54,334 nt of DNA from Planosporangium mesophilum (lineage in GTDB: Bacteria; Actinomycetota; Actinomycetes; Mycobacteriales; Micromonosporaceae), in NCBI RefSeq assembly GCF_016863255.1, contig NZ_BOON01000055.1:1-54334 (forward strand), given 5' to 3'. Below are positions 1 to 54,334 of this stretch, piece by piece. The number at the start of each line of letters is the position of its first letter. Position 1 is the stretch's first letter. The notes below the pieces were generated by a model. The model saw nothing but the letters and a program-made list of their open reading frames with translations. It was not told the DNA's origin and did not search any database. Made by a program: the position numbers and the translations under genes.

Positions 1-39
1 GGAAGGAATCCCCGTCCTTTAGGGCCGGGAGAACGTCAA
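1..39 (+). mobile_element. Right end of an IS200/IS605-family (TnpB-type) element, partial
   Basis: Positions 9-30 hold a short hairpin (CCCCGTCC, loop TTTA, GGGCCGGG, one mismatch), followed by GAGAACGTCAA ending at 39. This matches my memory of the 3-prime end that follows tnpB genes in many bacteria and forms the end of the TnpB guide RNA. The transposase would lie to the left, outside the window. The last bases overlap the stop codon of the neighbouring minus-strand kinase gene. The family assignment rests on recall of the consensus and was not searched. Confidence 0.55.
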
Positions 40-917
40 TCCGGCAGGCAGACCGTGATGGCGGCCGGTGCGACGCGGACCTTCAGACGGGTGGTCGTCC
101 CCCGGTCACCGCCGTCGAGCTCGTACGGGATGGGCCGGCGCGCCCGCACGTCGATCCTCTTCGCCCGGGTGGTCCGTACGAACGGCGACCGCTCCGGCCG
201 CCCCGCGACGATCCGGCCGAACGTACGCGCCCACTGCCACGCGCCCCGCGCCGTCGCGACACCGATCTCCAGCCAGCCGTCGTCGGTGCGAGCGCGGTCG
301 AAGACGCGGATACCGCCGGTGATGGTGCCGACGTTGCCCACCAGTACGCAGCTCGCCTTGCCGTCGAACCACGTCGTGCCGTCGATACGGATCTTCACCG
401 GTTCCGTGTCGTCGCGCACGTGCTTGAGCGCGGTCCACACGTACGCGAGGCGCCCCGCCCTGTCTTTCATGCCGCGGTCGGCATCGCGGATCATCCCGCC
501 GTCGAGGCCGGCTCCCGCCATGACCGCGAAGTGCTCGCCGTTGACCTTCCCCAGGTCCAGCTTGCGACGCGGGCCGTGGAATCCGATGCTCACCGCGGCG
601 GGCAGATCCTGCGGGATGCCGAGGTTGCCGGCGAGCATGTTGGCCGTACCCGCGGGGACGATGGCGACCGCCGCGTCGGAGCCGGCCAGCGCATCAATAC
701 ACCGCTGCACCGTCCCGTCGCCGCCCCACACGAAGATGAGGTCGGCGCCCTTCTCGAGCGCCTTGCGGGCCTTCTTGCCGGCCTTCCGGCTCTTCGACAC
801 CTCGTACCAGAGAAGTTCGCCGACGCACTCGTCGGTGACCCGTTTGCGCAGCTCGTCGAGGCCGCCGCCGAATGTCTTGCGCCGGTGCGCGACCACGGCG
901 ACAGTGCCCGCTCCCAT
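36..917 (-). CDS. Diacylglycerol/lipid kinase family protein (YegS/DagK type)
   Basis: Predicted cytoplasmic lipid kinase of about 293 residues that phosphorylates diacylglycerol or a related lipid with ATP. The GGDGT nucleotide-binding motif follows the first beta-alpha units, and IVPAGTANMLAGNLG is the second conserved block. The C-terminal half (around CVLVGNVGTITGG and PYELDGG) matches the beta-sandwich of the family. I place the start at the ATG at 917, which has a purine-rich GGGGGGTG just upstream and gives a normal N-terminus (MGAGTVAVVAHRRK). Longer forms from 959 or 995 are possible. The stop codon lies inside the presumed IS605-type right end, so the last residues may have been altered by that insertion. 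Confidence 0.85.
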   Translation of the reverse strand: MGAGTVAVVAHRRKTFGGGLDELRKRVTDECVGELLWYEVSKSRKAGKKARKALEKGADLIFVWGGDGTVQRCIDALAGSDAAVAIVPAGTANMLAGNLGIPQDLPAAVSIGFHGPRRKLDLGKVNGEHFAVMAGAGLDGGMIRDADRGMKDRAGRLAYVWTALKHVRDDTEPVKIRIDGTTWFDGKASCVLVGNVGTITGGIRVFDRARTDDGWLEIGVATARGAWQWARTFGRIVAGRPERSPFVRTTRAKRIDVRARRPIPYELDGGDRGTTTRLKVRVAPAAITVCLPD

Positions 918-1049
918 CACCCACCCCCCGCTCAGGTCGAACCCGTCCGGCTCGGACATCGACGGGAGTACCCGATGATCTTCACGCCCAACCACTGTGC
1001 AGCCCGCAACACCTGAATACGCATGTCATTGATGGTTCGACAGGTCTGT

Positions 1050-1055
1050 TAGGGT
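1050..1055 (+). promoter_or_regulatory. -10 element TAGGGT of a leaderless promoter
   Basis: TAGGGT fits the TANNNT -10 pattern and ends eight bases before the ATG at 1064. No Shine-Dalgarno sequence is present, so the transcript probably starts at or next to the start codon. No convincing -35 is visible. Confidence 0.45.
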
Positions 1056-1063
1056 CTGGCCCC

Positions 1064-1138
1064 ATGGCTCCCAGACCGGTGGTTTCCAGATCCATGGTTT
1101 CCAGATCCATGGTTTCCAGGCCCGTCGTTTCCAGGTCC
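1064..1138 (+). repeat. 15-bp tandem repeat, five units starting at the start codon
   Basis: Units are related to ATGGTTTCCAGATCC. Units two to four are nearly identical (1079-1123), the fifth is diverged, and the first (1064-1078) is the most diverged. The array adds five-residue steps to the N-terminus of the binding protein. Confidence 0.85.
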
Positions 1139-1939
1139 GTCACGCTTGCCGCCGCGATGCTGCTCGCCGTTTCGGCCATCGCGGGCTGCGCGAAGAAGGA
1201 CAGCGGCGCGACGACCGCCGACGGCGTGAAACTGGTGAAGAGCGGAAAGCTCGTGACCTGTACGCACCTGCCGTACCCGCCGTTCCAGTCCAAGGACACC
1301 AGCGGCAAGGTGATCGGCTTCGACGTCGACCTCATCGACCTGACCGCCAAGAAGTTGGGCGTCACCCAGGAGGTCATCGACACCCCGTTCGAGGGAATCA
1401 AGTCCGGTCAGGACCTCAACAGCGGCAAGTGTGACGTGGCGGCGGCCGGCATGACCATCACGGACGCGCGGCGCCAGGTGCTCGACTTCTCCGACCCGTA
1501 CTTCGACGCCACCCAGGCCCTCGCCGTACCGGCGGGCAAGCCGTACAAGTCCCTCGCGGACCTCGCCGGCAAGCGGCTCGGGGTGCAGGGCAACACCACC
1601 GGCGACGAGTACGTCAAGAAGCAGGTCAAGGAGAAGGGCCTCAACATCGAGGTCGTGGCCTACCAGGACCTGGGCTCCGAGCAGCAGGCGCTCGCCACCG
1701 GCCAGATCGAGGCCGCCGTGGGTGACCTGCCGGTCTGGAACGAGTACGTCCGCAACAACCCGGACAAGGTGGTCATCGCCGCCGGGTTCAACACCGGTGA
1801 GCAGTACGGGTTCGCGGTCAAGAAGGGCGGCAACGCCAAGCTGTTGCAGACCGTCAACGAGGCGCTCGCCGAGGCGAAGCGCGACGGCACCTACGACAAG
1901 CTGTACGAGAAGTGGATCGGCGCGAAGCCGGCGGCGTGA
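1064..1939 (+). CDS. Amino-acid ABC transporter substrate-binding lipoprotein
   Basis: About 291 residues. The N-terminus has basic residues, a hydrophobic stretch and a lipobox (AIAGC), so the protein should be lipid-anchored outside the membrane. The rest is a family-3 solute-binding fold: a start like LVTCTHLPYPPFQSKD, then GFDVDLIDLTAKKLG, the GIKSGQDLNSGKCDVAAAGMTI-type block near residue 125, and a C-terminal YDKLYEKWIG. Such proteins bind glutamate, glutamine or other polar amino acids. It overlaps the permease gene by four bases (GTGA). The first 25 codons are five 15-bp tandem units that begin at the ATG itself and encode repeated VSRSM-like residues ahead of the signal peptide. The start lacks a Shine-Dalgarno sequence, which fits leaderless translation. 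Confidence 0.9.
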   Translation: MAPRPVVSRSMVSRSMVSRPVVSRSVTLAAAMLLAVSAIAGCAKKDSGATTADGVKLVKSGKLVTCTHLPYPPFQSKDTSGKVIGFDVDLIDLTAKKLGVTQEVIDTPFEGIKSGQDLNSGKCDVAAAGMTITDARRQVLDFSDPYFDATQALAVPAGKPYKSLADLAGKRLGVQGNTTGDEYVKKQVKEKGLNIEVVAYQDLGSEQQALATGQIEAAVGDLPVWNEYVRNNPDKVVIAAGFNTGEQYGFAVKKGGNAKLLQTVNEALAEAKRDGTYDKLYEKWIGAKPAA

Positions 1940-2802
1940 CCGACGGCAGCGTGACCGACACGAACAGCCCTGCGACGACGGCTCCGGTGATCCAGGAACC
2001 CGGCCGTCGTCGACTCGGGCGCCGCCGGCGCGAGCGGCTGGTACGGGCGGCCGGCTACGCCGTGTTCGTCCTCGTGGTGGTCGGTGTCGCGGCGGCCGCC
2101 GACTGGCAGCGCCTCGCCGATTCGTTCTTCCGGGTCGATGTCGCGCGCGCCATGTTCCCCGGCGCGGTCACCACGGCGCTGCGCAACACGATCGTCTACA
2201 CCCTGCTCGCGTTCGCCTTCGGGCTGGTACTCGGCCTGGTCCTGGCGCTGATGCGGCTGTCGACGATCGCGCCGTACCGGTGGTTCGCCACCGCCTACAT
2301 CGAACTGTTCCGGGGCCTGCCGAGGCTGCTGGTGCTGTTCATGGTCGGCTACGGCATCCCGCAGGCCTTCCCCGACCGGGAGATCCCGGGCGGCGTGTAC
2401 GGCGCGGTGACCCTGGGGTTGGGCGCCACCGCCGCCGCGTACATGGCCGAGACCATCCGGGCGGGCATCCAGGCGGTACCGAAGGGGCAGACCGAGGCCG
2501 CCCGCTCGCTGGGCATGTCGCACGGCCGGGCGATGGTCTCGATCGTCCTGCCGCAGGCGTTCCGCATCGTGATCCCGCCGCTGACCAACGAGTTCGTCGG
2601 ACTCACCAAGGACACCTCACTGGCGTACGTCCTCGGCGTGACCGCGTCCACCATCGAGCTGACGAAGTTCGCCGGCGACGCGCTGAACTCGCAGGTCAAC
2701 CCGACCCCGCTGGTCGTGGCCGGCCTGCTGTACCTGGCGATCACGTTGCCGCTGTCGCAGTTGGTGCGGTGGCTCGAACGCCGCGCCGCGCGGGAGAGAT
2801 GA
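1936..2802 (+). CDS. Amino-acid ABC transporter permease
   Basis: Inner-membrane subunit of the polar amino-acid importer, about 288 residues with five or six membrane segments after a charged N-terminal tail. A hydrophobic helix starts near residue 37 (YAVFVLVVVGVAAAA). The FRGLPRLLVLF block and the EAA-type loop (ARSLGMSHGRAMVSIVLPQAF), which contacts the ATPase, are both present. The GTG start overlaps the stop of the binding-protein gene (GTGA), so translation is likely coupled. A second GTG at 1951 is possible. It is followed 11 bases later by the ATPase gene. Confidence 0.9.
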   Translation: MTDGSVTDTNSPATTAPVIQEPGRRRLGRRRRERLVRAAGYAVFVLVVVGVAAAADWQRLADSFFRVDVARAMFPGAVTTALRNTIVYTLLAFAFGLVLGLVLALMRLSTIAPYRWFATAYIELFRGLPRLLVLFMVGYGIPQAFPDREIPGGVYGAVTLGLGATAAAYMAETIRAGIQAVPKGQTEAARSLGMSHGRAMVSIVLPQAFRIVIPPLTNEFVGLTKDTSLAYVLGVTASTIELTKFAGDALNSQVNPTPLVVAGLLYLAITLPLSQLVRWLERRAARER

Positions 2803-2813
2803 ACGCGGGATAG

Positions 2814-3626
2814 GTGAAACACAGAGAGGTGAGCGCCCTGTCCGCCATCGAGATCAGCGGCCTGCGCAAGTCGTTCGGCGCGCTTGAGGTCCTGCGGGGT
2901 ATCGACCTGTCGGTCGACAGCGGCGAGGTCGTCTGCGTGATCGGCCCCTCCGGCTCGGGCAAGTCGACGCTGCTGCGCTGCGTGAACCTGCTCGAGGTGC
3001 CGACCGGCGGCACGATCCGGGTGGGCGGCGTGGAAGTCACCGACCCCGACTGCGACATCGACGGGGTCCGCCGCCGGATCGGCATGGTGTTCCAGCAGTT
3101 CAACCTGTTCGGCCATTTGCGGGTACGGGAGAACCTGACGATCTCGCAGCGCCGTGTGCTGCGCCGGTCGCGGGCCGAGGCGCAGCGGATCGCAGCGGCG
3201 AACCTGGAGCGCGTCGGCCTGGCAGACAAGGCCGACGCGTACCCGGCGCAGCTGTCCGGCGGGCAGCAGCAGCGGGTCGCGATCGCCCGCGCGCTGGCGA
3301 TGGATCCGCAGCTCATGCTGTTCGACGAACCGACCAGCGCGCTCGACCCGGAGCTGGTAGGTGAGGTTCTCGCCGTGATGCGCGGGCTGGCCGCGGACGG
3401 GATGACGATGCTCGTGGTCACCCACGAGATGGCGTTCGCCCGGGAGGTGGCGTCCCGGGTGGTCTTCATGGACGGCGGCGTGATCGTGGAGTCGGGCGAG
3501 CCGGCCCAGGTCTTCGGCGCGCCCCGGGAACGCCGGACCGCCGAGTTCCTGCACCGCGTACTCGAGCCGACCCGCGTCAGCGAGAGCGAGATCGGCGCGC
3601 AGCCGAGGGCACAGCACGACGGATGA
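2814..3626 (+). CDS. Polar amino-acid ABC transporter ATP-binding protein (GlnQ-like)
   Basis: About 270 residues powering the importer encoded just upstream. Walker A is GPSGSGKST, the Q-loop lies in VFQQFNLF, the signature is [15 protein letters not shown], Walker B is [14 protein letters not shown], and the switch histidine is in VVTHEM. Length and motifs are typical of GlnQ/HisP-type ATPases. The start is uncertain: GTG at 2814 or GTG at 2829, where the protein would begin near [16 protein letters not shown]. Together with the two upstream genes it forms a complete three-gene importer. The substrate cannot be read from sequence alone. Confidence 0.9.
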
Positions 3627-3675
3627 GGACCCGGCCTTCCGGACCTTCCCCCGCTGCGTCCTCGGACCTGGTCGC

Positions 3676-4503
3676 TCAGAAGTAATCGATCCTTGCCCGG
3701 ATGATGTTCGCCGGTAGCGCGGGCTCCCCGTCCACGGGGCTGTCAGGGTTGGGCTTCACGCCGCCCGCGGCGATCTCGTCCAGGACGGCGAGGCCGTTGG
3801 AGTCGACCGTCCCGAAGATGGTGTAGTTCGGCCGCAGCGCGGAGTCGGCGTAGACGAGGAAGAACTGGCTGCCGTTGGTGTCCGGGCCGGCGTTGGCCAT
3901 GGCGAGGACGCCGCGCTTGTACACCTTGCGCGCACCGGTCGGGTCGGTCGGCGCGGGCGGCAGGTCGGTCGGCAGCTCGTCCTTGTACCGGTACCCGGGA
4001 CCGCCCTCGCCGGTGCCGGTCGGGTCGCCGCACTGCAGGACCTTGAGGGTCGGGTACGCGGTGAGCCGGTGACACGGGGTCCGGTCGTAGAACCGGTGCC
4101 TGACCAGGTGCAGGAAGCTCTGCACGGTACAGGGCGCCTCGGCCCGGTCGAGCGTGAGCCCGATGTCGCCGTGGTTGGTCTTCAGGACCGTGTCGACGGT
4201 GCCGCGGTTCAGAGTCCGGCGCGGGTCCGGAGGCAGCGGCACCGGCCGGGCGGCCGGCTCGTCCGGGGTCTCGGTGTACCCGCACGGGCCATGGGTGGTT
4301 CTCGGCGGCGGGGCGCCGCCCCCCGTGGCGGCCGAAGCGTTCCCGCCGGTGGCGGCCGAAGCGTTCCCGCCGGTGGCGGCCGAAGCGTTCCCGCCGGTGG
4401 CGGCCGAAGCCGGGCCGCCCGGGACGACCAGCGCCGTGGCGGCGAGCACTGCAGCGGCCAATACGGTACCTGTCAACGCCGTAGCCGCCATTCTGGAGCG
4501 CAC
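3676..4503 (-). CDS. Secreted cyclophilin-type peptidyl-prolyl isomerase
   Basis: About 275 residues. The GTG start at 4503 has GGGGAGG upstream. A signal peptide (hydrophobic residues 7-27, cleavage near PASAA) leads into a tandem ASAATGGN linker and then a cyclophilin domain from about residue 105. Recognisable blocks are FYDRTPCHRL, CGDPTGTGEGGPGY, VLAMANAGPDTNGSQFF and NYTIFGTV. Cysteines in GPCGYTE, APCTVQ, TPCHR and LQCGDP suggest disulfides in an extracytoplasmic enzyme. It should help fold exported proteins. It is convergent with the ABC transporter. The linker is made of 24-bp tandem repeats, so its length may vary between strains. Confidence 0.88.
   Translation of the reverse strand: MRSRMAATALTGTVLAAAVLAATALVVPGGPASAATGGNASAATGGNASAATGGNASAATGGGAPPPRTTHGPCGYTETPDEPAARPVPLPPDPRRTLNRGTVDTVLKTNHGDIGLTLDRAEAPCTVQSFLHLVRHRFYDRTPCHRLTAYPTLKVLQCGDPTGTGEGGPGYRYKDELPTDLPPAPTDPTGARKVYKRGVLAMANAGPDTNGSQFFLVYADSALRPNYTIFGTVDSNGLAVLDEIAAGGVKPNPDSPVDGEPALPANIIRARIDYF
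4325..4411 (-). repeat. 24-bp tandem repeat in the cyclophilin linker
   Basis: Three full identical units (4325-4396) and a partial fourth encode ASAATGGN steps between signal peptide and catalytic domain. Confidence 0.9.
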
Positions 4504-4593
4504 GTCTTCGTCCTCCCCTGGATCACCGACACTCAGACCAACGAAGGATCCGCCAACGTCGATAGAAGCGTCAAGCTCAGGCGACAGACAGCC

Positions 4594-5655
4594 TCAACTG
4601 GCAGACAACCACGTCAATGCGCCCGGCATCGCCCTGTTCCAGGTGTCCCAGTTGTGACCGCCGGGTACCTCCACGACCGTCGCCGTGTCGGGCGCGTGCA
4701 CGGCCGCCGCGAACGCGCGCGCCTCGCTCCTGACCTTCGCTTCGGTCGTACCGGCGACCAGGTAGAACCGCAGCGCGGCCGGGCGCTGGTCACGCACGAT
4801 CCGCGTCGGCGTGTACGAACGCTCGGCGGCGGCGTCCCCCTTGAACAGGTCCCCGGTGGTGTTGTCGATCGCCGGGGCGAAGTACCCGTCGAGGCTGACC
4901 GCCGAGGCGAACCGTTCCGGGTGGCGCAGCGCGAGGTCGACGGCGCAGTACCCGCCGGTCGAGTACCCCATCGCCGACCAGCCCGCGCGGTCCTGCGTCA
5001 CCCGCAGGTGCGCCGCGATCGCCTCCGGTACGTCCTGGCTCAGGTATGTGTCGGCCCGCGCCCCACCGACCGCGTCGATGCATTCGCTGTCGCGGTCGGG
5101 TTCGGGGTTCTGGGACGGGGACACGAGAATCATCGGCGGGATCTTCTGCTCGGCCATCATCCGGTCGAGGATCGGCAGCACGTGACCCTGCGTGTCCCAG
5201 TGCTCGATCGCGCCCGGGAAGCCGGCGAGCAGCAGGACGACGGGGAAGCGCCGGCCGGGCTGCTGCGGGTCGAAGTACGCGTCGGGCACGTAGACCTGGG
5301 CCGGGAGCTGGTACCCGGTGCGCCGGCCGGGCAGCGTCATCGACGTCCAGACACCCTTGCCCGGGCCGCCGGTCCGGCGCGCCTCGAGCAGCCACGGCTC
5401 AGCATTCGGGGCCGTAGAGTGCGGGGCCGCGGAGTGCGGCTGTGCGGACGCCGACGGCCCGATGAACCGGCCCGCCGACGCGTCGGTGGCGCATCCGGAG
5501 AGGCCCATGACCGAAAGACCCGTGACCAGCAGGGCCACGACGGCAGCGCCGGCTGCCGAGCGGGCCACACCGCGGGCGCGCCGGAATCGGGCAGCCGCCG
5601 CGCCAACCGCCACCGCTGCGAGCGGACCGCGACCCGGCCCCGCCGAGACGATCAT
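4594..5655 (-). CDS. Secreted alpha/beta-hydrolase esterase (putative esterase/antigen-85-like fold)
   Basis: About 353 residues. The N-terminus has a hydrophobic stretch followed by a lipobox-like LSVMGLSGC, so it is exported and probably lipid-anchored. The nucleophile elbow is GYSTGG (serine near residue 225), in the context WSAMGYSTGGYCAVDLALRHPERF. The final histidine is likely in GGHNWDTW. The arrangement resembles the esterase D / mycolyltransferase-like family (PF00756). The natural ester substrate is unknown. The ATG at 5655 lacks a Shine-Dalgarno sequence but has TACCGT six bases upstream, suggesting a leaderless mRNA. It lies behind the small gene at 5680-5880, same strand. Confidence 0.82.
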   Translation of the reverse strand: MIVSAGPGRGPLAAVAVGAAAARFRRARGVARSAAGAAVVALLVTGLSVMGLSGCATDASAGRFIGPSASAQPHSAAPHSTAPNAEPWLLEARRTGGPGKGVWTSMTLPGRRTGYQLPAQVYVPDAYFDPQQPGRRFPVVLLLAGFPGAIEHWDTQGHVLPILDRMMAEQKIPPMILVSPSQNPEPDRDSECIDAVGGARADTYLSQDVPEAIAAHLRVTQDRAGWSAMGYSTGGYCAVDLALRHPERFASAVSLDGYFAPAIDNTTGDLFKGDAAAERSYTPTRIVRDQRPAALRFYLVAGTTEAKVRSEARAFAAAVHAPDTATVVEVPGGHNWDTWNRAMPGALTWLSAS

Positions 5656-5661
5656 TGAGTC

Positions 5662-5667
5662 ACGGTA
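5662..5667 (-). promoter_or_regulatory. -10 element TACCGT, leaderless promoter of the esterase
   Basis: On the minus strand TACCGT is separated by six bases from the ATG at 5655, and there is no ribosome binding site. No clear -35 is visible. Confidence 0.35.
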
Positions 5668-5679
5668 GCCGACGGACCC

Positions 5680-5880
5680 CTACTCGGCGACGACCTCGCC
5701 GGGGGTGGCCCGTACCCGGGTCCCGTCCTGCAGGACGATCTCGACCCGGCCGTCGTCACCCGGCGCACCCACGCCGTACACCGGCTTGCCGACCAGGGCG
5801 TGCAGCGGCTGCGTGCGCCGCTGCGACAGGTCGGGCCGGAACACCCAGGCCACCTCGGTCGGCCGCCTCGACTCCCCCAT
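5680..5880 (-). CDS. Small hypothetical protein (66 residues)
   Basis: I do not recognise a named family. The ATG at 5880 is preceded by a strong GGGAGGTG. The sequence reads like a compact beta-rich domain: EVAWVFRPDLSQRRTQPLH, then a YGVGAPGDDGRVEIVL segment and DGTRVRATPGEVVAE at the end. It has no signal peptide or membrane helix, so it should be cytosolic. It lies 24 bases upstream of the esterase on the same strand, but the esterase seems to have its own promoter. Good codon bias and a clean ribosome binding site are the main support. Confidence 0.6.
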   Translation of the reverse strand: MGESRRPTEVAWVFRPDLSQRRTQPLHALVGKPVYGVGAPGDDGRVEIVLQDGTRVRATPGEVVAE

Positions 5881-6012
5881 GAGCACCTCCCGCTCGTACC
5901 AGGGTTCGACCCTACGAGCACGACTGGGTACTGAGTGTGCCGACGCGCCGAAGACGAGCCGCGCCACCCGGCCGGATTAGGCCGTACGGTGCGAGGTCGT
6001 ACGGTGCGAAGG

Positions 6013-8901
6013 TCACGCCGTGAGGCGGTGACTGGACCCCTGTACCGGTATCAGCAGGGCGGTCGCCTCATCGGCGGTCACCGGGCGGGACATCAGGTAG
6101 CCCTGTCCGGTGCGGCAGCCCAGCTCGATCAGCATCTCCCGCTGCTCCTCGGTCTCGATACCCTCGGCCACGACCCGCAGGTCCAGGGATTCCGCGATGG
6201 CCAGCACGGCCCGCACGATGCTGCGGTCGGCGCTCCCGTCGACCATGCCGGACACGAACGACCGGTCGATCTTCAACCCCTCGATCGGGAACCGCTTCAG
6301 ATACGCGAGACTGCAGTACGACGTACCGAAGTCGTCGAGGGCGAAGTGCGCCCCGGAGGCGCGCAGCGCGGTCGCCCACTGCGTCACGTCGTCGTGGACG
6401 TAGCTGTGCTCGGTGACCTCCAGCCACACGTCCGCCGGCTCCACCCCGGTGTCCCGGATGGCCGCCAGCAGATCCGCCGCCACCTCGGGGCGTCGCAGCT
6501 GAGCCGGGGACACGTTGACGTTGATCCCGAGCGGTCGGCCGGGGAAGCGCTGCTGCCACGACACGAGCTGGCGGCACGCCTGTGCCATCACCCAGCGCCC
6601 GATCTCGACGATGGCGCCGGTCTCCTCCGCGAACGGGATGAACACGTCCGGCCCGATCGGCCCCCGCTCCGGGTGGTGCCACCTCACCAGCGCCTCGAAG
6701 CTGACGATCTCCCCGCTGTCGAGGGCCCAGATGGGCTGGTAGTGGACCGACAGCTGGTTGCGCTCCAGCGCGCGCTGCAGGTCGGAGCGGATGTCGAGGC
6801 GGTCCCGGGAGCGGGTGGAGGCGTCCACGTCGAAGACCTCGACGAGCCCCCGACCGTTCTCCTTCGCCTGGTACATGGCGGCGTCGGCGTCCCTGAGCAT
6901 GTCGCTGGCGGTCGTCTGGCGACGGGTACCGGTGACCCCGCCGACGCTGGCCGACATCTGTACCCACTCGTTTGCGAGCTGGAACGGCTTGTCCAGGGCG
7001 CGCAGCACCCGCCGGCCGACCTCGGTGACCTCCGTCAGGTCGTTCACCCCGTCCAGGACGAACACGAACTCGTCGCCGCCGAAGCGCGCGAGCAGGTCGG
7101 TCGGGCGCAGGCACCGGCTGAGCCGGTCGGTGACCTGCACGAGAAGCTGGTCACCCGCCTCGTGGCCGAGCCGGTCGTTGATCGCCTTGAACTTGTCGAG
7201 GTCGCAGAAGAGCAGGCCGACCTCGGTGATGTCGGGCACGCTGAGCGCCTCGTCGAGGAACTCCCCGACCAGCGCCCGGTTGGCCAGCCCGGTCAGCGGG
7301 TCGTGGGTGGCCCGCTGGCGCAGCTCTTCCTCGAGCCACTTGCGCTCGTCCACGATGCGGGACGAAACCACGATCGAGCCGTCCTCGGACGGCGCGGGGC
7401 GGAGGGCGCTCTCCACCCAGACCAGCGAGCCGTTGCCGTCCCAGACCCGGTACTCCACCTTGGACAATCCGGCCAGCTCTCCCCGGACGGCGCGCACGGA
7501 CTCCAGGTCGTCGAGGTAGATCATGTCCGCCGCCGGCTGGCCGATGAGCGTCGCCGGGTCGTAGCCCAGTTCCCGCGCGTACGACGGTGAGGCGTAGATG
7601 AAACGGTTGTCCGCGTCGATCACCGCGATCATGTCGCTGATCGAATCGGTGATCAGTCGCAGCGACGCCTCGCTGCGCGCGAGCGCCTGGTAGAGCTGTG
7701 CGTTCACCAGGGCCGCACCGAGATAGTTGGCGAAGACGGTGCATACCTCCACCACGTCCGCGAGGAACGGCCGCCGGGCGTCCCGGGCGACGTACAGCAG
7801 GGCGGTCGGGGCGTCGGCCCGCATGACGGGTACGCACAGCACCGCGTGCGATCCGTCCACGCCGTGGTGGGGCTGGCCCTGGACCAGGGTCTCCCAGCCC
7901 GGCAGCTCCACGACGGGCCGCGGCCAACCCGCCGGTACCGGCGACTGTCCCTCCGGTGAGCCCAGCCCCTCCTGTAGCGCCAGCCCCGCCCGCGACCGCA
8001 GCTCGGCCGTGTCCCCGTCGACGACCGCGATCCACGCGCGCTGGGAGCAGGTGAGCTGGTGGAGCAGTTCGGCCGCCTCCGACAGCAGCGGCTCGAGGTC
8101 GAGGTGGCGGGTCAGCCGGGGACCGCACTCGGCCAGCCGCTCGGTGGCTGCGCTGCGCTCGCGGGACCGCAGCGCCAGACACAGCCGGTCCGCCACGGAC
8201 GACAGCACCTGCTGCTCTCCCGAGGTGAACAACTCCTCGGAGCGGCGGTACAGGATGAGCAGCTCGTCCGGGCCGGTCGCGAGCGGGACCCAGGCGGCGG
8301 TGCGCACGCCGAGCGTGGCGAGCGCCGGGGGCAGCTCGACGGAGTGGTCGTAGGCGGCCGCCACGGTACGCCGGTCGGCCAGGGCCGTGCGCGCGGTGTT
8401 GCTGGCGGACCAGCCCTCCGTATGCGCCGGGTCGCCCTCGGTGAGGCCGCACGAACTCTGGATGGTCAGCTTGTCGCCGACCAGCCGGCCGATGCAGACG
8501 ACGTCGGCGGCGAAGACGTCCGAGAGCGTGCTCAGCGTGTCCTCCACCAGGTCGGCGGAGGAGGAGGGCTGGCTGATGACGGTCAGCAGCCGGATCAGGC
8601 GCGTGGTGTCGCGGTACGCCTCCTGCGCGGCGGCGGTCGCGGCCGCCAGCTGGGCCTCCAGCCGCGCGACGCGGACCTCGGCACCGCTCACGGCAGCAGC
8701 ACCGTTCATGGCAGCACCGTTGACGGCAGCACCGTTCATGGGAGCACCGTTCATGGAAGCACCGTTCATGGCAGCACCGTTCATGGCAGCACCGTTCATG
8801 GGAGCACCGTTCATGGAAGCACCGTTCACGCCGGCGTTGCTCACGGCGGCATTGTTCAGGTCGGTACCGCTCACGTCGGAACCATAGACGCTGTGGGTCA
8901 C
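6013..8901 (-). CDS. GAF-GAF-PAS-GGDEF-EAL protein (bifunctional c-di-GMP enzyme candidate)
   Basis: About 962 residues. It starts with a GTG that overlaps the stop of the FIST gene (GTGA). The first 75 residues are MNGA-type repeats. Two GAF-like regions (about 100-245 and 260-400) and a PAS domain (about 415-525, FIYASPSYARELGYDPA) precede the GGDEF domain. The GGDEF motif is intact (RFGGDEF), with an RPTD inhibitory I-site five residues upstream. The EAL domain keeps EALVRW, the NVNVS asparagine, LEVTE, DDFGT, LKIDRSF and AEGIE. Both diguanylate cyclase and phosphodiesterase activity are therefore possible. It is soluble, with no membrane helices. The GAF/PAS modules and the partner FIST protein suggest small-molecule control of c-di-GMP. 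Confidence 0.92.
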   Translation of the reverse strand: MTHSVYGSDVSGTDLNNAAVSNAGVNGASMNGAPMNGAAMNGAAMNGASMNGAPMNGAAVNGAAMNGAAAVSGAEVRVARLEAQLAAATAAAQEAYRDTTRLIRLLTVISQPSSSADLVEDTLSTLSDVFAADVVCIGRLVGDKLTIQSSCGLTEGDPAHTEGWSASNTARTALADRRTVAAAYDHSVELPPALATLGVRTAAWVPLATGPDELLILYRRSEELFTSGEQQVLSSVADRLCLALRSRERSAATERLAECGPRLTRHLDLEPLLSEAAELLHQLTCSQRAWIAVVDGDTAELRSRAGLALQEGLGSPEGQSPVPAGWPRPVVELPGWETLVQGQPHHGVDGSHAVLCVPVMRADAPTALLYVARDARRPFLADVVEVCTVFANYLGAALVNAQLYQALARSEASLRLITDSISDMIAVIDADNRFIYASPSYARELGYDPATLIGQPAADMIYLDDLESVRAVRGELAGLSKVEYRVWDGNGSLVWVESALRPAPSEDGSIVVSSRIVDERKWLEEELRQRATHDPLTGLANRALVGEFLDEALSVPDITEVGLLFCDLDKFKAINDRLGHEAGDQLLVQVTDRLSRCLRPTDLLARFGGDEFVFVLDGVNDLTEVTEVGRRVLRALDKPFQLANEWVQMSASVGGVTGTRRQTTASDMLRDADAAMYQAKENGRGLVEVFDVDASTRSRDRLDIRSDLQRALERNQLSVHYQPIWALDSGEIVSFEALVRWHHPERGPIGPDVFIPFAEETGAIVEIGRWVMAQACRQLVSWQQRFPGRPLGINVNVSPAQLRRPEVAADLLAAIRDTGVEPADVWLEVTEHSYVHDDVTQWATALRASGAHFALDDFGTSYCSLAYLKRFPIEGLKIDRSFVSGMVDGSADRSIVRAVLAIAESLDLRVVAEGIETEEQREMLIELGCRTGQGYLMSRPVTADEATALLIPVQGSSHRLTA
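8696..8830 (-). repeat. 15-bp tandem repeat, nine units (MNGA-type)
   Basis: Nine units of GCAGCACCGTTCATG and close variants (third to fifth residue changes give MNGAA, MNGAP, MNGAS). The order of variants itself recurs, which hints at a second round of duplication in blocks of several units. It lies at the 5-prime end of the GGDEF-EAL gene. Confidence 0.92.
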
Positions 8902-10148
8902 AGCGCAATCGCCGCAATCGTCGCGTTGTGGAAACCGGCCACGGTGGTGGTACGCGCGAACTCGCCCAGCGTGTAGAAGCCGAAGGTCGGGGTGGTCCCG
9001 GCGGCGGCCTGGATCCGGGCCGGCTCCTCGTGGCTGCGCTCCGCCAGCACCTCCAGCCTGGTCAGACAGCTGAAGGCGAGCAGCACACCGGGCTCACGAC
9101 CGGCGAACACCTCGTCGACGACGCCTTTGCTGGCGGCGAGCAGGTCGTCCGGTACGCCCGAGACGACCTGGACGGCGGCATAGTGCGGCAGCGGGGTGAA
9201 GCTGCGGATCAGGCCGTCCGGCGCGAGGTAGATCGACCTGATCAGTTGGGCGCCGCTGGGCTCGATGACGGCGAGCGCATGGACAGCACGGCGGGAGGGC
9301 TGCAGCCCGTCGCTCTCCACGTCGGGCATGACGCCGCCGTAGCGCAGGTGCTCCTCGTACACGTCCATGGCGGGGCGTCCGGCGATCTCGTGTACCACCG
9401 ACTCCTCCACCCTGGTCACCAGCAGCGGCAGGCCGACCGGGCGCCAGCCGTGCCCGGTCACCACGTGCAGTGGCTCGGCGGAGGTGATCCACACGGCGAC
9501 CGTCGCGTCGGTGAGGACCCGGTCGCCGCAGAAGACGAACGTCTCCTGCATGCGACGGTCGTCCCCGGCCGCGCCCCCGACGACCGGCACCGCCGCTCCC
9601 GCGACCCGGTGGATCCCATTCAGCAGCGCCTGCTGGTGTCCGGCCAGACCGTCGGTGAGCAGGAGAAGCGCGTTGTGGGACTCGGCCGGACCCGACGACT
9701 CCACAGCCGCGCGGGCCGCCCGGGCAACCGCTCGTCCAACCTCGAAGGCGTCGGCGCGGAGCCCCTCCCCCGACGCCACCCCGAACCGGTAGGAACCGGA
9801 CGTCATGATCATTACCGACACACCGGTACGCGCGGGCGTGAGGTCGCCGTTCTGGAAGTGGGCCGCGGTCGTCGCCCCGACGAGCAGAGTCTCCCCGGTC
9901 ACCTCCCGGACGCCCGAGAGCAGTACTGGCAGGTCGTAGCGCACCGACGTGTACACGATGACCAGCGCGGGCTGCCCCTGCGCGCCGCGCGCGGCGAGGT
10001 CGGCGGCCGCGGCTGCGGCGGCGGCGCGGCCGGCAGCGGCGGCATCGTCGAGCGCGCTGGTACCGATGCCGGCACGAAGTCTGGTCACGACGTCGGCATC
10101 GGCGGGTCGGCGCCGTACCTGAGACCTTCCCGTGATCGTGCCGAGCAA
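8898..10148 (-). CDS. FIST domain sensory protein
   Basis: About 416 residues with FIST_N (about 50-245: ALVIVYTSVRYDLPVLLSGV, LLVGATTAAHFQNGDL, VVGGAAGDDRRM) and FIST_C (about 250-400: GRPAMDVYEEHL, VLLAFSCLTRLEVL). FIST domains are thought to bind small ligands, possibly amino acids, and often accompany GGDEF/EAL or chemotaxis proteins. It overlaps the downstream GAF-PAS-GGDEF-EAL gene by four bases, so the pair is probably co-translated as input and output parts. The listed TTG start at 10148 is weak: the domain could begin near residue 20. The N-terminal third is alanine-rich. Confidence 0.82.
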   Translation of the reverse strand: MLGTITGRSQVRRRPADADVVTRLRAGIGTSALDDAAAAGRAAAAAAAADLAARGAQGQPALVIVYTSVRYDLPVLLSGVREVTGETLLVGATTAAHFQNGDLTPARTGVSVMIMTSGSYRFGVASGEGLRADAFEVGRAVARAARAAVESSGPAESHNALLLLTDGLAGHQQALLNGIHRVAGAAVPVVGGAAGDDRRMQETFVFCGDRVLTDATVAVWITSAEPLHVVTGHGWRPVGLPLLVTRVEESVVHEIAGRPAMDVYEEHLRYGGVMPDVESDGLQPSRRAVHALAVIEPSGAQLIRSIYLAPDGLIRSFTPLPHYAAVQVVSGVPDDLLAASKGVVDEVFAGREPGVLLAFSCLTRLEVLAERSHEEPARIQAAAGTTPTFGFYTLGEFARTTTVAGFHNATIAAIAL

Positions 10149-10200
10149 GGGAGGTCATAGCAGCGCATACGCTTCACGATCACGCAAGGAGCGCGCGCCG

Positions 10201-12888
10201 TTACAGCGACGGTGACCGGTTGTCGGTCAGGTACGCCTCGACGCGTTCCGCGGGCGCGGGCGCGCCGAACAGGTTGCCCTGTCCGACGTGGCAGCCGGCG
10301 GCCCGTACCGTCTCAAGGTGCGCCTCCGCCTCCAACCCGCAGGCGATGACCTCCAGCCCGAGCCGGTCGGCCAGGCTCATCACCACATCCATGATCGGGG
10401 CGGCCAGCCTGCCGCGGCCGGCCGGCTCGGTGAACAGCGGCCGGTCGACCTTCAAGACGTCGACCGCCATCCGGCGCAGGTGCGCCAGTGACGTGGGGTC
10501 GGTGCCGAAGTGGTCGATCGCGGTACGTACGCCCAGGAGCCGGACCGCGGCGAAGGCGGCCTCCCGAGCATCCGGGGTCGGGCGGTCACCGGTCGCTGTC
10601 TCGGCGACCTCCACCAGTACCCGCCCGGGGGCGACGAGGTGAGCCTCGATCGCACCGCTGAGCGCCGGCACGAAACCGGGTGAGACCAGCTGACGGGCCG
10701 AGACGTTGACCGACAGCCACAGGTCCCAGCCGTCGCGCAGCCATGACGACAACTGGCGGCAGGCCCGGTGGAGCACCCATCTGCTGATCTCGTCGGTCAG
10801 GTCGAGGTCCTCAGCGATCGGGATCAACTCGGCGGGTGGTACCGCACCGAGGCGGGGATGCCGCCAGCGCAGCAGCGCCTCCGCTCCAACGGCCCTGCGG
10901 TGGGTCAGCTCGAGCACCGGCTGGTACACCAGGTCCAGCTCACCGCGGTCGATCGCGCCGGGCAGTTCCTGCTCCACGGCCATCCGGCGCAGCAGCGCCG
11001 ACTCCATCGACTTGTCGTACCACTCGACAGAGCCGCGACCGGTGCGCTTGGCCCGCAGCAGCGCGAGGTCGGCCCAGCGCAGCACCTCGTCGACGCCGGT
11101 CGCCCCGGCCACCTCGGCCAGCCCGACCATGGCGGACAGGTGCGCGGTGACGCCGGGAAGCCGGTACGGCTCGCTGAGCACCGTGACCAGTCGACTCGCC
11201 AGCGCGTACGCCAGGATGGAGCCGGCCGGGGTCAGCACGGCGAACTGGTCGCCGGCCAGCCGCGCGGGCAGGTCCCCGGTGTCGAGGCCGGACCGCAGCC
11301 GGCGGCCGAGCTCGATGAGGACCGCGTCGCCGAACTCGCGCCCGTGCAGATCGTTGAGGACCGTCAAGCCGTCCGGCTCGATGATGAGAACGGCGCCGGC
11401 CGGCTCCCGCGCCGAGCGGGCCGCGGCGACTGCGCGCAGCAGCTCACGCCGGTTGGCAAGCCCGGTCAACTGGTCGGTGAAGGCCATCTGGTGCAGCGTG
11501 CGCTCCATCGCACGCCGGTCACCGATGTCGCGGATGTGCACGACGAACGCGGCCACCTCCGGGGTGGAGCGCAGGTCACTGAGGGTCGACTCGGTGTCGC
11601 GCCACCGGCCGTACCCGTCGCGCAGCCGGGCCTCGAGCAGCGACGGCTGCGCTTTGTCAGGGGGCGCGGAGACCTTACCGGGTGCGGAGAGCCAGTCCAC
11701 GACTCGCGCGGCATCCTCGGGGTGCAGCATCGCGGTGAACGGACGGTTGACGACGTCCTGTTCGGACAGCGCGAACTGGCGGGCCGCCGCGGGCGACAGC
11801 CAGCGGACCACGAGGTCGGTGTCGATGACGACGGTCACGTCGCGCGAACCGGCGACCAGGGAGCGGAAGTGCGCCTCCCGACCGGCCAGGCGCCTCGCGT
11901 ACCGCCGGACGGCGAGCGCCGCCAGCGCCTCACGGACCGCCAGCGCGGCGACGGCCGTCAACCCGAGCACGATCGCGCTGCGATCCGGCACACCGCCGCC
12001 GGTGACCACCAGGTACGCCGTGGCCAGCAGCGCGGCGCCGATGGGCGGCGCGAGCAGCGGGTACCCGGCGAAGGATCCGTCCGCGTCGGCGGGGTTCGGC
12101 TCGCGGGGCTCGGCGCGACGGGCACCCTCCGCCGCCAGCGCCGGGCCGGCGACCAGGGCCGCCGCTGCCAGCCAGGTCGCCGCACCCGGCGTGAGACCGG
12201 CGGCGACCAGCCCTGCCAGCCCGGCGATCGACAATGCGGTACCACCGCTGCAGGCGAGCGCGGCGGTACGGTACCGGGCGGCGCGGAGGCCGGTGATGAG
12301 CGCGACGGACGCGGCGGCGCAGCTGATGAGGCCGGCCAGGAAGGTACGAGGGCCTCCGCCACCGTGCGGTGCCAGGACCAGCAGCCAGGCGATGTAGAAC
12401 AGGCAGGTGCCGACGGCAACCCCGTCGAGCAGTCGTTGCAGCCGGGCAGCCGGGGTGGCCGCCGCCCCGGGCAGCATGAGCAACCCCGTCAGTTGGACCC
12501 CGACCGCCACCAGGAACCCGGCGAAGCCGAGGCGGCCGGTGAGCCCGGCCGGGTACCCGGCAAGGCCGACGACGGTGCAACCGCCGGCCAGCAGGCCGAG
12601 GCCGAGCAGGCCGGCACCGCGGCACGGGCCGAGGCCGCGACTCCCCCGGTGGATTGCCAGGGCGACGCGGACGAGCCGGGTGGCGTGTGCGGCGACCGAC
12701 ACGCCGACGGCCGACGCGACGGCGGCGACGGTCGGCAACCCGCCGGTCAGCCCGGCGACGAGCAGCACGGCAGCCGCCACGGTCGGCATGATCGCCATGG
12801 CCGGCATGATCGCCATGGCCGGCATGATCGCCATGGCCGGCACGGTCGCGCGGGCCCTGCGCAGGGCTCGGGCCAGCTCAGATGACAC
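10201..12888 (-). CDS. Membrane PAS-GGDEF-EAL protein with degenerate catalytic motifs
   Basis: About 895 residues. The GTG at 12888 has AGGAGG seven bases upstream, a better start than 12921. The N-terminus carries an MAIMPA repeat and then about eight to ten hydrophobic segments to about residue 300. A PAS domain (about 330-450) is followed by a GGDEF-like domain in which the signature is AGDQF. The EAL domain keeps EALLRW and VLKVD, but DDFG has become DHFG and the AEGVE glutamate is replaced (ACGLE). Several metal and catalytic residues are therefore missing from both domains. I infer a c-di-GMP receptor or scaffold rather than an enzyme. It lies 52 bases upstream of the FIST gene on the same strand and may head that operon. 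Confidence 0.88.
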   Translation of the reverse strand: MSSELARALRRARATVPAMAIMPAMAIMPAMAIMPTVAAAVLLVAGLTGGLPTVAAVASAVGVSVAAHATRLVRVALAIHRGSRGLGPCRGAGLLGLGLLAGGCTVVGLAGYPAGLTGRLGFAGFLVAVGVQLTGLLMLPGAAATPAARLQRLLDGVAVGTCLFYIAWLLVLAPHGGGGPRTFLAGLISCAAASVALITGLRAARYRTAALACSGGTALSIAGLAGLVAAGLTPGAATWLAAAALVAGPALAAEGARRAEPREPNPADADGSFAGYPLLAPPIGAALLATAYLVVTGGGVPDRSAIVLGLTAVAALAVREALAALAVRRYARRLAGREAHFRSLVAGSRDVTVVIDTDLVVRWLSPAAARQFALSEQDVVNRPFTAMLHPEDAARVVDWLSAPGKVSAPPDKAQPSLLEARLRDGYGRWRDTESTLSDLRSTPEVAAFVVHIRDIGDRRAMERTLHQMAFTDQLTGLANRRELLRAVAAARSAREPAGAVLIIEPDGLTVLNDLHGREFGDAVLIELGRRLRSGLDTGDLPARLAGDQFAVLTPAGSILAYALASRLVTVLSEPYRLPGVTAHLSAMVGLAEVAGATGVDEVLRWADLALLRAKRTGRGSVEWYDKSMESALLRRMAVEQELPGAIDRGELDLVYQPVLELTHRRAVGAEALLRWRHPRLGAVPPAELIPIAEDLDLTDEISRWVLHRACRQLSSWLRDGWDLWLSVNVSARQLVSPGFVPALSGAIEAHLVAPGRVLVEVAETATGDRPTPDAREAAFAAVRLLGVRTAIDHFGTDPTSLAHLRRMAVDVLKVDRPLFTEPAGRGRLAAPIMDVVMSLADRLGLEVIACGLEAEAHLETVRAAGCHVGQGNLFGAPAPAERVEAYLTDNRSPSL
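12787..12840 (-). repeat. 18-bp tandem repeat, three units
   Basis: Three identical CATGATCGCCATGGCCGG units encode the MAIMPA steps at the N-terminus of the degenerate GGDEF-EAL protein. Confidence 0.92.
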
Positions 12889-12951
12889 GGTGCCGCCTCC
12901 TGACTGGAGGGGGAAGGTCACCCGGAGAGGGACCTGCCTCAGGATAGCGAG

Positions 12952-12973
12952 CGGGTAACGAGTCGATTACCCG
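12952..12973. promoter_or_regulatory. Inverted repeat CGGGTAA-N8-TTACCCG in a divergent intergenic region
   Basis: A perfect 7-bp inverted repeat sits between the divergent genes at 12888 (minus) and 13094 (plus). On the minus strand TATCCT, a possible -10, lies just downstream of it. The arms and eight-base spacing suit a dimeric regulator. The regulator is not identified. Confidence 0.4.
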
Positions 12974-13093
12974 ACATTAGGAATTTGCCGATATGTGAAG
13001 CGGGGCGCGATTCTGACGGCCTTGACGGACCGCCGGGTCGCGAACATCGTTGCTCCTGACGCCCACCACCACGAGCCCGGTAGAGGTGCGGCA

Positions 13094-15649
13094 ATGAATG
13101 AGCAGATCGAGTACATCGGTGACGATCACGCCGGCAGCGAGCGTGCGGGCCGGACACGGGTGCTCGTCCCGGGCGTGGGTGGGCACGCCGCCGCCGAGAT
13201 TCTCGACCCGCCACAGGTCCGACCCGTCGCCGGCGACGGCGATGCCGGCTTCTACCGGCGCTCGGCGCCGGAGCATTCAGCGCCCGAGCATTCAGCGCCC
13301 GAAGGCACGGACGCCGGGCCGGGTCGCACGGAGGCGTACAGCTGGGCGGGCCTGACCTCGGGCAACTGGACCCGCGCGCTGTGGCTGCTGCTCCTTCCGT
13401 TCATGCTGGCGAACGTCGGCTACTGGATGGGGCCGGCCCCCCTTCCGGACGAGGAGGGCACCGGCGGACGGCGGCAGCGCCTTCAGCGTACGGTCGAAGC
13501 CCTGCAGCGGCTCCTGGCACTGTCGCTGACCGCCGTACTCGTCGTGGCCGCGACCGCGGTCGCCATGGATCTCGCCGGCTCGCAGTGCGTGGTCGACGGC
13601 CGGGCCTGCAACTCGACGCTCAGCTTCCTGGCCTGGCCGTGGCTGACCGCTCCGCGACGCCTGGTGCTGACGGCGGCCGTCCCGGTCGCCCTGGTACTGC
13701 TGCTGTGGTGGCTGGGCAACCGGACCTGGCAGCAGATGGAGTCGGTACCGGTGCCGGCCGCGACCTCGATCGGGGCGCTCACGCCACTGGAGGACCGTCG
13801 CATGTGGAACGGTCGGCGGTCGGTACGCATGCTGCGCGCGATCCACGTGGCGGCGGCCTTCGCGGTCATCGCGGTGTTCCTCGCGGCCGGTTCGCTCGCC
13901 ACGCCGGCGCGCGGGCTACCGTCGGTGATCAACCCCGACGAGTGGCGGCGCCCCTGGGGATGGCCGGTCGTGACCGTCCTGACGGTGTCGCTCGCCCTGC
14001 TCGCGGCCCTGACCGTGGCGGTACTGCTGCCGATGATGGGCCGCCGCGACCGCCCCGGCGACGCCGTCAGGCCGCACCCGTTCGAGGAGCCGCTGTACCG
14101 GTGGCTGCCCTGGTTCGGCGGCGCGCTGGTCGTGCTCGCCGCCGTCGCGGCGCTCCGGCCGGCCGGCTCGGCCGCTCGCACTGCCGGTCACCCCACTCCC
14201 CTGCCCTGGCTGTCCGGCACCGTCAACCTGTTGTTCGTCGGTCAGGCCGCCGTCACCATCGTCCTGACGGCGTGCCTGTGGTTGTCACGGCGAGCGGCAG
14301 CGAGGCCACCGGCCGCACGACCCGCGTGGCACGGCATGGCGCCGGTGGTCACCGCCGGCCTCGCCTGGCTGCTTGCGGACGGCCTGATGACGGGCGTCAC
14401 GCTGCTGGTCGCCGACCGGCTGGGTACGCCGGAACCGCCACCCGACGGCGCCGGCAACCATCAGGGGCTGGTCGTCGCGCCGACGGTCCTGTGGACCGCG
14501 GTCACCGCGGTCGGCGTCGCGGCCGTCGTCCTGATCACCGCCGCCATCTGGCTGGTGGTGCGACGCTCCCCGGCAGAGTCGATCGCGGACCGGGTCAGAC
14601 AGGCGTACCGGTACGAGAACCTGGAGTCGGCACCGCCCGGCTCGCCACGGCAGCGGCGCGCGCAGGCGATCATCCGGGACTGGAGCCGTGGCGCCATGAT
14701 CGACAACCTCGAACGCCACGGCGGGCGGCTGGCCGCGGCGGTGGCCGTCGTCGTGACGACCGCCGTCATCGCGGACCTCGCGACGCCCTCGGGCATCTTC
14801 GCGCACTCCTGGCGCTGGGCGGTCGCCCTCGGCGCCTGGCTGCTCGGCGGGCTCGTACTCGTGCTCCTCTCCATCGGTCGACAGGCCTACTCCAGCCCGG
14901 GCTGGCGCCGCACCGTCGGCGTGCTCTGGGACGTCGGTACGTTCTGGCCCCGGGCGACCCACCCGCTCGCGCCGCCCTGCTACGCCGAGCGGGCCGTTCC
15001 CGACCTCCTCACCCGGGTCACGTACCTGGCCGGGACGTGGGAGCGGGCCGAGGAGGAGGCGGGCTGGGGGCCGCCGCCACGGGACGGGCAGGTGCTGCTG
15101 GCGGGCCACTCACAGGGCTCGGTCATCACCGCGGCGGCGGTCATGCAGCTCAGCGCCGAAACGAGCGGCCACGTCCGGTTGCTGACCTACGGCAGCCCGC
15201 TGCGGCAGTTGTACGCGCGGTTCTTCCCGTCGTACCTGGGCGCCGAGGCGCTGTACCGGCTCAGCGAACTCCTCGGCGCGACCAGCGCGACCGACGGGAT
15301 CCGGTCCGACGACCTCGCCGCGGCGCGGTGGCGCAACCTGTACCGGCCGAGCGACCCGATCGGCGGGTACGTCCTCGAGGATCGCCGGCCGTCCGAGTGG
15401 CCGGACGAGGCGCAACGCCGGCGGGCCGACCGGGAGCAGATCGAGCACCACATCGACTGCGCCCTGCTCGACCCGTCCTTCGGCAGGGCTCCCGGTGACA
15501 CCCGGTACCCGCCGACGTACGGGCACTCGGCCTATCCGCGCGACCCGGCGTTCGCCCTCGCGATGGCCTGGCTGTGGCGGCAGGGGCCGGGCGGGCACGA
15601 CAGTAACGCCGAGTCCGAGCGGCCCGGGGCCGGCGCGGCGGGTACCTGA
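13094..15649 (+). CDS. Polytopic membrane protein with an alpha/beta-hydrolase (lipase-like) domain
   Basis: About 851 residues, no family name recognised. The ATG at 13094 has GAGG upstream. The N-terminus reads RTRVLVPGVGGHAAAEIL, like the first strand and oxyanion loop of a hydrolase. It is followed by a repeat-rich linker and roughly ten hydrophobic helices between residues 90 and 610. The C-terminal part carries GHSQGS (nucleophile near residue 672), LLTYGSPLRQLYARFFP, PSDPIGG (possible Asp near 752) and YGHSAYP (possible His near 808), a plausible catalytic triad. A hydrolase split around a membrane domain would act at the membrane, perhaps on lipids. It ends in a 17-bp tandem duplication that copies its stop codon. 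Confidence 0.7.
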   Translation: MNEQIEYIGDDHAGSERAGRTRVLVPGVGGHAAAEILDPPQVRPVAGDGDAGFYRRSAPEHSAPEHSAPEGTDAGPGRTEAYSWAGLTSGNWTRALWLLLLPFMLANVGYWMGPAPLPDEEGTGGRRQRLQRTVEALQRLLALSLTAVLVVAATAVAMDLAGSQCVVDGRACNSTLSFLAWPWLTAPRRLVLTAAVPVALVLLLWWLGNRTWQQMESVPVPAATSIGALTPLEDRRMWNGRRSVRMLRAIHVAAAFAVIAVFLAAGSLATPARGLPSVINPDEWRRPWGWPVVTVLTVSLALLAALTVAVLLPMMGRRDRPGDAVRPHPFEEPLYRWLPWFGGALVVLAAVAALRPAGSAARTAGHPTPLPWLSGTVNLLFVGQAAVTIVLTACLWLSRRAAARPPAARPAWHGMAPVVTAGLAWLLADGLMTGVTLLVADRLGTPEPPPDGAGNHQGLVVAPTVLWTAVTAVGVAAVVLITAAIWLVVRRSPAESIADRVRQAYRYENLESAPPGSPRQRRAQAIIRDWSRGAMIDNLERHGGRLAAAVAVVVTTAVIADLATPSGIFAHSWRWAVALGAWLLGGLVLVLLSIGRQAYSSPGWRRTVGVLWDVGTFWPRATHPLAPPCYAERAVPDLLTRVTYLAGTWERAEEEAGWGPPPRDGQVLLAGHSQGSVITAAAVMQLSAETSGHVRLLTYGSPLRQLYARFFPSYLGAEALYRLSELLGATSATDGIRSDDLAAARWRNLYRPSDPIGGYVLEDRRPSEWPDEAQRRRADREQIEHHIDCALLDPSFGRAPGDTRYPPTYGHSAYPRDPAFALAMAWLWRQGPGGHDSNAESERPGAGAAGT
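13265..13304 (+). repeat. 15-bp tandem repeat, two and a half units
   Basis: Units of GCGCCCGAGCATTCA (first with one change) encode the APEHS steps between the N-terminal strand and the first membrane helix. Confidence 0.85.
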
Positions 15650-15666
15650 GCGCGGCGGGTACCTGA
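15633..15666 (+). repeat. Perfect 17-bp tandem duplication spanning a stop codon
   Basis: GCGCGGCGGGTACCTGA occurs twice without a gap. The first copy ends with the real stop codon (15647-15649). The second lies in the intergenic space. Confidence 0.92.
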
Positions 15667-15690
15667 GCGAAGGTCTCCCGGCCAACGGGT

Positions 15691-15702
15691 CTACCGTGGT
15701 AG
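15691..15702 (+). promoter_or_regulatory. Palindrome CTACCGTGGTAG upstream of the pyrophosphatase gene
   Basis: CTACC and GGTAG flank two bases, about 85 bases before the start codon. TACCGT inside it fits a TANNNT -10 box. It could be a promoter with an overlapping operator; weak evidence. Confidence 0.25.
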
Positions 15703-15786
15703 GGAGCGCTGCGGTCAGGTGGCGCCGTCTTGCCCGCTCGACCCGGCCAGCCCGTGACCGCCACGGGGCGAGCGGAGGAGTCTTCC

Positions 15787-16311
15787 ATGGAGACCTTGGA
15801 GTTCGACGTGACCGTCGAGATCCCCAAGGGCGAGCGGAACAAGTACGAGATGGACGAATCCACCGGGAGGATTCGGCTCAACCGGACGCTCTTCACCGCC
15901 ACGCAGTACCCGGCAGATTACGGCTTCATCGACGGCACCCTCGGTGATGACGACTCGCCGCTGGACGCGCTGGTACTGGTACGGGAGCCGACCTTCCCTG
16001 GCTGCCTGATCTACTGTCGCGCCATCGGCATGTTCTGCATGTGGGACGAGAAGGGCGGCGACCACAAGGTGATGTGCGTACCCGCCCACGACCCGCGGCA
16101 GGCGCATCTTCGGGACATCGAGGACCTGCCGAGGTTCGACCGGCTGGAGATCCAGCACTTCTTCGAGGTCTACAAGGACCTCGAGCCCGGCAAGAGCGTC
16201 GAGGGCGCCAACTGGGTCGGGCGCGAACAGGCCGAGGCCGAGGTGAGGCGGTCGTGGGAGCGCCGCCGCGAGGCGAGCGCGACCGGCCCGACAGCCGGAC
16301 CGACGCCGTAA
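15787..16311 (+). CDS. ppa: Inorganic pyrophosphatase (soluble class A)
   Basis: About 174 residues. It hydrolyses pyrophosphate to two phosphates in the cytoplasm and pulls biosynthetic reactions forward; Mg-dependent. The signature aspartates are in [11 protein letters not shown] (near residue 55). [12 protein letters not shown] and [12 protein letters not shown] are conserved active-site blocks, and [16 protein letters not shown] ends the core. The ATG at 15787 has GCGGAGGAG upstream, so the longer frame from 15730 is not used. Length is normal for actinobacterial enzymes. The C-terminal tail is charged. Confidence 0.97.
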
Positions 16312-16482
16312 GAACGGATGGCGCAGCAACGGCCGGCGACAGCGGCCGACCGGGGCATCCACCAGGTTCGCGGGTTCGAACGCCGTAGGCGTGGGCAGGG
16401 GGCCAACCGCGAGGCCGGGCCCGACCGTACAAGGTGGAGGGACAGCCACCCGGCCGCCATGACGTGAGGGCGGAGGACCGGG

Positions 16483-17718
16483 GTGTATGAGGACCGTCGC
16501 GACGCCGACGCGGCGCCGGGCGAGGGCGGCCAGCAGTCCCTGGCGGCGAAGAAGAACCCAGCGGCGCGTGAAGCCCGACCGGAGCGGAGCCCCCGCTGGG
16601 CGCGCCTGCTCGTCGCGCTCGGGTTGCTGATGATGCTGCTCAGCGGGCTCACCCTGGCCGGCGGCCGGTTCCTGGCCGACCGCTACCTCGGCAACGTACA
16701 TCAGGAGTCCCTGCTGGGGGCCGCGGCCGCGCCCCGCCCGGTCGCCGTACGGCCGGCGTCGGCGCACGCCCTGATCGACGGGCCGATCAACCTGCTGCTG
16801 GTCGGTATCGACGAACGCGTCGAGGACCCCTCCAATGGTGCGCGGGCCGATTCGATCATCATCGTCCACATCCCGGCGAGCCACGACCACGTGTACCTGA
16901 TCTCGATTCCGCGGGACAGCCAGGTCGAGATCCCACCGTACGGCAGGACCGGATATCCGGGCGGCACAGACAAGATCAACGCTGCCTTCGCGTACGGGTT
17001 CCTGGAGCGGGGTGGCCGGGCCGGCGGGTTCGAACTGCTCGCCCTCACCATCAACCGGCTCACCGGCATCACCTTCAACGCCGGCGCGATCGTCAACTTC
17101 GACGGCCTCCGAGCGGTGGTCGACGCGGTGGGCGGGGTCAGCATGTGCATCGACGAGCAGACCGCCTCGGTACACATCGGCCAGGACGCCGACGGCCGGC
17201 TGGCCGCTCCGTACCGGCTGGTGCCGCCGGACTACCACCCGGTGCCGATCCCCGGCGTACGGCCGCAGGTCTACCAGGTCGGATGCCAGCCCCTCGCCGG
17301 CTGGCAGGCGCTCGACTACGTGCGCCAGCGCGAGCTCATCCCGGACGGCGACTACGGCCGGCAGCGGCACCAGCAGCAGCTCATCAGCACCCTGTACAAG
17401 AAGATCGCGAAGGCCGGCCTGCTGACCGACCCGCTCGCGACCGACCGGGCCCTGCGCGCCGTCGGCGACGCGGTGACCTTCGACGGCAACGGAGTGTCCC
17501 TTCCGGACTGGGTCATGATGCTGAAGAACATCGAACCGAACGCCATCACGATGGTGAAAACCAACGGTGGCCAGTACAACACCCAGGTCATCGGCGGTCG
17601 GGAGTTCGAGTTCTTCACCGACGTCAGCAAGCAGATGTTCGCGGCCGCCCGCAACGACACGCTCGCCACCTTCGTCGCCGCCCACCCGGACTGGGTCAAC
17701 GCCGCCGCAACACCGTGA
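16483..17718 (+). CDS. LytR-CpsA-Psr (LCP) family envelope protein
   Basis: About 411 residues. A cytoplasmic tail rich in charged residues is followed by one membrane helix (about 42-65) and an extracellular LCP domain. Typical blocks are INLLLVGIDER, ADSIIIVHIP, ISIPRDSQVEIP, DKINAAFAYGF, FDGLRAVVDAVGGV and QALDYVRQRELIPDGDYGRQRHQQ. The arginines and acidic residues that bind polyprenyl pyrophosphate are present. LCP enzymes transfer glycopolymers from lipid carriers to peptidoglycan. The GTG at 16483 has GGAGG upstream. Its stop codon sits in the first of three 16-bp tandem repeats. Confidence 0.92.
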   Translation: MYEDRRDADAAPGEGGQQSLAAKKNPAAREARPERSPRWARLLVALGLLMMLLSGLTLAGGRFLADRYLGNVHQESLLGAAAAPRPVAVRPASAHALIDGPINLLLVGIDERVEDPSNGARADSIIIVHIPASHDHVYLISIPRDSQVEIPPYGRTGYPGGTDKINAAFAYGFLERGGRAGGFELLALTINRLTGITFNAGAIVNFDGLRAVVDAVGGVSMCIDEQTASVHIGQDADGRLAAPYRLVPPDYHPVPIPGVRPQVYQVGCQPLAGWQALDYVRQRELIPDGDYGRQRHQQQLISTLYKKIAKAGLLTDPLATDRALRAVGDAVTFDGNGVSLPDWVMMLKNIEPNAITMVKTNGGQYNTQVIGGREFEFFTDVSKQMFAAARNDTLATFVAAHPDWVNAAATP

Positions 17719-17750
17719 CCCCGCAACGCCGTGACCCCGCAACACCGTGA
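17703..17750 (+). repeat. 16-bp tandem repeat, three units, first contains the stop codon
   Basis: Units CCCCGCAACACCGTGA with single changes (17703-17718, 17719-17734, 17735-17750). The TGA ending the LCP gene is the end of unit one, and each later unit also carries TGA. Confidence 0.92.
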
Positions 17751-17784
17751 CCCAGCCGCCCCTGACCGTTGGTACTGTCCCGGC

Positions 17785-18441
17785 ATGCCCACGCGCGAGG
17801 TGTACGCCGCGACCCGCTCCCGCCTGCTCGACCTCGCCGGCCGACTCGACGACGACGCCGCCGCGCGCAGCGTGCCCGCCTGTCCCGGCTGGAGCATCAA
17901 GGACACGTACGCGCACCTGGCAGGCGTCTGCGCCGACGTGCTCGACGACCGCCGCGCGGCGCACCCGGGCTGGGGCGAGCGGACCGTGGCCGAGCGGCGT
18001 GACCAGAGCCTGACCGACGTGGTCGCCGAGTGGACGGCGCGCGGCTCCACGCTGGACGAACGACTGCACGGCGACGAGGTGTTCCACCTCGGGGTCGACG
18101 CGTGGAGCCACGAGCACGACATCCGGGGAGCGCTCGGCCTGCCGGCGGACACCCCGGCCGAGACCGCCTGGGTACGCGACCGGCTCGTGTCCGGGTTCCA
18201 GGCGCGGTGGGCGAAGTCGACCCTGCCCCCGATCCGGTTCGCCGTCGACGGCGCGGAGCACCTCCTGGGTACGGGTGAGCCGATCGCCACGCTGCACTGC
18301 GACGCGTTCACGCTCGGCCGGGTACTGATGGGCCGGCGCAGCCGACGGCAGGTGGCGGCGCTGGACTGGTCGGGGAACCCGGAGCCGATCCTGGACCGTC
18401 TCTTCGCGTTCGGCCCGGCCGACGACGACGTGCACTACTGA
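17785..18441 (+). CDS. Maleylpyruvate isomerase N-terminal / mycothiol-dependent family protein (TIGR03083-like)
   Basis: About 218 residues. The N-terminal four-helix DinB-like domain has PACPGWSIKDTYAHLAGV and later SHEHDIRGALG, which supply the histidines of the metal site. The C-terminal part (WAKSTLPPIRFAVDG onward) matches the lipid/sterol-binding-like tail seen in actinobacterial homologues. Relatives include mycothiol-dependent enzymes and uncharacterised proteins; the reaction cannot be named. The ATG at 17785 lacks a Shine-Dalgarno sequence but follows TACTGT by six bases, which suggests a leaderless transcript. Confidence 0.8.
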   Translation: MPTREVYAATRSRLLDLAGRLDDDAAARSVPACPGWSIKDTYAHLAGVCADVLDDRRAAHPGWGERTVAERRDQSLTDVVAEWTARGSTLDERLHGDEVFHLGVDAWSHEHDIRGALGLPADTPAETAWVRDRLVSGFQARWAKSTLPPIRFAVDGAEHLLGTGEPIATLHCDAFTLGRVLMGRRSRRQVAALDWSGNPEPILDRLFAFGPADDDVHY

Positions 18442-18485
18442 CGGCGTGTAGCCGATTTCCTTGATGCGGCGAGGAGGAGGCGGGC

Positions 18486-19784
18486 ATGGGTGAACCGGCG
18501 GAGCGCGCTCCGCTCGCGTCCGAGCGGCTCGACAGCCTCGTCGCCGTCCTGGATCTGGTACGCGCCGGCGCGGCCGCGACCCGACCGGAGCTCGGTCGGC
18601 ACTCCGGGCTCGGGCGTACGGTCATCGCCCAGCGGGTCGCCGAGCTGATGGAGCACGGCCTGGTCGGCGACGGCGCACTCGGCCCGTCGACCGGGGGCCG
18701 GGCCCCGCGACAGTTGACGTTCCGCGCCGACGCCGGTCACGTGCTCGTGGCCGAGCTGGGCGCCACCGCCCTCAACGTCGCGCTGGCCGACCTCTCGGGC
18801 CACCTGCTCACACAGTACCGGGAGCGCAACGACATCGCGGCCGGCCCGGAGCGGACCCTCGACCGCGTCGAGGCGCTGTTCGACCGGATCCTGGCCGAGC
18901 GGCCGGACGCGGCGGACCTCCTGTGGGGTATCGGCGTCGGCGTGCCCGGTCCGGTGGAGTTCGCCACCGGGCGCCCGATCGCACCACCGATCATGCCGGG
19001 CTGGGACGACTATCCGGTGCGCGACCGGTTGGCCACCCGCTACCGGGTGTCGACCTGGGTGGACAACGAGGTCAACACGATGGCGCTCGGCGAGTACCGG
19101 GCCGGCCTGGCCAAGGGCGTGGACGACGTGGTGTACGTCAAGATCGGTACGGGGATCGGCGCCGGTCTGATCTCCGGCGGCCGGCTGCACCGGGGTGGCC
19201 AGGGCTGCGCCGGCGACGTCGGGCACGTGGCCGTGGTCGACGACACCGACGTGGTCTGCCGTTGCGGCAACGTCGGCTGCCTGGAGGCTCTGGCCGGCGG
19301 CGGGGCGCTGGCCCGCGAAGGCACCCGCGCGGCCCGGGAGGGCCGCAGCGGCTACCTGGCTGAGGTGCTCGCCTCCGGCCGGCCGATCAACGGCAGCGAC
19401 ATCAGTACGGCGGCGCGCCACGGTGACCCGGTCAGCGTGGAGCTGCTGGCCCGGTCCGGCCGGCTGATCGGTACCACGCTCGCGACCGTGGTCAACTTCT
19501 ACAACCCGTCACTCATCGTCATCGGCGGCCAGGTCGCCAACGCCGGCGACGTGCTGCTCGCCGCGATCCGCCAGGTCGTCTACCGCCGCTCGCTGCCGCT
19601 GGCAACCCGCGACCTCCGCATCGTCCACAGTGCACTGGGCGACCGCGCCGGGCTCATGGGCGCCGCGTACATGGTCATCGACGAGCTGTTCTCCCGGCAG
19701 CACCTGCCGCTGTGGATCGACGCCGGTTCGCCCCGTGGCCGTACCGACATCCCGGCGGCCCTGGTCGCGACGGGAGGGCGGTAG
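18486..19784 (+). CDS. ROK-family transcriptional regulator
   Basis: About 432 residues. The N-terminal winged helix (about 15-75: TRPELGRHSGLGRTVIAQRVAELMEHGLV) precedes a ROK sugar-kinase-like domain. The zinc motif CRCGNVGCLE and GVGVPGPVEF are present. The residue that serves as catalytic base in kinases of this fold appears as Glu (VDNEVN instead of the usual ND), so kinase activity is doubtful. It probably represses a sugar-uptake or catabolic gene and is released by a sugar ligand. GGAGGAGG precedes the ATG. The TAG stop overlaps the GTG of the next ROK gene by one base. Confidence 0.88.
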   Translation: MGEPAERAPLASERLDSLVAVLDLVRAGAAATRPELGRHSGLGRTVIAQRVAELMEHGLVGDGALGPSTGGRAPRQLTFRADAGHVLVAELGATALNVALADLSGHLLTQYRERNDIAAGPERTLDRVEALFDRILAERPDAADLLWGIGVGVPGPVEFATGRPIAPPIMPGWDDYPVRDRLATRYRVSTWVDNEVNTMALGEYRAGLAKGVDDVVYVKIGTGIGAGLISGGRLHRGGQGCAGDVGHVAVVDDTDVVCRCGNVGCLEALAGGGALAREGTRAAREGRSGYLAEVLASGRPINGSDISTAARHGDPVSVELLARSGRLIGTTLATVVNFYNPSLIVIGGQVANAGDVLLAAIRQVVYRRSLPLATRDLRIVHSALGDRAGLMGAAYMVIDELFSRQHLPLWIDAGSPRGRTDIPAALVATGGR

Positions 19785-20965
19785 TGACTCCGCACTCGCA
19801 ACGGACGCCCGAGCAGTCACGGATCCTGCGGCTGCTGCGTGACCGCGGCCCGTGTACCAGGGCCGAACTCGTCAGCCTCACCGGCGTCAGCCGGTCCCGC
19901 CTCGCCGGGGAACTCGACGAGTTGGCCACCGTCGGGCTGGTCCAGCGCGACGGCCCGGGCGTCTCGCGCGGAGGCCGCCCGTCGCCGCTGGTCGCCCTCG
20001 CCGACGATCTTCGCTTCGTCGGCGTAGACCTCGGCGCCACCTCGGTCGCGGTCGGGGTCGCGAACAGCCGACTCGACCTGCTCGCGTTCGTCGAGGAGCC
20101 CGTCGACATCCGGGACGGCCCCCGGAAGGTGCTCGCCCAGGTACGGGACCTCATCACCAAGGTGTCGGGCGAGGTGGGCACGGACCGGCCGAGCGGTATC
20201 GGCATCGGGGTGCCCGGCCCGGTCAGCTACCGCGACGGGGTACCGGTCAGCCCGCCGCTCATGCCCGGCTGGCACCACTACCCGCTGCGCGACCAGGTCG
20301 CCCGCGAGTACGGCTGCCCGGTCACCGTGGACAACGACGTGAACCTGATGGCCGTCGGCGAGCGCTGGGGCGGCGTCGCGAAGGGCATGGACGACTTCCT
20401 CTTCGTCAAAATCGGTACCGGGATCGGCAGTGCCCTGGTCATGAACGGAGCCGTCTACCGGGGCATCGCCGGCTGCGCCGGGGACATCGGCCACATCCGG
20501 GTCGACGACGAGCCGCTGTGCCCGTGCGGGAGCCGCGGCTGCCTGGAGGCGACGTTCGGCGGCGCCGCGCTGGCCCGACAGGCGACGGCCGCCGCCACGT
20601 CGAGCGAGTCGACCGTTCTGGCCGACCTGCTGGCCCGAAACGGCGTGCTCACCGCCGTCGACGTCGGCGTCGCAGCCCGCCACGGCGACCCGGTCGCGGT
20701 ACGGCTGATCAGGTCCGGCGGCCAGCGGCTGGGAAACGTGCTCGCCGGCCTGGTCAACTTCATGAACCCGCCGCTGGTCGTCGTGTCCGGTGGGGTGTCG
20801 CGCCTCGGGCACGTGCTGCTCGCCGAGATCCGGCAGACGGTGTACAGCCGTGCGATGCCGCTGGCGACCGGCAACCTCCCGATCGTGCTGTCGGAGATCG
20901 GCGAGACCGCCGGGGTGCTGGGGGCGGTGGTCGCGGCGAGCGACCAGATCTTCTCGACGCTCTGA
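19784..20965 (+). CDS. ROK-family transcriptional regulator, second copy
   Basis: About 393 residues from a GTG that overlaps the stop of the first ROK gene by one base, with GGGAGG upstream. Helix-turn-helix region near residues 10-60 (TRAELVSLTGVSRSRLAGEL), then a ROK domain with VDLGATSVAVGVA, GIGVPGPVSYRDG, VDNDVNLMAVGE (catalytic-type Asp present) and zinc motif CPCGSRGCLEA. It resembles its neighbour through much of the ROK domain, so the two are probably an old tandem duplication. Two co-translated paralogues could form a heteromeric repressor, or one could act as a kinase. Target genes are not evident nearby. Confidence 0.88.
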   Translation: MTPHSQRTPEQSRILRLLRDRGPCTRAELVSLTGVSRSRLAGELDELATVGLVQRDGPGVSRGGRPSPLVALADDLRFVGVDLGATSVAVGVANSRLDLLAFVEEPVDIRDGPRKVLAQVRDLITKVSGEVGTDRPSGIGIGVPGPVSYRDGVPVSPPLMPGWHHYPLRDQVAREYGCPVTVDNDVNLMAVGERWGGVAKGMDDFLFVKIGTGIGSALVMNGAVYRGIAGCAGDIGHIRVDDEPLCPCGSRGCLEATFGGAALARQATAAATSSESTVLADLLARNGVLTAVDVGVAARHGDPVAVRLIRSGGQRLGNVLAGLVNFMNPPLVVVSGGVSRLGHVLLAEIRQTVYSRAMPLATGNLPIVLSEIGETAGVLGAVVAASDQIFSTL

Positions 20966-20983
20966 GCCTCTTTCGTTGAGCGC

Positions 20984-21011
20984 CTTTTCGTCGACCGCCA
21001 TCGACGAAAAG
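20984..21011. terminator. Perfect 11-bp inverted repeat after the ROK pair
   Basis: CTTTTCGTCGA, a six-base loop, then TCGACGAAAAG. It starts 19 bases after the stop of the second ROK gene. It is A/T-richer than its surroundings. A terminator is most likely; a regulator-binding palindrome upstream of the TPM gene is the alternative. Confidence 0.5.
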
Positions 21012-21095
21012 CTTGCTTATCGATTTGTGTCGGGGGTACACACTCGATCACGCCCGTCGCGAACAGCGGGGCGCCGACAGCAGGGAGAGATGATC

Positions 21096-22160
21096 ATGTG
21101 GGCGGCACCAAGCCGGCACCCTCGACGCCGCGGCTCGGCCCTGACCCCGGTGGCCCGACCCGGCATCAGCGCCAGCGGCATCACCGCCGTCATCACAGCT
21201 GGCATCAGGGTCGTCATCGCCACCGTCACCGCGGCCGTGATCGTGCTCGGACTCGCGGCCGGCCCGGCGGCGGCCGCGGCGGTCAGTATCCATGACGACT
21301 CGCACGTCCTGGACGTCACCCGGGTGCAGAACGAGGCCGCGACGCTGCCCGACCCGGTCGCGATCTACACGACGACCAAGTTCGCCGAGGACAAGGCCGC
21401 GTTCGACCGGGAGACCCAGGCGAAGGTGACCGGGCCGACGGTCATCGCGATCGCGATCAACACCCAGTCGCACCATCTGGCGATCCGGTCCGGCCCGAAG
21501 TCGCGGGTCAAACCGCAGGACGCGGCGACGGCGACGCAGGCGTTCGTCAACGCGTACCGCACCAACAACGACTACACGGCGGCGACCATCGCGGCCCTGG
21601 ACTCGCTGCGCAGCGCGATCCGCAACGCGGCCCCGGCGCCGGCCCAGCCCCGGACGTCCCACTCGTCGGGGGGTTCGGCCCTCGGCGGCCTGCTCTGCCT
21701 GGTCGTGACCGTCCTGATCGTGGTCGGCGTCATCGTCGCGCTCGTGCGCCTGACCCGGCGCCCCCGCCGGTCCGGCCGGGGCTTCGGCCCGCCCGGCGGT
21801 TACGGCCGCTCCGGATACGGTCAGCCCGGCGGCTACGGCCCGGGCTACGGACAACCGGGCTACGGACAGCCGGGCTACGGGCCTGGTTACGGTCCCGGCT
21901 ACGGCGGCGGTGGCGTCAACCCATGGGTGGCCGGCGGCGCGGGCGCGGCGGCCGGCGGCCTGCTCGGCTACGAACTGGGCCGCATGGAGGGGCGCGAGGA
22001 AGAGCGCCACCACGAGCAGCAGGACCAGGGGTCCGGCGACAGCGGGTACGGAGGCGGCGGCGCCGACGCCGACTTCGGTGGTGGCGGAGGTGGCGACTTC
22101 GGGGGCGGCGGCGGCGACTCCGGGGGCGGGGGCAGCGACAGCGGCTCAGGCGACTTCTGA
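21096..22160 (+). CDS. TPM-domain-like membrane protein with Gly-rich C-terminus
   Basis: About 354 residues. The ATG at 21096 is eight bases after GGGAG; the ATG at 21090 is too close to it. An N-terminal signal/anchor (about 22-58) leads to an extracytoplasmic domain (VSIHDDSHVLDVTRVQNEA, TVIAIAINTQSHHLAIRSG) resembling the TPM_phosphatase (DUF477) fold. Then come a membrane helix (about 195-217), repeated GYGQPG steps, WVAGGAGAAAGGLLGYELG, and a glycine/aspartate tail ending DSGSGDF. Gly-rich tails are common in this family. Its role may be envelope protein turnover or photosystem-like quality control in other phyla; here it is unknown. Confidence 0.68.
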   Translation: MWAAPSRHPRRRGSALTPVARPGISASGITAVITAGIRVVIATVTAAVIVLGLAAGPAAAAAVSIHDDSHVLDVTRVQNEAATLPDPVAIYTTTKFAEDKAAFDRETQAKVTGPTVIAIAINTQSHHLAIRSGPKSRVKPQDAATATQAFVNAYRTNNDYTAATIAALDSLRSAIRNAAPAPAQPRTSHSSGGSALGGLLCLVVTVLIVVGVIVALVRLTRRPRRSGRGFGPPGGYGRSGYGQPGGYGPGYGQPGYGQPGYGPGYGPGYGGGGVNPWVAGGAGAAAGGLLGYELGRMEGREEERHHEQQDQGSGDSGYGGGGADADFGGGGGGDFGGGGGDSGGGGSDSGSGDF

Positions 22161-22169
22161 CGGCGCCCC

Positions 22170-22229
22170 GCTTTCAGGCGTTCTGCTTGCAGGCGCTCCG
22201 CTTCCAGGCACTCCCGCTTCCGGCGCCCG
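22170..22229 (+). repeat. Degenerate 15-bp tandem repeat, about four units
   Basis: Units of the type GCTTTCAGGCGTTCT with several changes each lie just after the stop of the TPM gene (stop ends at 22160). More diverged than other arrays in the window. Confidence 0.6.
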
Positions 22230-22339
22230 ACTCCCAGTTGCTCTTCAGCGTTTACACAGCCAACCGCGAGCAGCCTTGGAGTTGGACGCACGGTGGCCCG
22301 GGCGACCGGGCCACCGTCGAGTACAGCAGGAGGCCCGGC

Positions 22340-22732
22340 ATGAAGCCGATCAAGCGCATCGTGATGGTCACCGTGGCGGCCACCACCATCGCGCTCGGCG
22401 GTGGCGTCGGCACGGCCCTGGCCGACGGCCCGCCGCCACCCACGCCCAGCACCACGACCGTCCCCAGCCCGGGCGGTGTACCCGGTACAGCTACCGCGCC
22501 GGTCGCACCCGCCGCCCCAGACACGACGGCACCGACTATCCCACCGGCGACAACTCCACCGGCGACAACGGTGCCGGCCGCGCCCGGCCAAGGCGCCCCG
22601 GCGACTCCCGGCGAGGAGGAGTGTTGCTGCTGCTGCGAGGGGCACCACCATCACCACTACCACCACCAGGGCAGTGACCAGGGCGAGCAGGGCGGCCCGG
22701 GCGGCAGTGAGAGCCCGACCCAGGGCAAGTAA
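22340..22732 (+). CDS. Small secreted protein with five-Cys and His-rich runs
   Basis: About 130 residues, no family recognised. The ATG at 22340 follows AGCAGGAGG. Residues 1-29 form a clear signal peptide (basic start, MVTVAATTIALGGG, cleavage near ALA-DG). A Pro/Thr/Ala-rich spacer of about 65 residues follows. Near residue 95 comes EEECCCCCEG, then HHHHHYHH and an acidic Gly/Gln/Asp tail ending TQGK. Five adjacent cysteines and seven histidines within 16 residues strongly suggest metal binding (Cu, Zn, Ni or Fe) outside the cell. Disulfide crosslinking is an alternative. It follows the TPM gene by 180 bases with its own ribosome binding site. Confidence 0.72.
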   Translation: MKPIKRIVMVTVAATTIALGGGVGTALADGPPPPTPSTTTVPSPGGVPGTATAPVAPAAPDTTAPTIPPATTPPATTVPAAPGQGAPATPGEEECCCCCEGHHHHHYHHQGSDQGEQGGPGGSESPTQGK

Positions 22733-22745
22733 CCGCTCCTGAGTT

Positions 22746-22781
22746 GAGGAGTTCGCGCTGCCGGGGCAGCGCGAGCTCCTC
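22746..22781. terminator. Bidirectional hairpin terminator
   Basis: GAGGAGTTCGCGCTGC, four-base loop, GCAGCGCGAGCTCCTC (one mismatch in 16 pairs). It lies between the convergent Cys/His-rich protein and PaaX-type genes. Confidence 0.8.
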
Positions 22782-22786
22782 GCCGG

Positions 22787-23731
22787 TCACGGCCGGATCG
22801 TGTCCAGCACGGACTCCGCGATCGTCCGCGCCGACTCCCCGTACCCCTCGGCGAGCCGGCGGAAGACCTGCTCGGCCCGGATCGCCGGCCAGTCCCCCGG
22901 CAGGTGCTCGGCCGGCAGCCGGGGGTCACGGCGTACCAGGTGCAGCCACTCGGTGTGCAGCAACAGTTGCCGGGCCAGGTCGTCCGGGGCGTCCGGGTAC
23001 GGGTTGTCGCCGTCCCATCGTCGCAGGAAGGCCTGGTAGCGCGCGGCTACCGCGGGCAGGTCGAACGCGGAGTGCGCGATCTGCCCGGCCTCGGTCGGCT
23101 TGGCGGTACGCACGGTGAACACCCGCAGATGGTCGTCCAACTCCAGGTCACCGACGAGCCCGGGCACGTCCACCTCGCCGGGAGCGATCCACAGCCCGTT
23201 CTGAACCGTGCCGAACCCGCCCCAGATCAGCCGTGAGCGCAGATCGTGCCGCTGGCTGCGGGCGGACTCCGGTAGCGAGAAGCCCACCATCGTCCAGGTG
23301 CCGTCCCAGTCGCGGTTGACCACACTGCGCCAGACCCGCTGGTACCCGTCCTCGAGGACGGCGGTCGAGCGGGCGGTGAGGCCGAAGTACATCCGGCGGC
23401 CACGCCGGTGCCGGGCGAGCAGTTCCCGCTTGACCATCCGGGTCAGGGTGGTCCGCACCGCCTCCTCGGAGACCCTGACCCGGGCGAAGACGTCGATGAC
23501 GCTGCCGGAGAAGACCGCGACGCGCCGGTCGAGGACGTGAATGCCCAGGAAGCTGAGCATCAGCGACTGCGGTTTCAAGAACGGTGGGTTCAAGGACTGC
23601 GGTTTCAAGGATTGTGGCCGCGCGGACGCCGTCTGTTCCGGCGCGTCCGAACCGGGAGGCGCCTCCGCCTGAACGGACCGGGCGTCACGCACGTCGCCTC
23701 CCAACCGTGCCCTGGGCGGGCACCACACCAA
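22787..23731 (-). CDS. PaaX-family transcriptional regulator
   Basis: About 314 residues in the longest frame. The PaaX N-terminal winged helix begins near residue 58 (LMLSFLGIHVLDRRVAVFSGSVIDVFARVRVSEEAVRTTLTRMV is the block, shown here only for orientation by its ends LMLSFLG and TTLTRMV). The central and C-terminal PaaX domains follow (WTMVGFSLPES, LIWGGFGTVQNGLWI, PYPDAPDDLARQLLLH). PaaX represses phenylacetate genes by sensing phenylacetyl-CoA; other members sense other acyl-CoAs. It is divergent from the acyl-CoA synthetase gene, its likely target. The first 57 residues are low-complexity and include a QSLKP repeat; translation may start inside, so the start is unsure. Confidence 0.83.
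   Translation of the reverse strand: MVWCPPRARLGGDVRDARSVQAEAPPGSDAPEQTASARPQSLKPQSLNPPFLKPQSLMLSFLGIHVLDRRVAVFSGSVIDVFARVRVSEEAVRTTLTRMVKRELLARHRRGRRMYFGLTARSTAVLEDGYQRVWRSVVNRDWDGTWTMVGFSLPESARSQRHDLRSRLIWGGFGTVQNGLWIAPGEVDVPGLVGDLELDDHLRVFTVRTAKPTEAGQIAHSAFDLPAVAARYQAFLRRWDGDNPYPDAPDDLARQLLLHTEWLHLVRRDPRLPAEHLPGDWPAIRAEQVFRRLAEGYGESARTIAESVLDTIRP
23565..23617 (-). repeat. 15-bp tandem repeat near the PaaX start
   Basis: Units GACTGCGGTTTCAAG (23565-23579 and 23595-23609 identical, one diverged between, partial copy after). They encode the QSLKP/QSLNP steps. Confidence 0.85.
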
Positions 23732-23745
23732 TGTTAGACACGCTC

Positions 23746-23774
23746 TTGACCGTCGTCATGAATGCGCCTAGCTT
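23746..23774 (+). promoter_or_regulatory. Sigma70-type promoter of the acyl-CoA synthetase gene
   Basis: -35 TTGACC (23746-23751), 17-base spacer, -10 TAGCTT (23769-23774), about 50 bases before the ATG at 23825. It sits in the short divergent region next to the PaaX-type regulator, so repression by that protein is plausible. Confidence 0.55.
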
Positions 23775-23824
23775 CGATGTGTCCGCGCGGCTCGGTACCG
23801 ACGGCAGACCGGAGGACGTGGCAC

Positions 23825-25372
23825 ATGCGCAACCAGGGTATCGGCTCATGGACCGCGCGCCGGGCGGGCAAGACCCCCGACCGGTTGGCCGTGGTCCATG
23901 TCGATCGGGAGGGGGCCGGCCGGGAGTGGACCTATCGGCAGCTCCACGAGCGGGTGCTGCGGCTCGCGCACGGGCTGCGCGGGCTGGGCGTGGGGCCGGG
24001 TGACCGGGTCGCGTACCTCGGTCCGAACCACCCCGCCATCCTGGAGACCCTGTTCGCGGCCGGGATGATCGGCGCGGTCTTCGTACCGCTGAACATGCGC
24101 CTGGCCGGCCCGGAACTGGCCTACAACCTGTCGGACTCCGGTACCGACGTGCTGGTGTACGCGCCGGAGCAGGCCGGCGTCGTCGACGCGATCCGCGTCG
24201 ACGTGCCGGTACGCGAGTTCGTCGCGCTGGATGCCGACTATGAACGGTTGATCGCATCGTCCCCCGACGACGCGATCGACACGCCGGTGGGGCTCGACGA
24301 CGACTGCATGATCATGTACACGTCCGGCACCACCGGGCGCCCCAAGGGCGCCGTGCTCACCCACGGCAACATCACCTGGAACAGCGTCAACGTCCTGGTC
24401 GACATCGACCTCGCCAGCGACGAGGTGACCCTGGTCGTGGCGCCGCTGTTCCACACCGCCGGCCTGAACATGACCTGCCTGCCCACCCTGCTCAAGGGCG
24501 GCACGGTCGTGATCGTGCCCGCCTTCGACCCGGCGGTCGTACTGGACCTGGTCGAGACCCGGCGGGTGACGTACATGTTCGGCGTGCCGGCCATGTACAA
24601 CGCCATCGCCGCCTGCCCGGCGTTCGCCGACACCGACCTGTCCAGCCTCCGTCAGGTCAACTGCGGTGGCGCGCCGGTCCCGGAAGCCACCATCCAGACG
24701 TACCTTCAGCGCGGCCTGGCATTCAGCCAGGGGTACGGGATGACCGAGGCGTCGCCCGGTGCGCTGTACCTGGCTCGGGACATGAGCACCGCCAAGGCCG
24801 GTACCGCGGGCAAACCGCACTTCTTCACCGACGTCCGGGTGGTCCGGCCGGGCCGGACCGAGGCGGGTCAGGTCGGCCCGGACCTGACCGAGGTCCGCCC
24901 CGGTGAGAAGGGCGAGATCGTCGTCTCGGGGCCGAACGTGATGCGCGGCTACTGGGGGCGGCCGGAGGCGACCGCGGAGGTCCTCGACGCTGACGGCTGG
25001 TTCCACTCCGGCGACGTCGGCAGCCCGGACGCCGACGGGTACATCGCCATCGTCGACCGGATCAAGGACATGATCATCTCGGGCGGGGAGAACATCTACC
25101 CCGCCGAGGTCGAAGGCTCGCTGTACGACCACCCGGCGGTCGCCGAGTGCGCGGTGATCGGGGTCGCCGACGACCGGTGGGGTGAGGTGGGCCGGGCGGT
25201 GGTGGTACTGAAGGCCGGGACCACCGTGAGCGAGGAGGAGCTCCTCGACTTCCTGCGCGGCCGGCTCGCCCGGTACAAGATCCCGAAGTCGGTGGTGTTC
25301 GTCGACGCCCTGCCACGCAACGCCGCCGGGAAGCTGCTCAAGGGCACGGTACGCGGCAGCTACGGCAACTGA
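23825..25372 (+). CDS. Acyl-CoA synthetase (AMP-forming, FadD-like)
   Basis: About 515 residues of the ANL superfamily. It activates a carboxylic acid with ATP to the acyl-adenylate and then the CoA thioester. Motifs in order: P-loop MYTSGTTGRPKGAVLTH, FHTAGL, YGMTEASPG, GWFHSGDVG, the hinge region DRIKDMIISGGENIYPAEVE, and the catalytic lysine in NAAGKLLKG near the C-terminus. The ATG at 23825 has GGAGGACG upstream. It is divergent from a PaaX-type regulator. Chain length or aromatic preference cannot be read. It could feed the acyl-CoA operon at 30589-36286, but they are separated by the MCP and GGDEF-EAL genes, so this is only a guess. Confidence 0.92.
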   Translation: MRNQGIGSWTARRAGKTPDRLAVVHVDREGAGREWTYRQLHERVLRLAHGLRGLGVGPGDRVAYLGPNHPAILETLFAAGMIGAVFVPLNMRLAGPELAYNLSDSGTDVLVYAPEQAGVVDAIRVDVPVREFVALDADYERLIASSPDDAIDTPVGLDDDCMIMYTSGTTGRPKGAVLTHGNITWNSVNVLVDIDLASDEVTLVVAPLFHTAGLNMTCLPTLLKGGTVVIVPAFDPAVVLDLVETRRVTYMFGVPAMYNAIAACPAFADTDLSSLRQVNCGGAPVPEATIQTYLQRGLAFSQGYGMTEASPGALYLARDMSTAKAGTAGKPHFFTDVRVVRPGRTEAGQVGPDLTEVRPGEKGEIVVSGPNVMRGYWGRPEATAEVLDADGWFHSGDVGSPDADGYIAIVDRIKDMIISGGENIYPAEVEGSLYDHPAVAECAVIGVADDRWGEVGRAVVVLKAGTTVSEEELLDFLRGRLARYKIPKSVVFVDALPRNAAGKLLKGTVRGSYGN

Positions 25373-25425
25373 ACGTCCGCGCGCCGGCCGGGGGCGGATC
25401 GTGCCCCCGGCCGGCGCGCGGACGT
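25373..25425. terminator. Very strong bidirectional hairpin (23-bp perfect stem)
   Basis: The stem runs 25373-25395 and 25403-25425 with a seven-base loop (GGATCGT) and no mismatch. It starts directly after the acyl-CoA synthetase stop codon and faces the end of the MCP gene. There is no T-tract, as is usual in high-GC actinomycetes. Confidence 0.9.
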
Positions 25426-25459
25426 CAGTGTGACTACCGGCCTGGTAGGAGAAACCAGC

Positions 25460-27034
25460 TCAGTACCGGAACCGGCCGACCAGGTGCTCCAGCTCGGAGC
25501 TGAGCTCGGCCAGCTGGCCGGCCGCCCGCTCGGTCTCGGTCACGCCGGCGTTGGTCGACCGGGCCGCCTCTGCCACCTCGGCGATCCCCTCGGTGATCCT
25601 TCCGCTGCCGTCCGCGGCGGAGGCGACGTTGCGGGTCATCTCCTGCGAGGTCACCGACTGCTCCTCCACCGCCGAGGCGATGGTCGTCTGGAACGCGTTG
25701 ATCCGGCTGATCACCTGGCTGATCGAGGCGATGGCCTCGACCGCGCCCTCGCTGTCGAGCTGGATCTTCTCCACCCGCCGGGAGATGTCCTCGGTGGCCT
25801 TCGCGGTCTCCTGGGCCAGGTCCTTGACCTCGCTGGCGACCACGGCGAAGCCCTTGCCCGCGTCACCTGCCCGGGCCGCCTCGATCGTCGCGTTGAGCGC
25901 CAGCAGGTTGGTCTGCTCCGCGATCGAGGTGATCACCTTGACGACGTTGCCGATCTCGGCCGACGACTCGCCGAGCCGGGCGATGGTCTCGTTGGTGGAG
26001 TCGGCCACCGTCGCCGCCTCGGTGCCCACCCGGGCCGCCTCACCGGCGTTCTGCGCGATCTCGCGGATGGAGGCCGCCATCTCCTCGGTGCTACCCGCCA
26101 CCGTCTGTACGTTGTCGAGTACCTCGTCCGCGGCCGACGACACCTGGCCGGCACGGTTGGAGGTCTCCTGCGCCGCCGCGCTGATCTGGCGGCTGGTCGC
26201 CGAGAGCGTGCCGGCGGAGGACGACAGCATGGAAGCCGAGCGGGCCACCGCCGAGACCGTCTCCCGCAGGTTGCCCAGCGCCTGGCGCAGGGCGTGACCC
26301 ATCCGGCCGATCTCGTCGTCGGAACGGACGTCGACGTCCTGGTTGAGGTCGCCGTCGGCGAGCCGCTCGAGCGCGGTCACCATGGTGGCGACCGGGCGGC
26401 GGATGCTGCGGGCGACCGCGACGCCGAGCACGAGGGCCAGCAGCACGCCGACCACGACGAGGCCGATCGTACGGTTACGGGCGGTGGTGTACAGGCCCTC
26501 GACGGCCTGGCGCTGCTTCGTCCCGTCCTCGGTCAGGGTCTTGCTGAGCGCGGCGAACTCCTCGTTCACCTTGTTGTACAGCCCCGTCGTGGCCTCGTTG
26601 AGCTGCTGGGCCTTGGCCGGGTCGGTGTTGGCCTGGCGCTGCCGGTGCGAGGCGATGAAGGTCTTCCACGTCTCGATCAACTTGTCGACCTGCGGCTTCA
26701 GTTCCGCCGGGGCGTCGGCGCGCAGTTTGGCCAGCGCCGGGTCAACGGAGGCAAGGGTCTTCTGCGACATGTCCGCGTAGGACTGCTTGGCCTGCGGGTC
26801 CGGCAGCACCTCGCGTACCAGGTCGAGCACGGAGAAGTCGTACGCCAGCGCCTGCGCGGCGCGCAGGTCGGCCAGCGGCGTCAGGTCCCGCTGCGCCACC
26901 ATCGTCGCGCGGTCGGTGAGGTCACGCTGCTGCAGGGTATTGAGCAGGCCGACGCCGGCCAGCAGCGCGGCGACCACCATGAAAGCGGTGATCAACCGGG
27001 CCTGGATGCTCCGCCGAAGCGGGTTCTTGTTCAT
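25460..27034 (-). CDS. Methyl-accepting chemotaxis protein
   Basis: About 524 residues from the ATG at 27034, with GAGGGA upstream; the upstream reading frame is spurious. First membrane helix about 12-31 ([18 protein letters not shown]), a periplasmic-type helical sensor region (about 32-190, four-helix-bundle-like), second helix about 190-210, then a HAMP domain ([21 protein letters not shown]). The cytoplasmic signalling domain has the hairpin tip [19 protein letters not shown] followed by [20 protein letters not shown]. In motile actinomycetes these receptors feed CheA/CheW; no che genes are in the window. It is divergent from a GGDEF-EAL gene, suggesting joint control of motility and c-di-GMP. 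Confidence 0.94.
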
Positions 27035-27343
27035 CTCGCCATCCCTCGTCCGTCGACCGATTCGACAGACTTCCCATCGACGGGCGAAACGGCGGGATGA
27101 GAACAAATGCCAGATTCGGATTCCGCCCGCCCGGGCCAGGGCGGCAGGCCTGCGCGGGCTGGTGGCTCGACTCTTCCGATCCGGGAGAATTCGGCACCAC
27201 CATCGGTGCGCGACTCTCCCATGGCCGCGACTCTCCAATGGCTGCGACTCTCCAATGTCACCGGAGGGCACCGGGTACGCCCTGCACCCGTTCTACCACC
27301 GGATCGCTGCCCACCCGCCACCACTGGTCCGTACAACTGGATC
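27035..27343. other. Divergent intergenic region, MCP / GGDEF-EAL
   Basis: 309 bases without a supported gene. It holds the MCP ribosome binding site and a 17-bp tandem repeat (27210-27260). I see no clear sigma70 or FliA-type promoter and no known riboswitch. Confidence 0.5.
27210..27260 (+). repeat. 17-bp tandem repeat, three units, intergenic
   Basis: GCGACTCTCCAATGGCT-type units at 27210-27226, 27227-27243 and 27244-27260. The unit length is not a multiple of three, which supports placing the start of the following gene downstream. Confidence 0.9.
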
Positions 27344-29731
27344 ATGGTCATGAGCGGGTCGGACGCCCCGGAGTCGTACAACGCCGCGTGGCGTCCCCTC
27401 ATGAGCTGGTACCTGCTGGCCGTGGCCGTCCTCGGCGCCGGCGTCACGGTATCCCCGGCCCGGTACACCGGCGCCCTGTACACCGTGGTCGAGTTCGTCG
27501 GCCTGGCCGCCGTCCTGGTCGGACTGCGCCGCTACCGGCCCGAGCCGTCGCTGGCCTGGCGGCTGCTGGCCGTGGCCCTGGTCGTATCCGGCGTCACGCA
27601 CGTCATCTGGTGGCAGCTCAAGGTGCACGGCGTCACCGACAAGCTCGTCGGCGACGCGCTGGCCCTGCTGTCGAACCCGCTGATGGCCCTGGGACTCGCC
27701 GCCCTGGTACGGCAGCGGCAGGGGCGCTCGCGCTGGGAAGGCCTGCTCGACGCCGGCGTGGTGAGCGCCGGCCTCGCCGCGGTGGCGTGGGTGCTGTTCG
27801 TCCAGCGCGGCCTGCACCACCAGATGCAGGGCGCGCAACTCGGGGTCACCGTCACCCGACTCCTGCTCGACCTGGTCGTCCTGGTCATGGCGGTACGCCT
27901 GCTGCTGACGGCACGGGTACGCACCGCCGCCTTCGCTCTCCTGCTGGCCGCGTTCGGCGCGCTGCTCGCCGCCGACGGCGCCACCCTGCTGCACGTACAG
28001 GACATCTACGGCCACCCGGCCGCGCACACCGGCTGGCACCTGTGGGGCCTGCTGCTGGGTGCCGCCGCGCTGCACCCGTCGATGGCGCGCACCACCGGGT
28101 TGTCGGAGCACAACGAGGCGGTGCCGACCCGGGGACGACTGGCGATGTTCACCGTCAGCGCGTTCGTCGGCTCGGTGCTCACCGTGTACGCGGCCGCCAA
28201 CACCGACGACGGCCACTGGATCGAACTGCTCATCGTCGCGGCGATCGCGGCGAGCCTGTCGGTACTGGCGATCGTGCGGCTGAGCATGGTCGCCGCGGTG
28301 GCGCACCGGCGCGCGACCGACCTCGACGGCCACGCGGTACGGCTGGGTCAGGCCCTGGAGGAGCAGGCCGCGCTGCAACGGCAGCTCAGCCACCGGGCGC
28401 TGCACGACCCGCTGACCGGGCTGGCCAACCGCATGCTGCTGCAGGAGCGGCTGGACCGCGCACTGGCGGGGCGGGGTGCCGGGAACGCACCGGGGCTGCT
28501 GCTGCTCGACCTGGACCGCTTCAAGGACGTCAACGACACGTACGGCCACCCGGTCGGCGACGAGCTGCTGATCCACGTCGCCCAACGGCTGCACCACCAC
28601 GTCGCGGCGTCGGACACGGTTGCCCGCCTCGGCGGTGACGAGTTCGCGGTCCTGCTCGCGGACACCACGGCCGTCGGGCTCGCGAGTACCGGTGGGCGCA
28701 TCGTCGAAGCGCTACAGGCGCCGTTCGTCGTCTCCGGGCGTGAGCTGTACGTGACCACCAGCGTGGGCGTACTGCCGTTGGACGGTACGACCGGCGCGGC
28801 GGAAGCGCTGCGCGACGCCGACCTGGCGCTCTACGCCGCCAAGGGCGCCGGCAAGAACTGTGTGGTCGCGTACGAACCCCGGATGCGCGCCGACCGGCTC
28901 AACCTGACCCGCCTGGCCGCCGGCCTGCGCCACGCCATCGGGCGCCGGGAGCTGGCGCTGCACTACCAACCGGTGGTGGAGCTCGCGAGCGGCGCGGTGA
29001 TCGGCGTCGAGGCGCTGCTGCGCTGGACACCGGAGACGGGGGCCGTGCCGCCGACGACGTTCATCCCGATCGCGGAGGAGACCGGCCTGATCGTGCCGAT
29101 CGGGACCTGGGTACTCCAGCAGGCCTGCCGGGACGCGGTGTCCTGGCACCGGTACCACGACACCGTCCTGACCGTCAACGTGTCGGCCCGCCAGCTCCGC
29201 GAGCCGGACTTCCCGCAGACCGTACTCGACACCCTGCGTGACAGCGGGCTGCCGCCCTCGGCGCTGATCCTGGAGATCACCGAGACCGCGCTGCTCGCGG
29301 TCGGCGCGGTCGAGACGCGGCGGGTCATCGCCCGGCTGGAGGAGCTGCGCCGCCACGGTATCCGGATCGCCGTCGACGACTTCGGCACCGGGTACTCCTC
29401 CCTGTCGTACCTGCGCCACCTGCCGGTCGACATCCTGAAAATCGATCGGGCGTTCACCCCGGACAGCGACGGGGACTCGGCGGAGAACGCGGCGTTCACC
29501 CGCGCCATCCTGCAGCTGGGCCGCACGCTGGACCTGAACACCATCGCGGAGGGCGTCGAGACCGCCGGCCAGGCGCGACTGCTCCAGGAGATGGAGTGCC
29601 AGCTCGCACAGGGCTACCACTTCGCCCGGCCGATGCCGGCCACCGCGTTGGCGCAACTGCTCGCCGGTTCGCCCGCCGGCACCAGCCCCGGGTCGGCGCA
29701 CCCGCCCACCGTCGGCGCCGGGACGCTGTAA
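27344..29731 (+). CDS. Membrane GGDEF-EAL protein
   Basis: About 795 residues from the ATG at 27344 (another ATG at 27350). No Shine-Dalgarno sequence is visible and the frame is open further upstream, so the start is uncertain. Seven to eight hydrophobic helices occupy residues 17-320. The GGDEF domain (about 345-505) has RLGGDEF but the I-site arginine is missing (AASD). The EAL domain (about 520-770) keeps EALLRW, NVSARQL, LEITE, DDFGTGYSSL, LKIDRAF and AEGVE, so phosphodiesterase activity is expected, with cyclase activity possible and not feedback-inhibited. It is divergent from the MCP gene and may sense a membrane or redox signal. Confidence 0.92.
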   Translation: MVMSGSDAPESYNAAWRPLMSWYLLAVAVLGAGVTVSPARYTGALYTVVEFVGLAAVLVGLRRYRPEPSLAWRLLAVALVVSGVTHVIWWQLKVHGVTDKLVGDALALLSNPLMALGLAALVRQRQGRSRWEGLLDAGVVSAGLAAVAWVLFVQRGLHHQMQGAQLGVTVTRLLLDLVVLVMAVRLLLTARVRTAAFALLLAAFGALLAADGATLLHVQDIYGHPAAHTGWHLWGLLLGAAALHPSMARTTGLSEHNEAVPTRGRLAMFTVSAFVGSVLTVYAAANTDDGHWIELLIVAAIAASLSVLAIVRLSMVAAVAHRRATDLDGHAVRLGQALEEQAALQRQLSHRALHDPLTGLANRMLLQERLDRALAGRGAGNAPGLLLLDLDRFKDVNDTYGHPVGDELLIHVAQRLHHHVAASDTVARLGGDEFAVLLADTTAVGLASTGGRIVEALQAPFVVSGRELYVTTSVGVLPLDGTTGAAEALRDADLALYAAKGAGKNCVVAYEPRMRADRLNLTRLAAGLRHAIGRRELALHYQPVVELASGAVIGVEALLRWTPETGAVPPTTFIPIAEETGLIVPIGTWVLQQACRDAVSWHRYHDTVLTVNVSARQLREPDFPQTVLDTLRDSGLPPSALILEITETALLAVGAVETRRVIARLEELRRHGIRIAVDDFGTGYSSLSYLRHLPVDILKIDRAFTPDSDGDSAENAAFTRAILQLGRTLDLNTIAEGVETAGQARLLQEMECQLAQGYHFARPMPATALAQLLAGSPAGTSPGSAHPPTVGAGTL

Positions 29732-29795
29732 CCGGATCTTGCACACTGGTGCGACCTGGAGGCGTGGCACGAGTGTCGGGATCGGCCAGGAAGTG

Positions 29796-30485
29796 TCACT
29801 CGCCCCGGAGCTCGTCCACGCGGGCCAGCAGGTCCGCGAGCACGTCGACCGCGTACCGGACCAGCGCCTCCGACGTGGTCGCGTGGTGTGTGGCCTGGTC
29901 GACCGCGAGGCTCTCCACCAGCGCCCACCACGCGCGTACGGTCATCCGACTCGCGGGGTTCGCCTCGAGCTTCGAAGCGGCGAGCACCCGGTCGGTCAGG
30001 GTGTCGCGCACGTTGTCGAAGATCTCCTGCAGGTCGGCGTCGGCGCCCGCGCCGCGGTGGAAGAACGCGACGTACGGCTCGAGGTGGCGGTCGATGAACC
30101 CCACGTACGCCGCGACGATGGAGCGGACCTGCTCCGCCGGGGCGACGTGCGGATGGGCCTGCGCGGCGTTGAGCAGCCGACGGGCGGCGGCCCGCACCAC
30201 GGCCGCGTAGTAGTGCTGCTTGGTCGGGAAGTAATGGAACAGCAGCCCGCGTGAGATGCCCGCCTCGGCCGCGACCGCATCGATGGAGAGCGCGTGGATC
30301 GGCCGGCTCGCGAGCATCTGCAGCCCGATACCGATCAGCTGCCGGCGCCGGTCGTCCTGGCTCAGCCGCCGGCCGCGCGGCTCGGCCGGCGGAGCCGACA
30401 AAGCGGACTCGGCCGGCGGAGCCGACACGGCTAGTGGAGCCGACGGAGCCGTCGGGGCCGGGTGGGCGGCGGGCTCTTCGGACAT
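29796..30485 (-). CDS. TetR-family regulator of the acyl-CoA operon
   Basis: About 229 residues. An Ala/Pro/Ser-rich N-terminal extension (about 1-38, with 27-bp repeats in the DNA) precedes the TetR helix-turn-helix (about 65-95: LSIDAVAAEAGISRGLLFHYF). The C-terminal ligand domain is helical. It is divergent from the operon starting at 30589. Two TTGAGC-type palindromes between the genes are the obvious operators. A fatty acyl-CoA or pathway intermediate is the probable inducer, inferred from context. Confidence 0.9.
   Translation of the reverse strand: MSEEPAAHPAPTAPSAPLAVSAPPAESALSAPPAEPRGRRLSQDDRRRQLIGIGLQMLASRPIHALSIDAVAAEAGISRGLLFHYFPTKQHYYAAVVRAAARRLLNAAQAHPHVAPAEQVRSIVAAYVGFIDRHLEPYVAFFHRGAGADADLQEIFDNVRDTLTDRVLAASKLEANPASRMTVRAWWALVESLAVDQATHHATTSEALVRYAVDVLADLLARVDELRGE
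30381..30434 (-). repeat. 27-bp tandem repeat in the TetR N-terminal extension
   Basis: Two copies starting CTCGGCCGGCGGAGCCGACA at 30381 and 30408, encoding SAPPAES-type steps. Nine codons per unit. Confidence 0.75.
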
Positions 30486-30511
30486 GTCCTCATCCTCGTC
30501 GACGGCATCTC

Positions 30512-30526
30512 TTGAGCAATGCTCAA
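30512..30526. promoter_or_regulatory. TetR operator 1, TTGAGC-AAT-GCTCAA
   Basis: Perfect palindrome with three central bases. Its left half is also the -35 box of the predicted operon promoter, so bound repressor would block RNA polymerase. Confidence 0.75.
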
Positions 30527-30540
30527 CATACCGCTAGGTT
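30512..30540 (+). promoter_or_regulatory. Promoter of the acyl-CoA operon
   Basis: -35 TTGAGC (30512-30517), 17-base spacer, -10 TAGGTT (30535-30540). The GTG start at 30589 with GGGAGG lies 48 bases downstream. Confidence 0.6.
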
Positions 30541-30544
30541 GGCG

Positions 30545-30560
30545 CTGAGCAACGCTCAAG
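30545..30560. promoter_or_regulatory. TetR operator 2, CTGAGC-AACG-CTCAAG region
   Basis: TGAGC-AAC-GCTCA with the same half-sites as operator 1, 33 bases further on, just after the -10 and so over the transcription start. Two sites on one face pattern suggest two bound dimers. Confidence 0.7.
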
Positions 30561-30588
30561 AAGGTTCCGATCGTTCGGGAGGCGTCCG

Positions 30589-31821
30589 GTGGACTTCACG
30601 CCGTCCAGCCGCTCCAGGGAGTACCTGGAGCGGCTGCAGGAGTTCATGCGCGCGGAGGTCGAGCCGGTCGAAGCCGCCTACCTCGCCGCACTGCGCGAGG
30701 GGGCTGACGACAACAGGGCCGACCGCTGGACGGTCTCCCCCGAGATCCGCCGCCTCCAGGAGAAGGCGCGCGACGCCGGCCTGTGGAACCTGTTCATGCC
30801 CGACGAGACGTACGGCGTAGGCCTGTCCAACGTGGAGTACGCGCCGCTGGCGGAGGCGATGGGACGGTCGGCGATCGCGCCGGTTGTTTTCAACTGCGCC
30901 GCGCCGGACACCGGCAACATGGAGGTGTTGTACCACTACGGCAGCGAGGAGCAGCGGCAGCGCTGGATGGTCCCGCTGCTGGAGGGGCGCATCCGCTCGG
31001 CGTTCTGCATGACCGAGCCGGACGTCGCGTCCTCCGACGCCACCAACATGGCCGCCACCGCCGTGCTCGACGGCGACGAGGTGGTGCTCAACGGCCGCAA
31101 GTGGTGGAGCACCGGCATCGCCCACCCCGACTGCGAGGTGCTCATCTTCATGGGCGTCACCGACCCGGGCGCCCACCGGTACCTGCGCCACTCGATGGTG
31201 CTGGTCCCTCGGGACACCCCGGGCGTACGGGTCGAGCGGATGCTGCCCACGATGGGCTTCTACGACGAGCCCGGCGGGCACGGCGAGGTCTCCTTCACCG
31301 ACGTCCGACTGCCGGCCAGCGCCATCATCGCCGGTCCCGGCCGGGGCTTCGAGATCGCGCAGGGCCGGCTGGGCCCGGGCCGGGTACACCACTGCATGCG
31401 CCTGATCGGCCTGGCCGAGCGCGCCCTCGAACTCGCGTGCCGGCGCGGCGTCGGCCGCACCGCGTTCGGCAAGCCGCTGGTCAACCTCGGCGGCAACCGT
31501 GAACGCATCGCCGACGCGCGGATCGCCATCCAGCAGGCCCGCCTGCTGGTGCTGCACACCGCCTGGCTGCTCGACACCGAGGGAATCGGGGCGGCGCTGT
31601 CGGCGGTCTCCCAGATCAAGGTGGCCGTACCCACCATGGCCCAGCAGGTCGTCGACATGGCGATTCAGCTGCACGGCGGCGCCGGCCTGTCCAACGACTT
31701 CCCGCTCGCCGGTGCGTGGACGACAGCGCGGGCCATCCGGCTGGCCGACGGGCCGGACGAGGTGCACCGCGGCGTCGTCGCCCGGCTGGAGCTGGCGCCC
31801 TACCTGGAGGAGGCGCGGTGA
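30589..31821 (+). CDS. Acyl-CoA dehydrogenase, ACAD10/ACAD11-like
   Basis: About 410 residues, FAD-dependent. AFCMTEPDVASSDATN and GRKWWSTG are flavin/substrate blocks. GPGRVHHCMRLIGLAERAL is the block typical of the ACAD10/ACAD11 group. The C-terminus has QLHGGAGLSNDFPLA and RLADGPDEVHR. In animals ACAD10/11 carry an APH-type kinase domain on the same chain and process 4-hydroxy acids through a 4-phospho-acyl-CoA. Here the kinase is a separate gene two positions downstream. GTG start with GGGAGG; its stop overlaps the SDR start (GTGA). First gene of the six-gene operon. Confidence 0.9.
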   Translation: MDFTPSSRSREYLERLQEFMRAEVEPVEAAYLAALREGADDNRADRWTVSPEIRRLQEKARDAGLWNLFMPDETYGVGLSNVEYAPLAEAMGRSAIAPVVFNCAAPDTGNMEVLYHYGSEEQRQRWMVPLLEGRIRSAFCMTEPDVASSDATNMAATAVLDGDEVVLNGRKWWSTGIAHPDCEVLIFMGVTDPGAHRYLRHSMVLVPRDTPGVRVERMLPTMGFYDEPGGHGEVSFTDVRLPASAIIAGPGRGFEIAQGRLGPGRVHHCMRLIGLAERALELACRRGVGRTAFGKPLVNLGGNRERIADARIAIQQARLLVLHTAWLLDTEGIGAALSAVSQIKVAVPTMAQQVVDMAIQLHGGAGLSNDFPLAGAWTTARAIRLADGPDEVHRGVVARLELAPYLEEAR

Positions 31822-32666
31822 GCGGGCAGCGGATCAGGGGCCGACGGGTACTGGTCACGGGCGCCGGATCCGGCCTCGGCCGGGCGATCGCGGCCCGGTT
31901 CGCCGCCGACGGGTGCCGGGTGCTGCTGACCGACGTGAACGCCGCCGCCGTCACCGAGGCGGCCGCCGCGCTCGGTGGGACTCCGGACGTCGCCGCCCTC
32001 CCCCTGGACGTCACTGACGACGACGCGTGGGCGCGAGCCCGGGCGTGGTGCGAGGAGAACTGGGGTGGGCTCGACATCCTGGTCAACAACGCCGGTGTCG
32101 CTGCGGCCGGGCGCATCGACGCGATCCCGGTCGAGGACTGGCGCTGGATCCTCGAGACCAACCTGATGAGCGCCGTCCGCGGCTGCCGCACCTTCGTACC
32201 GCTGCTCAAGGCCCAGGGCCACGGCCACGTGGTCAACGTGGCGTCGCTGGCCGGGCTGCTGACCCCGCCCGCGATGGGCTCCTACAACGTCACCAAGGCG
32301 GCCGTGGTCGCGCTGTCGGACACCCTACGCTCCGAGCTGACCCCCTACGGCATCCGTACCACGCTGGTCTGCCCCGGCTTCGTGCGTACCAACCTGGCCG
32401 CGTCCGTACGCAGCCCCGACCCGGCCATGGTGGACCTGACCAACAAGCTGGTCAACGGCTCCAAGTTGTCCGCCGAGGAGGTCGCCGCCCAGGTCGTGTC
32501 CGCCGTCAACCGTGGCCGCTACCTCGTGCTGACCGAGCGGGTCGGGCGGGTGGCGTGGCTGGCCAAGCGGTACGTCCCGGGACTGGTGCACCGCCAGACG
32601 GTGGCCGCGGCGCGGCGGCTGCGCGACCGCATCGAACGCGGCGCGCGGTCCGGGGCCGCGCAGTGA
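31818..32666 (+). CDS. Short-chain dehydrogenase/reductase
   Basis: About 282 residues. TGAGSGLG cofactor motif near residue 12, NNAG, catalytic Ser in NVASLAG and YxxxK in SYNVTKAA. The C-terminal extension (RVAWLAKRYVPGL, basic tail) suggests membrane association. The cofactor is probably NAD(P), substrate a hydroxyacyl or oxoacyl intermediate. GTG start overlaps the preceding gene by four bases, and its stop overlaps the next start in the same way, so it is tightly co-translated with the dehydrogenase and kinase. LvaD of the Pseudomonas levulinate pathway is a comparable partner. Confidence 0.9.
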   Translation: MSGQRIRGRRVLVTGAGSGLGRAIAARFAADGCRVLLTDVNAAAVTEAAAALGGTPDVAALPLDVTDDDAWARARAWCEENWGGLDILVNNAGVAAAGRIDAIPVEDWRWILETNLMSAVRGCRTFVPLLKAQGHGHVVNVASLAGLLTPPAMGSYNVTKAAVVALSDTLRSELTPYGIRTTLVCPGFVRTNLAASVRSPDPAMVDLTNKLVNGSKLSAEEVAAQVVSAVNRGRYLVLTERVGRVAWLAKRYVPGLVHRQTVAAARRLRDRIERGARSGAAQ

Positions 32667-33727
32667 CGGCCGACGGCGCCCGTCCGGTCCGCGACGAGGA
32701 CGCGTTCGACGTCGAGGCGGTCGCCGTCTGGCTGCGCGAACAGGTCCCCGATCTCACCGGTACGCCCGAGGTACGGCAGTTCGCCGGCGGCGCGTCCAAC
32801 CTGACCTACCTGCTGCGCTACCCGGACCGCGACCTGGTGCTGCGCCGGCCCCCGGCCGGCGCGAAGCCCACCTCCGGACACGACATGGCCCGCGAGTACC
32901 GGGTGCAGCGGCTGCTCGCGCCGGTCTACCCGTACGTGCCGGCGATGGTGGCGCTGTGCACCGACCACGCCGTGCTCGGCAGCGACTTCTACGTGATGGA
33001 GCGGGTGCCGGGCACCGTGCTGCGGTCCCGGCCCCCGGCGGACCTGGCGCTGGACGCCGGACGTACCCGTACCCTCTGCACCGACGTGGTCGACCTGCTG
33101 GTCGAACTGCACCGGGTGGACCCGGAAGCGGCGGGACTTCAAGAGCTGAGCCGGGGTCCGGGTTACGTCCAGCGGCAGGTCGCCGGCTGGTCCAAGCGCT
33201 ACCGCGCCGCGCGTACCCGTAACGTGCCCAGCTTCGAGCGTGTCATGGCCTGGCTGGCCGCCAACCAGCCCGACGACGTCGCCAGCCGCGTCATCCACGG
33301 CGACTTCCGGCTCGACAACGTGGTGCTCGGCGACGACCTAGCGCCGCGGGCGGTGCTCGACTGGGAGCTCGCCACGATCGGCGACCCGCTGATGGACCTT
33401 GGCAGCTCGCTCGCCTACTGGGTACAGGCCGACGACGACCGGGTCTTCAAGCTCACCGGCCGCCAGCCCACGTACCTGCCCGGAATGCTGCGCCGGGAAG
33501 AGGTCGTCGCGCACTACGCCGAGCGCACCGGCACGCCCGTCGACAACTGGACCTTCTACGAGGTCTTCGGGCTGTTCCGGCTCGCGGTCATCGCCCAGCA
33601 GATCTACTACCGCTACCACCACAAGCAGACCCGCAACCCCGCCTTCCGGCACTACTGGATCATGGTGGGCTATCTCGACTACCGCTGCCGGCGGCTGCTC
33701 CGCGCGGCCGCGCGGAAGGGCGACTGA
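32663..33727 (+). CDS. APH-type phosphotransferase (ACAD10/11 kinase-domain-like)
   Basis: About 354 residues. N-terminal lobe FAGGASNLTYLL, a VLRRPP strand, the catalytic loop HGDFRLDN (near residue 215) and the metal aspartate in VLDWELATIGDPLMDLG. The pattern matches phosphotransferases next to acyl-CoA dehydrogenases, such as LvaA, which phosphorylates 4-hydroxyvaleryl-CoA, and the kinase domains of ACAD10/11, rather than antibiotic-resistance enzymes. I infer phosphorylation of a hydroxyacyl-CoA. It overlaps both neighbours (GTGA upstream, TGATG downstream). Confidence 0.88.
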   Translation: MTADGARPVRDEDAFDVEAVAVWLREQVPDLTGTPEVRQFAGGASNLTYLLRYPDRDLVLRRPPAGAKPTSGHDMAREYRVQRLLAPVYPYVPAMVALCTDHAVLGSDFYVMERVPGTVLRSRPPADLALDAGRTRTLCTDVVDLLVELHRVDPEAAGLQELSRGPGYVQRQVAGWSKRYRAARTRNVPSFERVMAWLAANQPDDVASRVIHGDFRLDNVVLGDDLAPRAVLDWELATIGDPLMDLGSSLAYWVQADDDRVFKLTGRQPTYLPGMLRREEVVAHYAERTGTPVDNWTFYEVFGLFRLAVIAQQIYYRYHHKQTRNPAFRHYWIMVGYLDYRCRRLLRAAARKGD

Positions 33728-34431
33728 TGGGCGTGCTCTACCTGGTCCGCCACGGGCAGGCCAGCGGTAACGACGGAAGCTACGACGGGCTGACCGACCT
33801 GGGCCGCGAGCAGGCCCGAGCGGTCGGCGCCGAGCTGGCCCGCCGCGGGGTGGAGCCGGACCTGGTCGTGACCGGAGAACTGCGCCGTCAGCGCGAGACC
33901 GCCGATGAGTTACTCACGATGCTCGGCGAGCCAGCGGCCGGCTGGTCGGTACCGGTACGCAAGACCGACAGCCGCTGGGACGAGTACGACCACCTCGCTC
34001 TCCTGGCCGCGCACGAGCCCCGCCACCGGGACCCGATCGCCCTGGCCACGGACATCAGCACCGCTCCCCGACCGGGGCGCGCCCTGCAGGACCTGCTCGA
34101 CACCGCGCTGCGCGCCTGGATGACGGCGGAGGACCACGCGGGGTACGCCGAGACTTTTCCGGCGTTCCGCGCCCGGGTGCGGGCGGCTCTCGACGAGGTC
34201 ACCGCCGCCGGCCGGGCCACCGCCGTGGTGGTCAGCTCGGGCGGCCCGATCAGCGCGATCTGCGCCGGACTGCTGGGCGTACCGGCGGACGGCTGGCTCG
34301 CGCTCAACCGGGTCATCGTCAACACGAGCATCACCGCCGTCCTGATGGGCGGTCGCGGTGCCTCGCTGCTGACGTACAACGACCACGCCCACGTGGCCGG
34401 CGACGGACGCCGGCTGCTCACCTACCGCTGA
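33727..34431 (+). CDS. Histidine phosphatase-like protein lacking the second catalytic His
   Basis: About 234 residues of the phosphoglycerate-mutase-like superfamily. The N-terminal LVRHGQASGNDG carries the phospho-accepting His. The second conserved His (usually V-x-H-G-G) is Ser here (VVSSGGPIS). ELRRQRETADELL is the arginine block. The loss suggests altered or absent phosphatase activity; related actinobacterial proteins with SSGG or TSGG exist in my memory, so it may be a subfamily trait. Human ACAD10 also joins a phosphatase-fold (HAD) domain to kinase and dehydrogenase, a parallel worth noting. Start overlaps the kinase stop by one base. Confidence 0.85.
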   Translation: MGVLYLVRHGQASGNDGSYDGLTDLGREQARAVGAELARRGVEPDLVVTGELRRQRETADELLTMLGEPAAGWSVPVRKTDSRWDEYDHLALLAAHEPRHRDPIALATDISTAPRPGRALQDLLDTALRAWMTAEDHAGYAETFPAFRARVRAALDEVTAAGRATAVVVSSGGPISAICAGLLGVPADGWLALNRVIVNTSITAVLMGGRGASLLTYNDHAHVAGDGRRLLTYR

Positions 34432-34442
34432 GAGGTCGACAA

Positions 34443-35189
34443 GTGCGCCGCAACATCCTCATCACCGGAGCCAGCTCCGGGCTGGGTCGCGGGATGGCCC
34501 GCGAGTTCGCCGCCCGCGGTCGCAACCTGGCCCTCTGCGCCCGGCGGACCGACCGCCTGGAGGAGCTGCGCGAGGAGCTGCTCGCCGCCCACCCCGGCCT
34601 CACGGTGAGCGTCCGCAGCCTCGACGTCGACGACCACGACCAGGTCTTCGAGGTGTTCCGCGCGTTCCGCGCCGATCTCGGCTCGCTCGACCGGGTCATC
34701 GTCAACGCCGGAATCGGCAAGGGCCAGCCCATCGGCACCGGTTACTTCTACGCCAACGTCCAGACCGCCCGTACCAACGTGCTCGGCGCACTGGCGCAGT
34801 GCGAGGCCGCGATGGAGACGTTCCGTGAGCAGAAGGCCGGGCACCTGGTCGTCATCTCGTCGATGAGCGCGCTGCGCGGGATGCCGCGCAACATGACCGC
34901 GTACGCGGCCTCCAAGGCGGCCGTCGCGACGCTGGCCGAGGGCATCCGCGCCGACGTCCTCGGCACCCGGATCAAGATCAGCACGATCTACCCCGGGTAC
35001 ATCCGCTCGGAGATGAACGAGAAGGTGAAGAAGGCCCCGTTCATGATCGACACCGAGACCGGCTGCCGACTGCTCGCCGCGGCCATCGAGCGGGAGCCGG
35101 CCAAGGCGTACGTGCCGCGCTGGCCCTGGGCGCCGTTGTCGGTCGCCATGCGGGCGCTGCCGCTGTCGGCCGTGTCTCGGATGGCGTGA
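34443..35189 (+). CDS. Short-chain dehydrogenase/reductase, second of the operon
   Basis: About 248 residues. TGASSGLGRG, VNAGIGKG, catalytic Ser in ISSMSALRG and YAASK are all intact. The sequence TIYPGYIRSEMNEKVKKAPFMIDTETG follows the active site as in many acyl-lipid SDRs. GTG at 34443 with GAGAGG upstream. Its stop overlaps the next gene (GTGA). It probably works on a lipid-like or CoA-bound intermediate, given the operon. Confidence 0.9.
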   Translation: MRRNILITGASSGLGRGMAREFAARGRNLALCARRTDRLEELREELLAAHPGLTVSVRSLDVDDHDQVFEVFRAFRADLGSLDRVIVNAGIGKGQPIGTGYFYANVQTARTNVLGALAQCEAAMETFREQKAGHLVVISSMSALRGMPRNMTAYAASKAAVATLAEGIRADVLGTRIKISTIYPGYIRSEMNEKVKKAPFMIDTETGCRLLAAAIEREPAKAYVPRWPWAPLSVAMRALPLSAVSRMA

Positions 35190-36286
35190 CGATGACCCCC
35201 CGAAGCGGGGCTCACCGCCCCCACGTCCGGCCCGTCGTCTGGCACCCGCCGGCCTTCCCGGCCCGGGCGCGCCGCGCCGCCGGCGACACCCCGCTGCCGC
35301 CGGTCCGGCTGTTCCCGATCGTCGGCGCCGGCCCGGAGGATGTCGCCCTCGACGCCGAGGGTCGCATCGTCACCTGTGTCGAGGACGGCCGGGTGCTGCG
35401 GCTGTCCCCCCGTGGCACCGGCATGGACGGCGGCGGCATCGACGGCGGCGGCATGGACCGCGGCGGCATGGACGGCCGCGACGTCGAGGTGGTCGCCACC
35501 ACCGGCGGCCGCCCGCTGGGCGTCGAGGTCGACCGCGACGGCACGTACGTCGTCTGCGACGCGTACCGCGGGCTGCTGCGCGTCGACCCGGACCGCGGCG
35601 CGGTGACCGAACTGGTCGCCGCCGCCGAGGGGGTGGCCGGGAAACCGCTGGGCATCTGCGACAACGCGTCGATCGCCGCCGACGGCACGATCTGGTTCAG
35701 CGACTCCTCCAGCCGGTTCACGCTGGAGCACTGGAAGGCCGATCTGCTCGAGCACTCGGGCACCGGGCGGCTGATCCGCCGCGACCCTGACGGGCACACC
35801 GAGGTGGCCGTGGACGGCCTGCACTTCGCCAACGGCGTGGCGCTCGCCGCCGACGAGTCCTTCGTCGTGGTCATCGAGACCGGCGCGTACCGGCTGACCC
35901 GGCTGTGGTTGACCGGGCCGCGGGCCGGCACGGTCGACCGGCTGGTCGACAACCTGCCGGCGTTCGCCGACAACGTCTCGCTGGGAAGCGACGGGCTGTT
36001 CTGGATCGCGATGGCCTCGCCACGCAAGGCGATCGTCGACTGGCTCGCGCCTAAGCACCCGGTACTACGGAAGGCCGTCTGGGCGCTACCGGAGGCGCTC
36101 CAGCCCGGGCCCGCCGACACCGCCTGGGTACAGGCCGTGACCGCGACCGGGGAGCTGGTCCACGACCTGCAGGCGAGGGTGGACGGCTTCTCGATGGTCA
36201 CCGGCGTCCGCGAGCACCACGGCGTGGTCTGGCTCGGCAGCCTGCACGGTGAGGCCGTCGCGGCGTTCGACGTCCCGCCGGTCTGA
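35186..36286 (+). CDS. Strictosidine-synthase-like / SMP-30 six-bladed beta-propeller
   Basis: About 366 residues. Propeller blades are visible as repeats of GPEDVALDAEGRIVTC, GRPLGVEVDRDGTYVVCD, ICDNASIAADGTIWFSDSSS, FANGVALAADESFVVVIET and DNVSLGSDGLFWIAMAS. This matches the calcium-dependent lactonohydrolase superfamily (SMP-30, APMAP, strictosidine synthase-like). A lactonase or esterase role is possible and would fit entry of a lactone into the pathway; strict proof is lacking. A 15-bp repeat inserts glycine-rich residues (about 80-98). GTG start overlaps the SDR stop, with an ATG at 35192 as alternative. Last gene of the operon. Confidence 0.85.
   Translation: MTMTPRSGAHRPHVRPVVWHPPAFPARARRAAGDTPLPPVRLFPIVGAGPEDVALDAEGRIVTCVEDGRVLRLSPRGTGMDGGGIDGGGMDRGGMDGRDVEVVATTGGRPLGVEVDRDGTYVVCDAYRGLLRVDPDRGAVTELVAAAEGVAGKPLGICDNASIAADGTIWFSDSSSRFTLEHWKADLLEHSGTGRLIRRDPDGHTEVAVDGLHFANGVALAADESFVVVIETGAYRLTRLWLTGPRAGTVDRLVDNLPAFADNVSLGSDGLFWIAMASPRKAIVDWLAPKHPVLRKAVWALPEALQPGPADTAWVQAVTATGELVHDLQARVDGFSMVTGVREHHGVVWLGSLHGEAVAAFDVPPV
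35420..35479 (+). repeat. 15-bp tandem repeat, four units
   Basis: GGCATGGACGGCGGC and variants; encodes GMDGG, GIDGG, GMDRG, GMDGR in a loop of the propeller protein. Confidence 0.9.
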
Positions 36287-36303
36287 CCCGCCCCGGCCCC
36301 GAC

Positions 36304-36357
36304 GCGGGTCTTGGACACGTGCGCCGTCTCCAGGTCGCCTGAGTGTCCAAGACCCGC
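36304..36357. terminator. Perfect 15-bp inverted repeat with 24-base loop
   Basis: GCGGGTCTTGGACAC at 36304-36318 and its exact complement at 36343-36357, shortly after the operon end. It may be a terminator. The long loop and gene-like stem also suit a dispersed palindromic repeat. Confidence 0.5.
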
Positions 36358-36495
36358 AGGAGCGGCGGCGGGACGGCGGGCACCACACCGCCAAAAGCTT
36401 CCTAGGATCCTGGATGACCCGTTGGCGGGTGGCTTCGGTTTCAGGTGACGACGCACGGGTATCCGAACCGTCTTCGCTGAAACGGAAGGCCGGAC

Positions 36496-36897
36496 ATGGC
36501 GGAGCTGAGGTTCATCGAGACGGTCGCCGAGCGCGCCAGGGTCGCCGAGGACCAGGCCGCGTCCCTGACCGAGGCCACCCTGCGAACCCTGACGGAGCGG
36601 ATCACCGCCGGCGAGGCCGACGACCTACCCGCCCGACTGCCCGACCAGTTCCGCCCTCTCCTGATCAAGTTCACGGAGCCGGCCCAGGGCTTCCCGTACG
36701 AAGAGTTCATCGCACGGGTCGCGCAGCGCGCCGGGGTGGAGCACGACATCGCGGAGCGCGGCGTACGGGCGGTCCTCCAGACGATGCACCCCCTGGTCGG
36801 GGACCGGGAGTTCGACGAGGTCATGGCGCAGCTGCCGCACCAGTTCCGGGAACTGGTGCAGACGGCGCCCCAACAGCCGGCGCCCCGACGGCGCTGA
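36496..36897 (+). CDS. DUF2267 protein
   Basis: About 133 residues, one DUF2267 domain. FIETVAERARV, the central LPDQFRPLLIKF and the second half FIARVAQRAGV ... LMHPLVGDREFDEVMAQLPHQFRELV (ends cited only) show the internal repeat typical of the family. Soluble and helical, of unknown function; in actinomycetes often found with envelope and stress genes. The ATG at 36496 follows GGAAGG. A tandem form of the same domain occurs at 41252-42061. Confidence 0.85.
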   Translation: MAELRFIETVAERARVAEDQAASLTEATLRTLTERITAGEADDLPARLPDQFRPLLIKFTEPAQGFPYEEFIARVAQRAGVEHDIAERGVRAVLQTMHPLVGDREFDEVMAQLPHQFRELVQTAPQQPAPRRR

Positions 36898-36904
36898 ACC
36901 CGCG

Positions 36905-37243
36905 CTACCGCTGGACGGACCCGACCCCCAGCGCCTCGGCCACCCCGGCCGTGCGGAGCAGGTTCGCCACGAACGGGCTGGGGTTCGTGACCCTCATCGT
37001 GGCACCGACGCTGCGGGCGCTGCGCTGTACGTTGATCAGCGCGGTCAGGGCGGTGCTGTCCATAAACGTGACCAGTCCCAGGTCGATCACCACGGCCGGC
37101 GGCCGGAGGGCGACCACCCGGGACGCCAGGTCGTCGCGCAGCGTCGCGGTGGACGCGACGTCCAGCTCACCGCGTACGTCGACGACCATCGTGCCGTCCG
37201 CCAACCGGTGGGTGCTGATCTGTCCACCCACACCAGTGCTCAA
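36905..37243 (-). CDS. STAS-domain anti-sigma factor antagonist
   Basis: About 112 residues. VVDVRGELDVAS, the phosphorylatable Ser in FMDSTALTAL and a C-terminal helix match SpoIIAA/RsbV-type antagonists, which bind anti-sigma kinases when unphosphorylated. The TTG at 37243 has GGGGAG six bases upstream; the frame is open to a TTG at 37276. No anti-sigma kinase is adjacent. Convergent with the DUF2267 gene, seven bases apart. Confidence 0.85.
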   Translation of the reverse strand: MSTGVGGQISTHRLADGTMVVDVRGELDVASTATLRDDLASRVVALRPPAVVIDLGLVTFMDSTALTALINVQRSARSVGATMRVTNPSPFVANLLRTAGVAEALGVGSVQR

Positions 37244-37372
37244 AACCAACTCCCCGCGACGCTTCGCCTTCGGCAACCGTCGGCCATTACCCCGACCGTC
37301 GCTCCACCAAACACGGCGAAATGGTACGGCGATCTTCTCGGAGGCACGGGCCGGGCTGCGGGTGGCCGACGG

Positions 37373-37756
37373 CTAATCGACGCCGACCAGGTCGACCGTG
37401 TCAGGGTGGGCCGGCGGCAGCCCCAGCGAGTCGTCGACGCCGACCACGCCGAGGATACGCGCGGCGAAGGCGTTGACCGCGGTCAACCGCAGCTTCACCC
37501 CTACCTGCTGACAAATTCGCTGCGCGACGACGAGGGTACCGATGCCCGTCGAGTCGATGAAGTCCAAGCCACGGAGGTCGAGCCCGATGCAGGTGACCGC
37601 ACCACGGTTGAGGAGCGCGGATATCGCGGAGCGCAGCTGGTCTGCGGTGGCGAGGTCGAGTTCGCCCCGGACCGAGACGGTGACCTCGTCGGGCCCGACC
37701 TTCTCGACTGCGATCCGAAGCCTCGGCCTGCCCTGGGCAGCGGGGGCGTTGTCCAT
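37373..37756 (-). CDS. STAS-domain anti-sigma factor antagonist, second
   Basis: About 127 residues. VSVRGELDLATADQL, Ser in FIDSTGIGTLV and RLTAVNAFAARILG at the end. Same family as the gene downstream on the same strand. ATG at 37756 has no Shine-Dalgarno sequence; TAAGAT lies nine bases upstream, a possible leaderless or near-leaderless start. Confidence 0.88.
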   Translation of the reverse strand: MDNAPAAQGRPRLRIAVEKVGPDEVTVSVRGELDLATADQLRSAISALLNRGAVTCIGLDLRGLDFIDSTGIGTLVVAQRICQQVGVKLRLTAVNAFAARILGVVGVDDSLGLPPAHPDTVDLVGVD

Positions 37757-37765
37757 AGTTCGGCC

Positions 37766-37771
37766 ATCTTA
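37766..37771 (-). promoter_or_regulatory. -10 element TAAGAT before the second STAS gene
   Basis: On the minus strand, nine bases before the ATG at 37756, with no ribosome binding site in between. Confidence 0.3.
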
Positions 37772-37913
37772 GCCATACCGATCGGCCAGGGGCCCGGCAG
37801 CCGAACGGACGAGCCCGGAGGGGTGGGTCGTGGGTCCCCCGACGGACACCGTCGGACGGGCCGAGATGCGGCGGCCCGGTGCAATCAAGGTGGACGGTGG
37901 GTATGAGCGGAGG

Positions 37914-38276
37914 ATGGAGTTGAGATGGTCGACGTACGAGGTGCGCGGCATCACCGTCCTCGCGCTGACCGGCAGGCTTTGCGCGTCCACGGTACTGCTG
38001 CTTGAACCCGAGGTGGCCTGGCTGCTCACCCGCGAGCGGAAGGCCCTCGTGATCGACGTTGCCGAGGTCGAGGCGTGCGACTCGGCCGGGCTGGCGATGC
38101 TCGACGCCTGCGACCGGGCGGCCACCCTCGCCGGTATCGACCTGCGCCTGGCCTCCCCCAGCCGGTCCGTGCGCGAGGCGCTCCGCGGCCGGGGCCTGCT
38201 CTCCCGGCTGCGGGTGTTCGGCACTGTGGAGGGCGCCACCCGGGCCGACGCGGTGGACCTGCTGCCCGCCATCTGA
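37914..38276 (+). CDS. STAS-domain protein, third
   Basis: About 120 residues. ITVLALTGRLCASTVLLL, Ser in ACDSAGLAML and a RLASPSRSVREALR helix show an STAS fold, more diverged than the other two. The start is unsure. GGAGG (37909-37913) touches the ATG at 37914 and has better spacing to the TTG at 37920; a GTG at 37830 opens the frame further. It is divergent from the second STAS gene and leads toward the holin-like gene 69 bases on. Confidence 0.78.
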   Translation: MELRWSTYEVRGITVLALTGRLCASTVLLLEPEVAWLLTRERKALVIDVAEVEACDSAGLAMLDACDRAATLAGIDLRLASPSRSVREALRGRGLLSRLRVFGTVEGATRADAVDLLPAI

Positions 38277-38344
38277 CAGCCGAAGGTGTCAATTCATCAC
38301 GCTGTCAACGATTGACCGAAGCCCATCCTGGGCATCCCATAAGG

Positions 38345-38782
38345 GTGAACAGAGCTACGGTCACCGACCGGACAGGCGAACCGGGCGGCAACCCGTCCAC
38401 CGCCGAACTGGTCCAGCAGCTGTCCGAACAGGTCACCCGGCTGGTGCGCGACGAGTTGCACTCGGCACGGGACGAGTTGTCCGCCAAGGCCAAGCATGCC
38501 GGCATCGGCGCCGGCATGTTCGGTGGCGCCGGTGTCGTCGGCCTGTACGGCGTGGCGGCACTGCTGACCACTCTGATCCTGGTCTTGGCCCTGGTCATGC
38601 CCGCCTGGGTGGCGGCGCTCATCGTCTCCGTCGGACTGTTCGCCGCTGCCGGGGTAATGGCGTTGACCGGACGGAGCCGGGTCCGTCGGGTCGGCTCGAT
38701 CATGCCGGAGCAGACGATCGAGAGCGTCAAGGCCGATGTACGGACTGTGAGCCACGCAGTTCATGAAGGGAGACACCAATGA
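38345..38782 (+). CDS. Holin-like superfamily III membrane protein (Holin-X / DUF1469 type)
   Basis: About 145 residues. A cytosolic amphipathic start (STAELVQQLSEQVTRLVRDEL) is followed by two adjacent membrane helices (about 62-85 and 90-112) and a charged tail. This is the actinobacterial holin-X type, common in non-phage stress operons, so I do not take it as prophage evidence. GTG start with AAGG directly adjacent; a leaderless start is possible. Its stop overlaps the DUF3618 start (ATGA). Confidence 0.82.
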   Translation: MNRATVTDRTGEPGGNPSTAELVQQLSEQVTRLVRDELHSARDELSAKAKHAGIGAGMFGGAGVVGLYGVAALLTTLILVLALVMPAWVAALIVSVGLFAAAGVMALTGRSRVRRVGSIMPEQTIESVKADVRTVSHAVHEGRHQ

Positions 38783-39183
38783 GTATGAAGAATGGCACCA
38801 AGGTCGGTACCGACAACCTGGTTGGCGACCTGAGCGAGGATGTCGCCGAAACGCGCGAGGCTCTTGCCGAGACCACCGCTGAGCTGGCGAAGAAGGCCGA
38901 CGTCAAGGCCCGTACCCGGGAGACGGTGCAGCACGCCGCCGAGCGTGCCCGCGAGAGCGGCCAGCAGGCCGCCGACGAGGTCGGTGAGTCGGTACGCCGG
39001 CACCCGACCCGGTGGGCGTCCATCGGCGCCGGCGTGGTCGCCGCCACCGTGGCGACGATCGGCGCCCTGAAGTGGCGGCAGGCCCGTCGTACGCCCAAGG
39101 GGCGGGCCGAGCGGGCGTGGCGCACCACGACCAGGCGCTTCGACAAGTCGATCAAGAAGGCGACCAAGCGCTTCGGCCACTGA
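38779..39183 (+). CDS. DUF3618 protein
   Basis: About 134 residues. N-terminal DUF3618 helix (DVAETREALAETTAELAKKADVKAR region, residues about 19-45), a possible membrane segment (about 74-92) and a very basic C-terminus. It is co-translated with the holin-like gene by ATGA overlap, with GGGAGA upstream. The pair is a common actinobacterial envelope module of unknown function. Confidence 0.85.
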   Translation: MSMKNGTKVGTDNLVGDLSEDVAETREALAETTAELAKKADVKARTRETVQHAAERARESGQQAADEVGESVRRHPTRWASIGAGVVAATVATIGALKWRQARRTPKGRAERAWRTTTRRFDKSIKKATKRFGH

Positions 39184-39195
39184 GAATTGACAGAT

Positions 39196-39224
39196 GTCGG
39201 GGGCGGGCCCAGCCCGCCCCCGAC
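39196..39224. terminator. Bidirectional hairpin terminator, 13-bp perfect stem
   Basis: GTCGGGGGCGGGC, loop CCA, GCCCGCCCCCGAC between the convergent DUF3618 and lysozyme-fold genes. Confidence 0.88.
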
Positions 39225-39246
39225 GCATGTCCGGATACGGCGACCG

Positions 39247-39981
39247 TCAGACGATCGCGTTGACGATCTGCTCCGCCTTCCGCTGGTGCTTGGCGTACTC
39301 GTCCGGGAACGCGGAACGCTGCACCGCCTGGGCGGCGGCGCCGGGACTCATCGACTGCCAACCGTCGACCTTGACCAGTCGGTTGTAGAACAGCCGTGAG
39401 GCGGTGGCCGGGTCCATGAGCTGGGCGACCGTACCCCAGCCCTGGCTCGGGCGCTGCTGGAACAGGCCGACCGAGTCGTAGTTGCGCTCCACTCCCTGGT
39501 GGCGGTGGTTGAGGGACGCGGGCACCGTGGCGTTGGCGAGGTTGCGCAGCATGGTCTCCTGCAACGCGGTCATGATCGCGATGACGTACGCACGCCTGGG
39601 CAGGTTCATCCGCTTGCCGGTCTCCACGATGGCGACCGCGTTGTCCATCGCCGCCTGCGACAGGCCGGCCACTGGCCGTCGCCTGGTCGGCGACGGGGAA
39701 GGACTGGCAACGCCGGGGTCACCGGCGAGCCCCGGCTGGGCGACGATGAGCAGTTCGCGTACGGCCGCGCGGGCGACCGCCTGGTCGACGGGGCGACCGA
39801 AGGTGAGCGCGGCGCCGCCGAGCGTCGCCAGAACCGTGGCCGCCAGCGGCACCGCGAAGAGCGGCCGGAGCCGGAACCCGCTCGCACGGTCGGCACTCCG
39901 GGCTCTCTCGCGGGGCTGCGGTGACGGAAAAACGATGGGACAGGGGAATTGATCGGCGTCGGCGACACGGCGCATCGGCAC
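39247..39981 (-). CDS. Secreted or anchored lysozyme/transglycosylase-like protein
   Basis: About 244 residues. A membrane anchor or signal (about 42-60, LFAVPLAATVLATLGGAAL) precedes a Ser/Pro linker and a C-terminal domain with IAIMTALQETMLRNL, DSVGLFQQRPSQGWGT, FYNRLVKVDGW and AVQRSAFPDEYAKH. This actinobacterial domain resembles lysozyme-fold lytic transglycosylases; the Glu in ALQET could be catalytic. Probable peptidoglycan role. Start codon ATG at 39981 lacks a clear ribosome binding site. The 180-base leader upstream is less GC-rich than its surroundings. Confidence 0.72.
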   Translation of the reverse strand: MPMRRVADADQFPCPIVFPSPQPRERARSADRASGFRLRPLFAVPLAATVLATLGGAALTFGRPVDQAVARAAVRELLIVAQPGLAGDPGVASPSPSPTRRRPVAGLSQAAMDNAVAIVETGKRMNLPRRAYVIAIMTALQETMLRNLANATVPASLNHRHQGVERNYDSVGLFQQRPSQGWGTVAQLMDPATASRLFYNRLVKVDGWQSMSPGAAAQAVQRSAFPDEYAKHQRKAEQIVNAIV

Positions 39982-40161
39982 AGCTTAGGCAGTGATCGCC
40001 GCTAACCCAAGAGCGGATTTTTCGTACGCCGCAAGTCCTCTTCCGAGTGAAGATACTTTGATCGTGGAATGCCCGGAATAGCGGCTTGTTGACCGTCCTC
40101 AGTAGACGTAACAGCCCGTCGAGGAAACGATTACCGGTCGGCTGGGCTACCGGCACGACCG

Positions 40162-41133
40162 TTACCGGTCGGCGGCACCGACCCTCTTGACCACCATCGC
40201 GGTCGGGGTTCGCCTCGGCCGCCGTCGCCACCACAGGCGCTGGATGAGCAGCGTCGCGACCCCGGCCACGACGATGGCGGCCACGTTGACGAGAAACTGG
40301 ACGGCCGAACCGACAGCCTCGTGCCGTACGCCGTAGGCGAGGGCCACGGCGGCGTTGGCGGCGGCGGGGACCGTCGTCACGGAGATGACCACGCCGATGA
40401 GGGCGCCCGACTTCGCCGAGGTGAGCGAGAGCATCCCCGCGACCCCGGCGAGGAACGCGACGATCCACGACAGCGCGTCCGGCCGCCAGATGAACCCGCT
40501 GATGGGGCGGGGGCCGAGCAGCATCTCCCTGCTGACCAGGCCAGTGGCGGTCATCGCCCAGGTGGTGATGATGGTGACCAGCATGGCGATCGGGAACCCA
40601 ACGGCGAGCGCGAGCACCGAGCGCCGGACCATGGAGGCACGGCGGCGCACGATCCCGACGCACAGCGCCGCCAGGGGCCCGAACTCCGGCCCCACCACCA
40701 TCGCCCCGACGATCAGGATCGGCTGGTCGAGCAGCACCCCGATGCCCGCGAGCACCGTGGCCACGGTCAGGAAGACCAGGTACGCGACGGAGAGCCTGGT
40801 CTCCTCGCCGGTCCGCTGCTCGATCTCGTCCCACACCACCGCGTCCACGCCCAGCCCCGGTACGGCGTGGGCCGCCTTGTGCGCCGCCTCGGACAGTGCC
40901 ACCTCGACGGTCTCCATCGCGATCGCGCCGGTCCGGTCGACGCCCAGGGCGCGCAGCCGGTCGAGCACCTCGCTGGCGCCCTCGCGTACGACGTCGCAGA
41001 GCACCACGTCGCCCTCGGGTCGCCTGCCCGCACCGGGCACCACGATGAGATGCGCGACCGCGGGCTCGTTGGAGAGCAGGTCAATCACCTCCTGGCTACG
41101 CTCCGTGGGCGTGATGACCCGCAGGTGAAGCAC
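40162..41133 (-). CDS. DUF389 membrane protein
   Basis: About 323 residues from the GTG at 41133, with GAGGAGG upstream. A soluble N-terminal domain (about 1-110: LHLRVITPTERSQEVIDLL, TVEVALSEAAHKA) is followed by about six membrane helices. The motif GAMVVGPEFGPLAALCVG is diagnostic of DUF389 (TIGR00341-like). Function unknown; transport or signalling is proposed for homologues. Long C-terminal basic tail (RRPRRTPTAM). Confidence 0.88.
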   Translation of the reverse strand: MLHLRVITPTERSQEVIDLLSNEPAVAHLIVVPGAGRRPEGDVVLCDVVREGASEVLDRLRALGVDRTGAIAMETVEVALSEAAHKAAHAVPGLGVDAVVWDEIEQRTGEETRLSVAYLVFLTVATVLAGIGVLLDQPILIVGAMVVGPEFGPLAALCVGIVRRRASMVRRSVLALAVGFPIAMLVTIITTWAMTATGLVSREMLLGPRPISGFIWRPDALSWIVAFLAGVAGMLSLTSAKSGALIGVVISVTTVPAAANAAVALAYGVRHEAVGSAVQFLVNVAAIVVAGVATLLIQRLWWRRRPRRTPTAMVVKRVGAADR

Positions 41134-41251
41134 GGTCCGACCTCCTCGGCAAGCGGCGCAACGTCGCCGCAGACTAACCGCCGCCGGACGACATATCGGG
41201 TACCCACGCGGGCAGCTACCTCCCAGACCCGGTACGGACGGGAGGATCGGC

Positions 41252-42061
41252 ATGAACTACGACTACTTCATCGCGAGCGTCGCCGAACGGGCCCGCATCC
41301 CGCGCGACCAGGCCGAGCCCATCGCCTGCTTCACCCTGAACACCCTGGCGCAGCGCATCTCGTCCGGGCAGGCGGCGGACCTGGCCGGACGACTGCCCCA
41401 GGAGTTGCGGCCGTGCGTGGCCCACGAGGGCCCGATCGCGACCTTCCACCTCGAGGAGTTCATGCGGCGCATCGAGAAGCAGATGGGCGCCGACCGGCCG
41501 ACCGCCGAACGGGTGGCGCGGGCGGTCCTCGCCACGCTGTGGACCGCGGTCGGCCCCAAGGAGTTCGCCGACATGGCCTCGCAACTGCCCGGAGACTTCG
41601 TACCGCTCCTGGAGTCGGCCATCCTCGAAGCGCCGCCCCGGCCTCGGGACGAGGAGCCCCCGTTCCATGGGAGCCTGTCGTACGACGACTTCATCGCCCG
41701 GGTGGCCGAGCGCGCCGGGCTCGACCGGGAGGGCGCACGGAAGGCGACCGAGGCCGTCCTGGAGGTGCTCGCGATGCGGGTCAGCGCGGGCCAGGTCGAG
41801 GACCTCCGGCCGTTCCTCCCGTACGAGCTGCGCCCGGCCCTGGACCGGGGCCTGACCCGCAGCCGCGGCGAGGCGATGCCGATGTCGCTGGACGAGTTCG
41901 TCAACAAGATCACGCAGCGGGAGGGCGTCTCCGGCCAGGAGGCCCCCGCGCACGCCCGGGCGGTCCTGTCCGTACTGCGTGAGGCGGTCGGCGACAAGGA
42001 GTTCCAGGACACCACCGCGCAGCTGCCCCGCGAGTACCAGCGACTGCTGGTACCGGGGTGA
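41252..42061 (+). CDS. Tandem DUF2267 protein
   Basis: About 269 residues containing two complete DUF2267 domains (about 1-130 and 140-269). Each has the FIASVAERARI / FIARVAERAGL start and a QLPGDFVPLL / QLPREYQRLL end. ATG at 41252 follows GGGAGG. It appears to be an internal duplication of a gene like 36496-36897. Divergent from DUF389 and convergent, three bases apart, with an LLM oxidoreductase. Confidence 0.88.
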   Translation: MNYDYFIASVAERARIPRDQAEPIACFTLNTLAQRISSGQAADLAGRLPQELRPCVAHEGPIATFHLEEFMRRIEKQMGADRPTAERVARAVLATLWTAVGPKEFADMASQLPGDFVPLLESAILEAPPRPRDEEPPFHGSLSYDDFIARVAERAGLDREGARKATEAVLEVLAMRVSAGQVEDLRPFLPYELRPALDRGLTRSRGEAMPMSLDEFVNKITQREGVSGQEAPAHARAVLSVLREAVGDKEFQDTTAQLPREYQRLLVPG

Positions 42062-42064
42062 GCG

Positions 42065-42979
42065 TCAGGCTGGCTGCGGCAGCAGCGGGATCACGAGGTC
42101 CTCGAGCTGGCTGAGTGCGCCTTCGAGGTCCGGGGCCAGGGTCTGGATGAGTACGTGGTCGGCGCCGGCGTCGAGGTGCTCGCGGACCCGGCCCGCGATG
42201 GCGTCCCCGTCGCCCCACGCGACGATGGCGTCCACCAGGCGGTCGCTTCCCCCGTCCTGGAGGTCCTCGTCGCCGAAGCCCAGCTCCTTGAGGTTGTTCA
42301 CGTAGTTGGGCAGGCCCAGGTAGAACCCGGTGTGCCGGCGGGCCACCATCCTGGCCGCGACCGGGTTGGCGTCGGCGACGACGGCCTGCTCGGGGATGAG
42401 CAGGCGGTCCGGTCCGAGGATCTCGCGGGCCCGCCGGGTGTGCTCGGGCGTCACGAAGTAGGTGTGCGCGCCGTCCGTACGGTCCCTGGCCAGCTCCAGC
42501 ATGCGACGGCGCAGCGCCGCCAGCACGCGGGGTACGGGGATCGCGGGCGCCGGAGCGCTCGCCTGCTCCATGCCGTCGAGGTACTGGCGCATGTGGTCGA
42601 GCGGCCGCTCGTACTTCTGGCCGGTACGGTCCACGATGGCGGCGTGGCTGATGCCGAGGCCCATGATGAACCGGCCGGGCCAGGCGTCGCCGAGCGCGGA
42701 CGCCGCCGCCCGCGCCGTGGCCGGGTGGCGCGCCCAGACGTTGGCGATGCCGGTACCGACCGTGATGGTCGAGGACTCGCACAACCAGGCGGCCTCCTGC
42801 GCGAAGATGTCGTTCCCGCCCACGACCTCGCCGGCCCAGACCGATCCGTAGCCCAGGACCTCGACGCTCCGTACGAAGGAGCGCTGCTGCTGGGCGTTCG
42901 CCCGGGTCAGCAGCGCCTGCCAGACGCCGACCGGCCCGAGATCGTGCCGGACCCTGGCAACGGTCTCCAGTACGCCCAT
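42065..42979 (-). CDS. LLM-class F420-dependent oxidoreductase (TIGR03620-like)
   Basis: About 304 residues. GPVGVWQALLT and SVRSVEVLGYGSVW-like start, VGTGIANVWARHPATA and the PGRFIMGLGIS block identify a luciferase-like monooxygenase fold. C-terminal ADHVLIQTLAPD closes the barrel. F420 is the probable cofactor. ATG at 42979 follows GGAGGTGGGCG. The substrate is unknown. No partner gene on the same strand is close enough to define an operon; fmdA starts beyond 43105. Confidence 0.88.
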   Translation of the reverse strand: MGVLETVARVRHDLGPVGVWQALLTRANAQQQRSFVRSVEVLGYGSVWAGEVVGGNDIFAQEAAWLCESSTITVGTGIANVWARHPATARAAASALGDAWPGRFIMGLGISHAAIVDRTGQKYERPLDHMRQYLDGMEQASAPAPAIPVPRVLAALRRRMLELARDRTDGAHTYFVTPEHTRRAREILGPDRLLIPEQAVVADANPVAARMVARRHTGFYLGLPNYVNNLKELGFGDEDLQDGGSDRLVDAIVAWGDGDAIAGRVREHLDAGADHVLIQTLAPDLEGALSQLEDLVIPLLPQPA

Positions 42980-43105
42980 CGCCCACCTCCGGGGTGTCCA
43001 TGCCCGGGCGGGGAGCCGATATGCAGGGCGGGCTGACGTTCTTGCGGCGGTTGACCGCACGACGGACAGATCACGACGTCGTGCACCGGGTCGTGACCGT
43101 GCGGC

Positions 43106-44356
43106 TCAGAAGCTTGACTTCGGGGCGCCCCGGCCGGCGTCGACCCTGGTCGTACCGCCGGCGGTCGGCCGTACGTCGAAGTCGAAGATCTCGGTGGGGA
43201 TGTAGATGGTGGCGCAGGAGTTGGGGATGTCCACGACCCCGGAGAACCGCCCCTCGATCGGCGCGGCCCCGAGCAGCAGGTAGATCTGCTCGCCGGTGTA
43301 CCCGAACTTGGTCAGGTACTCGATGGCGTGCAGGCAGGCGCGCTTGTACGCCAGCTGCGAGTCCAGGTAGCGCTGCTCGCCCTCCTCTGTGACGGAGATG
43401 CCGGAGAAGGCCAGCCACTGGCAGTACTGCGGGTCGGTGTTTCCCGGCAGGAAGATCGTGTTCTCCGATACGCCGTACTTCCGCATCCCGTCCTTGATCA
43501 GGTCCATGTGGAAGTCGATGTAGCCGCCCATCTCGATCGCGCCGCAGAAGGTGATCTCGCCGTCGCCCTGCGAGAAGTGGAGGTCCCCGACCGAGAACTT
43601 CGCGCCGGGAACGTAGACCGGGTAGAAGGCGCGGGTCCCCTTCGTCAGGTTCTTGATGTCCTGGTTGCCGCCGTTCTCGCGCGGCGGCGCGGTGCGCGCC
43701 GCCTCGTTGGCGACCCGCTCGAAGTCCTCCCCGGACAGCGTGCCGAGGATCGCGTCCCGGGGCTCGGGCGGGAGCGCCAGCGGCGGTACCCGGTGCGGGT
43801 CCCGCGCGATCAGCGCCGCCTCCCGCTCGTTCCACTTCGCCAGCAGGTCCGCCGACGGCGCGGTACCCATCAGCCCGGAGTGGATCATTCCGGTGAAGGT
43901 GACCCCCGGGATGTGCCGCGACGTCGCCTTCTGCCCCCTGAAGTCCCAGATCGCCTTGTACGCGTCAGGGAACTCGTCGGTCAGGAAGCCGCCGCCGTTG
44001 CGCTTGTGGAAGATCCCGGTGTACCCCCAGCCCATACCGGCCAGCGGACCGGAATCCTCCTCCATCGGGCCGACGTCGAGGATGTCGACCACGAGCAGGT
44101 CGCCGGGGTCCGCGCCCTCGACTGCGAACGGGCCGCTGAGGCAGTGCACCCGGCTCAGCGGCGCATCCCGGATGTCGTCGGCCGAGTCGTCGTTGCGCAT
44201 CCAGCCGTCGAACCATTCGCGGCAGTGCACGCGGAACGACTGGCCCGGTCGGACGGTGGCCACCGGTGGGATGTCCGGATGCCACCTGTTGTGGCCGATC
44301 TTCTCCTGCTCGGTGAACTTCCTCGTCGGATCCAGTCGGAACAGGACCTCGGGCAT
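43106..44356 (-). CDS. fmdA: Formamidase/acetamidase (FmdA)
   Basis: About 416 residues. It hydrolyses formamide or short amides to ammonia and the acid, helping nitrogen supply in the cytoplasm. Conserved stretches: GHNRWHPDIPPVATV, CREWFDGW, HCLSGPFAVEGADPGD, GFLTDEFPDAYKAIWD, FTGMIHSGLMGTAPS, and FSVGDLHFSQGDGEITFCGAIEM-type block. Length is typical. ATG at 44356 with GGGGAG upstream. The fmdB-like gene lies 100 bases upstream on the same strand, as in other actinobacteria. Its C-terminal lid region (EIFDFDVRP) is intact. Confidence 0.95.
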   Translation of the reverse strand: MPEVLFRLDPTRKFTEQEKIGHNRWHPDIPPVATVRPGQSFRVHCREWFDGWMRNDDSADDIRDAPLSRVHCLSGPFAVEGADPGDLLVVDILDVGPMEEDSGPLAGMGWGYTGIFHKRNGGGFLTDEFPDAYKAIWDFRGQKATSRHIPGVTFTGMIHSGLMGTAPSADLLAKWNEREAALIARDPHRVPPLALPPEPRDAILGTLSGEDFERVANEAARTAPPRENGGNQDIKNLTKGTRAFYPVYVPGAKFSVGDLHFSQGDGEITFCGAIEMGGYIDFHMDLIKDGMRKYGVSENTIFLPGNTDPQYCQWLAFSGISVTEEGEQRYLDSQLAYKRACLHAIEYLTKFGYTGEQIYLLLGAAPIEGRFSGVVDIPNSCATIYIPTEIFDFDVRPTAGGTTRVDAGRGAPKSSF

Positions 44357-44424
44357 CGCCGCTCCCCTTCACCTTCGGTCGCGCGGATGGCTGCCTGCGG
44401 TACGGGTGGCTGTGCGGTTCTCGG

Positions 44425-44460
44425 GCACTGAGCGATCCTCAGGTGCTGAGCGATCCTCAG
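44425..44460 (-). repeat. 18-bp tandem repeat, two units at the end of fmdB
   Basis: GCACTGAGCGATCCTCAG and GTGCTGAGCGATCCTCAG. On the minus strand the TGA stop of the fmdB-like gene (44457-44459) lies in one unit; the other lies beyond it with the same TGA. Confidence 0.88.
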
Positions 44461-44705
44461 GTGCGACCCGGTTCTCGGGACCTCGCCGGCACGCTCGACA
44501 CCACCTCGGGCGTCTCCGCGCTTCGCCACGACGCGTCGATGGCGGCCGCCAGGGCAGGTGGCGTCCGCGCGAGCGATGGCGGGGAGAAGACCCGGCGGGC
44601 GTCGCAGCCGCAGGTGGGACAGGGCGAACTGGCGGTCGCCGTACCGATCGCGAACCTCAGCTCGAAGTCGCCGTCCCACGGGCACCGGTATCCGTACGTC
44701 GCCAC
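44457..44705 (-). CDS. fmdB: FmdB-family zinc-ribbon protein, one Cys missing
   Basis: About 82 residues. Starts V-ATYGYRCPWDGDFE, where relatives have two cysteines (C-x-x-C): here the second is Asp. The second pair CPTCG is intact. FmdB proteins are small putative regulators or chaperones for formamidase genes; their exact role is unclear. The loss of one of four zinc ligands could weaken metal binding. GTG at 44705 with GAGGAGG upstream. It precedes fmdA. Confidence 0.85.
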   Translation of the reverse strand: MATYGYRCPWDGDFELRFAIGTATASSPCPTCGCDARRVFSPPSLARTPPALAAAIDASWRSAETPEVVSSVPARSREPGRT

Positions 44706-44894
44706 GTCGACCTCCTCACGACAGGTCAGCTCCGCACATCGCCGGTGTCACCACGCAGCCGGGCGGTCACCGCCCCGCGTCACCGCACGTCACATTCCGC
44801 ATGCCGAACCGCTCGTCACACGCGCGGGATGATTTCCCGGAGCGGTACGGGTAAACCCGGCCGGCCCGGCGTTCGTCGCTACCCGGCGACGGCC

Positions 44895-45779
44895 TCACCG
44901 TTTCCGGGGCGTACCGGCCTCGCGGGCGCTCAGCCACTCGGTGAAATCCCGGGCCACGACGCGTTCGTCGGTGACGCCGTCCGCGGCCGGCGAGCACAGC
45001 CAGCGGATCGGCGCCGCCATGACCGAGGCGTCGAGCATCTGCTCGCGCAACTCCTCCGGTACGTCGTCGGGGATCATTCCGGTGCGGGTGGCCCCGCCGG
45101 GCAGGAGCACGTTCACCCATACCGAGTGCTCACGCAGATCGGCCGCCATGACCCGGGACAGGGCCTCCGATCCGGCCCGGGACGGGCCGTACGGCGCGAA
45201 ACCCTTGCGGACCATGGTCTCCTGATTGAGCGAGACGTTGACGATCCGGCCGCCCCCGGCGGCGAAGAACGCCGGTACGACCTCCCGGGCGACCAGGAAG
45301 TACCCGGTGAGGTTGGTGTCGATCACGTCCCGGAAGCCGGCGGGCGTAACCTCCCAGAATCCACGCGGTTCGGTGAAGAACCCCGGGTTGACCGTCCGCA
45401 TGCCGATCCCGGCGTTGTTGACGAGTACGTCCAGACCGCCCAGATCGTCGAGGACCTGACGGACACCGTCGGCCACCGAGCGCTCGTCGCGGACATCCAT
45501 CGCGATGCCCCTGACCCGCCCACGACCGGCGTCGATCGACTCGGCGGCCTCGGCCGTCCGGTCCGCGTCCCGGCCGGTGATGACCACCCTCGCCCCGCCG
45601 TCGGCCAGGGCCTGCGCCATTGATCGCCCGAGTCCGCTGGTCGCTCCCGTCACCAGAACCCGTACGCCGGCGACGGATGCGTCCGCATCGCTGTCAGGGT
45701 TGGTCGCTGAATTATGCGCGGTCGCTGAGTTATGCGTGGTCGCTGAGTTGTGCGTGGTCGCTGAGTTATGCGTGGTCAC
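44895..45779 (-). CDS. Short-chain dehydrogenase with YxxxR active site
   Basis: About 294 residues. TGATSGLG, NNAG and the catalytic region NVSLNQET ... YGPSR are seen. The usual catalytic Lys of YxxxK is Arg. This is rare and may change or abolish activity. The first 25 residues are four TTHNSA-type repeats (18-bp units) of no obvious function, and the frame begins with a GTG that is part of the repeat; the real start may be downstream near residue 36 (VAGVRVLVTG). Not linked to neighbours in function that I can see. Confidence 0.78.
   Translation of the reverse strand: MTTHNSATTHNSATTHNSATAHNSATNPDSDADASVAGVRVLVTGATSGLGRSMAQALADGGARVVITGRDADRTAEAAESIDAGRGRVRGIAMDVRDERSVADGVRQVLDDLGGLDVLVNNAGIGMRTVNPGFFTEPRGFWEVTPAGFRDVIDTNLTGYFLVAREVVPAFFAAGGGRIVNVSLNQETMVRKGFAPYGPSRAGSEALSRVMAADLREHSVWVNVLLPGGATRTGMIPDDVPEELREQMLDASVMAAPIRWLCSPAADGVTDERVVARDFTEWLSAREAGTPRKR
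45702..45779 (-). repeat. 18-bp tandem repeat, four units plus partial
   Basis: GGTCGCTGAGTTATGCGT with small changes, encoding THNSAT steps at the N-terminus of the SDR. The partial unit at 45774-45779 supplies the GTG start codon. Confidence 0.92.
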
Positions 45780-45865
45780 TGGTCAACCCCGGTTCTCGTC
45801 CACGGATACGGGCGGGTTCGGCTCCTGACGTTACGCCGGCACGCTCCGCCGGCAGCTTGCGACGG

Positions 45866-46733
45866 CTATGGCAGGACCAGCCAGCCCAGCGCGACGACGA
45901 GCGCCGTGAGCGCGGAGGCGAGGGAGGACACTGCGACGACGGTCGTGCCGAAGGCGGTGTCGTACCCGTACAGCCGGCCCAGCACCACCGTGTTGAACGG
46001 GGCCAGACCGGTCACCACCCACCCACGCCACCGCCGGGACGTAGAGCCCCATCAGGGCGAGCACCACCAGCGGTGCCGGCAGTAGGACGGCGCGGAGGGC
46101 GACCACGGCCGACGCCGGGGTCAGGTACCGCGCGACCGGTCGACGGGCGGGGATCGACAGGCCGAAGGAGACCGCGCCGATCGCGCCGCCCACGACGGCG
46201 AGCGGCAGCAGTACGCGGGCGGCCCCCGGCGACGGTGGGACGACCGTCCGGGCCCCGAGCCCGAGCAGGCCGGCGGCTACCGGGCTCAGGTCGGTTGTAC
46301 GCTCGGCCGCGCTGGTACGCGTGGGGGCCTGGCGCTGCAACCGGCGGATCGACGGGGCCACCCGGGGAGCGGCGAGCATCTCGTACACCGAGACGAACGT
46401 GACGCCGGCCGGTCCGAACAGGACGACGGCGAGCGGCAGCGACCAGTACCCGGTGTTGCTGTGGGCGGCGAACCCGGCCACCGGACGGTGACCGCACGGG
46501 CCGGCGCGCGCCAGCACGTACGCGCAGAGCACCTCGGAGCCGGCCACGACGGCGATGACGCCGATCGTGGAGAGCACCCCCGGGAAGACCCAGCCCGCGA
46601 GGCAGCCGCGTACCACGGTCAAGGTCACGAGTGCCCGCCGGAAGAGCAGCCGGAAGGCCTGATCGCTGACGCGCCGGCGAATCGCGAGACCGACGATTAC
46701 CCCGAGCGGTAGGAAAAGGAGAATAACCGGCAC
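45866..46733 (-). pseudogene. AEC-type auxin efflux/transporter family protein, frameshifted
   Basis: A reading frame starting GTG at 46733 gives helices typical of AEC permeases (SNTGYWSLPLAVVLFGP, GLLGLGARTVVPP). Near 46013-46026 there is a four-base tandem repeat (minus strand GTGGGTGGGTGG). With one fewer four-base unit the frame continues as VVTGLAPFNTVVLGR and GYDTAFGTTVVAVSSLASALTALVV to a TAG at 45866-45868, which is the expected C-terminus. As written, the frame runs on to 45831 with nonsense residues. About 289 residues if intact. The N-terminal 43 residues resemble the end of a TauE-like protein, so a chimera is possible. Confidence 0.7.
46013..46026 (-). repeat. 4-bp tandem repeat causing the frameshift
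   Basis: Minus-strand GTGG repeated three times. Gain of one unit explains the lost frame. It could be a sequencing error or a slippage site. Confidence 0.7.
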
Positions 46734-47121
46734 TTGACTCGACTACCCCGGTCGGCCGCGATGACCCGTATCCCGCTCGATCTGCCGGCCGCCCCGTCGT
46801 CGTGAACGAAGAACATCCACCCGCACCGGTCTGCCGCTGACCCGTCGGCTCGGGGCCCTCGGCCGCGGTCCACGATGGACGGCCGGCCGGTACGGGCGGG
46901 GCCCTCTCCATTAAATCGGCGCCCCGGCGGATAGGCCGCCGCTATCCGGGTAGCGCGCCTACTGCCGGCCTAGTACAGATGGCCTAGCCCGCCTACCCGG
47001 GTACCTCATACCACCGGCACGGTTCGCACCACGCGTGGTCGCACAAATCTGTTGAAGACCGAGCGAAACCCCAGCAGTTCAAGGTCAGTCGTACCGACTT
47101 GTGATCTTCAAGGGGGTAGTG
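46734..47121. other. Intergenic region before the sortase operon
   Basis: 388 bases with no supported gene. It holds several short palindromic pieces (GGATA...TATCC, CCGGGTAG...CTACCCGG) and, near 47062-47090, a weak promoter-like TTGAAG with no good -10. AGGGGG before 47122 is the ribosome binding site of the next gene. Confidence 0.5.
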
Positions 47122-47589
47122 GTGCACAAGCCCATTGACAATGGATCGCCACGGCACGCCGAGAATCCGGGCCGTCTCCGCCGCGGTGCAGGACTGCGCC
47201 TGTTCGCGGTGCTGGCGTTCGCGGTACTGGCGTTGGGCGCTACCGGCGGGGTCGCCTCGGCCCAGGAGGATGATCCTTCGGGATCGCCGTCGGCGGCCAC
47301 GATGCCGACGGCGTCGTCGCCCGCACCCACGCAGTCGCCGTTCCCGACGGCGTCGTCACCGGCACCGACGCAGTCCCCGACACCGACCCCGACACCGACC
47401 ACCCCGACACCGACACCGACCCCGACACCGACCACCCCGGCCCCGACACCCACCGGCGCGCCCGTGACCGGTGGTGGCGGTACGGCAGGGGCCGGCAACA
47501 ACCTCGTGACGCCGCTGAGCGCGCTGGCCCTCGTGGCGATCGCGGGCGGTATCGCCCTGACGAGGCGACACCGGCTGACGGATGAATGA
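47122..47589 (+). CDS. Pro/Thr-rich wall-anchored protein (class F sortase substrate candidate)
   Basis: About 155 residues. A GTG at 47122 after AGGGGG gives a signal peptide (cleavage near SAQ, residue 48). A long Pro/Thr/Ser stretch of degenerate 39-bp and 12-bp repeats follows, as in wall-spanning stalks. The C-terminus has APVTG (an LPxTG-like motif with the first residue changed), GGGG, a hydrophobic helix (about 135-150) and RRHRL. This is a sortase sorting signal in outline. Its stop overlaps the start of the sortase gene by eight bases. It has no folded domain, so it may display a short epitope or act as a spacer. Confidence 0.72.
   Translation: MHKPIDNGSPRHAENPGRLRRGAGLRLFAVLAFAVLALGATGGVASAQEDDPSGSPSAATMPTASSPAPTQSPFPTASSPAPTQSPTPTPTPTTPTPTPTPTPTTPAPTPTGAPVTGGGGTAGAGNNLVTPLSALALVAIAGGIALTRRHRLTDE
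47308..47385 (+). repeat. 39-bp tandem repeat, two diverged units
   Basis: ACGGCGTCGTC begins each unit at 47308 and 47347; the encoded pieces are TASSPAPTQSP-type steps of the stalk. Followed by CCGACACCGACC repeats to about 47450. Confidence 0.7.
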
Positions 47590-48256
47590 TCGCCTCTCGA
47601 GGCTGATTCCTGGCGCAGGCGTGATCGCCATGCTCCTCGCCCTGGCTGCGCTGGTACCCAGCGTCGTCCAACTCGCGGGGGCGCCGGTCACGCCTGGCCT
47701 GCACCAGCCGACCGAAATTGTCCCGCCGACTGCATCCGAAGCGTCGGCGGGACGGTCCGCGCAGCCGTCGTCACGCCGGCGGGCCCAGGTGGCGTTGCCG
47801 AGGTCGGTGCCGGTACGACTGTCCATCCCCACCATCGACGCCCAGTCCACCCTCATCCCGCTCAACCTCAACCCCGACCACACCGTCCAGGTCCCACCCC
47901 TGACCAACCCCGCACAAGCCGGCTGGTACGCCCCCGGACCCACCCCCGGCGAAACCGGCGCCAGCGTCATCCTCGGCCACGTCGACGGCTACGACGAACC
48001 CGGAATCTTCTACCACCTGCGCGACCTACACCCCGGCGACCCCATCCTCATCACCCGCAAAGACGCCACCACCACCCGCTTCACCGTCTACCGCACCGAA
48101 CAGGCACCCAAAACCAACTTCCCCACCACCAAGGTCTACGGCCCCACCACCCGACCCGAACTCCGCCTCATCACCTGCGGCGGCACCTTCGACCGACAAA
48201 CCGGCAACTACCTCGACAACATCATCGTCTTCGCCGCGCTCGCCGGCGCCAGCTGA
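47582..48256 (+). CDS. Class F sortase
   Basis: About 224 residues. One N-terminal membrane helix (about 12-32), a disordered spacer, then the sortase barrel: RLSIPTIDAQSTLIPL, ILGHVDG (catalytic His), ITCGGTFDRQTGNYLDN (catalytic Cys) and the C-terminal strand with VVFA-type end. Class F is recognised by LITCGG. It attaches proteins to peptidoglycan. The ATG at 47582 overlaps the stalk-protein gene by eight bases, so the two are co-translated. Codon use changes sharply near 47850: the last 400 bases prefer C or A at third positions while the first 270 resemble neighbours. That suggests the barrel was acquired or converted. Confidence 0.92.
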   Translation: MNDRLSRLIPGAGVIAMLLALAALVPSVVQLAGAPVTPGLHQPTEIVPPTASEASAGRSAQPSSRRRAQVALPRSVPVRLSIPTIDAQSTLIPLNLNPDHTVQVPPLTNPAQAGWYAPGPTPGETGASVILGHVDGYDEPGIFYHLRDLHPGDPILITRKDATTTRFTVYRTEQAPKTNFPTTKVYGPTTRPELRLITCGGTFDRQTGNYLDNIIVFAALAGAS

Positions 48257-48261
48257 CCGTC

Positions 48262-48303
48262 GCAGCCGGTTCGGAGCAGCCGGTTCGGAGCAGCCGGTTC
48301 AGA
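48262..48303 (-). repeat. 14-bp tandem repeat, three units around the LLM stop codon
   Basis: GCAGCCGGTTCGGA at 48262-48275 and 48276-48289; a third copy (48290-48303) with G to A at 48301 supplies the TGA stop of the minus-strand oxidoreductase. Confidence 0.9.
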
Positions 48304-49186
48304 GCAACTCTCGGACGGCATCCAGAACCCGCCAGTGCCGGTCGAAGTCCTCGCGGTCGTCGGCGTCGAAGTCGTCGCTGTCCAGGACGAGATGCGTCGG
48401 GTTGAGCGAGCGCAGCCGGTGCAGGTCGTCGGAGATCTGGTGCAGGTCGCCCTCTCCGGTACGGCGCGCGGCCTCCGGTACCGCCCGGTCCCTCAATCTG
48501 ATCTTGACCCGTGGCGCCAGCGCTGGTACGTCTCGCCCCACGTTCACGGCGGCCTGCCGCAGCAGCGGTAGGCCCTCGTGCTCCAGCCAGCCCACGTTGA
48601 CGTCGAGGGGGTGCCACGCCGTACCGAAGCGCACCGCGCGGCGGATCGCCGGCCAGCTCTGGCCGCCGACCCAGATCGGCGGATACGGGCGCTGTACCGG
48701 CAGCGGACCGGTGTGCACCTCGGCGAACGAGACGTACTCGCCTTCGAACGACGCGACCTCGTGGGTCCACGTCGTGATCATGGCTGCCAGGTACTCGTCG
48801 GTGAGCCGGCCGCGCTGTTCGAACGGTACGGACAGCGCCCGGTACTCCTCGGCCGCCCAGCCGGTGCCCACTCCGAAGATCAACCGACCGCCGCTCAGCT
48901 GGTCCAGGTTCGCCACCATCCGCGCGGTCAGGAGCGGGTGGCGGTAAGGCACGATGGCCACGGTGGTGCCGAGCTCGAGCCTGGTGATGGGCGCCAGCCA
49001 GGCCAGCGCGGTGAACGGTTCGTAGAACGGCGTGGGGTAGACGGCGTACACGTCGGGGGTCACGGCGACGTGGTCGGAGAGCATCGCGATGTCGAAGCCG
49101 GCGCTCTCCGCCCGCGCGGCCCAGGCCCGCAGGCTGTCCGGGCCGGCCGGGGCACCGAAGTTGACGACGTTCACGCCGAGCTTCAT
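48299..49186 (-). CDS. LLM-class F420-dependent oxidoreductase (TIGR03619-like)
   Basis: About 295 residues. MKLGVNVVNFGAPAGPDSL, AESAGFDIAMLSDH, the GGRLIFGVGTGWAAEEY block and DLHQISDDLHRL at the end fit this F420 family. Length normal. ATG at 49186 has GGAG seven bases upstream. Substrate not predictable. The stop codon is inside the third 14-bp repeat. Convergent with the sortase gene. Confidence 0.9.
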   Translation of the reverse strand: MKLGVNVVNFGAPAGPDSLRAWAARAESAGFDIAMLSDHVAVTPDVYAVYPTPFYEPFTALAWLAPITRLELGTTVAIVPYRHPLLTARMVANLDQLSGGRLIFGVGTGWAAEEYRALSVPFEQRGRLTDEYLAAMITTWTHEVASFEGEYVSFAEVHTGPLPVQRPYPPIWVGGQSWPAIRRAVRFGTAWHPLDVNVGWLEHEGLPLLRQAAVNVGRDVPALAPRVKIRLRDRAVPEAARRTGEGDLHQISDDLHRLRSLNPTHLVLDSDDFDADDREDFDRHWRVLDAVRELL

Positions 49187-49279
49187 GAGCCGCTCCGCAG
49201 CAATCTGTTGGCGCCCGGCGGTTCACCTACCCACGTCCGGCGGTCACCTATCCGGGTACGGGAAAGTCGGGGAACCCGC

Positions 49280-49501
49280 CTACAGCGACGGGCGGCTCGG
49301 CGACATCGCGGTGATGTTGATCTGGTTGTGCTGGCAGACCGGACCGAGCCGGGCCGGTACCGGCACCTGGCTGGTCTCGTCCGGCGGCGTGACCCAGAGC
49401 GACGAGGAATCGACGCCCTCGTACCCACCTCCGGTCGCCGAAAACCCGCCGTCCGCCTCTTGCTCGCCTCTCCGCGATCGTGGAGACGGTCCCGCCGCCA
49501 C
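49280..49501 (-). CDS. Possible small protein (73 residues)
   Basis: Not recognised. The second half has actinomycete-like codon use and reads SLWVTPPDETSQVPVPARLG, PVCQHNQINITAMSP, with no low-complexity. It may be a short secreted or regulatory protein, or the decayed end of a larger gene. It lies 93 bases upstream of the LLM oxidoreductase on the same strand. No clear ribosome binding site. The opposite strand has a comparable open frame, so I give it low confidence. Confidence 0.3.
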   Translation of the reverse strand: MAAGPSPRSRRGEQEADGGFSATGGGYEGVDSSSLWVTPPDETSQVPVPARLGPVCQHNQINITAMSPSRPSL

Positions 49502-49520
49502 CGCCGCCCACCGGCGCCGA

Positions 49521-49526
49521 TACGAT
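49521..49526 (+). promoter_or_regulatory. -10 element TACGAT, leaderless promoter
   Basis: Eight bases before the ATG at 49535; no ribosome binding site and no clear -35. Confidence 0.4.
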
Positions 49527-49534
49527 CGGCCACG

Positions 49535-50215
49535 ATGGAGCGAGCACCGTTGTCCGACGCCCTGCTGTCCGACACCCTGTTGTCCGACGCCCTGTTGTCC
49601 GACACCCTGTTGTCAGCCGCCGTGGCGGCGCCCGGTTTCATGCCCGACGACGAGGGCCTTGCCCTGTACCAGGCCGCGCTGGCCGTCACGGCCGACGGCC
49701 CGCTGCTGGAGGTCGGCAGCTACCTCGGCAAGTCGACGCTGTACCTGGCCGCGGCCGCCCGGGAGCGCGGTACCCAGGTCGTCACCGTCGACCACCACCG
49801 CGGCTCCGAGGAGCACCAGCCCGGCTGGGAGTACCACGACCCGGACCTGGTCGACCCGCAGGCCGGCCGGATCGACACGCTGCCCGGCTTCCGCCGTACC
49901 ATCGCCGCCGCCGACGCGGAGGACCTGGTGGTCGCGGTCGTGGCCCGGTCCGAGACCCTGGCCGCGCTGTGGCAGCGGCCCGTCGCGTTCGTCTTCCTCG
50001 ACGGCAGCCACACCGACGAGTCCGCCCAACGTGACCTCGCCTGCTGGACCCCGCACCTGACGGTCGGCGGCGTCCTCGCCATCCACGACGTCTTCCCCGA
50101 CCCCGCCGACGGCGGCCAGGCACCGTACCGCGTCTATCTGAAGGCCATGGCCTCCGGCGCGTTCACCGAACTGCCCGGCTGCGGTTCGCTGCGGCTACTG
50201 CGCCGCGGCCGCTGA
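49535..50215 (+). CDS. Class I SAM-dependent methyltransferase (Methyltransf_24 type)
   Basis: About 226 residues. After a LLSDA/LLSDT repeat (15-bp units) the domain starts near residue 45 with LLEVGSYLGKSTLYLAAAARE (SAM loop), then VVTVDHHRGSEEHQPG, VAFVFLDGSHTDESAQRDL and GGVLAIHDVFPD. The last two are typical of small-molecule O-methyltransferase-like proteins. It faces the toroid-methyltransferase-glycosyltransferase operon tail to tail, and may act on the same product. Confidence 0.85.
   Translation: MERAPLSDALLSDTLLSDALLSDTLLSAAVAAPGFMPDDEGLALYQAALAVTADGPLLEVGSYLGKSTLYLAAAARERGTQVVTVDHHRGSEEHQPGWEYHDPDLVDPQAGRIDTLPGFRRTIAAADAEDLVVAVVARSETLAALWQRPVAFVFLDGSHTDESAQRDLACWTPHLTVGGVLAIHDVFPDPADGGQAPYRVYLKAMASGAFTELPGCGSLRLLRRGR
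49550..49617 (+). repeat. 15-bp tandem repeat, four and a half units
   Basis: TTGTCCGACGCCCTG and TTGTCCGACACCCTG alternate, encoding LSDAL and LSDTL. Confidence 0.92.
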
Positions 50216-50263
50216 TTCCTACCGCGGCGTCTTCCTACCGCGGCGTCCTCCTACCGCGGCGTC
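50216..50263. repeat. 16-bp tandem repeat, three units between convergent genes
   Basis: TTCCTACCGCGGCGTC at 50216-50231 and 50232-50247, with a first-base change at 50248-50263. It fills the whole gap between the methyltransferase stop and the toroid gene stop; a partial fourth copy carries the latter. Confidence 0.92.
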
Positions 50264-51376
50264 CTACTGCGGTTCGGCTGCGCCCCGGGTTTCAGTCACG
50301 CCTTTCCCGACAGCGCCGCAGCGCAGTTCGGGTGGGCACACGCCGCCGATCTCGACGCCCACGGGCAGGTCGGTACCCCGGAAGATCCCGCTTCTGGGGT
50401 GCGCGCCGTGCAGCGCGTCCACGGCGAGTACGACCGCCGCGCCGGTCCAGGTGGTCCGCTCCACCGGCCAGCGGACGTGGTCGTCGAGGACCAGCCCGGT
50501 CCAGTACGACCCGTCGTCCTCGCGCAGGTGCTGCATCGCGGCGACGACCTCGGCCGCCGCGTCCGGCTCGCCCACCGCGTCCAGGGCGAGGGCCAGCTCG
50601 CAGGTCTCGGCCCCGGTCACCCAGGGACGGTCGGCGACGCAGCGCGCACCCATCCCCGGTACCACGAACTCGTGCCACCGCTGCCGCAGCCGGTCCCGTC
50701 CGTCGTCGCCGCGGACCGGGCCGCCGAGCACCGGGTAGTACCAGTCCATCGAGTAGCGCGCCTTGTCCGCGAAGGCCTCCGGGTGGTGGCGTACCGCGTG
50801 GGCCAGCCAACCGGCGGCCAACTCCCAGTCCGGCTGGGGGTCGCCGAGCCGGTCGGCGATCGCAACCCCGCAGCGCAGCGCCTGGTAGATGCTGGAGCAT
50901 CCGGTCAGCAGCGCGACCCGGTCGCTCGCGCCGGCCCCGTCGACGGCCCACCACACCGCACCGGACGCGGCCTGCTGGCCGACGACGAAGTCCAGGGCGC
51001 GCCGGACCGTCGGCCACATCCGGGCCAGGAACGCCTCGTCGCCGCTCGCCAGCCAGTGGTGCCAGCAGCCGACCGCCACGTACGCGCTGTGGTTGGTCTC
51101 CCCGATCGGATCGGCGACGACCCCCTGACGGTACCGTGACGCCCAGGTACCGTCGGGCCGCTGGGCATGGCGCAGCCAGTCGTACGCGGCGCGCGCCGCT
51201 TCCGGCCGGCCGCCCACGTCCAGCGCCATCGCGGCCTCGACGTGGTCCCACGGGTCGACCTCGCCGCCGGGGAACCAGGGGATGGCACCGGACGGCTCCT
51301 GGGCGGCGGCGATGCTCGCCACCGTGGCGAGGACCGCGTCGGCGGTGAGCACACCGGGCAGTTCGGGGACCGTCAT
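50264..51376 (-). CDS. Prenyltransferase/squalene-cyclase-like alpha/alpha-toroid protein
   Basis: About 370 residues. Helical pairs with repeated QxxDGxW-type motifs: AAQEPSGAIPWF, HAQRPDGTWASRY, LREDDGSYWTG. Such domains occur in terpene cyclases and protein prenyltransferases; catalytic Asp motifs are not obvious. Exact role unknown, perhaps glycan- or lipid-binding. ATG at 51376 overlaps the stop of the methyltransferase gene (ATGA). It is last of the three-gene minus-strand operon with GT4 and methyltransferase. Confidence 0.78.
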   Translation of the reverse strand: MTVPELPGVLTADAVLATVASIAAAQEPSGAIPWFPGGEVDPWDHVEAAMALDVGGRPEAARAAYDWLRHAQRPDGTWASRYRQGVVADPIGETNHSAYVAVGCWHHWLASGDEAFLARMWPTVRRALDFVVGQQAASGAVWWAVDGAGASDRVALLTGCSSIYQALRCGVAIADRLGDPQPDWELAAGWLAHAVRHHPEAFADKARYSMDWYYPVLGGPVRGDDGRDRLRQRWHEFVVPGMGARCVADRPWVTGAETCELALALDAVGEPDAAAEVVAAMQHLREDDGSYWTGLVLDDHVRWPVERTTWTGAAVVLAVDALHGAHPRSGIFRGTDLPVGVEIGGVCPPELRCGAVGKGVTETRGAAEPQ

Positions 51377-52152
51377 CGCCGGCTGCTCGCCGGCACTTCG
51401 TCGACGGCCAGCCGGTCCTCGGCCGGATTCTGGTCCGCAGTCACGGTGTCGCGGCGCAGGTACAGCACGACGCTCTTGCCGATGACCGGGTTGAGCCCGC
51501 GCTCCAGCGTCCGGGTCAGCCAGGGACGAGCGGTGATGTCCCAGACCAGTAGGCGGTGGTAAGCCCGTACGACCGCCGCGTCCCGGTCGGTGCCGACCGC
51601 GCACTTGAGCCACCAGTACGGGCTGTGCAGGGCGTGCGCGTACCCCTTGCCCGTCACGGTCAGTCCGGCCGCAGTCAGCTTCCCGGCCAGCTCGTGGGCG
51701 CGGTAGATCCGTACGTGGCCGCCCTCGTTGGCGTGGTACTCGTCGGACAGCGCCCAGCACACCCGCTCCGGGAACCAGCGCGGCACCGTGACGGCGGCCA
51801 GCCCGCCGGGCCGGAGCACCCGGGTCAGCTCCGCCATGGCGGCGGTGTCGTCGGGGATGTGCTCGAGGACCTCGGAGGCGATGATCCGGTCGAAGCTGTG
51901 GTCCGGGAACGGCAGTCGCAGCAGGTCGCCGCGGACCGCGGTGGCCGTCGCGCCGGCCGGCGCCTCGCCGGCAAGCTCCATCGCCCCGAGCCACTCCCGG
52001 GTGGTGGCGAGGTCGCGGGCGTTCAGGTCGAGCGCGACGACGTGGGCGCCGCGCCGGTACGCCTCGAAGGAGTGGCGGCCCTCCCCACAGCCCAGGTCGA
52101 GGACCCGCATCCCCGGCCGTACGTCGAGCCGGTCGTAGTCGATGGTCAGCAC
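51373..52152 (-). CDS. Class I SAM-dependent methyltransferase (Methyltransf_11 type)
   Basis: About 259 residues. VLDLGCGEGRHSFEAYRRGAH, the ALDLN acidic strand, LPFPDHSFDRIIASEVLEHI and LRPGGLAAVTVP identify the SAM fold. The C-terminal half has HVRIYRAHELAGKLTAAGL and a SPYWWLKC stretch. GTG at 52152 with GGAGG upstream; seven-base overlap with the glycosyltransferase. Substrate unknown, perhaps the product of the glycosyltransferase. Confidence 0.9.
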   Translation of the reverse strand: MLTIDYDRLDVRPGMRVLDLGCGEGRHSFEAYRRGAHVVALDLNARDLATTREWLGAMELAGEAPAGATATAVRGDLLRLPFPDHSFDRIIASEVLEHIPDDTAAMAELTRVLRPGGLAAVTVPRWFPERVCWALSDEYHANEGGHVRIYRAHELAGKLTAAGLTVTGKGYAHALHSPYWWLKCAVGTDRDAAVVRAYHRLLVWDITARPWLTRTLERGLNPVIGKSVVLYLRRDTVTADQNPAEDRLAVDEVPASSRR

Positions 52153-53549
52153 ACGGTCCCCGTTCCTCCGGCCGCGGCGGTCGGTTCGGCCGCGACCACC
52201 TCGCCTCTGGTCGCCTCGCCTCTGGTCGCCGCGACCCCGGTCGCCTCGGCCGCGATCGCCTCGGCGTACCACTCGGCGGTGAGCGTGGCGGTGCGGCGCC
52301 ACGTGAAGCGCTCCACCACCCGGCTGCGGCCGGCGGCGCCCAGCCGCTGCCGCAGCGGGGCGTCGTCGAGAAGCCGGCCCACCGCGCCGGCCAGGGCGTC
52401 GGGATCGCCAGCCGGTACGTGCAGCGCCGCGTGCCCGTCCGGGCCGGCCACCTCGGGCAACGCCCCCGCCGTGGTGACGACGAGCGGCGTGCCGCAGGCC
52501 ATCGCCTCGACCGCCGGCAGCGAGAACCCCTCGTACCGGGAGGGCACGACCGCCACCTGGGCAGACCGGAACAGGTCGGCCAGCTCCCCGTCTGATAGGC
52601 CGGAGACGAACCGCACGGTGCCGGCCAGGCCCAGCCGGTTGATGGTCCGGTCGGCCGCGCCGCCGGGGCGCAGGGTACCGACCACGACCAGCGCGACCGG
52701 CCGCTCGGTACGTAGCTTCGCCACCGCCTCGATGAGGTCGTCGAGCCCCTTGAGTGGCACGTCCGCGCTGGCGACGGTCACGATCCGGCCGGCGACTCGG
52801 GCTTGCTCACCGACCGGGCGGAAGGTCTCCTCGTCGACGCCGACGCCGATGACCCGCAGGCGCTCGGGCGCGACCCCGAACGCCTGGACGATCTCGTCCT
52901 TCGACGCGTCCGAGACGGTGGTGATCCACTCCATTCGGCGGGCGACGCGGCCCTGCATCCGGCAGAACGCGTACCAGCGGCGCAGGGACAGCCGCCGCTG
53001 CCAGGTGCTCGCGGCGGCCAGTTCCAGGTCGCGGTCGACCGTGATGGGATGGTGGATGGTGGCGACGACGGGGACGCCGCGCCCGGGCAGCCGGATCTCT
53101 CGCCGACCCAGCCCTCGCCGGCCCAGCCCCCGCAGGCCCAGCCCCCGCAGGCCCAGCAGCCCGTAGCCGAGGCTCTGGTTGTCGTGGACGACGTCGAACT
53201 CGGACAACCGGCGGCGCAGGTGCGACCAGGCGCGCAGGGAGAAGGTCAGCGGCTCGGGGAACGCGCCGGTACACATGGCGGTCCACTCCAGAACGTCCAC
53301 TGCGGAGCGGAACTCCGACAGGCGCGGCGCGCGGAACGGGTCCGGCTCGCGGTAGAGGTCCAGACTGGGCAGGCAGGTCAGCCGGACGCCGTCGTCCAGG
53401 ACGGGTAGCGGCGGGCCGGAGAAGACCTCGACGTGGTGGCCCAGCCGTACCAGCTCTCGGGACAGGTGACGGACGTAGATGCCCTGGCCGCCGCTGTGGG
53501 GCTTGCTCCGGTAGGACAGCAGGGCCACGCGCAGTGGGGCCTGGGTCAC
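52146..53549 (-). CDS. GT4-family glycosyltransferase
   Basis: About 467 residues, GT-B fold. N-terminal RVALLSYRSKPHSGGQGIYV and ELVRLGHHVEVFSG, then the C-terminal nucleotide-sugar lobe with VASADVPLKGLDDLIEAV, PSRYEGFSLPAVEAMACGTP and a conserved EGF..E motif. A retaining transferase, sugar donor unknown. GTG start directly downstream (six bases) of TAGGGT, suggesting leaderless translation. The middle has a GLRGLGLRGLG repeat and the C-terminus an ATRGE repeat, both made by 15-bp units. Confidence 0.9.
   Translation of the reverse strand: MTQAPLRVALLSYRSKPHSGGQGIYVRHLSRELVRLGHHVEVFSGPPLPVLDDGVRLTCLPSLDLYREPDPFRAPRLSEFRSAVDVLEWTAMCTGAFPEPLTFSLRAWSHLRRRLSEFDVVHDNQSLGYGLLGLRGLGLRGLGRRGLGRREIRLPGRGVPVVATIHHPITVDRDLELAAASTWQRRLSLRRWYAFCRMQGRVARRMEWITTVSDASKDEIVQAFGVAPERLRVIGVGVDEETFRPVGEQARVAGRIVTVASADVPLKGLDDLIEAVAKLRTERPVALVVVGTLRPGGAADRTINRLGLAGTVRFVSGLSDGELADLFRSAQVAVVPSRYEGFSLPAVEAMACGTPLVVTTAGALPEVAGPDGHAALHVPAGDPDALAGAVGRLLDDAPLRQRLGAAGRSRVVERFTWRRTATLTAEWYAEAIAAEATGVAATRGEATRGEVVAAEPTAAAGGTGTVC
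52200..52229 (-). repeat. 15-bp tandem repeat, two units, end of GT4 gene
   Basis: CTCGCCTCTGGTCGC twice, encoding ATRGE steps. Confidence 0.85.
53106..53165 (-). repeat. 15-bp tandem repeat, about four units, inside GT4 gene
   Basis: GCCCAGCCCCCGCAG (53121-53135 and 53136-53150 identical, flanking copies diverged) encodes LRGLG steps in the linker before the strand VPVVATIHHP. Confidence 0.88.
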
Positions 53550-53555
53550 TTGCTG

Positions 53556-53561
53556 ACCCTA
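53556..53561 (-). promoter_or_regulatory. -10 element TAGGGT, leaderless promoter of the GT4 operon
   Basis: On the minus strand, six bases before the GTG at 53549; no ribosome binding site. Confidence 0.45.
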
Positions 53562-53800
53562 GCGGCGAGTGACGTGGGGACGCACGCGGTGGCGCTCACC
53601 GGCGCTCCGCCGACCGTACGATGATTAATGGTCATCTCCTCCCCGCGCGCAAAGGTATCGACCTCTACCCGCCGGTAACAATACGTCGTGATCGGACACA
53701 CCCCGACGCGGGCGGCCGTCAACGTTTGTCGGCGGGCCACAGCGGTACGGGTAAGGGCGGTACGGGTACAGGAAACACGTTGAAGGAGGCTGCCGTCGAA

Positions 53801-54304
53801 GTGAACGTGAACGATGTACTCATCGAGACGTTCGACCGGATCCCGGAGCACGTCCGGTCCGCGGTCGAGGGGCTCACGCCGGAGCAGCTGGGGTGGTCAC
53901 CGGCGCCGGGCACCAACTCGATCGGCTGGCTCGTGTGGCACCTCACCCGGGTACAGGACCACCACGTCGCCGAGCTGCTCGGCCGGGACCAGGTGTGGGC
54001 GGAGGGTGAGTGGGCGGCCCGCTTCGGGCTCGGCGCCGACCCGTCCAACACCGGCTACGGCCACTCCCCCGGGCAGGTCGAACAGGTCCGTCCGGACGGC
54101 CCCGAGGTCCTCGTGGAGTACTACGACGCCGTCCACGCGCGTACCCGGGACTTCCTGCGCGGCCTCAAGTCGGACGATCTCGACCGGGTCGTCGACAAGC
54201 GGTGGGATCCACCGGTGACCCTCGGCGTCCGACTGGTGAGCATCGCCGACGACGACATCCAGCACGCCGGCCAGGCGGCCTACGTCCGCGGCCTGCTGAC
54301 GTGA
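53801..54304 (+). CDS. DinB-family protein (mycothiol transferase-like)
   Basis: About 167 residues, four-helix DinB fold. Metal-binding histidines are visible in WLVWHLTRVQDHHV (near residues 45-55) and in DDIQHAGQAAYVRGLL at the C-terminus. Members include mycothiol S-transferases and resistance-related enzymes; the reaction here is unknown. GTG at 53801; GAAGGAGG lies about 12 bases upstream, a rather long spacing. TTG at 53780 is not favoured. Confidence 0.85.
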   Translation: MNVNDVLIETFDRIPEHVRSAVEGLTPEQLGWSPAPGTNSIGWLVWHLTRVQDHHVAELLGRDQVWAEGEWAARFGLGADPSNTGYGHSPGQVEQVRPDGPEVLVEYYDAVHARTRDFLRGLKSDDLDRVVDKRWDPPVTLGVRLVSIADDDIQHAGQAAYVRGLLT

Positions 54305-54334
54305 GCGCGGCGGGCGGCGTCCCTCGGTGGCACG

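Follow-up and report, generated by a model that had tools for sequence, protein, structure and literature searches.

VNTR or minisatellite loci are short head-to-tail arrays that occur both in and between genes and are used for strain typing, and the mycobacterial MIRU elements, which form a single sequence family, are found at gene junctions, where some overlap stop or start codons. The arrays analyzed here lie in a window of 54,334 nt, positions 1-54,334 (forward strand) of contig NZ_BOON01000055.1 from Planosporangium mesophilum (GCF_016863255.1), with genes called by a home-made codon-usage caller. They resemble VNTR loci in being short, arranged head to tail and both genic and intergenic, and MIRU in their gene-junction sites, some of them on stop or start codons, but differ from MIRU in that their units have no common sequence.

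Tandem repeats are also pervasive in Borgs, archaeal elements whose arrays, in the parts of the report drawn on here (PMC9879509), consist of short units that are divisible by three in coding sequence, may begin in the end of an ORF, carry flanking partial repeats, evolve rapidly and encode amino acid repeats that often fall in disordered regions. The arrays of P. mesophilum are like them in their pervasive short units, coding units mostly divisible by three, starts within ORF ends, flanking partial repeats, rapid evolution and amino acid repeats. Borg units are described in the same parts as A-rich and perfect, on AT-rich linear extrachromosomal elements, whereas the array bases here belong to a bacterial genome, are 70.5% GC and 14.3% A, and often form imperfect copies. 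The prokaryotic satellites of Subirana and Messeguer, as presented in the portions of their work considered (PMC6749651, PMC8161180), share with our arrays a species-dependent density, varied units and many genic lengths that are multiples of three, but the unit length here is broad and of no fixed size, as opposed to the constant 20-21 or 52 nt unit of a non-coding satellite class in Bacillus. Among the literature matches listed, the titles and abstract openings include none on short stop-spanning duplications and none on Micromonosporaceae tandem repeats, which is no proof of absence. The window arrays are a clear case of a known kind of repeat, and not a new system.

Abundance of tandem arrays in the window and the family

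Small head-to-tail DNA duplications are numerous in the soil actinomycete P. mesophilum and its relatives. A TRF census (score of at least 60, period 9-60, calls merged) returned 25 arrays in the 54.3 kb window, 17 of them with a score of at least 80, as compared to a mean of about 0.4 arrays per 54 kb in five dinucleotide shuffles; codon-order shuffles of the called genes yielded 0.2 arrays against 12 in the real sequence. Density is thus far above both shuffled controls, and head-to-tail copies exceed chance, as expected of slippage-born minisatellites. All 20 of the arrays listed in the original prediction coincide with a TRF array to within 12 bases, with units that can be read in the sequence itself. 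The 14-18 bp unit size that it had singled out is not supported as special, because units need to be about 15 bp long before two copies reach the score limit, and window units span 14 to 39 bp. Coding arrays largely survive synonymous shuffling (in the G000 stretches, 45 of 65 on average), so this shuffle cannot tell repetition at the DNA level from repetition at the protein level.

Within its own genome the window belongs to the upper tail, with 46 versus 13 arrays per 100 kb. We reject lineage-specific DNA as the cause of this excess, since the syntenic backbone, delimited by hand, holds 9 arrays in 20.0 kb and the other 34.3 kb hold 16, which amounts to about equal density. A conserved hot locus is likewise rejected, given that the syntenic contig G001:C34, with 15 arrays in its 85 kb, is close to the average of G001; as a counterpoint, the syntenic contig G003:C147 has 6 arrays in 17.7 kb. 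Arrays were present in 35 of 38 sampled stretches of a 6.6 Mb bacterial genome. In a comparison set with one genome per species, density per 100 kb is 13.0 in the rest of the P. mesophilum genome, 11.2-22.2 in sister species and 3.3-42.0 in other family members, relatives ranging overall from 2.5 to 42 in the sampled stretches, and E. coli K-12 shows one array in 100 kb. The process is therefore not peculiar to this organism, as had been supposed, for densities in relatives lie on both sides of its own, which agrees in part with the outcome that the original prediction named as refuting it. Along the G004 chromosome, density follows no clear trend with position when judged by eye.

Reading frame and position of the arrays

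Within called genes, the unit is divisible by three in 250 of 266 arrays (pooled, sampled sets), as opposed to all coding units in the Borg material considered (PMC9879509). The idea that coding units are all multiples of three hence stands as a strong majority, with an exception in the window itself: a weak 23-bp array at 4792 (80% match, score 60) within a called gene. On the minus strand, a cyclophilin-type gene (3676-4449) has a 24-bp array of 3.6 perfect copies in its N-terminal part (4325..4410), a 15-bp array of 8.9 copies (8696..8828) encodes the N-terminal NGAxM-type pentapeptide tail of a GGDEF-EAL protein (6013-8901), and a second GGDEF-EAL gene (10201-12888) holds an 18-bp array of 3.8 copies in its N-terminal part (12775..12842). 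Two arrays lie within the gene for a group-1 glycosyltransferase (52146-53549), a 15/30-bp one in its 3' part (52178..52260, minus strand) and a 15-bp one of 3.4 copies (53107..53157, minus strand). On the plus strand, 15-bp arrays lie within gene 12995-15649 (13265..13302, 2.5 copies) and a strictosidine-synthase-like gene, 35186-36286 (35419..35480, 4.1 copies), and 39- and 33-bp arrays (47305..47454) encode a Pro/Thr-rich stretch of ORF 47101-47589, which adjoins a sortase gene (47582-48256). The 15/30-bp array at 49549..49621 (plus strand) encodes N-terminal LSDAL/LSDTL repeats of a methyltransferase (49535 or 49550 to 50215); it need not begin at the start codon, as first read, given an in-frame ATG 15 bp upstream at 49535.

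Other arrays adjoin gene starts. A 15-bp array of 5.1 copies (1062..1138, plus strand) lies 5' of the gene for a family-3 solute-binding protein, called as 1157-1939, and an open frame crosses it into that gene. On the minus strand, a 15-bp array of 3.1 copies (23565..23611) is in frame with a PaaX-family gene whose true start is uncertain and whose upstream reading repeats the motif PQSLKPQSL, a 27-bp array of 1.9 copies (30377..30427) crosses the start called for a TetR-family gene (29796-30401), and an 18-bp array of 4.5 copies (45701..45781) would give a short-chain dehydrogenase with its start at 45779 a tail of THNSAT hexapeptides.

As had been predicted, the window arrays with units of 14, 16 and 17 bp all span stop codons or are intergenic. 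The stop is contained in the first copy of the 17-bp array of 2.2 perfect copies at the end of 12995-15649 (15633..15669, plus strand), of the 16-bp array of 3.1 copies at the end of an LCP-family gene, 16483-17718 (17705..17753, plus strand), of the 14-bp array of 3.2 copies at the end of a luciferase-like gene, 48299-49186 (48262..48306, minus strand), and of the 16-bp array of 3.1 copies that spans the stop of 50264-51376 in a convergent gap (50217..50265, minus strand). A 17-bp array of 2.9 copies (27209..27257, no strand assigned) falls in the gap between the divergent genes 25460-27034 (minus) and 27344-29731 (plus). Among units that are multiples of three, a 15-bp array of 4.3 copies (22162..22226, plus strand) lies immediately 3' of the stop of 21150-22160, and an 18-bp array of 2.1 copies (44428..44464, no strand assigned) sits in the gap that forms the 5' flank of an acetamidase/formamidase gene (43106-44356).

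The frame filter is lost across stop codons, where 23 of 69 arrays have units that are multiples of three, the one third expected without frame constraint. The stop lies within the first copy in 59 of these 69 arrays, and in 43 of the 46 whose unit is not a multiple of three, so that the protein end is left unchanged. In the nine sets pooled for position (G007 left out), arrays span 66 of 1923 stops versus 10 of 1923 starts, with coverage that peaks immediately 3' of stops and is low at starts, and they take up 0.95% of coding bases, 4.2% of intergenic bases, 8.6% of convergent gaps and 2.4% of divergent gaps; in G004, 21% of convergent-gap bases fall within tandem arrays. From start to stop, coding arrays are distributed over gene deciles as 25, 23, 25, 27, 20, 16, 28, 27, 43 and 32 in the sampled genomes (9, 8, 7, 7, 9, 2, 6, 5, 11 and 9 in G000 alone), a mild enrichment in the last two deciles (75 of 266). 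The placement of arrays at gene ends thus holds strongly just after the stop codon, and within genes as a mild bias to one end. The proposed diversification of protein ends applies to in-frame terminal arrays, several of which build repetitive N-terminal tails in the window, but not to those that span a stop and leave the protein as it is.

Multiples of three are over-represented among arrays called intergenic (17 of 32 in convergent gaps, 83 of 149 overall), and the figures of 33% across stops but 55-56% in called gaps compare with 14-38% for Borg intergenic units in the parts of that report drawn on here (PMC9879509). A coding reading, which fits 4 of the 7 window arrays of this class, does not fully resolve the excess, and a coding-likeness test of the flanks left it unsettled.

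Origin of the duplications

We consider it likely that the window arrays are the product of recurrent short tandem duplication followed by purifying selection. The local nature of the process, as originally put forward, is supported by the finding that 23 of the 25 arrays match nothing else in about 1.6 Mb of genus sequence, and by differences between species at all four window loci that can be aligned with sister species. The counterpart of the 4325 array in the sister G003, at the homologous place, is weaker and has a 26-bp unit in 2.3 copies; no array is found at the homologous places of 12775 (G003), 17705 (a single copy in G001 and G003) and 22162 (G001 and G003). Each array would represent an independent tandem duplication of local sequence, arising through strand misalignment in DNA synthesis that may be primed in part by pre-existing short direct repeats, and copies would then be gained or lost through further slippage. 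Such copies would be retained only where selection tolerates them, that is, as whole codons in genes, in gaps, and freely across or just after stops, where the first copy would still terminate the protein. Selection, rather than targeting, would then be the cause of the array pattern, and slippage its presumable molecular step.

Junction homology of at least 4 nt is seen in 37% of isolated perfect two-copy duplications (n=62, after a longer-array filter removed 119 of 181) versus 4.8% of 5623 in the local null, an excess that points to slippage between short direct repeats for part of the duplications. The effect is uneven between genomes, at 57% of 23 in G004, 38% of 13 in G000, 29% of 7 in G002 and 23% of 13 in G001, with none among the 6 duplications of the other genomes pooled. 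Direct-repeat slippage cannot account for all duplications, since 39 of the 62 show a near-chance homology of 0-3 nt. These 39 cases, together with the Ku gene present in G000, would fit end joining (Ku/LigD), in which the filling in of staggered breaks makes duplications without junction homology. However, the 37% with longer homology argue against this route, and Ku is carried both by the array-rich G004 and by the array-poor G007 and G031, so that array density among these genomes does not follow the presence of Ku; we regard end joining as unlikely.

The enrichment of arrays after stops and in convergent gaps might also be expected of duplicated transcription terminators kept for their function, and folding is indeed somewhat better for the array class than for random segments (at stops, mean z -2.02 versus -0.93). 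Yet the array-bearing 3' flanks tested (16 in G000, 18 in G001 and 47 in G004) are on average no more hairpin-like than array-free flanks of the same genomes, with mean z of -0.56 versus -1.39 in G000, -1.30 versus -2.43 in G001 and -0.97 versus -1.08 in G004, although in G004 only they are lower in mean energy (-28.2 versus -24.5) and median z (-1.03 versus -0.67). Terminator duplication is accordingly rejected as improbable. An organism-specific system that deliberately alters protein ends could draw on the repetitive N-terminal tails and on the mild enrichment in the last two deciles, but it is hard to reconcile with the unchanged protein in 59 of 69 stop-spanning arrays, the same pattern in related genera and the absence of a sequence common to the units, and we find it improbable. 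Location at gene ends and between genes is a trait that the arrays have in common with members of a spreading MIRU-like or REP-like family. Yet copies at different loci share no sequence, for 23 of the 25 nothing similar occurs at other places of the sampled genus sequence, and the window contains no Rfam family at gathering score. This source is rejected as extremely improbable, in keeping with the original prediction that unit sequences which differ do not belong to a spreading element.

Local duplication filtered by purifying selection makes the window arrays a clean natural record of both processes, in which the frame filter within genes, its loss across stops and the functional stop in the first copy are visible in the sequence itself. 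It is conceivable, if rather doubtful, that in some Micromonosporaceae (the window locus, Dactylosporangium and, above all, the complete genome G004) tandem duplication of 12-30 bp proceeds at a heritably elevated rate, as the result of a lineage-specific change in a protein of replication or repair, and would steadily rewrite 3' untranslated regions and add repetitive N-terminal tails. More generally, the spread of 3-42 arrays per 100 kb among genera of a single family makes the genetic cause of the duplication rate amenable to comparative and mutation-accumulation tests.

Tandem arrays in the window

The assembly of Planosporangium mesophilum (6.62 Mb, 103 contigs, completeness 98.55%), one entire contig of which (C55) forms the window, was analyzed beside three more genomes of its genus. 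Each of the 20 places listed in the original prediction carries an array called by TRF, and the window as a whole contains 25 arrays in 54.3 kb, or 46 per 100 kb (merged score >= 60, period 9-60); dinucleotide-shuffled versions yield 0.7 per 100 kb (five shuffles). Perfect duplications with a period of at least 12 number 14 in the window and none in one shuffle, and 12 arrays lie within called genes, versus a mean of 0.2 after codon-order shuffling. As predicted, the arrays are not a spreading element, since 23 of the 25 show no recurrence elsewhere in the sampled genus sequence. Among other features of the window, the stretch 47101-48256 contains a sortase gene and, adjoining it, an ORF whose protein is rich in Pro and Thr and has a C-terminal hydrophobic segment; another contig of this genome (C46) has a region 76% identical to window 46926-48249. 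The tRNA-His call of ARAGORN at 19100-19188, inside a ROK-family gene and on its strand, is probably false.

Reading frame and gene ends

Units divisible by three make up 250 of the 266 arrays within genes in the pooled sampled sets, confirming the frame filter proposed for coding sequence. This filter is common to the window and family arrays and to Borg tandem repeats, for which one report (PMC9879509) describes frame-filtered coding units and arrays beginning in ORF ends, flanked by partial repeats; prokaryotic satellites have also been surveyed, in two earlier studies (PMC6749651, PMC8161180). The window arrays belong to this known kind of tandem repeat.

Among arrays spanning a stop codon (69 gene ends in seven sets, an array common to convergent genes being counted twice), 23 are multiples of three, the value predicted without frame constraint, and the stop codon sits in the first copy in 59 of the 69 cases and in 43 of the 46 with units not divisible by three. 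A duplication over a stop codon leaves the protein unchanged, the first copy still ending translation, and would thus be the least likely to be removed. The position profile agrees with this notion: arrays cover 5.0-5.4% of the 50 nt that follow stops, compared with 2.3% of the last 25 nt upstream of them and 0.6% of the 25 nt directly downstream of starts; arrays cross the stop in 66 of 1923 genes and the start, whose calls are less sure, in 10 of 1923; and coverage reaches 8.6% in convergent, 4.3% in same-direction and 2.4% in divergent gaps. Across genomes, position within genes is nearly even, the last two deciles being slightly favoured (75 of 266 coding arrays).

The suggestion that arrays diversify protein ends holds for some in-frame arrays, but is at odds with the prevalence of first-copy stops. 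A GGDEF-EAL protein is extended by NGAxM repeats and a methyltransferase gains LSDxL repeats from in-frame arrays, PQSLK is repeated in the same way in a PaaX-like regulator, and THNSAT repeats are added to a short-chain dehydrogenase if its start is at 45779. N-terminal arrays are probably under-counted, because 56 arrays classed as intergenic sit in an open in-frame gene extension, and 36 of these are multiples of three. More generally, multiples of three are too many among called intergenic arrays (83 of 149 over all sets), most strongly in P. mesophilum (24 of 31, window and other stretches). Mis-called starts and low-complexity genes account for at least part of this excess, since four of the seven such arrays in the window (23565, 45701, 47305 and 47377) read as coding; mis-called starts do not account for all of it.

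Origin of the duplications

Four window loci (4325, 12775, 17705 and 22162) are alignable with sister sequence; alignment is poor at 44428. The array at 17705, across the stop codon of an LCP-family gene (16483-17718, + strand), is a single copy with the same stop codon in sister genomes G001 and G003. At 22162 the gene end joins a conserved stretch directly in these two sisters, the window having 65 bp of repeats between, and in the third sister, G002, the preceding gene is different. The stretch following this lineage-specific array (22233-22471, ~240 bp) is 76-80% conserved in sisters; no Rfam match was found in the window, this stretch included. G003 has no array at 12775; at 4325 its array is weaker and has a 26-bp unit in 2.3 copies, compared with 24 bp and 3.6 copies in the window.

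When 62 isolated perfect two-copy duplications were compared with local control positions, the match ran at least 4 nt past the unit in 37%, versus 4.8% of controls, and mean junction homology was 3.6 versus 1.0. Homology of at least 4 nt is most frequent in G004, a complete Micromonosporaceae genome (57% of 23), and reaches 38% of 13 in P. mesophilum; the six duplications from other genomes do not show the effect. This excess favours slippage between short direct repeats as the putative origin of a part of the duplications; the remaining ones have little or no junction homology.

Array density across genomes

The window is 3.5 times as dense in arrays as the rest of its genome, where 38 other stretches (759 kb) hold 99 arrays, or 13.0 per 100 kb. 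An over-dispersed count model fitted to these stretches gives the array count of the window a chance of 0.005 and its count of perfect duplications one of 0.002 (~1e-7 and 5e-8 under a plain Poisson model). The genome contains about 120 windows of this 54-kb size and the present one was selected for its repeats; hence, it may simply be the extreme of its genome's distribution. Seven contiguous 40-60 kb blocks elsewhere hold 1 to 15 arrays each, and the excess is about equal by synteny (9 arrays in 20.0 syntenic kb, 16 in the other 34.3 kb).

In a non-random sample of stretches picked by size and position of contigs, arrays per 100 kb number 18.2 in G001, 11.2 in G002, 22.2 in G003 (45 kb only) and 42.0 in G004 (193 in 460 kb; L138-L140 and L198-L217), where arrays cover 9.2% of all intergenic sequence and 21% of that in convergent gaps. 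Further sampled genomes give 20.0 (G006), 3.3 (G007), 10.0 (G013) and 11.2 (G018, G021 and G024 pooled). At 80 loci flanking the LCP gene, likewise non-random and each at most ~11 kb, densities per 100 kb are 34 in Dactylosporangium (seven loci), 27 in Nucisporomicrobium and 18 in Virgisporangium (one locus each), 8.4 in Micromonospora, 7.7 in Asanoa, 6.4 in Actinoplanes and 4.5 in Phytohabitans. Five genomes from other families of the order range from 2.5 to 17.5 per 100 kb, and E. coli K-12 has 1 array in 100 kb. The arrays had been taken to reflect a property of this organism, a view not supported by their presence in relatives and the variation in density across the sampled genomes. Hence, the densities in sister, family and order genomes establish the arrays as a shared and variable property, not an organism-specific one.
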